This document shows positions 1 through 64,000 of a DNA stretch of 64,000 bases, piece after piece. The notes beneath the pieces were generated by a model. The model saw only the letters and a list, made by a program, of their open reading frames with translations. It ran no database searches and had not been told where the DNA came from. Every line of letters starts with the position of its first letter. Positions within the stretch are counted from its first letter, which is position 1. A program made the translations under genes and the position numbers. The DNA comes from Halichondria panicea (lineage: Eukaryota; Porifera; Demospongiae; Suberitida; Halichondriidae). The stretch is taken from positions 1,061,001 to 1,125,000 of the forward strand of contig NC_087387.1 in NCBI RefSeq assembly GCF_963675165.1, given 5' to 3'.

Positions 1-652
1 TCTTGAGTGGGGAGAGGTGCTCCGTCAGCTTTTTGCGAGTTGTGGGGGCGGCTTTCTTTACAAATTCGTAATTGTGTCCAGCGTGTTCAATAACGATACA
101 GTCTCGACAGATGAGCTTGTTGCAATCAAAACAGAAAATCTTTTTTGGCTCCTCATGATCCTCGCATTTTGGGGGTGGTGGGTTTTCGAATGTTAGTTCT
201 TTCACTCCGCCCTGTTTGAGCTCTTCCAGAGTGGAGACGATATGTGTAGCAAACATTTTCATACGTTGATGAGATTCTACACATTTTTCACACATAAACT
301 GGACACACTGTCGGCAGAATGCAGTGGCCTTTCCCCCAGGGCACATTTCACAGGTTGTCTCCAACTTGCCGTGGGCTTTCTCCATCCTCGAGTGGAGTGC
401 TTTCATCCGGTTGATGAAGAACGCAGTGGTCAGTCTGTCTGGGTTGTTGTCTGGCAATAGAGTGGGCTCACGACAGTCGGGGCAGGGGAACGGCTGGTTG
501 GGTGGGTAGCGACTGGAGAGTGTGAGGATGCATTGCTTGCAGTAGTAGTGACAACAAGGGAGCAGCTTTGGCTCCTGGTAGCGGTCATGACAGATGCCAC
601 AGGTCACTTCTTGCTCGAGATCAGCAACAACTGGATCAGGTCCTTCGGCCAT
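1..652 (-). CDS. TRIM-NHL protein, copy 1 (N-terminal part, cut by window edge)
   Basis: About 217 N-terminal residues are visible. They contain the RING finger (C-x2-C, C-x-H-x2-C-x2-C, C-x2-C at about residues 18-60), B-box 1 (about 101-137), B-box 2 (about 163-193) and the start of the coiled coil. The start is the MAEGPDP methionine shared by all copies. The gene is expected to be a RING-type E3 ubiquitin ligase with a filamin/NHL C-terminus, as in the TRIM2/TRIM3/TRIM71 class. That half lies outside the window. It is nearly identical to copy 2 over this region, with only a few base differences, so these two are very recent duplicates or recently converted. A 5' UTR intron is predicted at 666-847. 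Confidence 0.9.
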   Translation of the reverse strand, partial: MAEGPDPVVADLEQEVTCGICHDRYQEPKLLPCCHYYCKQCILTLSSRYPPNQPFPCPDCREPTLLPDNNPDRLTTAFFINRMKALHSRMEKAHGKLETTCEMCPGGKATAFCRQCVQFMCEKCVESHQRMKMFATHIVSTLEELKQGGVKELTFENPPPPKCEDHEEPKKIFCFDCNKLICRDCIVIEHAGHNYEFVKKAAPTTRKKLTEHLSPLK

Positions 653-1511
653 TATTAGTTAAGATCTGGGGAATGCATTTGTACAACATTTATAAAAGCA
701 TGAAGCTATTCTAATATAAAAATTAAATAGCAACTTCCCTAGAAATTGAGTATACAAGAATTGTTGAATCTGTGAATAATATTTTGCACTAAGTGATCAA
801 TTAGGTCAAGCTAAGCTAGACCTCTGCAGCTAGTTGAAAAAACTTACCTATGAACTTCCTAGATACCGTATAGCGCGAAATTTTCGAGGGGCTTAATTTT
901 CGTGGATTTCGTGGGTTAGCAATCCTACACGAAAATTAAGTCCACGAAAATCGTTCTTTACCTGCTATAACGTGCAAGATTTAAAGGCGTGGCTTCCGGT
1001 AAGCAGTCATTCCGCGAACATTGTGCAACGAAATGGCTTTTAGAGGCCAATCCACGAAATATAAGTGCCTCGAAAATTTCGCGCTATACGGTAGATCCCA
1101 ACAAGCCTTTACGCCCATAATTTATTACACAATGTCTGACCAGATACGCCCACTTTTTTGTTTCAACACTGGCCCACACTTTTTCTTTCAATATGAAAGT
1201 ACATGTACATGTATGTACAACAATTCTACACAACTTGGTAGTAACATCTATATCTCCCTGAGCACTGGGCATGAGATGCCTTGATCCCAAGCCACACTGA
1301 ATGGAGGCCTTGTAGGAGGCTAGGGATGCTTCTATTAAAAGCTGTCTTGGTATCTTTCAATTTAAAATTATAATTATCAGCGTACTAGGTACACAAATAA
1401 TATTGAGGAATGCATAATTATAAGTATGTGTTCAATACATGTACATGTATATAACTGGTAAAAATGTTTGCCAAGTTTATAAGTCGTTGAACAAACTAAT
1501 ATTCGATGTGT
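653..1511. other. TRIM copy 1 upstream region and 5' UTR intron
   Basis: On the minus strand a 5' UTR intron runs from donor AG|GTAAGTT (847) to acceptor CCCCAG|ATCTT (666), 13 bases before the ATG. The same arrangement precedes every full copy. The rest is AT-rich spacer with a palindromic element at 866-1091. No other gene is seen before the MCM6 stop codon at 1512. A TRIM promoter should lie here, but I see no unambiguous core element. Confidence 0.6.
866..1091. mobile_element. 226-bp MITE with 24-bp perfect terminal inverted repeats
   Basis: Both ends read CCGTATAGCGCGAAATTTTC (first 20 of 24 matching bases) in inverted orientation, flanked by TA on each side (864-865 and 1092-1093). The interior holds further inverted repeats and no ORF. 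The equivalent place upstream of TRIM copy 2 (near 10046) lacks the element, so it inserted after that duplication. TA duplication and TIRs fit a Tc1/mariner-type non-autonomous element; the family is inferred. Confidence 0.8.
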
Positions 1512-5824
<4,313 letters not shown>

Positions 5825-5879
5825 CTGTGTGTACGAAGTAGGTTATAATTATGAATGAGTAACACCAGGAGCGGCACTC

Positions 5880-6390
5880 CTGTTAACAAGTTGAATGTGC
5901 AGTAAATGGTGGAGTCTAATGAACTTACACATGCTCACTCTACTTCAACATGTGCTACACTATGTTCTAAGACCGCAGACATCTCATCACACATGTGTTT
6001 ACACATAGTACATGAATACACTGTGTATAATAATATCACTGTAGATGCATACACTAACTAAATTAAGACATAAAATGGTAGCTCAACTGATGCACACATA
6101 TTCAAAGCAACATGTAACTCTGTTGTCTCCCACACCCATGTACCTTATATACAGAGAAACCTCTGATGCATTTAAGCACACTAGTTGACAGTTGACAATG
6201 CACTGTCCCCAAATTTACTTTTCTAACTGACTAAATACAATAACTCTTCTGCCTCCCATACCCATGTATATACCTTATATACAGAGAAACCTTTTATACA
6301 TTAATTTTAAGCACACTAGTTGACAATGCACTGTCGCCAAATTTACTTTTCTACACCAACTACAATGCATGGACAATAAATTATCTACAA
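5880..6390. repeat. Chimeric spacer with a tandem ~125-bp duplication
   Basis: This stretch lies between the last MCM6 exon present in copy A and the Tudor exon. Two similar blocks, about 6112-6235 and 6240-6360, each hold 'accttatatacagagaaacc' and 'gcacactagttgacaatgca'. The Tudor copies at 49.98-50.09 kb and 58.83-58.93 kb have this block once, inside a Tudor intron, so the right part here is Tudor intron. No coding exon is seen. Confidence 0.6.
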
Positions 6391-6393
6391 AGG

Positions 6394-6671
6394 CAGTGGC
6401 GTAGGAAGTGGGGTGGCTCCAGGGGCTAGAGCCACCGCTTGTTGGAGAGCAATGTTTAGCTTCAACTGTTGAGCTAGCTATTAAACTGTAAATTACGTGA
6501 TTACTTCAATGATGGGTTAGGTTGCAAAAGTCTAAAGTGCAAAGTGATAGATCTACCACAGAGATAATGATTGATCTATGAGCCTAGTCTCGAATTCAAG
6601 AATACGAAGTTGGGGAGGGCGTGGCCAGACTACTATGAGCCCCCCTTGCAAAAAATCTTCCTACGCCACTG
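6394..6671. mobile_element. 278-bp non-autonomous DNA element (CAGTGGCGTAGGA ends)
   Basis: The left end CAGTGGCGTAGGA and right end TCCTACGCCACTG are inverted copies, flanked by AAAGG duplicates (6389-6393 and 6672-6676). The Tudor copies at about 50.13 and 58.98 kb show the uninterrupted site 'ctacaaagggacaatatt'. A near-identical insertion occupies the same site at 35241-35518. No ORF; family not assigned. Confidence 0.8.
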
Positions 6672-6737
6672 AAAGGGAAAAATATTAATGTCTTGAATAA
6701 TAAAAATTAATGATAAGGCCAGGGTAGTTTGACTGAC

Positions 6738-7480
6738 CTCGCCTCTGCTCACAGTCACTGGTGGTCACGGCAATTGATAGCGCCTCCAGGTCATGCTCTG
6801 GGTACTCAGCCAGCTGTATCCAGACACGGTCAGGACTGTTCACCTGCAGTACTTGCAATAACATTGTTGACAATTGGTCTCCTTGTGTCAGACAATAATA
6901 GTGTATCCATTGTAGGCTCTTTTGGTGAAGATTTGTCTATAGTGGTGTTCCAACCATATATTCGGCCAAATACTGTAGAGAGTTGTCTTGTGTTGCTATG
7001 ACTTCATCACTTTGCTGTCGTGTGGTGTTTTGTGATACAATAGTTTCTATCGTAATATTTTCAGGGGGACTTGCATTTCTCTGGCTTCATCCTCTGGGGG
7101 GAGGGGCTGCTCTTGTACCTCAAATGTAGCTTGCTGTGTAATGAACGTGGCTTCTGCTGCTAATGCTTGAGACATCATCACCTGGTTGTTGAGCTTACAA
7201 ACTAGGGACTGGGCCGTGTAGAGGTCAAATGTCACATCTTCAGAGCTTGGCCGGCCATCAGTGGGCCTTGGGTACTTCATCTTGTTTATTGAGATTGTCA
7301 CTTTTAGTGAGGTTATTGAGATCTGATTGATAGTGGAGTCTCGCAAGCAGTGGCTCTGCTCTCTCTGTAGTTGTATAATGGGTCCATGCAACTGATGAAA
7401 CTTCAGATACAGAGCTGAGAGCTAGCTATAGAGTGTGCCTTGTCTTGTAAATTAGCTAAAATGAGATGGTAAAGATCCTC
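6738..7480 (-). pseudogene. Tudor-domain gene fragment (unit 1)
   Basis: This contains the N-terminal region of the Tudor gene (MHGPIIQLQ/ARLHYQSDL area, about 7050-7400) and the first half of its Tudor domain (NSPDRVWIQLAEYPEHDL, exon 6738-6843). Compared with the copies at 50.2 and 59.0 kb, the exon lacks 8 bases near 6754 (frameshift), and an ~80-bp stretch is missing near 6950. The downstream Tudor exons are absent, replaced by MCM6. Tudor domains bind methylated arginine or lysine; here the fragment is very unlikely to make a functional protein. Confidence 0.65.
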
Positions 7481-7656
7481 ATAACACAATCACAAACGAT
7501 CTTTCCCAAATTAGGCAGCTTTTTTTGGGCGAGTAAAGATTGTCAGTAGAGCTAACTGTTTCTCAATCAAAAGTCAAGATAATTATAACACCAAGAGTTC
7601 CTCAACCAAAACACAGATTTTCCATTTACTGCCCACACACACAAAATAATAATACA

Positions 7657-9828
7657 CTAAAAGATAACAACAGATCCGGCACTGCGCACATACACAAAAC
7701 CATCACTGTCCACAGCTACTCCATAAAGATCAGTGATATGACCATTACCAAATGATGTGACAAACTGACCGTCTTTAGTGAACACTGACACACGCTTGTT
7801 AGCATCGTCAGCAACATAAACAAAACCAGTGACACACACACCGCGAGGGCCATACAAATCTCCTTGTCCATTTCCTTTCTTTCCAATCGAGCGAATAAAC
7901 CGACCATCCATAGTGAGCATTTGAACACGATGATTATAACAGTCAATGACATACATCATTTGTTCATTGTCCACTGCAACATCCTCTGGTTCGTTAAAAT
8001 GTCCATTACCAGTTCCGTATGAACCAATCTGCTTGACTGGCTCCAACTCTGTCGTCAACACTTGGACTCTGCGATTGTTCTTATCGCACACAAACACTTG
8101 ATCACCAGCGACTGCTATCCCTCGAGGGTAGTAGAGTTCCTTTGGACCATTTCCTTCTGTCCCAAACCTCTTCAGCAGATCTCCTCTTTTGTTGAACTTG
8201 TACACACAGTGTTTGTTGTTGTCACAGAAATAGATGTTGTCCTCCTTGTCTACTGCCACACCAGAGATACCGACAAACCCATGCTTTGATTTGCTGATAC
8301 TTTGAATTTGTTCTCCTTTTTTGTCAAACACCAAAACATCACCAAGAAAGTCAGTTACAATCAGTTCTTCTGATGAGTTGAATGCCATATACACAGGGAT
8401 GTTGATTCCTTTTATCTGCTTCACTGGTTTGTCCAGCTTGGTGGGGGGTATTTTTACGAACACAGAGAAGGGGCTTCCTGGTATGGGCTGGTCGTCCACT
8501 GAGATCAGGAGGTGGTGTCGACCACGTACCCTAGGGGTGTACTCAACGCTGTACACTCCACCCATCAAAGGCACTGCTTGCAATTGTTGGGTCGATTGAT
8601 CAACTAGCGATTTCAGTACTGCTTGTGGTTTGCCTTGTTTTGAACTGATATAGACATTCAGACTTGCACATTTGTCAACTTCAGCTGTTTTGATACCGTC
8701 TCCTTTCACAATCGGCTTTCCTTCACACACAATAACATTGTTCTCACACAACTTCTTGAGATCCTCACAAACAAACACTTCAATTCCAAAATCATCTTTC
8801 TCCACTGGATCAGGATTGGCTGCTTCCTTCCCTCGCTTCACCACCTCGGCATCGATTCGACTCACCACCTGCTCTTGCATCGTAATCAGTTCTTCATCAC
8901 TTGCATTCTCCAGCGTACGCTCTACAAAGTCAATCAAACTCTGAGCAGTGCCCAGGGACAGGTCCAGACCCTTCTCTTGAACTGTCAGCTTCTCCATCTT
9001 TGAATCAGCCAAAGCAGAAGATTCTCGTAAAACACGGATCTTGCATTGATCGAGAATATCGTGTAGCTCCTGAAACTTGGTATTGACTTGTCTCTCTATC
9101 AGTTCTTTCTGGGCCTGGATATTCTGTTTGGTTCCTTTCACTTGATTCACAGCGGTGCTCAGATCAGGCAGTAGGTTCTTGAGTGGGGAGAGGTGCTCCG
9201 TCAGCTTTTTGCGAGTTGTGGGGGCGGCTTTCTTTACAAATTCGTAATTGTGTCCAGCGTGTTCAATAACGATACAGTCTCGACAGATGAGCTTGTTGCA
9301 ATCAAAACAGAAAATCTTTTTTGGCTCCTCATGATCCTCGCATTTTGGGGGTGGTGGGTTTTCGAATGTTAGTTCTTTGACTCCGCCCTGTTTGAGCTCT
9401 TCCAGAGTGGAGACGATATGTGTAGCAAACATTTTCATACGTTGATGAGATTCTACACATTTTTCACACATAAACTGGACACACTGTCGGCAGAATGCAG
9501 TGGCCTTTCCCCCAGGGCACATTTCACAGGTTGTCTCCAACTTGCCGTGGGCTTTCTCCATCCTCGAGTGGAGTGCTTTCATCCGGTTGATGAAGAACGC
9601 AGTGGTCAGTCTGTCTGGGTTGTTGTCTGGCAATAGAGTGGGCTCACGACAGTCGGGGCAGGGGAACGGCTGGTTGGGTGGGTAGCGACTGGAGAGTGTG
9701 AGGATGCATTGCTTGCAGTAGTAGTGACAACAAGGGAGCAGCTTTGGCTCCTGGTAGCGGTCATGACAGATGCCACAGGTCACCTCTTGCTCGAGATCAG
9801 CAACAACTGGATCAGGTCCTTCGGCCAT
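7657..9828 (-). CDS. TRIM-NHL protein, copy 2 (723 aa)
   Basis: A single open exon encodes a RING finger (C18-C60), B-box 1 (C101-H137), B-box 2 (C163-H193), a coiled coil (about 205-340), a filamin/ABP280-type domain ending FSVFVKIPP (about 355-465) and six NHL blades (about 475-723). This order is that of TRIM2/TRIM3/TRIM71 proteins, which act as ubiquitin E3 ligases and, in some members, RNA binders. The RING zinc ligands are all present, so E3 activity is plausible. Blade loop residues after the conserved Asp are FLG, NNK, KNN, CYN, DAN and AGS. The filamin segment is the 'KPIVKGDGIKTAEVDKC' type shared with copy 5. A 5' UTR intron lies at 9842-10029. TRIM-NHL class is certain; ligand unknown. 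Confidence 0.95.
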   Translation of the reverse strand: MAEGPDPVVADLEQEVTCGICHDRYQEPKLLPCCHYYCKQCILTLSSRYPPNQPFPCPDCREPTLLPDNNPDRLTTAFFINRMKALHSRMEKAHGKLETTCEMCPGGKATAFCRQCVQFMCEKCVESHQRMKMFATHIVSTLEELKQGGVKELTFENPPPPKCEDHEEPKKIFCFDCNKLICRDCIVIEHAGHNYEFVKKAAPTTRKKLTEHLSPLKNLLPDLSTAVNQVKGTKQNIQAQKELIERQVNTKFQELHDILDQCKIRVLRESSALADSKMEKLTVQEKGLDLSLGTAQSLIDFVERTLENASDEELITMQEQVVSRIDAEVVKRGKEAANPDPVEKDDFGIEVFVCEDLKKLCENNVIVCEGKPIVKGDGIKTAEVDKCASLNVYISSKQGKPQAVLKSLVDQSTQQLQAVPLMGGVYSVEYTPRVRGRHHLLISVDDQPIPGSPFSVFVKIPPTKLDKPVKQIKGINIPVYMAFNSSEELIVTDFLGDVLVFDKKGEQIQSISKSKHGFVGISGVAVDKEDNIYFCDNNKHCVYKFNKRGDLLKRFGTEGNGPKELYYPRGIAVAGDQVFVCDKNNRRVQVLTTELEPVKQIGSYGTGNGHFNEPEDVAVDNEQMMYVIDCYNHRVQMLTMDGRFIRSIGKKGNGQGDLYGPRGVCVTGFVYVADDANKRVSVFTKDGQFVTSFGNGHITDLYGVAVDSDGFVYVRSAGSVVIF

Positions 9829-10463
9829 CGTTAGTTAAGATCTGGGGAATGCATTTGTACAACATTTATAAAAGCATGAAGCTATTCTAATATAAAAATT
9901 AAATAGCAACTTCCCAAGAAATTGAGTAGATCTATACAAGAATTGTTGAATCTGTGAATAATATTTTGCACTAAGTGATCAATTAGGTCAAGCTAAGCTA
10001 GACCTCTGCAGCTAGTTGAAAAAACTTACCTACGAACTTCCTAGATATATCCCAACAAGCCTTTACCCCCATAATTTATTACACAATGTCTGACCAGATA
10101 CGCCCACTTTTTTGTTTCAACACTGGCCCACACTTTTTCTTTCAATATGAAAGTACATGTACATGTATGTACAACAATTCTACACAACTTGGTAGCAACA
10201 TCTATATCTCCCTGAGCATTGGGCATGAGATGCCTTGATCCCAGGCCACACTGAATGGAGGCCTTGTAGGAGGCTAGGGATGCTTCTATTAAATAGCTGT
10301 CTTGGTATCTTTCAATTTAAAATTATAATTGTCAGCGTACTAGGTACACAAATATTGAGGAATGCATAATTATAAGTATGTGTTCAATACATGTACATGT
10401 ATATAACTGGTAAAAATGTTTGCCAAGTTTATAAGTCGTTGAACAAACTAATGTTCGATGTGT
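9829..10463. other. TRIM copy 2 upstream region
   Basis: It holds the 5' UTR intron (9842-10029) and AT-rich spacer including an inverted 'acatgtacatgt' motif near 10152. It is the empty-site allele for the 866-1091 MITE. No other gene is seen. Confidence 0.55.
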
Positions 10464-15705
<5,242 letters not shown>

Positions 15706-15747
15706 CTGTGGGTGAATAAGTTGACACATTATCACTCAAAAAATACT

Positions 15748-16330
15748 TCGGCCAAATACTGCAGAGTTGTCTTGCGTTGCTATGACTTCATCACTTTGCT
15801 GCCATGTGGTGTCTTGTGATACAACGGTTTCTATCGTAATATTTTCAGGGATGTCTTGCATTTCTCTGGCTTCATCATCTGGGGGGGCCGGGGAGGGGCT
15901 GCTCTTGTACCTCAAATGTAGCTTGCTGTGTAATGAACGTGGCTTCTGCTGCTAATGCTTGAAACATCATCACCTGTTTGTTGAGCTCACAAACTAGGGA
16001 CTGGGCCGTGTAGAGGTCAAATTGTCCATCTTCAGAGCTTGGTTGGTCATCAGTGGGTACCGGTACTTCATCTTGTTCATTGAGATTGTCACTTTTAGTG
16101 AGGTTATTGAGATCTGATTGATAGTGGAGTCTCGCAAGCAGTGGCTCTGCTCTCTCTGTAGTTGTATAATGGGTCCATGCAACTGATGCAGCTTCAGATA
16201 CAGAGTGTGCTAGGTACTTGTCCATTTTCACTTGTAATAAGATGGTAAAGATCCTCATAACACAATCACAAACGATCTTTCCCAAAATAGGCAGCAGGCA
16301 GGTAAAGATCATCAGTAGAACTAACTGCTT
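15748..16330 (-). pseudogene. Tudor-domain gene 5' fragment (unit 2)
   Basis: The open frame covers the N-terminal region of the Tudor gene (MDKYLAHSVSEAASVAWTHY, LARLHYQSDLNNLTKSDN, SLVCELNKQVM). It ends at about 15748, where the sequence becomes the intron of MCM6 just upstream of its exon 15705-15537. The Tudor domain itself is missing. Ahead of MDKY lies a hydrophobic open stretch (IFTCLLPILGKIVCDCV) that could be a membrane anchor or untranslated; it is not frame-conserved in the copy at 51.0 kb. This is a truncated chimeric remnant. Confidence 0.6.
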
Positions 16331-16400
16331 CTCAATCAAAAGTAAATTATTACATACACATAAAACACAGATTGCTACTGCCCACACACACAAATAATAA

Positions 16401-18608
16401 CTAAAATATAACAACAGATCCATAACTGCACACATAAACAAAACCATCACTGTCCACAGCTACTCCAGCAACTCTATAAAGATTAGTGATATGAGCATTA
16501 CCAAATGATGTGACAAACTGACCGTCTTTAGTGAACACTGACACACGCTTGTTACCATCCTCAAAAACATAAACAAAACCAGTGACACACACACCACAAG
16601 GGGAAGACAGTTCTCCTTGTCCATTTCCTTTCTTTCCAATCGAGCGAATAAACCGACCATCCATAGTGAGCACTTGAACACGATGATTATAACAGTCAGT
16701 GACATACATCATTTGTTCATTGTCCACTGCAACATCCTCTGGTCCGTTAAAATGCTCATTACCAGTTCCGTATGAACCAATCTGCTTGACTGGCTCCAGC
16801 TCTGTCGTCAACACTTGGACTCTGTGATTACTCTGATCGCACACAAACACTTGATCACCAGCGACTGCTATCCCTCGAGGGGAGTTGAGTTCCTTTGGAC
16901 CACTTCCAATCGTCCCAAACCTCTTCAGCAGATCTCCTCTTTTGTTGAACTTGTACACACAGTGTTTGCTCCAGTCAGAGACATAGATGTTGTCCTCCTT
17001 GTCTACTGCCACGCCAGAGATACCGCCAAACCCGTGCTTTGATTTGCTGATGCTTCGAATTTGTTTTCCTTTCTTGTCAAACACCAAAACATCACCCTCA
17101 AAGTCAGTTACAATCAGTTCTTCTGACGAATTGAATGCCATATACTCAGGGATGTTGATTCCTCTCATCACCCTCACAGGTTTGTCCAGCTTGGTGGGGG
17201 GTATTTTGACGAACACAGAGAAGGGGCTTCCTGGGATGGGCTGGTCGTCTTCTGAGATCAGGAGGTGGTGTCGACCACGTACCCTAGGGGTGTACTCAAC
17301 ACTGTACACTCCACCCCTCACAGGCACTGCTTGTAGCTGTTGAGATGATTCTTCAACTAGCGATTTTAGAGCCACTTGTATTGTAGGATGCTTTAATTGT
17401 GTATTACATTCCACAAGAATCGAAAAATTGTTAGGTTTATCGATTTCAGCAGTTCTAGCTCCATCTCCTTCCACAGTGCACTTTGCTGGATCCACTTTAC
17501 CATCATACACTCTCACATTGTTCTCACACAACTTCTTGAGATCCTCACAAACAAACACTTCGACTCCAAAATCATCTTTCTCCACTGGATCAGGATTGGC
17601 TGCTTCCTTCCCTCGCTTCAACACCTCGGCATCGATTCGACTCACCACCTGCTCTTGCATCGTAATCAGTTCTTCATCACTTGCATTCTCCAGCGTACGG
17701 TCTACAAAGTCAATCAAACTCTGAGCAGTGCCCAGAGACAGGTCCAGACCCTTCTCTTGAACTGTCAGCTTCTCCATCTTTGAATCAGCCAAAGCAAAAG
17801 ATTCTCGTAAAACACGGACCTTGCATCGATTGAGAATATCGTGTAGCTCCTGGAACTTGGCATTCACTTGTCTCTTTGTCAGTTCTTTCTGGGCCTGGAT
17901 CTTCTGTTTAGTTCCTTTCACTTGATTCACAGCGGTGCTCAGATCAGGCAGTAGGTTCTTGAGTGGGGAGAGGTGCTCCGTCAGTTTTTTGCGAGTTGCG
18001 GGGGCGGCTTTCTTTACAAATTCGTAATTGTGTCCAGCGTGTTCAATAACGATACAGTCTCGACAGATGAGCTTGTTGCAATCGAAACAGAAAATCTTTT
18101 TTGGCTCTTCGTGATCTTCACATTTTGGGGGTGGTGGGTTTTCGAATGTTAGTTCTTTGACTCCACCCTGTTTGAGCTCGTCCAGAGTGGAGACGATATG
18201 TGTAGCAAACACTTTCATACGTTGATGAGGTTCCACACATTTTTCACAGATGAAATTGACACACTGTCGGCAGAATGCAGTGGCCTTTCCCCCAGAGCAC
18301 ATTTCACAAGTGGTCTCCAACTTGCCATGGGCTTTCTCCATCCTCGAGTGGAGTGCTTTCATCCGGTTGATAAAGAACGCAGTGGTCAGTCTGTCTGGGT
18401 TGTTGTCTGGCAATAGAGTGGGCTCACGACAGTCGGGGCAGGGGAACGGCTGGTTGGGTCGGTAGCGACTGGAGAGTGTGAGGATGCATTGCTTGCAGTA
18501 GTAGTGACAACAAGGGAGCAGCTTTGGCTCCTGGTAGCGGTCATGACAGATGCCACAGGTCACTTCTTGCTCGAGATCAGCAACAACTGGATCAGGTCCT
18601 TCGGCCAT
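16401..18608 (-). CDS. TRIM-NHL protein, copy 3 (735 aa)
   Basis: Complete RING, two B-boxes, coiled coil, filamin domain and six NHL blades, all key Cys/His present. It is the longest copy because blade 6 carries a short duplication (LYRVAGVAVDS instead of LYGVAVDS) and the filamin domain is the long type (KVDPAKCTVEGDGARTAEID). NHL loop residues are FEG, WSK, QSN, CYN, DGN and YGS. Its filamin and blade-4 sequences closely match copies 9 and 4 respectively, which points to segment exchange. Predicted role: RING E3 ligase with a substrate- or RNA-binding propeller. A 5' UTR intron lies at 18622-18831. Confidence 0.95.
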   Translation of the reverse strand: MAEGPDPVVADLEQEVTCGICHDRYQEPKLLPCCHYYCKQCILTLSSRYRPNQPFPCPDCREPTLLPDNNPDRLTTAFFINRMKALHSRMEKAHGKLETTCEMCSGGKATAFCRQCVNFICEKCVEPHQRMKVFATHIVSTLDELKQGGVKELTFENPPPPKCEDHEEPKKIFCFDCNKLICRDCIVIEHAGHNYEFVKKAAPATRKKLTEHLSPLKNLLPDLSTAVNQVKGTKQKIQAQKELTKRQVNAKFQELHDILNRCKVRVLRESFALADSKMEKLTVQEKGLDLSLGTAQSLIDFVDRTLENASDEELITMQEQVVSRIDAEVLKRGKEAANPDPVEKDDFGVEVFVCEDLKKLCENNVRVYDGKVDPAKCTVEGDGARTAEIDKPNNFSILVECNTQLKHPTIQVALKSLVEESSQQLQAVPVRGGVYSVEYTPRVRGRHHLLISEDDQPIPGSPFSVFVKIPPTKLDKPVRVMRGINIPEYMAFNSSEELIVTDFEGDVLVFDKKGKQIRSISKSKHGFGGISGVAVDKEDNIYVSDWSKHCVYKFNKRGDLLKRFGTIGSGPKELNSPRGIAVAGDQVFVCDQSNHRVQVLTTELEPVKQIGSYGTGNEHFNGPEDVAVDNEQMMYVTDCYNHRVQVLTMDGRFIRSIGKKGNGQGELSSPCGVCVTGFVYVFEDGNKRVSVFTKDGQFVTSFGNAHITNLYRVAGVAVDSDGFVYVCSYGSVVIF

Positions 18609-19292
18609 CGTTAGTTAAGATCTGGGGAATGCATTTGTACAACATTTATAAAAGCATGAAACTATATTCTAATATAAAAAATTAAATAGCAACTTCGCTA
18701 GAAATTGAGTATACAAGAATGTTGAATCTGTGAATAATATTTTGCACTAAGTGATCAATTAGGTCAAGCTAAGCTAGACCTCTGCAGCTAGTTGAAAAAA
18801 CGGGTCCCTGAAAAAACTTACCTACTATTTATAAGAACTTCCTAGATCCTTTAATTTCAACAATTACACAAGCCTTTGTTTTGCATGTACCTTGTACTGG
18901 TACATGCTACTCCCATTACACAATGTTATAAATCTGACCAGATACGCCCACTTTTTTGTTTCAACACTGGCCCACACTTTCTTCAATATGAAAGTACATG
19001 TACATGTATGTACAAAATTTCTATGGTAGCAACATTGATATCTCCCTGAGCACTGGGCATGAGATGCCTTGATCCCAGGCCACACTGAAGATGGAGGCCT
19101 TGTAGGAGGCTAGGCTATTAAATAGCTGTCTTGGTATCTTTCAATTTAAAATTATAATTATCAGCGTACTAGGTACACAAATATTGAGGAATGCATAATT
19201 ATAAGTATGTGTTCAATACATGTACATGTATATAACTGGTAAAAATGTTTGCCAAGTTTATAAGTCGTTGAACAAACTAATGTTCGATGTGT
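18609..19292. other. TRIM copy 3 upstream region
   Basis: It holds the 5' UTR intron (18622-18831) and AT-rich spacer. 'gcatgtaccttgtactggtacatgc' near 18880-18905 is a short palindrome also found upstream of copies 4, 5, 8 and 9 and could be a shared regulatory site. No gene is seen. Confidence 0.5.
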
Positions 19293-24447
<5,155 letters not shown>

Positions 24448-25009
24448 CTGTGGGTGAATAAGTTGACACATTATCACTCAAAAAATACTTTGGCCAAATA
24501 CTGCAGAGAGTTGTCTTGCGTTGCTATGACTTCATCACTTTGCTGCCCTGTGGTGTCTTGTGATACAACGGTTTCTATCGTAATATTTTCAGGGATGTCT
24601 TGCATTTCTCTGGCTTCATCATCTGGGGGGCCGGGGAGGGGCTGCTCTTGTACCTCAAATGTAGCTTGCTGTGTAATGAACGTGGCTTCTGCTGCTAATG
24701 CTTGAAACATCATCACCTGTTTGTTGAGCTCACAAACTAGGGACTGGGCCGTGTAGAGGTCAAATTGTCCATCTTCAGAGCTTGGTTGGTCATCAGTGGG
24801 TACCGGTGTCATAGGATAGAACCTCCGGGCGACAGTTTCTCCCCCGGAGCCTGCGGTCTTAGGACAATGCCTCCCCCCCGGTGGTTTTGTCCTAGGACAG
24901 AATCCCCGCCCCCAGGATATATCATCCGGGTACATGTACCCTGTCAAGGCTATGGTATAAGCGTATGTACGTGCGAGCATGAGAAATGTATAGACTGTTA
25001 GCAATCAGA

Positions 25010-26398
25010 ATGCCTACTCAACAAGAGTATGAGGACATACTGCTGTACAAGACTGCTGCCAGCAATGCTGGCCAGAAGAAATACAGAGACGGGCTTTCCA
25101 CTAATGACAAGAGAAGTATAAGAGACAAAGTTCAAAGATATGCTCTGCAGCAACAATGCTTATACCTGCCTGAGAAGGACAGCACTGGCATGCATAGAAT
25201 GAGAAGAGTTGTGGTGAAGCAAGAGGAGAAAAGCAGGATACTAAACATGTGCCACGATGGACTGGATGGAATGCATTTTGGGAGAGACAAGACCTATGGA
25301 AAGGTATATTTATCATCATATCTTATAAAGTATAATTATATCTGTTTCATGCATGTAGGTTGCTCAGGATTTCTACTGGAAAGGCCTACATGCTGACGTC
25401 ATACAGCTCTGCAAGCACTGCGACAAATGCCAACGAACGAATCACCAACTGCAGAAGCCCAGAGCAGAACTACATCCCATCCCTGTGACAAAGGTCTGGT
25501 ACAGAGTTGGTATTGACTTAGTAGGACCTCTACCTGAAACAAGCTCTGGAAACAAGTACATTATCACGCTCTCAGACTATTTCTAAGTGGCCTGAGGCTG
25601 CCCCACTCCCATCAAAATCAGCAGAAGGTGTAGCAAAATTTCTGTTTGACACATTTTGCAGGCATGGGTGGCCAAAAGTGATTCAATCAGACCAAGGAAG
25701 AGAGTTTGTGAACGAAATCAACACCCGACTTTTTCAGTTGACTGACATACAGCACTGCGTATCAAGTGCTTACCACCCACAAACAAATGGCCTTGATGAA
25801 CGTTTCAACCAGACTCTAGTGAACACTCTCAAGAAGGTAATCGATTCTAGTACTGATGACTGGGATCAGCATCTCTCTGCTGCTCTTTATGCCTATCGCA
25901 TATCAAAACAGGTAAAATTTTAATTATTATATCATGCATGCTTTTATTTTTTGATTGTAGGCGTCATCAAAGTACACACCCTTTTTCTTAATGTTCAATC
26001 GCCACCCGCGGAAAGCTGTTACTTTTGATATGGATCAATGAGATGGTGCCGACGCTATAGAAGATAGAGGAGATGCTGACCAATTGAGTGGAGAGGAGAC
26101 TGAAAATGAAGAAGACGGAGAAGACATGGATGGAATTCTCCGAAGGTTGATGGAAATTCGTGATCGCTGTCACCTCAATGCCAAGGAGAACATTGCTGCT
26201 GCACAGCAAAAACAGAAGCAGCAGTATGACAACAAGCATAACTCTTTGAAGGTATTATTTTATATAGCAAACTTTAGCTTAATTTTTGCCATTTTTGTCG
26301 TAGAGTTATCCAGTTGGCAGCAGTGTCATGCTAAAGAATATGGCCAATTCTCATCGAATGGGAGGGAAAATGGACTGCACCTGGAAAGGTCCATATAA
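25010..26398 (+). pseudogene. Ginger-type integrase (transposase), broken
   Basis: Predicted exons are 25010-25303, 25359-25911, 25961-26251 and 26304-26398, separated by introns of only 49-55 nt with GT/AG ends. The protein shows an H2C2 zinc-binding region (CHDGLDGMHFG, then CKHCDKCQRTN), the catalytic triad in context (GIDLVGPLP; IQSDQGREF; HPQTNGLDERFNQTL) and a GPY-like module (GGKMDCTWKGPY). A frameshift near 25583 falls between the first and second catalytic Asp, and a TGA stop occurs at 26039-26041. It would cut and join transposon ends if intact; this copy cannot make a full enzyme. Confidence 0.82.
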
Positions 26399-26439
26399 CG
26401 CTTTCCCCAAGTACTGAGCTCCAGATAGCACAAGTGTAT

Positions 26440-26830
26440 AGCCCATTAATTCAATGCAATGGGCTCTGTGGTGGCTCTCCAGCAGCAAGAGGGTGCTAAC
26501 AACTGCGGACTATTTAGCATTGCTGCTGCAATCACGCTGCTATGAACGATAATGTGGATTCTCTAGTGTTTGATGAGGCCAAAATGAGAGCACATCTCAT
26601 TAAGTGCTTTGAGAAGGGCAAACTCTCACAGTTCCCTCGCACAAAGAAAGCGATGCCCAAAAGACCAACACCACAAACCATTGCCATTACAATATACTGC
26701 ATGTGCAAGAGACCGGACTCTTTTGAGGATATGGTCATGTGTGACAAATTTAGTGAGTAGTATCACTATCGCTGTGCCAAAATTCGCAATGAACCAGTAG
26801 GTAATTGGTTTTGTTCTGGTTGTATCACTT
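26440..26830 (+). pseudogene. Ulp1-like peptidase tail and PHD finger remnant of the transposon
   Basis: The stretch EGANNCGLFSIAAAIT matches the catalytic-cysteine region of C48 (Ulp1/SENP) peptidases. The N-terminal part of that domain is missing, as the GPY segment ends directly before it. After a one-base frame change, the open frame NDNVDSLVFDE... leads into a PHD-type zinc finger (CMCKRPDSFEDMVMCD, YHYRCAKIRNEP, WFCSGC). A TAG at 26758-26760 replaces the expected Trp of the PHD finger. These domains accompany integrase in Ginger1 elements. Confidence 0.7.
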
Positions 26831-27485
26831 TATGATTTGTGCACTTTTGGTTATATTTATTGTACTTCTTTCTCTTGCATTGTTGTATTTATTGAGTATT
26901 GAGATCTATAACATAATAGATACAGCATCTATTGCATCTAGTCTATGGCTGTTTACTTTGTAGCCTAGACTAGTCTTCTCAGATTACCTGTGGACTGACT
27001 TTCACCTGCACCGCAGAATGGGGGAGCTCTGGTCCTGGGGTAGGAGCTTTTGTCCTAGGACAGAAACTCCGGGGGGAGGAAATATCCTAAGGACGGAACC
27101 CCCCCCCGGAGCTACTGTCCTGGGGGAGGCCGTGTCCTGTGACACCGGTACTTCATCTTGTTCATTGAGATTGTCACTTTTAGTGAGGTTATTGAGATCT
27201 GATTGATAGTGGAGTCTCGCAAGCAGTGGCTCTGCTCTCTCTGTAGTTGTATAATGGGTCCATGCAACTGATGCAGCTTCAGATACAGAGTGTGCTAGGT
27301 ACTTGTCCATTTTCACTTGTAATAAGATGGTAAAGATCATCATAACACAATCACAAATGATCTTTCCCAAAATAGGCAGCAGGCAGGTAAAGATCATCAG
27401 TAGAATTAACTGCTTCTCAATCAAAAGTAAACTATTACATACACATAAAACACAGATTGCTACTGCCCACACACACAAATAATAA

Positions 27486-29684
27486 CTAAAATATAACAAC
27501 AGATCCTAGACTGCGCACATAAACAAAACCATCACTGTCCACAGCTACTCCATAAGGAAAAATGATATGACCATTACCAAATGATGTGACAAACTGACCG
27601 TCTTTAGTGAACACTGACACACGATTGTTATCATAATCAGCAACATAAACAAAACCAGTGACACACACACCATGAGGGTTAGACAGATCTCCTTGTCCAT
27701 TTCCTTTCTTTCCAATCGAGCGAATAAACCGACCATCCATAGTGAGCACTTGAACACGATGATTATAACAGTCAGTGACATACATCATTTGTTCATTGTC
27801 CACTGCGACATCCTCTGGTCCGTTAAAATGCTCATTACCAGTTCCGTATGAACCAATCTGCTTGACTGGCTCCAGCTCTGTCGTCAACACTTGGACTCTG
27901 TGGTTGTTCTGATCGCACACAAACACTTGATCACCAGCGACTGCTATCCCTCGAGGCCAGTTGAGTTCCTTTGGACCAATTCCCCTTGTCCCAAACCTCT
28001 TCAGTAGATCTTCTCTTTTGTTGAACTTGTACACACAACTTTCGCCGTTGTCACAGACATATATGTTGTCCTCCTTGTCTACTGCCACACCAGAGATATT
28101 GCTAAACCCATGCTTTGATTTGCTGATGCTTCGAATTCGTTCTCCTTTCTTGTCCAACACCAAAACATCACTGTCTCGATCAGTTACAATCAGTTCTTCT
28201 GATGAGTTGAATGCCATATACCGAGGGTTGTTGATTCCTTTTATCACTCTTACTGGTTTGTCCAGCTTCGTAGGGGGTATTTTGACGAACACAGAGAAGG
28301 GGCTTCCTGGGATGGGCTGGTTGTCCACTGAGATCAGGAGGTGGTGTCGACCACGTACCCTAGGGGTGTACTCAACACTGTACACTCCACCCCTCACAGG
28401 CACTGCTTGCAATTGCTGAGATGATTCATCAACTAGCGATTTTAGAGCCACTTGTATTGTATGATGCTTAAATTGTGTATTACATTCCACAAGAATCGAA
28501 AAATTGTTAAGTGTACTAATTTCAGCAGTTCTAGCTCCATTTCCTTCGACAGTGAACTTGGTTGGATCCACTTTTCCTTCATACACAAAAACGTTGTTCT
28601 CACACAACTTCTTGAGATCCTCAGAAACAAACCCTTCGACTTCAAAATCATCTTTCTCTACTGGATCAAGATTGGCTGCTTCCTTCCCTCGCTTCACCAC
28701 CTCGGCATCGATTCGACTCACCACCTGCGATTGCATTGTAATCAGTTCTTCATCACTTGCATTCTCCAGTGTACACTCTACAAAGGCAATCAAACTCTGA
28801 GCAGTGCCCAGGGACAGGTCCAGACCCTTCTCTTGAACCGTCAGCTTCTCCATCTTTGAATCAGCTAAAACAGAAGATTTTCGTAAAACACGGACCTTGC
28901 ATTGATCGAGAATATCGTGTAGCTCCTGGAACTTGGCATTCACTTGTCTCTCTGTCAGCTCTTTCTGGGCCTGTATCTTCTGTTTAGTTCCTTTCACTTG
29001 ATTCACAGCGGTGCTCAGATGAGGCAGTAGGTTCTTGAGTGGGGAGAGGTGCTCTGTCAGCTTTTTGCGAGTTGCGGGGGCGGCTTTCTTTACAAATTCG
29101 TAATTGTGTCCAGCATGTTCAATAACGATACAGTCTCGACAGATGAGCTTGTTGCAATCAAAACAGAAAATCTTTTTCAGTTCCTCGTGATCTTCACATT
29201 TTGGGGGTGGTGGGTTTTCGAATGTTAGTTCTTTGACTCCACCCTGTTTGAGCTCGTCCAGAGTGGAGACGATATGTGTAGTAAACATTTTCATACGCTG
29301 ATGAGGTTCCACACATTTTTCACACATAAACTGGACACACTGTCGGCAGAATGCAGTGGCCTTTCCCCCAGGGCACATTTCACAGGTGGCCTCCAACTTG
29401 CCGTGGGCTTTCTCCATCCTCGAGTGGAGTGCTTTCATCCGGTTGATGAAGAACGCAGTGGGCAGTCTGTCTGGGTTGTTGTCTGGCAATAGAGTGGGCT
29501 CACGACAGTCGGGGCAGGGGAACGGCTGGTTGGGTCGGTAGCGACTGGAGAGTGTGAGGATGCATTGCTTGCAGTAGTAGTGACAACAAGGGAGCAGCTT
29601 TGGCTCCTGGTAGCGGTCATGACAGATGCCACAGGTCACTTCTTGCTCGAGATCAGCAACAACTGGATCAGGTCCTTCGGCCAT
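27486..29684 (-). CDS. TRIM-NHL protein, copy 4 (732 aa)
   Basis: All domains are complete: RING (C18-C60), B-box 1, B-box 2, coiled coil, filamin domain and six NHL blades. Filamin segment and blades 1-3 are almost identical to copy 6 (loop residues RDS, NGE, QNN; PKELNWPRG), while blade 4 is the copy 3 version (GTGNEHFNGPEDVAV, CYN). Blades 5-6 have their own residues (YDN, LGS). This mosaic is good evidence for gene conversion or unequal exchange inside the coding region. Predicted cytoplasmic E3 ligase of the TRIM2/3/71 class. A 5' UTR intron lies at 29698-29894. Confidence 0.95.
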   Translation of the reverse strand: MAEGPDPVVADLEQEVTCGICHDRYQEPKLLPCCHYYCKQCILTLSSRYRPNQPFPCPDCREPTLLPDNNPDRLPTAFFINRMKALHSRMEKAHGKLEATCEMCPGGKATAFCRQCVQFMCEKCVEPHQRMKMFTTHIVSTLDELKQGGVKELTFENPPPPKCEDHEELKKIFCFDCNKLICRDCIVIEHAGHNYEFVKKAAPATRKKLTEHLSPLKNLLPHLSTAVNQVKGTKQKIQAQKELTERQVNAKFQELHDILDQCKVRVLRKSSVLADSKMEKLTVQEKGLDLSLGTAQSLIAFVECTLENASDEELITMQSQVVSRIDAEVVKRGKEAANLDPVEKDDFEVEGFVSEDLKKLCENNVFVYEGKVDPTKFTVEGNGARTAEISTLNNFSILVECNTQFKHHTIQVALKSLVDESSQQLQAVPVRGGVYSVEYTPRVRGRHHLLISVDNQPIPGSPFSVFVKIPPTKLDKPVRVIKGINNPRYMAFNSSEELIVTDRDSDVLVLDKKGERIRSISKSKHGFSNISGVAVDKEDNIYVCDNGESCVYKFNKREDLLKRFGTRGIGPKELNWPRGIAVAGDQVFVCDQNNHRVQVLTTELEPVKQIGSYGTGNEHFNGPEDVAVDNEQMMYVTDCYNHRVQVLTMDGRFIRSIGKKGNGQGDLSNPHGVCVTGFVYVADYDNNRVSVFTKDGQFVTSFGNGHIIFPYGVAVDSDGFVYVRSLGSVVIF

Positions 29685-30406
29685 CGTTAGTTAAGATCTG
29701 GGGAATGCATTTGTACAACATTTATAAAAGCATGAAACTATTCTAATATAAAAATTAAATAGCAACTTCGCTAGAAATTGAGTATACAAGAATGTTGAAT
29801 CTGTGAATAATAGTTTGCACTAAGTGATCAATTAGGTCAAGCTAAGCTAGACCTCTGCAGCTAGTTGAAAAAACGGGTACCAGAAAAAACTTACCTACTA
29901 TTTATAAGAACTTCCTAGATCCTTTAATTTCAACAATTACACAAGCCTTTGTTTTGCATGTACCTTGTACTGGTACATGCTACGCCCATTATACAATGTT
30001 ATAAATCTGACCAGATACCCCCACTTTTTTGTTTCAACACTGGCCCACACTTTCTTCAATATGAAAGTACATGTACATGTATGTACAACAATTCTATGGT
30101 AGCAACATCGATATCTCCCTGAGCACTGGGCATGAAATGCCTTGATCCCAGGCCACACTGAATGGAGGCCTTATAGGAGGCTAGGGATGCTTCTATTAAA
30201 TAGTGAATGGAGGCCTTATAGGAGGCTAGGGATGCTTCTATTAAATAGCTGTCTTGGTATCTTTCAATTAATTATCAGCGTACTAGGTACACAAATATTG
30301 AGGAATGCATAATTATAAGTATGTGTTCAATACATGTACATGTATATAACTGGTAAAAATGTTTGCCAAGTTTATAAGTCGTTGAACAAACTAATGTTCG
30401 ATGTGT
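29685..30406. other. TRIM copy 4 upstream region with a 45-bp tandem duplication
   Basis: It holds the 5' UTR intron (29698-29894), the shared 'tgtaccttgtactggtaca' palindrome near 29960, and a perfect tandem duplication of 45 bp (30159-30203 and 30204-30248, starting tgaatggaggccttatagga). Other units have this 45-mer once. No gene is seen. Confidence 0.65.
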
Positions 30407-34680
<4,274 letters not shown>

Positions 34681-34744
34681 CTGTGTGTACGAAGTAGGTT
34701 ATAATTATGAATGAGTAACACCAGGAGCGGCACTCCTGTTAACA

Positions 34745-35235
34745 AGTTGAATGTGCAGTAAATGGTGGAGTCTAATGAACTTACACATGCTCACTCTACT
34801 TCAACATGTGCTACACTATGTTCTAAGACCGCAGACATCTCATCACACATGTGTTTACACATAGTACATGAATACACTGTGTATAATAATATCACTATAG
34901 ATGCATAAACTAAATTAAGACATAAAATGGTAGCTTAACTGATGCACACATACTCAAAGAAAGCAACATGTAACTCTGTTGTCTCCCACACCTATGTACC
35001 TTATGTACAGAGAAACCTCTGATGCATTTAAGCACACTAGTTGACAGTTGACAATGCACTGTCCCCAAATTTACTTTTCTAACTGACTAAATACAACAAC
35101 TCTTCTGCCTCCCATACCCATGTACATTATTTACAGAGCAACCTCTTATACATTTAAGCACACTAGTTGACAATGCACTGTCCCCAAATTTACTTTTCTA
35201 CACCAACTACAATGCATGGACAATAAATTATCTAC
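34745..35235. other. Chimeric MCM6/Tudor intron spacer
   Basis: It is homologous to 5880-6390 and includes the same duplicated 'gcacactagttgacaatgca' blocks. No exon is seen. Confidence 0.55.
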
Positions 35236-35240
35236 AAAGG

Positions 35241-35518
35241 CAGTGGCGTAGGAAGTGGGGTGGCTCCAGGGGCTGGAGCCACCGCTTGTTGGAGAGCAAT
35301 GTTTAGCTTCAACTGTTGAGCTAGCTATTAAACTGTAAATTACGTGATTATTTCAATGATGGGTTAGGTTGCAAAAGTCTGAAGTGTAAAGTGATAGATC
35401 TACCACAGAGATAATGATTGATCTACAAGCCTAGTCTCGAATTCAAGAATACGAAGTTGGGGAGGGCGTGGCCAGACTACTATGAGCCCCCCTTGCAAAA
35501 AATCTTCCTACGCCATTG
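35241..35518. mobile_element. 278-bp non-autonomous DNA element, second copy
   Basis: Orthologous by duplication to 6394-6671: same site, same AAAGG flanks and same length. The right end here reads CGCCATTG (one change in the TIR). Confidence 0.8.
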
Positions 35519-35584
35519 AAAGGGAAAAATATTAATGTCTTGAATAATAAAAATTAATGATAAGGCCAGGGTAGTTTGACTGAC

Positions 35585-36410
35585 CTCGCCTCTGCTCACA
35601 GTGTTGGGGTCACTGGTGGTCACGGCAATTGATAGCGCCTCCAGGTCATGCTCTGGGTACTCAGCCAGCTGTATCCAGACACGGTCAGGACTGTTCACCT
35701 GCAGTACTTGCAATGACATCGTTGACAATTGGTCTCCTTGTATCGGACAATAATAGCGTATGCATTGTAGGCTCTTTGGGTGAAGGTTCGTCTATAGTGG
35801 TGTCCATTGGATGTGCTCTACTAGTGACCTCTGTGAACCTTGTCTCGGCAGCACAAGCACACGACAATTTTCCAATCATACATTCGGCCAAATACTGCAG
35901 AGAGTTGTCTTGCGTTGCTATGACTTCATCACTTTGCTGCCATGTGGTGTTTTGTGATACAATAGTTTCTATAGTAATATTTTCAGGGGACTTGCATTTA
36001 TCTGGCTTCATCCTCTGGGGGGAGGGGCTGCTCTTGTACCTCAAATGTAGCTTGATGTAGCTAGCTAGCTTGCTGTGCAATGAACGTGTCTTCTGCTGCT
36101 AATGCTTGAGACATCATCACTTGGTTGTTGAGCTTACAAACTAGGGACTGGGCCGTGTAGAAGTCAAATGTCACATCTTCAGAGCTTGGCCGGCCATCAG
36201 TGGGCCTTGGGTACTTCATCTTGTTTATTGAGATTGTAACTTTTAGTGAGGTTATCGAGATTTGATTGATAGTGGAGTCTCGCAAGCAGTGGCTCTACTC
36301 TCTCTGTAGTTGTATAATGGGTCCATGCAACTGATGCAACTTCAGATACAGAGCTGAGAGCTAGCTATAGAGTGTGCCTTGTCTTGTAAATTAGCTAAAA
36401 TGAGATGGTA
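35585..36410 (-). pseudogene. Tudor-domain gene fragment (unit 4)
   Basis: It contains the N-terminal region (about 36400-35700, including ENITIETIVSQNTTWQQSDE and DNSLQYLAECM) and the first Tudor half-exon 35585-35698 (NSPDRVWIQLAEYPEHDL; full 114 bp, unlike the 106-bp version at 6738). A small insertion near 36046-36062 disrupts the N-terminal frame. The remaining Tudor exons are absent and MCM6 exons follow, so it is a chimeric remnant. Confidence 0.62.
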
Positions 36411-36567
36411 AAGATCCTCATAACAATCACAAACGATCTTTCCCAAATTAGGCAGCATTTTTTGTGGGCGAGTAAAGATCGTCAGTAGAGCTAACTGTTT
36501 CTCAATCAAAAGTCAAGATAATTATAACACCAAGAGTTCCTCAACCAAAACACAAAATAATAATACA

Positions 36568-38751
36568 CTAAAAGATAACAACAGATCCTTCACTGCGCAC
36601 ATACACAAAACCATCACTGTCCACAGCTACTCCATAAAGATTAGTGATATGACCATTACCAAATGATGTGACAAACTGGCCGTCTTTAGTGAACACTGAC
36701 ACACGCTTGTTACCATCCTCAACAACATAAACAAAACCATTGACACACACACCATAAGGGTAAGACAGATCTCCTTGTCCACTTCTTTTCTTTCCAATCG
36801 AGCGAATAAACCGACCATCCATAGTGAGCACTTGAACACGAAGATTATGACAGTCAGTGACATACACCATTCGTTCATTATCCACTGCAACATCCTCTGG
36901 GCAGTTAAAATGCTCATTACCAGTTCCCTTTGAACCAATCTGCTTGACTGGCTCCAGCTCTGTAGTCAACACTTGGACTCTGTGATTCTCTCGATCGCAC
37001 ACAAACAATTGATCACCAGCGACTGCTATCCCTCGAGGCCAGTTGAGTTCCTTTGGACCACTTCCCTTCGTCCCAAACCTCTTCAGTAGGTCTCCTCTTT
37101 TGTTGAACTTGTACACACAGTGTTTGCCGCTATCACAGACATAGATGTTGTCCTCCTTGTCTACTGCCACACCAGAGATACCGACAAACCCATGCTTTGA
37201 TTTGCTGATGCTTCGAATTTGTTTTCCTTTCTTGTCAAACACCAAAACATCACCAAGAAAGTCAGTTACAATCAGTTCTTCTGATGAGTTGAATGCCATA
37301 TACACAGGGATGTTGATTCCTTTTATCTCCTTCACTGGCTTGTCTAGCTTGGTGGGGGGTATTTTGATGAACACAGAGAAGGGGCTTCCTGGGATGGGCT
37401 GGTCGTCCACTGAGATCAGGAGGTGGTGTCGACCACGTACCCTAGGGGTGTACTCAACACTGTACACTCCACCCCTCACAGGCACTGCTTGCAATTCTTG
37501 AGATGTGTCATCAGATAGCGTTTTCAGTAGAAGTTGTGGCTTGCCTCTTTTTGAACCGCAATAAAATATCAGTTTTGAACATTTGTCAACTTCAGCTGTT
37601 TTGATACCGTCTCCTTTCACAATCGGCTTTCCGTCATACACAATAACATTGTTCTCACACAACTTCTTGAGATTCTCACAAACAAACACTTCAATTCCAA
37701 AATCATCTTTCTCCACTGGATCAGGATTGGCTGCTTCCTTCCCTTGCTTCACCACCTTGGCATCGATTCGACTCACCACCTGCTCTTGCATCGTAATCAG
37801 TTCTTCATCACTTGCATTCTCCAGTGTACGCTCTACAAAGTCAATCAAACTCTGAGCAGTGCCCAGGGACAGGTCCAGACCCTTCTCTTGAACCGTCAGC
37901 TTCTCCATCTTTGAATCAGCCAAAGCAGAAGATTCTCGTAAAACACGGACCTTGCATCGATCGAGAATATCGTGTAGCTCCTGGAACTTGGCATTCACTT
38001 GTCTCTCTGTCAGTTCTTTCTGGGCCTGAATCTTCTGTTTAGTTCCTTTCACTTGATTCACAGCGGTGCTCAGATCAGGCAGTAGGTTCTTGAGTGGGGA
38101 GAGGTGCTTCGTCAGCTTTTTGCGAGTTGCGGGGGCGGCTTTCTTTACAAATTCGTAATTGTGTCCAGCGTGTTCAATAACGATACAGTCTCGACAGATG
38201 AGCTTGTTGCAATCGAAACAGAAAATCTTTTTTAGTTCTTCGTGATCATCACATTTTGGGGGTGGTAGGTTTTCGAATGTTAGTTCTTTCACTCCGCCCT
38301 GTTTGAGCTCGTCCAGAGTGGAGACGATATGTGTAGCAAACACGGCTTTCATACGTTGATGAGATTCTACACATTTTTCACAGATAAAATTGACACACTG
38401 TCGGCAGAATGCAGTGGCCTTTCCCCCAGAGCACACTTCACAGGTGGTCTCCAACTTGCCGTGAGCTTTCTCCATCCTTGAGTGGAGTGCTTTCATCCGG
38501 TTGATGAAGAATGCAGTGGGCAGTCTGTCTGGGTTGTTGTCAGGCAACAGAGTGGGCTCACGACAGTCGGGGCAAGGGAACGGCTGGTTGGGTTGGTAGC
38601 GACTGGAGAGTGTGAGGATGCATTGCTTGCAGTAGTAGTGACAACAAGGGAGCAGCTTTGGCTCCTGGTAGCGGTCATGACAGATGCCACAGGTCACCTC
38701 TTGCTCGAGATCAGCAACAACTGGATCAACTGGATTAGGTCCTTCGGCCAT
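36568..38751 (-). CDS. TRIM-NHL protein, copy 5 (727 aa)
   Basis: All domains are complete. The N-terminus has an in-frame 4-residue expansion (MAEGPNPVDPVVAD versus MAEGPDPVVAD). The filamin segment is the short KPIVKGDGIKTAEVDKC type as in copy 2 but diverges in the following strand (SKLIFYCGSKRGKPQLLLKT). NHL loop residues are FLG, SGK, REN, CHN, DGN and EGS. Blade 1 matches copy 2, while blade 2-3 linkers match copies 8 and 9. RING ligands are intact. A 5' UTR intron lies at 38765-38915. Upstream, the array changes composition: no MCM6 or Tudor sequence, but a fragment of a plus-strand gene. Confidence 0.95.
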   Translation of the reverse strand: MAEGPNPVDPVVADLEQEVTCGICHDRYQEPKLLPCCHYYCKQCILTLSSRYQPNQPFPCPDCREPTLLPDNNPDRLPTAFFINRMKALHSRMEKAHGKLETTCEVCSGGKATAFCRQCVNFICEKCVESHQRMKAVFATHIVSTLDELKQGGVKELTFENLPPPKCDDHEELKKIFCFDCNKLICRDCIVIEHAGHNYEFVKKAAPATRKKLTKHLSPLKNLLPDLSTAVNQVKGTKQKIQAQKELTERQVNAKFQELHDILDRCKVRVLRESSALADSKMEKLTVQEKGLDLSLGTAQSLIDFVERTLENASDEELITMQEQVVSRIDAKVVKQGKEAANPDPVEKDDFGIEVFVCENLKKLCENNVIVYDGKPIVKGDGIKTAEVDKCSKLIFYCGSKRGKPQLLLKTLSDDTSQELQAVPVRGGVYSVEYTPRVRGRHHLLISVDDQPIPGSPFSVFIKIPPTKLDKPVKEIKGINIPVYMAFNSSEELIVTDFLGDVLVFDKKGKQIRSISKSKHGFVGISGVAVDKEDNIYVCDSGKHCVYKFNKRGDLLKRFGTKGSGPKELNWPRGIAVAGDQLFVCDRENHRVQVLTTELEPVKQIGSKGTGNEHFNCPEDVAVDNERMVYVTDCHNLRVQVLTMDGRFIRSIGKKRSGQGDLSYPYGVCVNGFVYVVEDGNKRVSVFTKDGQFVTSFGNGHITNLYGVAVDSDGFVYVRSEGSVVIF

Positions 38752-39282
38752 CGTTAGTTCAGATCTGGGGAATGCATTTGTACATTTATTTTATAAAAGT
38801 ATGAAACTATTCGCAACTAGAAATTGAGTACAAGAATGTTCAATAATTGTGCTAAAGTGATCATTAGGTCAAGCTAAAGCTACACCTCTGCAGCTAGTTC
38901 AAAAAACGTACTTACTCGGAAGTTCCTAGATACTAGATCCTTCAATTTCAGAAGCACAGTAGTTGTTGTTTTGCATGTACCGTGTACTGGTACATGCTAC
39001 GCCCATTACACAATGTTATAAATCTGATCAGATATGCCCCACTTTTTTGTTTCAACACCCACACTTTTCTTCAAGGAAGCAGTGAAGTGAAGAAGTGAGT
39101 GAATAAAATACAAATGCATGACCACTGTCCTTGAAATAATGTGCATAGTAGATCTTTATGATATAAAAGTGTTCAAGATACTCACAACCCATTTTCCTTC
39201 CCCTTCCATCACAATTCCTGTGACTTGTAGCTGGTACTATTTGCACTAGTAATATTGCAGAGACTGTATGGTACCGACTGCT
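38752..39282. other. TRIM copy 5 upstream region
   Basis: It holds the 5' UTR intron (38765-38915) and the 'gtaccgtgtactggtac' palindrome near 38978. TRIM-unit homology fades at about 39080. No gene is recognised. Confidence 0.5.
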
Positions 39283-39461
<179 letters not shown>

Positions 39462-39505
39462 CTCAGTGCCTCTCTGGTTCAGTGGTAACAATTACCACCC
39501 ACAAT
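39462..39505 (+). other. Candidate 44-nt exon after the TC repeat
   Basis: The segment starts after GCAG and ends at CACAAT|GTAAGTATC, a strong donor. Two of three frames are open. Neither open frame joins in phase to the long frame of the next exon at 40264, so its coding status is uncertain. It could be an exon of the plus-strand gene fragment that follows. Confidence 0.3.
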
Positions 39506-39581
39506 GTAAGTATCATTAGACGGCTATAATTAATTTTGGGTTTAGATTGTCCGATTTCAACTGTTTAATGATTTTCTGCAT

Positions 39582-39652
39582 GGTAGCTCAAGGTTAGCCT
39601 CTATTCAAGGCTGATTTAATCGGCCTTGAATCGAGGCTAGCTCAAGGTTAAG
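39582..39652. repeat. Small hairpin with flanking direct repeats
   Basis: AGCCTCTATTCAAGG and CCTTGAATCGAGGCT pair with one mismatch around a 13-base loop. The unit is flanked on both sides by tagctcaaggtta. Confidence 0.65.
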
Positions 39653-39940
39653 TTCTTTCAGATGGCATAAAATTAGTAATTTCTGAGGCTGTTTTGACAA
39701 AAAAGCTTGGGCTATAGGTGGGTGAAAAGTGCAAAATAGTCTCCATAAACAATGTTGAGCTGAACATAATAATTTATTATCATCTTAAAGTGCACTCTCT
39801 AAGCTTTCAAAATTATTGTTGGACCAACTGTACGCAAGTTATATAGAGTCCCCTTAGTGATTTTCCAAAGTGGTTCTGTTTTGCTAGCAATGTTATTGTG
39901 CACATTCATGTATCTGTTGTATTAAATGTACACATTGTAA

Positions 39941-40087
39941 TAGCCTCACCCCCAGGCCGATCTGTCTCCAATTGAACGCTAGGTCGCCTCCTCTAGCCTC
40001 GACCCCAGGCCGATCTGTCTCCAATTGAACGCTAGGAGGAGGCGACCTAGCGTTCAATTGGAGACGGATCGGCCTGGGGTCAAGGCT
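39941..40087. repeat. Foldback repeat with ~50-bp arms and an internal copy
   Basis: The left arm (tagcctcacccccaggccga..., 39941-39992) is the near-exact inverse of the right arm (40035-40087). A third, direct copy of the arm (ccccaggccgatctgtctcc) lies between them at about 40001-40035. No ORF. Confidence 0.85.
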
Positions 40088-40263
40088 AACATTGTAATTG
40101 CACTGTCTGGTTGGATTGAAGTGGTTGATCACATTTCTCTCCCATGCACAGTGTGTTAATCCTTCACAAATAATCGTTTGTGGAAGTAGTAATAATTATA
40201 CGGTATGGCTAGTATTTACATTTAACAACCTCCAGCTATAGAGTGTTTGTTCCTTCCCTACAG

Positions 40264-41130
40264 GAAACTGTGTGTCCTGGACAACAGTCACTCACTGCAC
40301 ACCATCTACTCCCTCGACCACAGTCCACAAGAGGAGACATTCATCAATAGCTCCTACGTCAGCATAGACCACTCCTCCCCCATCCAGCACACCTTCACCT
40401 TCACCTACGCCCACCCTCACACCACATCCAACAAACCACAAGAGACAGTATTCAATGTGATGATATTTACAGCCGACACTATATCCCCCCCCTCAACCCA
40501 CACCAAAGCTAGCACAGTGACAGAGAGTATTGATAGAGAGACTGCGAGTGAGACAGTGTCTAATGGAGGGGCAAAGAGAAGAGGATCGTTTGAAGAGATC
40601 GTCAGCCATTTTCCACTGAGGGAGACAGCACAGTTAAATTTGAATAGACGGCAGAATCACAAGACAATTTGCTCAGCAATGATGAGGATGGTTCTGATTA
40701 AAAGCATTCCAGTATATAACATTGTTAATACGTGTATATTGTGCTTCTGTACTTCATGGGCGTATTTTCACAAGGGTACGATATTCAGCATTTTGCTGAG
40801 CTTGCACTGCATTTAGTTACATTTGTAGATAGAAGAGTCAAGGCTATTGCTAGTATCGGTCACTGACTCCTATTCCCCCCCGGCCCCCATACACACACAC
40901 ACACAGCATCAGCTGCCAACTCCCAATCTGAGGAAGAGGCTATCTATACGCTAACAATCAGCACACCCGACTTGGTGCCCATGGCAATGCTGGTCAGAGG
41001 TGACAGTCGTACTGACAGACACAGACACTGCTCAGGTCACCACACCCATCATAGTCGTGCCCAACGGTGCCACCATGCACACTGAAGCACAATCTAGTAC
41101 TGGAACAATGTACTGCTTCAACATGTTGTT
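40264..41130 (+). pseudogene. Fragment of an unidentified gene, copy 1
   Basis: After an acceptor (TTCCCTACAG) a frame reads KLCVLDNSHSLHTIYSL, TFINSSYVSIDHSSPIQHTF, NVMIFTADTISPP and SFEEIVSHFP. A 4-base addition near 40637 then takes it off the acidic continuation seen in copy 2. A later piece at about 40910-41110 (homologous to 45000-45180) follows a CA-rich intron-like stretch. I do not recognise the family. It converges tail-to-tail with TRIM copy 6. The 5' part of the gene is not present except possibly the 39462-39505 exon. Confidence 0.45.
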
Positions 41131-41290
41131 TAATGCTTATAATTTTCATTTACGTAAGTCTAAATTCTCAAATTTTTGTACACATCACATTTGAAAACGG
41201 TTAATTAAGATAATACAACCACAGATTTGTCACTCAACACACAAAATTAATAGTAATTATGAAATGCAAACTAGTCATGCAAGACAGCCA

Positions 41291-43492
41291 CTAAAAGATA
41301 ACAACAGATCCGGCACTGCACACATACACAAAACCATCATTGTCCACAGCTACTCCATAAAGATGGGAAGTGATATGACCATTACCAAATGATGTGACAA
41401 ACTGACCGTCTTTAGTAAACACTGACACACGATTGTTATCAAAATCAGCAACATAAACAAAGCTAGTAACACACACACCATGAGGGCGAGACAGATCTCC
41501 TTGTCCACTTCCCTTCTTTCCAATCGAGCGAATAAACCGACCACCCATAGTGAGCACTTGAACACGATGATTACTATAGTCAGTGACATACACCATTTGT
41601 TCATTGTCCACTGCAATATCCTCTGGTCCGTTAAAATGTCCATTACCAGTTCCCTTTGAACCAATCTGCTTGACCAGCCGCTCTGTCGTTAATACTTGGA
41701 CTCTGTGGTTGTTCTGATCGCACACAAACACTTGATCACCAGCGACTGCTATCCCTCGAGGCCAGTTGAGTTCCTTTGGACCAATTCCCCTTGTCCCAAA
41801 CCTCTTCAGTAGATCTTCTCTTTTGTTGAACTTGTACACACAACTTTCGCCGTTGTCACAGACATATATGTTGTCCTCCTTGTCTACTGCCACACCAGAG
41901 ATATTGCTAAACCCATGCTTTGATTTGCTGATGCTTCGAATTCGTTCTCCTTTCTTGTCCAACACCAAAACATCACTGTCTCGATCAGTTACAATCAGTT
42001 CTTCTGATGAGTTGAATGCCATATACCGAGGGTTGTTGATTCCTCTTATCACTCTTACTGGTTTGTCCAGCTTCGTAGGGGGTATTTTGACAAACACAGA
42101 GAAGGGGCTTCCTGGGATGGGCTGATTGTCCACTGAGATCAGGAGGTGGTGTCGACCACGTATCCTAGGGGTGTACTCAACACTGTACACTCCATCCCTC
42201 ACAGGCACTGCTTGCAATTGCTGAGATGATTCTTCAACTAGCGATTTTAGAGCCACTTGTATTGTATGATGCTTAAATTGTGTATTACATTCCACAAGAA
42301 TCGAAAAATTGTTAAGTGTACTAATTTCAGCAGTTCTAGCTCCATTTCCTTCGACAGTGAACTTTGTTGGATCCACTTTTCCTTCATACACAAAAACGTT
42401 GTTCTCACACAACTTCTTGAGATCCTCAGAAACAAACCCTTCGACTTCAAAATCATCTTTCTCTACTGGATCAAGATTGGCTGCTTCCTTCCCTCGCTTC
42501 ACCACCTCGGCATCGATTCGACTCACCACCTGCGATTGCATTGTAATCAGTTCTTCATCACTTGCATTCTCCAGTGTACGCTCTACAAAGGCAATCAAAC
42601 TCTGAGCAGTGCCCAGGGACAGGTCCAGACCCTTCTCTTGAACCGTCAGCTTCTCCATCTTTGAATCAGCTAAAACAGAAGATTTTCGTAAAACACGGAC
42701 CTTGCATTGATCGAGAATATCGTGTAGCTCCTGGAACTTGGCATTCACTTGTCTCTCTGTCAGCTCTTTCTGGGCCTGGATCTTCTGTTTAGTTCCTTTC
42801 ACTTGATTCACAGCGGTGCTCAGATCAGGCAGTAGGTTCTTGAGTGGGGAGAGGTGCTCTGTCAGCTTTTTGCGAGTTGCGGGGGCGGCTTTCTTTACAA
42901 ATTCGTAATTGTGTCCAGCGTGTTCAATAACGATACAGTCTCGACAGATGAGCTTGTTGCAATCGAAACAGAAAATCTTTTTTAGTTCCTCGTGATCTTC
43001 ACATTTTGGGGGTGGTGGGTTTTCGAATGTTAGTTCTTTCACTCCGCCCTGTTTGAGCTGTTCCAGAGTAGAGACGATATGTGTAGCAAACACTTTCATA
43101 CGTTGATGAGGTCTTACACAATCCTCACAGATGAAATTGACACACTGTCGGCAGAATGCAGTGGCTTTTCCCCCAGAGCACATTTCACAAGTAGTCTCCA
43201 ACTTGCCGTGGGCTTTCTCCATCCTCGAGTGGAGTGCTTTCATCCGGTTGATGAAGAACGCAGTGGTCAGTCTGTCTGGGTTGTTGTCTGGCAATAGAGT
43301 GGGCTCACGACAGTCGGGGCAGGGGAACGGCTGGTTGGGTCGGTAGCGACTGGAGAGTGTGAGGATGCATTGTTTGCAGTAGTAGTGACAACAAGGGAGC
43401 AGCTTTGGCTTCTGGTAGCGGTCATGACAGATACCACAGGTCACCTCTTGCTCGAGATCAGCAACAACTGGATCAGGTCCTTCGGCCATCAT
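41291..43492 (-). CDS. TRIM-NHL protein, copy 6 (733 aa)
   Basis: All domains are complete; the N-terminus begins with two consecutive Met codons (MMAEGPDP), the second aligning with other copies. Filamin domain and NHL blades 1-3 are almost identical to copy 4 (RDS, NGE, QNN). From TTERLVKQ onward it is distinct: two residues are lost in TTELEPVKQ, blade 4 has YSN, blade 5 FDN, blade 6 AGS, and HITSHLYG is one residue longer. RING and B-box ligands are intact. Predicted RING E3 ligase. A 5' UTR intron lies at 43506-43681. Confidence 0.95.
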   Translation of the reverse strand: MMAEGPDPVVADLEQEVTCGICHDRYQKPKLLPCCHYYCKQCILTLSSRYRPNQPFPCPDCREPTLLPDNNPDRLTTAFFINRMKALHSRMEKAHGKLETTCEMCSGGKATAFCRQCVNFICEDCVRPHQRMKVFATHIVSTLEQLKQGGVKELTFENPPPPKCEDHEELKKIFCFDCNKLICRDCIVIEHAGHNYEFVKKAAPATRKKLTEHLSPLKNLLPDLSTAVNQVKGTKQKIQAQKELTERQVNAKFQELHDILDQCKVRVLRKSSVLADSKMEKLTVQEKGLDLSLGTAQSLIAFVERTLENASDEELITMQSQVVSRIDAEVVKRGKEAANLDPVEKDDFEVEGFVSEDLKKLCENNVFVYEGKVDPTKFTVEGNGARTAEISTLNNFSILVECNTQFKHHTIQVALKSLVEESSQQLQAVPVRDGVYSVEYTPRIRGRHHLLISVDNQPIPGSPFSVFVKIPPTKLDKPVRVIRGINNPRYMAFNSSEELIVTDRDSDVLVLDKKGERIRSISKSKHGFSNISGVAVDKEDNIYVCDNGESCVYKFNKREDLLKRFGTRGIGPKELNWPRGIAVAGDQVFVCDQNNHRVQVLTTERLVKQIGSKGTGNGHFNGPEDIAVDNEQMVYVTDYSNHRVQVLTMGGRFIRSIGKKGSGQGDLSRPHGVCVTSFVYVADFDNNRVSVFTKDGQFVTSFGNGHITSHLYGVAVDNDGFVYVCSAGSVVIF

Positions 43493-43960
43493 TTATAGTT
43501 CAGATCTGGGGAATGCATTTGTAAAAGCATGAAACTAATCTCATGTTTAATTAATGCAAATATTGGCTAGCTAGAAATTGAGTACTAGTCTAGAATGTTA
43601 AATCTGTGAATAATAGTTTGCACTAAGTGATCAATTAGGTCAAGCTAAGCTAGACCTCTGCAGCTAGTTGAAAAAACTTACCTACTAGATCTATATCAGA
43701 AGTTCCTTTCAAGCACATTAATTTGTATGAATCTCAGATACGCCCACTTTTTTGTTTCAACGCCCACACTTTTCTTCCCATCATCCATTCACTTCTTCCA
43801 GAGTCTCAAAAGAAGTGAGTCCACATTGAGCATGTATGGAAACAAATTGGATAAAAACCTATATTTATTTGCATACTGCATATTGCTTAGTACAGTCTAT
43901 CTGGCTATAAACAATCAGGCTCCAGCTATAGAATTGAGTGTGTGTGTTCCTTCCCTACAG

Positions 43961-45185
43961 GAAACTGTGTGTCCTGGACAACAATCACTCACTGCACACC
44001 ATCTACTCCCTCACCACAGTCCACAAGAGGAGACATTCATCAACAGCTCCTACGTCAGCATAGACCACTTCCCCATCCAGCACACCTTCACCTTCACCAA
44101 CGCCCGCCCACCCTCACACCAGATCCAAAAAACCACAAGAGACGATAATATTATTGGATGATGATATTTACGGCCGACACTATATCCTCCCTCAACCCAC
44201 ACCAAAGCTAGCACAGTGACAGAGAGTATTGATAGAGGGACTGCGAGGGAGCCACTGTCTAATGGAGGGGCAAAGATAAGAGGATCGTCTTTGAAGAGAT
44301 CTTCAGCCATTTTCCACCGAGGAAGACAGCTCAGTTTGAAGAGACGGCAGAATCACAAGACAATTTGTTCAGTGATGATGAGGATGGTCCTGATTATGAT
44401 ACGCTGGAGCCTGTTGTCATGGATACGTTGTCAGAGGGTGCTCCTCGAGTTCTCAGTAGCATTGCATACTGAGAAACAAGGTATGTACATGTACCAGATT
44501 GTGTTGCTATAACAGTCATCATATTCATTACCTCGGCATTCCAATCACTATTGTTGTGTACCATTGTTGATGCACTGTGCTACTGCAGAAGAGGTACGAC
44601 ACGCTCGGTGCATCTCTAGCAATTAGTCTCGGATTATCTGCCCACATGTTGTTGTTATTGCTGAGTGTAATCAGGCTAATTGCTTGAGCTGCACTGCGCC
44701 CGTTGTACCTCCTTGAACATTGTGCTGAGCTTGCATTTAATTAGAAGAGTCAAGGCTATTGCTAGTATCTGTAACCGCCCACATGCACACACATTAATTT
44801 TGATGCTGGTATATTGTGCTATATGTGCTGTACTTCATGGGGGTGTATTTTCGTGAGGGTTCGCTATAAGTATGGTGCTGAGCTTGCACTATATTTGTAT
44901 TTGTAGATAGAAGAGTCAAGGCTATTGCTATATCTGTCACTGACTCCTACCCCCCACATGCACACACTCTCTCCCCCCCCCACACACACACAGAGCACCA
45001 GCTGCCAACTCCCAATCTGAGGAATAGGCTATCTACGCTAACAATCAGCACACTTGACTTGGTGCCCATGGCAACGCTGGTCAGAGGTGGGAGTCGTACT
45101 GGCAGACACAGACACTGCTCAGATCACACCCATCACGCCCACCACAGCAGCACAACTGACGGCACTAGTGGAACAGTGCACTGAC
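43961..45185 (+). pseudogene. Fragment of an unidentified gene, copy 2
   Basis: Homologous to 40264-41130. One base is missing near 44010 (CTCACCAC versus CTCGACCAC), breaking the KLCVLDNNHSLHTIYSL frame. The 3' part of the exon holds an acidic frame, FEETAESQDNLFSDDEDGPD then YDTLEPVVMDTLSEG, ending IAY-stop at about 44472. A donor-like AAG|GTATGT follows at 44482. The last block (about 45000-45180) repeats the end of copy 1. No family is recognised; the breaks indicate a duplicated fragment rather than a working gene. Confidence 0.45.
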
Positions 45186-45418
45186 TGTATTTGACTCACA
45201 TCTTAGTTATGCTATTACTTTTACGTAAAGTTCATAAATTCGTTCAATCAATAAACAATATACACATATATACTGGTAGACTACAAAACCACAGATATAC
45301 GCTACTGCACACACACAAATAAGGTAAGTAACAAAGTGAAGACAACCACAAAACACTAAAAGATAACAACAGATCCTTCTCTGCACACATACACAAAACC
45401 ATCACTCACTGTCCACAG

Positions 45419-47515
45419 CTACTCCATAAGAGAAGTGATATGACCATTACCAAATGATGTGACAAACTGACCATCTTTAGTGAACACTGACACACGCTTG
45501 TTAGTATACTCAGCAACATAAAGAAAACTACTGACACACACACCATAAGGGTCAGACAGATCTCCTTGTCCATTTCCTTTCTTTCGAATAAACCGACCAT
45601 CCATAGTGAGCACTTGAACACGATGATTACCATAGTCAGTGACATACACCATTTGTTCATTGTCCACCGCAACGTCCTCTGGTAGGTCATTACCAGTTTC
45701 CATTGAATCAATCTGCTTGACTGGCCCCAGCTCTGTCGTCAACACTTGGACTCCGTAATTCCCTCGATTGCACACAAACACTTCATCACCAGCGACTGCT
45801 ATCCCTTGAGGGTAGTAGAGTTTTTTTAGAACACTTTCCCTCGTCCCAAACCATTTTAGCAGATATCCTCTTTTGTACACGCAGTGTTTGTACCTGTCAC
45901 AGACATAGATGTTGTCTTCCTTGTCTACTGCCACACGAGAGATACTGCCAAACCAATGTATTGATTTGCTGATGCTTTGAATTTGTTTTCCTTTCTTGTC
46001 AAACATCAAAATATCACCGTTCCAGTCAGTTACAATCAGTTCTTCTGATGAGTTGAATGCCATATACCGAGGGTTGTTGATTCCTCTTATCACCCTCACA
46101 GGTTTGTCCAGCTTGGTGGGGGGTATTTTGACGAACACAGAGAATGGGCTTCCTGAAATAGGCTGGTCGTCCACTGAGATCAGGAGGTGGTGTCGACCAC
46201 GTACCCTAGGGGTGTACTCAACACTGTACACTCCACCCCTCATAGGCACTGCTTGTAGCTGTTGAGATGATTGATCAGCTAGCAATTTTAAAGTTGCTTT
46301 AGCTTTTGAAAATTGTCGTGGATGGTGTATATTGATTGAAAAGCAAGCAGGTTTATCGATTTCAGCATTTTTAACTACATCTCCTTCCACAGTGCACTTC
46401 GTTGGATCCACTGTACCGTCATACACAATAACGTTGTTCTTACACAACTCCTTGAGACCCTTATAAACAAACACCTCAACTCCAAAATCATCTTTCTCCA
46501 CTGGATCAGAATTGGCTGCTTCCTTCACTACCTCGGCATCGATTCGACTCACCACCTGCTCTTGCATCGTAATCAGTTCTTCATCACTTGCATTCTCCAG
46601 TGTACGCTCTACAAAGTCAATTAAACTCTGAGCAGTGCCCAGGGACAGGTCCAGACCTTTCTCTTGAACCGTCAGCTTCTCCATCTTTGAATTAGCCAAA
46701 GCAGAAGATTCTCGTAAAACACGGACTTTGTATTGATCGAGAATATCGTGTAGCTCCTGAAACTTGGCATTCACTTGTCTCTCTGTCAGTTCTTTCTGGG
46801 CCTGGATCTTCTGTTTAGTTCCTTTCACTTGATTCACAGCGGTGCTCAGATCAGGCAGTAGGTTCTTGAGTGGGGAGAGGTGCTCCGTCAGCTTTTTGCG
46901 AGTTTCGGGGGCAGCTTTCTTAACTAACTCTGACTTGTGGTCACAATGATCGAACACAACACAGTCTCGACAGATGAGCTTATTGCAATCGAAACAAAAA
47001 ATCTTCTTTGGCTCCTCATGATCCTCGCATTTTGGGGGTAGTGGGCTTTCGAATGTTAGATCTTTCACTCCGCCCTGTTTGAGCTCGTCCAGAGTGGAGA
47101 CGATATGTGTAGCAAACACTTTCATATGCTGATGAGATCTTACACAATCCTCACAAATGAACTGGACACACTGTCGGTAGAATGCAGTGGCCTTTCCCCC
47201 AGAGCACATTTCACAGGTGGTCTCCAACTTGCCGTGGGCTTTCTCCATTCTCGAGTGGAGTGCTTTCATCCGGTTGATGACGAATGAAGTGGGCAGTCTG
47301 TCTAGGTTGTTGCCTGGCAATAGAGTGGGCTCACGACAGTCGGGGCAGGGGAACGGCTGGTTGGGTCGGTAGCGACTGGAGAGTGTGAAGATGCATTGCT
47401 TGCAGTAGTAGTGACAACAAGGGAGCAGCTTTGGCTCCTGGTAGCGGTCATGGCAGATGCCACAGGTCACCTCTTGCTCGAGATCAGCAACAATTGGATC
47501 AGGTCCTTCGGCCAT
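45419..47515 (-). pseudogene. TRIM-NHL copy 7, degenerating
   Basis: The MAEGPDPIVAD start at 47515 aligns with all copies; an open extension of 34 codons upstream lies in the 5' UTR intron region (47538-47649) and is not counted. RING is intact, but B-box 1 has lost a zinc ligand (FYRQC for FCRQC), and B-box 2 carries a divergent block (VVFDHCDHKSELV). In the propeller, KFN and SIG residues are deleted, the blade 3-4 linker is shortened (METGNDLPED), and a one-base deletion at about 45430 gives HITSLME-stop, losing the last ~20 residues that close blade 6. A 4-base insertion 16-20 bases further would restore frame. Probably a decaying gene. Confidence 0.85.
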
Positions 47516-47940
47516 CGTTAGAAATTGTTTCTCAGATCTGAAGAATGCAATTGTGTAGAATGTTGAATATGGCATAAACTTTGTATAATTAGCTATATAC
47601 ATGCTATATACATTCACTATACCTCTGCAGCTACTGTATAAAGTCTTACCTACAATCAGAAAATGGGTTAAGGCATATGGTAAAAGTAAGCAATGAACTG
47701 AAGTAGCAGTAGGCTGCTCTAAGTTGTAAAATTAATGTTATTCATAGCGTTTCACCCAGCTATAGTGTTTTAATGAGATTCATTGCATTTTCTAGTACAA
47801 ATTAATGTTTGCGATTTTACTCAGAAATTAATACTCGCGAAAATATGTAACTGAGATACACCCACATTTCTTCACAGTCATACCATATCTATGGTCATAC
47901 AATATTTGCAGTTAGGCTATAATAATAGCTAGTCCAGTCA
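47516..47940. other. TRIM copy 7 upstream region
   Basis: It holds the 5' UTR intron (47538-47649) and AT-rich sequence only distantly like the other upstream regions. No gene is seen. Confidence 0.45.
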
Positions 47941-50900
47941 TCATTCAGTTAAACTTTCAGTTCTCAAATGATAATCACTTGTCAACACTAGGGACTTGCT
48001 GCTCAGACGACGGTCGCTATGACAGCACTCATCAGACTCGTTAGACCAGGAGTCCTCCCCGCTTAACGAGGCTCTCTCCAGAGGGGCATCTTGATACCAG
48101 CAATTGGCAGCTTCCTTACAATCTCCTTTCTCACAAGTAGACACTTTGACACCATTAAACAAGTTTGTCGGTGCTACAGTGGTTTTCCTTACCTTTGCAG
48201 GCTATACTGCAAGAGCACTGCAACCACAATGTAGTAAATATAGTATTTTGGTTGGCTTCTGTTATGATTGTTAGTAACAAGCCAACAAGATTACTTGCTA
48301 TGGCCTGCAAAATGCAAACTGTAACTGGTTTTAATTTGGCAATTTCAAAACTGCCAAATTAGTGGACCTAATTGCTGTATTAGCCTAAGACGTCAAATTA
48401 AAAATCGCCAAATTTTAATAGCTCACTCACCAAATAATTATAATAGCCGCTAAATGTTCCAGGTGTCTCATATTTTATCTGACTGAAGTGATGGTAGCTC
48501 TGATGGTAGCTCAGCTAACTTGTTGCTTGGTTCATTGTGGCAAAATGATATGAGCTAAAACTTGTATGTATAGCTATAGGGAGCGGAGGGCCTATATTTA
48601 CTAGGCTCAAAATTGGATATTTCCGAAAGCAGCTTGTTGACCTCAAGCATTATAATTATAGAAGGAGTGCTGTGAAAGTAGAGTAGTAACCCCTTGAGTT
48701 GTGTGAAAAGTCTGCAATAGCCAGTATTTTACCCATCATTGATTTTTGTGATGTGTGGGTGGACTAAAATAACACAGACAGGTAATCAGTACATTGTGGT
48801 TGCAGTGCTCTTGGAGTATAGCCTGCAAAGGTATGGAAAACCACTGTAGTACAGCTAACATTGATGATGTCTCTTTAGTGCACAAATAGTTTCTGTTTTG
48901 AGGGTCATGAATTGTTTTGATTTCTTTAGTAGGTAACTGAACCAAAATAGTAATGATCGTGGGGGATTGGTCACTGCTTGTGAGGGGGTGGTTTAAGGTG
49001 TGGGTGTGGTCTTGGCTAGCAGAGAGGTGGAGCTGAGGTATAGTCCTTTAGTGAGGAGCAGGTTAGTTACTGTGTTCTTGCCAACACGATCATAGTAGAT
49101 ATCGACGACACCAACTTGTAGCCCGGATGGTTTCCTGGTAACCTTGGCAAACACCTGTAGTCACATTTAAGCAAGCATGAACAAAATGCACACACTATAA
49201 AACACATACTACATGTATATACACAATTTACAAAGTCTACAGTTTTAGTTCTACTTATAGGCACTTATTATCAGACGGTGGGGGGACTAAGTAAGTGCAA
49301 CCACAAAAAGTTCCTTCTAAACTGCAGCTACTTCACAGAAGCCTTTCGCTACACTATATTCACCATTTTGTGTCGTAGGTGTTTCTATAGTAGCTGTTTG
49401 TCCAGTGGGAATCATTCCTCTCCGTGATTGAATGTTGAGTAGAGGCCGTCAATAGCCGTGGGGAGGGACCACGCCCACTCTCAGTCCGTGGGGGAGCTTG
49501 TAGAGGAGTGACACACTGTGCATCGTTGAGCCACAATCTATCAGCTCCAGTGGAGCCTGAGGTTGTATACACACAGGTGGGGAGATAACAAGCAAATGAT
49601 CAAATGATTGTGCAATCATGTTTGTCTATATAATGTAGCTTCCCCCGAGTATTGTCATTTGTAATTTTAGAAGCAATTATTTAGAAGTGCCTAGAAATTC
49701 AGTCTATTCAGGCTACACAGTTTATAGACTATGGAAGAGGATGTTGAAGGATAATGGCTATAAGTGGCTCTATTGAGCAACAGGCACACCCACTCACCTG
49801 TCCAATGTAGTGTGGTCGATTGACCTCTGTCACTCTAGCTCTCCTGTAGAAGCCATCCTCTTCTCTCTCTTGAGTGCCTCCAACACTCACAAGCACAGCA
49901 CAATACAGTCCAACCATCAACTGCAGAATGTTCCGTATAAAAAGCCATCCATGAATGTACATACTCAAAGCAACATGTAACTCTTCTGCCTCTCACAACA
50001 TGTACCTTATATACAGAGAAACCTCTGACACATTTAAGCACACTAGTTGACAATGAACTGTCGTCCCCAAACTTACTTTTCTACACCAACTAAATTCAAT
50101 GCACTAAATTTAATGGACAATAAATTATCTACAAAGGGACAATATTAATGTCTTGAATAATAAAATGATAGGGCCAAGGTAGTTTGACTGACCTCGCCTC
50201 TGCTCATAGTGTTGGGGTCACTGGTGGTCATGGCAACTGATAGCTCCTCCAGGTCATGCTCTGGGTACTCAGCCAGCTGTATCCAGACACGGTCAGGACT
50301 GTTCACCTGCAGTACTTGCAATGACATCGTTGACAATTGGTCTCCTTGTGTCGGACAATAATACCGTATCCATTGTAGGATCTTTGGGTGAAGGTTCGTC
50401 TATAGTGGTGTCCATTGGATGTACTCTACTGGTGACCTCTGTGAACCTTGTCTCGGCAGCACAAGCACACGGCAATTTTCCAACCATACATTCGGCCAAA
50501 TACTGCAGAGAGTTGTCTTGCGTTGCTATGACTTCATCACTTTGCTGCCGTGTGGTGTCTTATGATACAACAGTTTCTATCGTAATATTTTCAGGGCATT
50601 TCTCTGGCTTCATCCTCTGGGGGGAGGGGCTGCTCATGTACCTCAAATGTAGCTTGCTGTGTAATGAACGTGGCTTCTGCTGCTAATGCTTGAGACATCA
50701 TCACCTGTTTGTTGAGCTCACAAACTAGGGACTGGGCCGTGTAGAGATCAAATTGTCCATCTTCAGAGCTTGGTTGGTCATCAGTGGGTACCGGTACTTC
50801 ATCTTGTTCATTGAGATTGTCACTTTTAGTGAGGTTATTGAGATCTGATTGATAGTGGAGTCTTGCAAGCAGTGGCTCTGCTCTCTCTGTAGTTGTATAA

Positions 50901-50960
50901 TGGGTCCATGCAACTGATGCAGCTTCAGATACAGAGTGTGCTAGGTACTTGTCCATTTTC
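47941..50960 (-). CDS. Tudor-domain protein gene (unit 7-8), most complete copy
   Basis: Readable exons in transcription order: N-terminal region about 50960-50310 (MDKYLAHS; LARLHYQSDL), 50306-50193 (NSPDRVWIQLAEYPEHDL), 49920-49798 (VGLYCAVLVSV, DGFYRRARVTEV), 49556-~49480 (LELIDCGSTMHSVSLLYKLP), 49154-48993 (VFAKV, VGVVDIYYDRVGKN, LLLTKGLYL) and a 3' block 48900-47941 (NYLCTKETSSM, FNGVKVSTCEKGDCKEA, ending LTE-stop). Together these match an extended Tudor domain: core strands, then a nuclease-like half. Such domains read methyl-arginine, often in germline RNA granules. The N-terminal frame is broken near 50597 (REMP-stop), and a 674-bp element splits the 3' block. Exon joining around 49449 (in-frame TGA) is unresolved. 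Confidence 0.62.
48175..48848. mobile_element. 674-bp inverted-repeat element inside the Tudor 3' exon
   Basis: Ends TACAGTGGTTTTCC and GGAAAACCACTGTA form ~59-bp inverted repeats with about three mismatches. The homologous site near 57703 in the next unit is uninterrupted (ggtgcagctgacattgatga). TA ends and TIR form suggest a Tc1/mariner-like non-autonomous element. No coding capacity is seen inside. Confidence 0.8.
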
Positions 50961-51134
50961 ACTTGTAATAAGATGGTAAAGATCCTCATAACACAATCGA
51001 ATCACAAATGATCTTTCCCAAAATAGGCAGCAGGCAGGTAAAGATCATCAGTAGAACTAACTGCTTCTCAATCAAAAGTAAATTATTACATAAATAAAAC
51101 ACAGATTGCTACTGCCCACACACACAAATAATAA

Positions 51135-53294
51135 CTAAAATATAACAACAGATTCATGACTGCGCACATACACAAAACCATCACTGTCCACAGCTACTCC
51201 ATAAAGATCAGTGATATGACCATTACCAAATGATGTGACAAACTGACCGTCTTTAGTGAACACTGACACACGCCTGTTACCATCGTCAATAACATAAACA
51301 AAACCAGTGACACATACACCAAAAGGGCGAGACAGATCTCCTTGTCCATTTCCTTTCTTTCCAATCGAGCGAATAAACCGACCATCCATAGTGAGCACTT
51401 GAACACGATTATTATAATAGTCAATGACATACACCATTTGTTCATTGTCCACTGCAACATCCTGTGGGAGGTTAAAATGTCCATTACCAGATCCCTTTGA
51501 ACCAATCTGCTTGACTGGCTCCAGCTCTGTCGTCAACACTTGGACTCTGTGATTAGCTCGATCGCACACAAACACTTGATCACCAGCGACTGCTATCCCT
51601 CGAGGCCAGTTGAGTTCCTTTGGACCACTTCCCTTCGTCCCAAACCTCTTCAGCAGATCTCCTCTTTTGTTGAACTTGTACACACAGTGTTTGCCGCTAT
51701 CACAGACATAGATGTTGTCCTTCTTGTCTACTGCCACACCAGAGATACCGCCAAACTCATGCTTTGATTTGCTGATGCTTCGAATTCGTTCTCCTTTCTT
51801 GTCAAACACAAAAACATCACCGCTATAGTCAGTTACAATCAGTTCTTCTGATGAGTTGAATACCATATATTGAGGGTTGTTGATTCCTCTTATCACCCTC
51901 ACTGGTTTGTCCAGCTTGGTAGGGGGTATTTTGACGAACACAGAGAAGGGGCTTCCTGGGATAGGCTGATCGTCCACTGAGATCAGGAGGTGGTGTTGAC
52001 CACGTACCCTAGGGGTGTACTCAACGCTGTACACTCCACCCCTCACAGGCACTGCTTGCAATTGTTGGGTCGATTGATCAACTAGCGATTTCAGTACTGC
52101 TTGTGGTTTGCCTTGTTTTGAACTGATATAGACATTCAGATTTGCACATTTGTCAACTTCAGCCATCTTCACACCATCACCCCTCACAGAAGGATAAAAT
52201 ACAACATTGTTCTCACACAACTTCTTGAGATCCTCACAAACAAACACTTCGACTCCAAAATCATCTTTCTCCACTGGATCAGGATTGGCTGCTTCCTTCC
52301 CTCGCTTCACCACCTCGGCATCGATTCGACTCACCACCTGCTCTTGCATCGTAATCAGTTCTTCATCACTTGCATTCTCCAGTGTACGCTCTACAAAGTC
52401 AATCAAACTCTGAGCAGTGCCCAGGGACAGGTCCAGACCCTTCTCTTGAGCCGCCAGCTTCTCCATCTTTGAATCAGCCAAAGCAGAAGATTCTCGTAAA
52501 ACACGGACCTTGCATCGATCGAGAATATCGTGTAGCTCCTGGAACTTGGCATTCACTTGTCTCTCTGTCAGTTCTTTCTGGGCCTGAATCTTCTGTTTAA
52601 TTCCTTTCACTTGATTCACAGCTGTGCTCAGATCAGGCAGTAGGTTCTTGAGTGGGGAGAGGTGCTCCGTCAGCTTTTTGCGAGTTGCGGGGACGGCTTT
52701 TTTTACAAATTCGTAATTGTGTCCAGCGTGTTCAATAACGATACAGTCTCGACAGATGAGCTTGTTGCAATCGAAGCAGAAAATCTTTTTTAGTTCCTCG
52801 TGATCCTCGCATTTTGGGGGTGATGGGCTTTCGAATGTTAGTTCTTTCACTCCGCCCTGTTTGAGCTCATCCAGAGTGGAGATGGCATGTCCGGCAAATA
52901 CTTTCATTTTATGAGACTTCACACAATCGTCACAGATAAAACTGACACACTGTCGGCAGAATGCAGTGGCCTTTCCCCCAGAGCACATTTCACAGGTGGT
53001 CTCCAACTTTCCGTGGGCTTTCTCCATCCTCGAGTGGAGTGCTTTCATCCGGTTGATGAAGAACGCAGTGGGTAGTCTGTCAGGGTTGTTGTCTGGCAAT
53101 AGAGTGGGCTCACGACAGTCGGGGCAGGGGAACGACTGGTTGGGTTGGAAGCGACTGGAGAGTGTGAGGATACATTGCTTGCAGTAGTAGTGACAACAAG
53201 GGAGCAGCTTTGGCTCCTGGTAGCGGTCATGACAGATGCCACAGGTCACTTCTTGCTCGAGATCAGCAACAACTGGATCAGGTCCTTCGGCCAT
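51135..53294 (-). CDS. TRIM-NHL protein, copy 8 (719 aa)
   Basis: All domains are present; it is the shortest intact copy because the filamin segment is compact (NNVVFYPSVRGDGVKMAEVD). B-box 1 differs from the others (CDDCVKSHKMKVFAGHAIS) but keeps its Cys/His ligands. The next filamin strand (NVYISSKQGKPQAVLKSLVD) is identical to copy 2. NHL loop residues are YSG, SGK, RAN, YYN, DGN and HES. RING is intact. Predicted RING E3 ligase. A 5' UTR intron lies at 53308-53509. Confidence 0.95.
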   Translation of the reverse strand: MAEGPDPVVADLEQEVTCGICHDRYQEPKLLPCCHYYCKQCILTLSSRFQPNQSFPCPDCREPTLLPDNNPDRLPTAFFINRMKALHSRMEKAHGKLETTCEMCSGGKATAFCRQCVSFICDDCVKSHKMKVFAGHAISTLDELKQGGVKELTFESPSPPKCEDHEELKKIFCFDCNKLICRDCIVIEHAGHNYEFVKKAVPATRKKLTEHLSPLKNLLPDLSTAVNQVKGIKQKIQAQKELTERQVNAKFQELHDILDRCKVRVLRESSALADSKMEKLAAQEKGLDLSLGTAQSLIDFVERTLENASDEELITMQEQVVSRIDAEVVKRGKEAANPDPVEKDDFGVEVFVCEDLKKLCENNVVFYPSVRGDGVKMAEVDKCANLNVYISSKQGKPQAVLKSLVDQSTQQLQAVPVRGGVYSVEYTPRVRGQHHLLISVDDQPIPGSPFSVFVKIPPTKLDKPVRVIRGINNPQYMVFNSSEELIVTDYSGDVFVFDKKGERIRSISKSKHEFGGISGVAVDKKDNIYVCDSGKHCVYKFNKRGDLLKRFGTKGSGPKELNWPRGIAVAGDQVFVCDRANHRVQVLTTELEPVKQIGSKGSGNGHFNLPQDVAVDNEQMVYVIDYYNNRVQVLTMDGRFIRSIGKKGNGQGDLSRPFGVCVTGFVYVIDDGNRRVSVFTKDGQFVTSFGNGHITDLYGVAVDSDGFVYVRSHESVVIF

Positions 53295-53986
53295 CGTTAG
53301 TTAAGATCTGGGGAATGCATTTGTACAACATTTATAAAAGCATGAAACTATTCTATAAATATAAAATTAAATACTGTAACTTCGCTAGAAATTGAGTATA
53401 CAAGAATGTTGAATCTGTGAATAATAGTTTTGCACTAAGTGATCAATTAGGTCAAGCTAAGCTAGACCTCTGCAGCTAGTTGAAAAAACGGGTACCCGAA
53501 AAAACTTACCTACTATTTATAAAAATTTCCTAGATCCTTTAATTTCAACAATTACAAGCCTTTGTTTTGCATGTACCTTGTACTGGTACATGCTACGCCC
53601 ATTACACAATGTTATAAATCTGACCAGATACGCCCACTTTTTTGTTTCAACACTGGCCCACACTTTCTTCAATATGAAAGTACATGTATGTACAACAATT
53701 CTACACAACTTGGTAGTAACATCTATATCTCCCTGAGCACTGGGCATGAGATGCCTTGATCCCAAGCCACACTGAATGGAGGCCTTGTAGGAGGCTAGGG
53801 ATGCTTCTATTAAAAGCTGTCTTGGTATCTTTCAATTTAAAATTATAATTATCAGCGTACTAGGTACACAAATAATATTGAGGAATGCATAATTATAAGT
53901 ATGTGTTCAATACATGTACATGTATATAACTGGTAAAAATGTTTGCCAAGTTTATAAGTCGTTGAACAAAATAATGTTCGATGTGT
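53295..53986. other. TRIM copy 8 upstream region
   Basis: It holds the 5' UTR intron (53308-53509) and the 'tgtaccttgtactggtaca' palindrome near 53572. The right part (about 53695-53885) is closer to the region upstream of copy 1 than to its neighbours. No gene is seen. Confidence 0.5.
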
Positions 53987-57600
<3,614 letters not shown>

Positions 57601-57658
57601 ACCCCCCCCCCCTAATTATTGTATATACGTAGACATGCACTTCATCATAATAATTATT

Positions 57659-59900
57659 TCTCACAAGTAGACACTTTGAGGCCATTAAACAAGTTAGCTG
57701 GTGCAGCTGACATTGATGATGTCTCTTCAGTGCACAAATAGTTTCTGTTTTGAGGGTCGTGAGAAGATAAGATTGTTTTGTTCTTTAGGAGGTAACTGAA
57801 CCAAAATAGTAATGATCGTGGGGGATTGGTCACTGCTTGTGAGGGGGTGGTTTAAGGTGTGGGTGTGGTCTTGGCTAGCAGAGAGGTGGAGCTGAGGTAT
57901 AGTCCTTTAGTGAGGAGCAGGTTAGTTACTCTGTTCTTGCCAACACGATCATAGTAGAGGTGAACGACACCAACTTGTAGCCCGGATGGTTTCCTGGTAA
58001 CCTTGGCAAACACCTGTAGTCACATTTAAGCAAGCATGAACAAAATGCACACACTATAAAACACATACTATATACACAATTTACAAAGTCTACAGTTTTA
58101 GTTCTACTTATAGGCACTTATTATCAGGCTGTGGGGGGACTAAGTGCAACCACAAAAAGTTCCTTCTAAACTGCAGCTACTTCACAGAAGCCTACACTAT
58201 ATTCACCATTTTGTGTCGTAGGTGTTTCTATAGTAGCTGTTTGTCCAGTGGGAACCATTCCTCTCCGTGATTGAATGTTGAGTAGAGGCCGTCAATAGCC
58301 GTGGGGAGGGACCACGCCCACTCTCAGTCCGTGGGGGAGCTTGTAGAGGAGTGACACACTGTGCATCGTTGAGCCACAATCTATCAGCTCCAGTGTAGCC
58401 TGAGGTTGTATACACACAGGTGGGGAGGTAACAAGCAAATGATCAAATGATTGTGTAATCATGTTTGTCTATATAATGTAGCTTCCCCCGAGTATTGTCA
58501 TTTGTAACTTTAGAAGCAATTATCTAGAAGTGCCTAGAAATTCAGTCTATTCAGGCTACACAGTTTATAGACTATGGAAGAGGACGTTGAAGGATAATGG
58601 CTATAAGTGGCTCTATTGAGCAACAGGCACACCCACTCACCTGTCCAATGTAGTGTGGTCGATTGACCTCTGTCACTCTAGCTCTCCTGTAGAAGCCATC
58701 CTCTTCTCTCTCTTGAGTGCCTCCAACACTCACAAGCACAGCACAATACAGTCCAACCATCAACTGCAGAATGTTCCGTATAAAAAGCCATCCATGAATG
58801 CACATACTCAAAGCAACATGTAACTCTTCTGTCTCTCACAATATGTACCTTATATACAGAGAAACCTCTGACACATTTAAGCACACTAGTTGACAATAAA
58901 CTGTCGTCCTCAAACTTACTTTTCTACACCAACTAAATTCAATGCACTAAATTTAATGGACAATAAATTATCTACAAAGGGACAATATTAATGTCTTGAA
59001 TAATAAAATGATAGGGCCAAGGTAGTTTGACTGACCTCGCCTCTGCTCATAGTGTTGGGGTCACTGGTGGTCATGGCAACTGATAGCTGCAGGTCATGCT
59101 CTGGGTACTCAGCCAGCTGTATCCAGACACGGTCAGGACTGTTCACCTGCAGTACTTGCAATGACATCGTTGACAATTGGTCTCCTTGCGTCGGATGATA
59201 ATAGTGTATCCATTGTAGGATCTTTGGGTGAAGGTTCGTCTATAGTGGTGTCCATTGGATGTGCTCTACTGGTGACCTCTGTGAACCTTGTCTTGGCAGC
59301 ACAAGCACACGATACGGAAATTTTCCAACCATATATTCGGCCAAATACTGCAGAGAGTTGTCTTGCATTGCTATGACTTCATCACTTTGCTGTCGTGTGG
59401 TGTTTTGTGATACAATAGTTTCTATCGTAATATTTTCCGGGGGGGGGGGGACTTGCATTTCTCTGACTTCATCCTCTGGACGGAGGGGCTGATCTTGTAC
59501 CTCAAATGTAGCTTGCTGTGTAATGAACGTGGCTTCTGCTGCTAATGCTTGAGACATCATCACCTGGTTGTTGAGCTCACAAACTAGGGACTGGGCCGTG
59601 TAGGGGTCAAATGGTCTATCTTCAGAGCTTGGTTGGTCATCAGTGGGTACCGGTATATACTTCAATCTTGTTCATTGAGATTGTCACTTTTAGTGAGGTT
59701 ATTGAGATCTGATTGATAGTGGAGTCTTGCAAGCAGTGGCTCTGCTCTCTCTGTAGTTGTATAATGGGTCCATGCAACTGATGCAACTTCAGATACAGAG
59801 TGTGTTAGGTACTTGTCCATTTTCACTTGTAATAAGATGGTAAAGATCATCATAACACAATCACAAACGATCTTTCCCAAAATTGGCAGCAGGCAGGTAA
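57659..59900 (-). CDS. Tudor-domain protein gene (unit 8-9), 3'-truncated
   Basis: Exons: N-terminal region about 59870-59240 (MDKYLTHS, ENITIETIVSQ, DNSLQYLAEYM), 59146-59036 (RVWIQLAEYPEHDL, one codon shorter), 58763-58641 (VGLYCAVLVSV, YRRARVTEV), 58399-58292 (LELIDCGSTMHSVSLL, TGA at 58292-58294), 58013-57852 (VFAKV, VGVVHLYYDRVGKN) and a 3' block about 57745-57659 (NYLCTEETSSM, LFNGLKVSTCEK). The N-terminal frame is open further than in the unit 7-8 copy (REMQVPPPPENITIE across a G12 run at about 59440). The C-terminal tail after STCEK is lost at a junction with repeats. The family assignment rests on the Tudor core and nuclease-like strands. Confidence 0.6.
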
Positions 59901-59964
59901 AGATCGTCAGTACAACTAACTGCTTATCAGTACATACACATAAAACACAGATTGCTACACACAA

Positions 59965-62163
59965 CTAAAATATAACAACAGATTCTTGACTGCGCACATA
60001 AACAAAACCATCACTGTCCACAGCTACTCCATAAAGATCAGTGATATGACCATTACCAAATGATGTGACAAACTGATCGTCTTTAGTGAACACTAACACA
60101 CGATTGTTACTATCCTCAGCAACATAAACAAAACCAGTGACACACACACCATACGGGTCAGACAGATCTCCTTGTCCACTTCCTTTCTTTCCAATCGAGT
60201 GAATAAACCGACCATCTATAGTGAGCACTTGAACACGATGATTACCATAGTCAGTGACATACATCATTTGTTCATTGTCCACTGCAACATCCTCTGGGTG
60301 GTTAAAATGTCTATTACCAGTTCCCTTTGAACCAATCTGCTTGACTGGCTCCAGCTCTGTCGTCAACACTTGGACTCTGTGATTGTCTTGATCGCACACA
60401 AACACTTGATCACCAGCGACTGCTATCCCTCGAGGCCAGTTGAGTTCCTTTGGACCACTTCCCTTCGTCCCAAACCTCTTCAGTAGATCTCCTCTTTTGT
60501 TGAACTTGTACACACAGTGTTTGCTGCAGTCACAGACATAGATGTTGTCCTCCTTGTCTACTGCCATACCATAGATATTGTCAACCCCATGCTTTGATTT
60601 GCTGAAGATTTGAATTTGTTTTCCTTTCTTGTCAAACACCAAAACATCACCACTACCGTCAGTTACAATCAGTTCTTCTAACGAATTAAATGCCATATAC
60701 CGAGGGTTATTGATTCCTGTTATCACCTTCACTGGTTTGTCCAGCTTGGTGGGGGGTATTTTAATGAACATAGAGAAGGGGCTTCCTGGGATGGGCTGAT
60801 CATCCACTGAGATCAGGAGGTGGTGTCGACCACGTATCCTAGGGGTGTACTCAACGCTGTACACTCCACCCCTCACAGGCACTGCTTGTAGCTGTTGAGA
60901 GGATTGATCAACTAGCGATTTTAGAGCCACTTGTATTGTATGATGCTTTAATTGTGTATTACATTCCACAAGAATCGAAAAATTGTTAGGTTTATCGATT
61001 TCAGCAGTTCTAGCTCCATCTCCTTCCACAGTGCACTTTGCTGGATCCACTTTACCATCATACACTCTCACATTGTTCTCACACAACTTCTTGAGATCCT
61101 CACAAACAAACACTTTGACTCCAAAATCATCTTTCTCCACTGGATCAGGATTGGCTGCTTCCTTCCCTCGCTTCAACACCTCGGCATCGATTCGACTCAC
61201 CACCTGATCTTGCATCGTAATCAGTTCTTCATCACTTGCATTCTCCAGTGTACGTTCTACAAAGTCAATCAAACTCTGAGCAGTGCCCAGGGACAGGTCC
61301 AGACCCTTCTTTTGAACTGTCAGCTTCTCCATCTTTGAATCAGCCAAAGCAGAAGATTCTCGTAAAACACGGACCTTGCATCGATCGAGAATATCGTGTA
61401 GCTCCTGGAACTTGGCATTCACTTGTCTCTCTGTCAGTTCTTTCTGGGCCTGGATATTCTGTTTAGTTCCTTTCACTTGATTCACAGCGGTGCTCAGATC
61501 AGGCAGTAGGTTCTTGAGTGGGGAGAGGTGCTCCGTCAGCTTTTTGCGAGTTGCGGGGGCGGCTTTCTTTACAAATTCGTAATTGTGTCCAGCGTGTTCA
61601 ATAACGATACAGTCTCGACAGATGAGCTTGTTGCAATCGAAACAGAAAATCTTTTTTGGCTCTTCGTGATCTTTGCATTTTGGGGGTGGTGGGTTTTCGA
61701 ATGTTAGTTCTTTGACTCCGCCTTGTTTGAGCTCGTCCAGAGTGGAGACGATATGTGTAGCAAACACTTTCATACGTTGATGAGGTCTTACACAATCCTC
61801 ACAGATGAAATTGACACACTGTCGGCAGAATGCAGTGGCCTTTCCCCCAGAGCACATTTCACAAGTGGTCTCCAACTTGCCATGGGCTTTCTCCATCCTC
61901 GAGTGGAGTGCTTTCATCCGGTTGATAAAGAACGCAGTGGTCAGTCTGTCTGGGTTGTTGTCTGGCAATAGAGTGGGCTCACGACAGTCGGGGCAGGGGA
62001 ACGGCTGGTTGGGTCGGTAGCGACTGGAGAGTGTGAGGATGCATTGCTTGCAGTAGTAGTGACAACAAGGGAGCAGCTTTGGCTCCTGGTAGCGGTCATG
62101 ACAGATGCCACAGGTCACTTCTTGCTCGAGATCAGCAACAACTGGATCAGGTCCTTCGGCCAT
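59965..62163 (-). CDS. TRIM-NHL protein, copy 9 (732 aa)
   Basis: This is the last TRIM copy of the array and has all domains. RING, B-boxes and filamin segment (KVDPAKCTVEGDGARTAEID, NNFSILVECNTQLKH) nearly equal copy 3. The propeller differs: loops GSG, CSK, QDN, YGN, DSN and QES. Blade 2 has NIYGMAVDKE instead of GISGVAVDKE. RING ligands are intact. Predicted RING E3 ligase. A 5' UTR intron lies at 62177-62360. Homology to other TRIM upstream regions stops at about 62478. Confidence 0.95.
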   Translation of the reverse strand: MAEGPDPVVADLEQEVTCGICHDRYQEPKLLPCCHYYCKQCILTLSSRYRPNQPFPCPDCREPTLLPDNNPDRLTTAFFINRMKALHSRMEKAHGKLETTCEMCSGGKATAFCRQCVNFICEDCVRPHQRMKVFATHIVSTLDELKQGGVKELTFENPPPPKCKDHEEPKKIFCFDCNKLICRDCIVIEHAGHNYEFVKKAAPATRKKLTEHLSPLKNLLPDLSTAVNQVKGTKQNIQAQKELTERQVNAKFQELHDILDRCKVRVLRESSALADSKMEKLTVQKKGLDLSLGTAQSLIDFVERTLENASDEELITMQDQVVSRIDAEVLKRGKEAANPDPVEKDDFGVKVFVCEDLKKLCENNVRVYDGKVDPAKCTVEGDGARTAEIDKPNNFSILVECNTQLKHHTIQVALKSLVDQSSQQLQAVPVRGGVYSVEYTPRIRGRHHLLISVDDQPIPGSPFSMFIKIPPTKLDKPVKVITGINNPRYMAFNSLEELIVTDGSGDVLVFDKKGKQIQIFSKSKHGVDNIYGMAVDKEDNIYVCDCSKHCVYKFNKRGDLLKRFGTKGSGPKELNWPRGIAVAGDQVFVCDQDNHRVQVLTTELEPVKQIGSKGTGNRHFNHPEDVAVDNEQMMYVTDYGNHRVQVLTIDGRFIHSIGKKGSGQGDLSDPYGVCVTGFVYVAEDSNNRVLVFTKDDQFVTSFGNGHITDLYGVAVDSDGFVYVRSQESVVIF

Positions 62164-62488
62164 CGTTAGTTAAGATCTGGGGAATGCATTTGTACAACAT
62201 TTATAAAAGCATGAAACTATATTCTAATATAAAAAATTAAATAGCAACTTCGCTAGAAATTGAGTATACAAGAATGTTGAATCTGTGAATAATATTTTGC
62301 ACTAAGTGATCAATTAGGTCAAGCTAAGCTATGAAAAAACGGGTCCCCGAAAAAACTTACCTACTATTTATAAGAACTTCCTAGATCCTTTAATTTCAAC
62401 AATTACACAAGCCTTTGTTTTGTATGTACCTTGTACTGGTACATGCTACGCCCATTACACAATGTTATAAATCTGACAGGGGGTTCGC

Positions 62489-63260
62489 TAGACTCGCAAG
62501 CCACTCCCTTTTCTCTGATTGGACGGGGGCGGGAGAAAAGGGACTGGTGACTCTGGGCTACAGCTTGTGTAAATCAGGAATGCTATTAAATATTAATGTC
62601 ACGTGCAAATTATCCAATTTATTCTGATGCGTCAAAAGCTAAAGACACACAGAAGACACAAGTATACAGATCTATCTAGCCAGCCTTTTGATTTTATAGA
62701 TCCTTGTACCAGTGTCTGTTGTGCCACAACTTGTGGATTAGCATGGAACAGCTGATGAACGTAGAAATCTTGGCAGTCCTTCTTTGAACTGAGGAGTGGC
62801 AGCGATTTAAGACAGCTTGTACAAGTCTGACTACTCTCAATTCAACTGCTGCCCTCTGCCATTATCTGTCTTGTATTGTACAGGTTATTAAAAGCTTTAG
62901 GCAACCAATGACTTTTGGCTGCCAGTTCTCATCACGTAAAACTAAAACAAGCTAATCTCTGCTGGTGTCTTAGAAGTTAGATGACTATATCCTAGCTGAA
63001 TGCCTGATGATGTTATTACTCCATCATCTTCTCTTTTCTAGCACTAGAATCCATTCTTAAACTGTAGCTAAGAAGCCCGCGATTACTTCTGCAGGCTACG
63101 CAATTCTACTTAACCTCACGCAATTTTTGGATCACGTGGAAAAATCAATGAATAATCTCTACCCAAATTCTGGTAGAGACACAAAATGTGTCCCAGAGTC
63201 ACCAGTCCCTTTTCTCCCGCCCCCGTCCAATCAGAGAAAAGGGAGTGGCTTGCGAGTCTA
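62489..63260. mobile_element. 772-bp DNA element with 69-bp perfect TIRs and 9-bp target duplication
   Basis: The left end TAGACTCGCAAGCCACTCCC is matched base for base by the inverted right end over 69 bp. GGGGTTCGC flanks both sides (62480-62488 and 63261-63269). A 9-bp duplication is typical of Mutator-like elements. No significant ORF is inside, so it is non-autonomous. It sits exactly at the right end of the TRIM array homology. Confidence 0.85.
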
Positions 63261-63444
63261 GGGGTTCGCATGGTTAGCACTGGATAATAGCATGTAAGCT
63301 GCAAAGCATGCAGTAGTGACTATAGACTATAGTCTATACCGAGTTTAATCTAAAGTAGCGAGCTCTTTTATCTATGGGTGCACTGAGCTAGCTCTGCAGA
63401 ATCAGGTAGATCTAGATCTATATTCTATAGCTAGCTGGCCGGCC
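63261..63444. other. Upstream flank of the KDZ-like gene
   Basis: AT-rich sequence with several short palindromes (tagatctagatcta, agctagctggccggcc). It is unique relative to the array. Confidence 0.4.
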
Positions 63445-64000
63445 ATGAGCAAGAGAAGGATAAGTGTGAAGCCTAAGTCTCAATCTATCTCCTACTTTGA
63501 AGTATCTCCTTCAAAACGTTGTGCTGTGCATAAAAAGTCTCTCTCTTTGTCTGCTGTGCCAGAATCCTCTTCTGTTAATTCTTCCAGCAGTACTAGGTTC
63601 CTCTCCAGTGATAAAAATGAAGCTGAAGAAGTAGATGTACATGGAGCGAGCAGGCCTACTGATGTTATCAGTGGCGACTCTCCAGATGTATTAATCAGTA
63701 GTGAGTGGCATGATCATGATCCAGAGAGCTCGGGGCAGGATGACACCACTTTTCCAGACACGGTGAGCTCAAGTGCTTATGAGAAGCGACAGCAGAAGGC
63801 TGCTGACAACTGGGCTGAAGTGCGTGTCCAGTTGCTACGTGCCAGTGTAGAAACCGGAATTCCTTCCCCTTGTTCTGTGTGTGCCGAGTGTGAAGAACCC
63901 GCTGTTGCAATTTGCCGGGATTGTGGACCACAGGCATACTACTGTGCCAACCATGTGGACTCAGTACACTCTCTGACAAATATTTTTCATCGACCTTTTC
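63445..64000 (+). CDS. KDZ-transposase-like protein, N-terminal part (runs off window)
   Basis: From ATG 63445 the frame is open for 185 codons to the window edge. A basic, Ser-rich start (MSKRRISVKPKSQSISYFEV) is followed by an acidic linker, then NWAEVRVQLLRASVETGIPS and a Cys/His cluster: CSVCAEC, CRDCG, YYCANH, and later H residues up to IFHRPF. This order (Trp-containing helix, then C-x2-C pairs and His) resembles the CxC-type zinc cluster ahead of Kyakuja-Dileera-Zisupton (KDZ) transposases. The catalytic part is outside the window. It could alternatively be a host zinc-binding protein. Confidence 0.55.
   Translation, partial: MSKRRISVKPKSQSISYFEVSPSKRCAVHKKSLSLSAVPESSSVNSSSSTRFLSSDKNEAEEVDVHGASRPTDVISGDSPDVLISSEWHDHDPESSGQDDTTFPDTVSSSAYEKRQQKAADNWAEVRVQLLRASVETGIPSPCSVCAECEEPAVAICRDCGPQAYYCANHVDSVHSLTNIFHRPF

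Follow-up and report, generated by a model that had tools for sequence, protein, structure and literature searches.

A tandem TRIM-NHL gene array of the sponge Halichondria panicea with variation concentrated on one face of the NHL propeller

The TRIM-NHL genes of the window and of the genome

The window, which is the whole stretch of 64,000 nucleotides analysed here, covers bases 1,061,001-1,125,000 of contig C11 in a 131.5-Mb assembly of 39 contigs from the demosponge Halichondria panicea. An earlier note on this DNA had reported eight full copies of a TRIM-NHL gene. Eight long open reading frames are found on the minus strand where they were placed, and the blade residues quoted in that note match the translations, but the copy at 45419-47731 has no last blade, so that there are seven intact genes and one truncated copy. 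The seven intact genes are intronless and encode full RING-B-box-B-box-coiled coil-filamin-NHL proteins, while the truncated copy was excluded from the selection analyses. The genes, together with three regions of the gene used as reference, are as follows.

7657..9834, minus strand: TRIM-NHL gene 1, intronless and intact, a frame of 725 codons, from open reading frame and domains; in the 47-gene alignment
16401..18614, minus strand: TRIM-NHL gene 2, intact, from open reading frame; in the 47-gene alignment
27486..29690, minus strand: TRIM-NHL gene 3, intact, with loop residues of blades 1-3 in common with the gene at 41291
36568..38790, minus strand: TRIM-NHL gene 4, intact, leading a repeated three-gene cassette
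41291..43492, minus strand: TRIM-NHL gene 5, intact, with four copies elsewhere in the array at 99.3-99.7% nucleotide identity
45419..47731, minus strand: TRIM-NHL copy without the last blade and with internal losses in others; one TAG in the aligned stretch
51135..53300, minus strand: TRIM-NHL gene 7, intact, the reference for residue numbering (M=1 at 53294)
59965..62169, minus strand: TRIM-NHL gene 8, intact, with an NHL domain close to identical with those of genes L027 and L034
2..658, minus strand: N-terminal part of a further intact gene that runs off the left window edge (whole gene L017, G000:C11:1059484-1061652)
53025..53294, minus strand: RING region of the reference gene, residues 1-90 (Pfam; pN/pS 0.16)
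51930..52229, minus strand: filamin region of the reference gene, residues 356-455 (Pfam; block haplotypes across the array)
51138..51929, minus strand: six-bladed NHL propeller of the reference gene, residues 456-719 (M2a, its refit and the structure model)

In the Pfam scans, which covered two intact window genes and the truncated copy, RING C3HC4, zf-B_box, Filamin and NHL scored above cut-off, and neither SPRY nor PRY, the B30.2 domain of finTRIM proteins, was found. The order of RING, B-box(es), filamin and NHL is that of TRIM-NHL (class VII, subfamily C) proteins, and the complete order RING-BBox-BBox-CC-filamin-NHL is identical to that of TRIM71/LIN41 and animal TRIM-NHL proteins (passages of PMC5908797). 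The coiled coil after the B-boxes is represented by long helices predicted at residues 195-239 and 245-308 with moderate confidence (pLDDT blocks of about 46-76), and the predicted model of the NHL region shows the six-bladed propeller fold of the class. Across 52 proteins, conservation of the RING Cys and His residues is 90% or higher; these are the zinc-binding residues, and their conservation is consistent with an active E3 ligase. Some array genes are identical to database proteins named Halichondria panicea 'TRIM71-like' or 'TRIM3-like' (P0001 is L011, P0003 is L019, and there are others).

How many such genes are there in the genome? A six-frame search with one array gene, with 62 of the 333 candidates scored, gave at least 66 matches, all on C11, and 56 of them lie between 0.94 and 1.35 Mb. 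Intact, that is full-length and stop-free, are 47 of the 66 (40 outside the window and 7 inside); 4 full-length matches with an internal TAG and 15 partial matches were left out of this set. A second family has 24 full-length matches at 79% or more to L062 (23 on C3 and 1 on C8), 23 of them stop-free, and a third has 30 matches at 83% or more to L066, mainly at 5.88-6.31 Mb of C3, 28 of them stop-free. Taken together, the three families hold at least 98 full-length stop-free genes (47 + 23 + 28, each a lower bound), and two of the three, the C11 array and the L062 family, were tested for the pattern described below. Several database proteins on other contigs are less than 91% identical to all 47 genes; since the database is clustered at 90%, these matches say little about repertoires differing between individuals.

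Variability and selection in the propeller

Over the 47 intact paralogues, the mean site entropy is 0.08 in the RING, 0.18 in the coiled coil, 0.23 in B-box2, 0.33 in B-box1, 0.49 in NHL and 0.60 in filamin. The claim that RING, B-boxes and coiled coil are almost invariant thus holds for the RING and the coiled coil, but not for B-box1, which has a variable patch at residues 118-143. Similarly, the NHL loop sites do vary as had been described, but the filamin region, missing from that description, varies more on average. The variation is of two kinds: that in filamin consists of about three block haplotypes, and that in NHL of isolated residues. Is the likeness of the N-terminal module then a matter of constraint? 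The synonymous divergence pS is about 0.075 in RING plus coiled coil, 0.21-0.31 in the B-boxes (0.31 in B-box2), 0.28 in filamin and 0.11 in NHL. The low value in RING plus coiled coil indicates that recent duplication or conversion also keeps the E3 module alike. The module is constant in entropy, as the earlier note had it, and this constancy is not purely selective constraint.

In antiparallel four-stranded blades, the BC and DA loops lie on one face of the propeller and the AB and CD loops on the other. Strands and loops of the NHL domain were first assigned by hand from the NHL repeat, with the variable sites already known, and by this assignment 29 of the 30 most variable NHL sites are in BC/DA loops against 35% expected (loop permutation, 0 of 20000). 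The second assignment was taken from DSSP of an AlphaFold model (NHL pLDDT blocks of 81-98; whole-protein mean 71.7), which places 26 of the 30 in BC/DA loops; of the other four, three are at the beginning of strand A and one is in strand B. The two assignments agree. None of the 30 most variable sites, and none of the 29 selected sites given below, falls in an AB or CD loop by DSSP of this model, so the proposal that the variable loops share one face of the propeller is borne out.

Codon models M1a and M2a were compared on 41 non-redundant genes, every blade having its own tree. The first M2a fit hardly explored the tree-scale parameter, and a refit was made with the tree scale freed. For the NHL domain, 2ΔlnL of M2a over M1a is 489 in the first fit, 546 in the refit with blade trees and 909 with one tree, with an omega of 5.9-7.1 on 11-15% of the sites. 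The number of selected sites is 29 in the first fit, 28 in the refit (515 and 516 lost, 711 gained) and 24 with one tree. Those of the first fit are residues 473, 475, 490, 491, 515, 516, 518, 533, 534, 536, 554, 563, 579, 580, 600, 609, 621, 626, 627, 656, 658, 671, 672, 674, 696, 697, 698, 713 and 714; by DSSP, 14 are in BC loops, 11 in DA loops, 3 are the second residue of strand A and 1 is in strand B. The second residues of strand A are at the same end of the propeller as the BC and DA loops.

It is noted that gene conversion complicates site models. Three null data sets were simulated with recombination about every 15 codons and no positive selection, and they gave 2ΔlnL of 30.0, 21.7 and 0 with 0-3 false sites. 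With a maximum of 30 against 489-546 observed, recombination was rejected as the source of the NHL signal. The 2ΔlnL of residues 1-355 (12.6) and of the filamin region (8.9) are inside the range of this null, and therefore selection signals in these parts are not credible.

To which known surface does the variable face correspond? The best sequence match of the sponge protein in the PDB is LIN41, entry 6fpt, and the folds are close. There are 14 RNA-contacting residues in the LIN41 NHL domain (passages of PMC5908797), and we placed them through the chain letters of 6fpt. Thirteen of them fall on four repeat positions, namely the two neighbours of the blade proline and the two residues that follow the blade aspartate; the remaining contact is two residues before the blade proline. 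Over six blades, these four positions make 24 register positions in the sponge protein. Each blade contributes four residues to the 24-position face, a pair flanking its proline and a pair in its BC loop. In the first fit, 22 of the 24 contact-equivalent positions are selected compared with 7 of 240 elsewhere (Fisher, 6e-24), and this number becomes 21 when the refit is used and 18 under a single tree. The face positions that serve ligand contact in LIN41 (PMC5908797, in part) are thus the same as the variable positions of the sponge proteins. The earlier note had named the RNA-binding face of Brat-type proteins, and this identification is correct residue by residue for LIN41, while the comparison with Brat was made by fold only. 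In Brat and Mei-P26 the top face of the NHL propeller likewise binds ligand (passages of PMC9070667 and PMC13245067).

Counts that need no tree give the same direction. At the 24 register positions pN is 0.43, compared with a pS of 0.09 in the codons within 4. By hand-set class, pN/pS is 1.49 in top loops, 0.44 in other-face loops and 0.39 in strands, so nonsynonymous change exceeds synonymous change on the face and is less than half of it on the other face and in the strands. With the DSSP classes, pN is 0.30 in BC, 0.14 in DA, 0.03 in AB and 0.04 in CD. Variable sites scattered over both faces, a loop dN/dS below 1 or pseudogene-like change in all domains were all looked for, and none was found. 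Summed over 23 disjoint nearest pairs, pN/pS is 0.90 for the whole NHL domain (above 1 in 7 of the 23) and 0.25 for the N-terminus. In each of the four gene pairs that resemble each other most, the NHL domain has 0-2 nonsynonymous changes, so that most of the youngest duplicates show no visible change. Overall, the sequences show that the scaffold and the E3 module are under purifying selection and that about 24-29 residues of the top face are driven to change.

Other gene sets and the evolution of the array

The pattern was followed in three sets besides the C11 array (set A). Set B has 18 proteins at 65-71% to the nearest array gene, set C has 22 proteins at 48-50%, and set D has 12 genes of the L062 family (11 from 68-256 kb of C3 and one from 1.9 Mb). 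With hand-set loops, the same face holds 27 of the 30 most variable sites in set B and 28 of 30 in each of sets C and D. The register positions found among the 30 most variable sites are 22 of 24 in set A, 20 of 23 in B, 19 of 23 in C and 18 of 24 in D. In set D, which is smaller, M2a gave 2ΔlnL of 162 and an omega of 8.7 with 18 sites, 13 of them among the 24 register positions. In this genome, set B matches at 72% at best and set C at 51%, in every case to the C11 family; with no closer match here, they were rejected as further arrays of this genome and come from other genomes. The control was L001, a single-copy TRIM-NHL gene whose next best relative in this genome is at most 33% over its length. 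Among its 68 orthologues (of 69 listed, one short sequence was dropped) there is no face bias: 2 of the 24 register positions are in the top 30 against 2.7 expected, and the entropy is 1.22 at the 24 positions and 1.18 elsewhere.

How does the C11 array itself evolve? Three-gene cassettes recur in it. In four genes that take the first place in a cassette (L037, L018, L034 and the window gene at 36568), identity is 98-100% over the 5' flank and roughly the first 300 codons, and falls to 75-96% in most stretches of filamin and NHL. L037 and the window gene remain alike through filamin, and a fifth first-place gene, L044, is more diverged. L034 joins the cassette N-terminus to an NHL domain almost identical to those of L027 and the window gene at 59965 (0-2 nonsynonymous and 0-1 synonymous differences). 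L034 is thus a module swap, and C-terminal modules are exchanged between copies. On a finer scale, face residues are most strongly associated when they are no more than 3 codons apart; the association is weak up to about 25 codons and almost absent beyond 70. The 3' flank could be aligned in 475 of 1081 gene pairs. For the 13 pairs with 98-99% identical 3' flanks, a median of 15 of the 24 face residues differ, nearly as many as the 17 in the most diverged pairs; NHL pS is about 0.06 in these 13, indicating an NHL domain that is, taken as a whole, older than the flank beside it. L009 and L015, for example, have an identical flank of 900 bases and differ at 12 face residues. In the 6 pairs with 99-100% identical 3' flanks the median is 1 face residue. 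Altogether, 41 of the 47 genes have distinct faces.

What the variable face may recognise

What is known of TRIM-NHL proteins concerns mainly conserved regulators of RNA in development. In this expanded sponge family, the RNA face of LIN41 is the fastest-evolving part. What, then, is the array for? It is probably a germline repertoire of cytosolic RING E3 receptors, with diversity of ligands and an arms race with pathogens or symbionts as the likely background. Each TRIM-NHL copy would bind a different ligand through its BC/DA (top) face, and the RING and coiled coil would then ubiquitinate or cluster the bound ligand. The ligands would be mostly proteins or mixed, rather than RNA held by its backbone, and the arms race would be what drives the face to change. 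The mode of action would resemble that of TRIM5alpha or of finTRIMs in fish, the NHL propeller taking the part of B30.2. By analogy with these families, a defence role is plausible.

One alternative is that the array is an RNA-recognition repertoire, in which every propeller, in the way of LIN41 and Brat, would read an RNA of its own, be it from a virus, a transposon or the host. The selected positions are, after all, the repeat positions that contact RNA in LIN41, the top loops overall average +3.4 in the C11 family, and aromatic side chains are able to stack on bases, an example being F916 of Brat (passages of PMC13245067). The chemistry of the face points elsewhere. The LIN41 face is basic and binds RNA, whereas the equivalent sponge residues are among the most variable of the protein and are not basic. 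The net charge of the 24 positions has means of -0.2, +0.5, +1.7 and -0.2 in the four sets (range -4 to +5), compared with +8 in LIN41. The conserved basic RNA-contact residues of the LIN41/TRIM71 subfamily are thus not found at the equivalent positions of the array proteins, where 22 of 24 are selected and the mean charge is -0.2. Lysine makes up 1-2% of the 24 positions and 4-8% of the rest of the domain in all four sets; arginine is above the rest (7-15% and 4-5%). A net charge near zero makes a shared LIN41-type grip on the RNA backbone unlikely, and the link of the face to RNA is positional, not chemical. Reading of bases in the manner of Brat is conceivable, and the RNA repertoire as a whole we consider unlikely. 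The face residues are otherwise rich in Tyr (13-18% compared with 2-3% elsewhere) and Trp, in three of the four sets also in Ser, and poor in Val, Ile and Thr. With Tyr, Trp and Arg enriched, the composition resembles that of interaction surfaces of receptors. Such a surface could also serve recognition other than that of pathogens, namely allorecognition, compatibility between gametes or with symbionts, or developmental substrates that diversify. A signature of selection does not identify the ligand, and individual-specific expression of receptor genes, not TRIM-NHL ones, is described for H. panicea in part of PMC8242945. Against this, extracellular and membrane families are absent from the scans, which cover Pfam families only, and a cytosolic E3 would be an odd first choice for allorecognition at the surface. 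We regard this alternative as improbable.

It might also be asked whether there is recognition at all, since loops tolerate change in general, gene conversion occurs, and copies with stops or in part exist. Relaxed constraint, decay or a gene-conversion artefact would yield pN no higher than pS, whereas the face codons show the large nonsynonymous excess over local pS given above; the AB and CD loops, moreover, are conserved, the single-copy orthologues have no such bias, and the recombining null simulations stay far below the observed 2ΔlnL. This makes the absence of recognition very improbable. Another possibility is that a targeted mutator diversifies the face codons. Bases 1 and 2 are saturated in many of them: several have 6-10 combinations of the first two bases (up to 10 at residue 656). 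Third-base C/T variation is also mildly raised, about twofold (0.112 in face codons and 0.050 elsewhere, p=0.03). However, the third base is fixed in every NNY codon at such sites (C in 47/47 at residue 656, T in 47/47 at 516, T in 46/46 NNY codons at 626), and a blind mutator has no knowledge of codon phase. The pS of codons within 3 of the variable ones is 0.076, not raised, and 82% of variable codons carry a purine (A or G) at base 2, as expected from selection for polar residues. The 30 variable codons behind this share and behind the counts of base combinations and third bases were chosen with the variation already known. Codon phase, the purine-rich second base and the unraised flanking pS fit selection better, so site- or template-directed mutagenesis was rejected as the main cause, and a targeted mutator is scarcely credible. 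The twofold excess at third bases is not something that selection alone requires.

Returning to the repertoire of E3 receptors, it can be compared with known systems. TRIM5alpha and TRIM21 are few genes with a B30.2 domain, in vertebrates, and their ligands, viral capsid or antibody, are known. They likewise have an E3 ligase fused to a variable surface of ligand-binding loops (passages of PMC2657112). The finTRIM (ftr), btr and trim35/hltr genes of teleost fish are, like the array, large TRIM families with a RING-B-box-coiled-coil part, whose C-terminal domain carries hypervariable loops under positive selection (by M2a/M8 for finTRIM); a recombination breakpoint has been reported for finTRIM, according to passages of PMC2657112 and PMC3137616. 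Defence is the interpretation given there to the loop-selection signature of finTRIM (PMC2657112, in part). The sponge array is likewise a multigene family with positive selection in C-terminal loops, whose ligand-binding role is suggested by homology with LIN41. The recognition domain is B30.2/PRY-SPRY in the fish and a filamin-NHL propeller in the sponge, and this difference of domain and lineage indicates that the sponge scaffold and lineage are independent of fish finTRIM. In short, the domain architecture is already known as TRIM-NHL, and the system matches arrays of finTRIM type with another recognition domain and lineage.

In the open-licence literature, covered by titles and abstracts and for some topics in part, we found no description of a diversified NHL face or of a sponge TRIM-NHL array. 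The available portion of PMC8242945, an immune paper on H. panicea, has a single mention of NHL, in a list of figure abbreviations; that of PMC3503706 treats the TRIM classes, with neither a diversified NHL face nor a sponge array; TRIM and NHL as whole words are absent from PMC11797021, and NHL and tripartite from the main text of PMC12373286. If the array genes do recognise pathogens, immune TRIM arrays with diversified loops arose in an early-branching animal on a scaffold unlike that of fish and primates. A bolder form of the E3-receptor reading, which we put forward tentatively, is that sponges may possess a large, combinatorial germline set of 'intracellular antibodies', consisting of an E3 module and an NHL propeller whose 24-position, paratope-like face is reshuffled by recombination. 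If true, this would be a beta-propeller recognition system evolved independently of the LRR, Ig and B30.2 systems. Because each residue of the variable face is known, searches for ligands can exchange faces while the scaffold is held constant.

The recurrent three-gene cassette

Within the array a cassette of three genes recurs: a variable gene, a near-identical 'MMAEGP' gene and a truncated copy. One cassette lies in the window and the others elsewhere in the array, where they are made up of TRIM-NHL genes outside the window (L-numbers).

36568-47731, cassette copy in the window
L037/L040/L053, further copy
L018/L042/L052, further copy
L044/L043/L050, further copy

Copies of the middle gene share 99.3-99.8% identity across the cassettes, and the NHL domain of the first gene differs from cassette to cassette. 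In the L044 cassette, the first gene has diverged further from its counterparts.

Variation inside and outside the NHL propeller

For the variable codons on one face of the propeller in the C11 family, A or G occupies the second position in 82%, and C/T variation at the third base is roughly double the level in the rest of NHL. Outside NHL, residues 365-409 of the filamin region form roughly three block haplotypes that are strongly diverged and have a high pS (0.44), as if they were old alleles or imported modules, and no credible positive selection was found in the filamin region of this family. There is also a variable patch in B-box1 (residues 118-143; pN/pS 0.51), a module that is otherwise conserved.

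Intergenic frames and repeats

Several repeated or partial features lie between or beside the genes of the window.

14355-14843 (-), 162-aa frame
23193-23681 (-), 162-aa frame
34302-34790 (-), 162-aa frame
15875-16459 (-), shared-peptide fragment
24474-25004 (-), shared-peptide fragment
27002-27505 (-), shared-peptide fragment
39296-39455, (CT)80 microsatellite
63349-63999 (+), open frame extending past the right window edge

The 162-aa frames are near-identical and belong to the intergenic part of units of about 9-11 kb. A Pfam scan of one of the three gave no match, and they are probably chance frames within recently duplicated DNA. The fragments, also in intergenic DNA, are overlapping parts of one peptide; two of the three sit just downstream of TRIM genes, and the fragments may be exons of another gene that is also repeated. 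For the frame at the right edge, the Pfam scan gave a weak, below-cut-off match to a B-box-like zinc finger (PF22586), which may resemble the cysteine cluster of KDZ-type transposons.

Relatives beyond the 47 genes

Four database proteins of C11 type from other contigs (P0004, P0006, P0039 and P0054) share less than 90% identity with any of the 47 intact paralogues, and could stem from other haplotypes, individuals or species. A third TRIM-NHL array, with 30 full-length matches of at least 83%, is located at 5.88-6.31 Mb of contig C3 in the same genome (G000).
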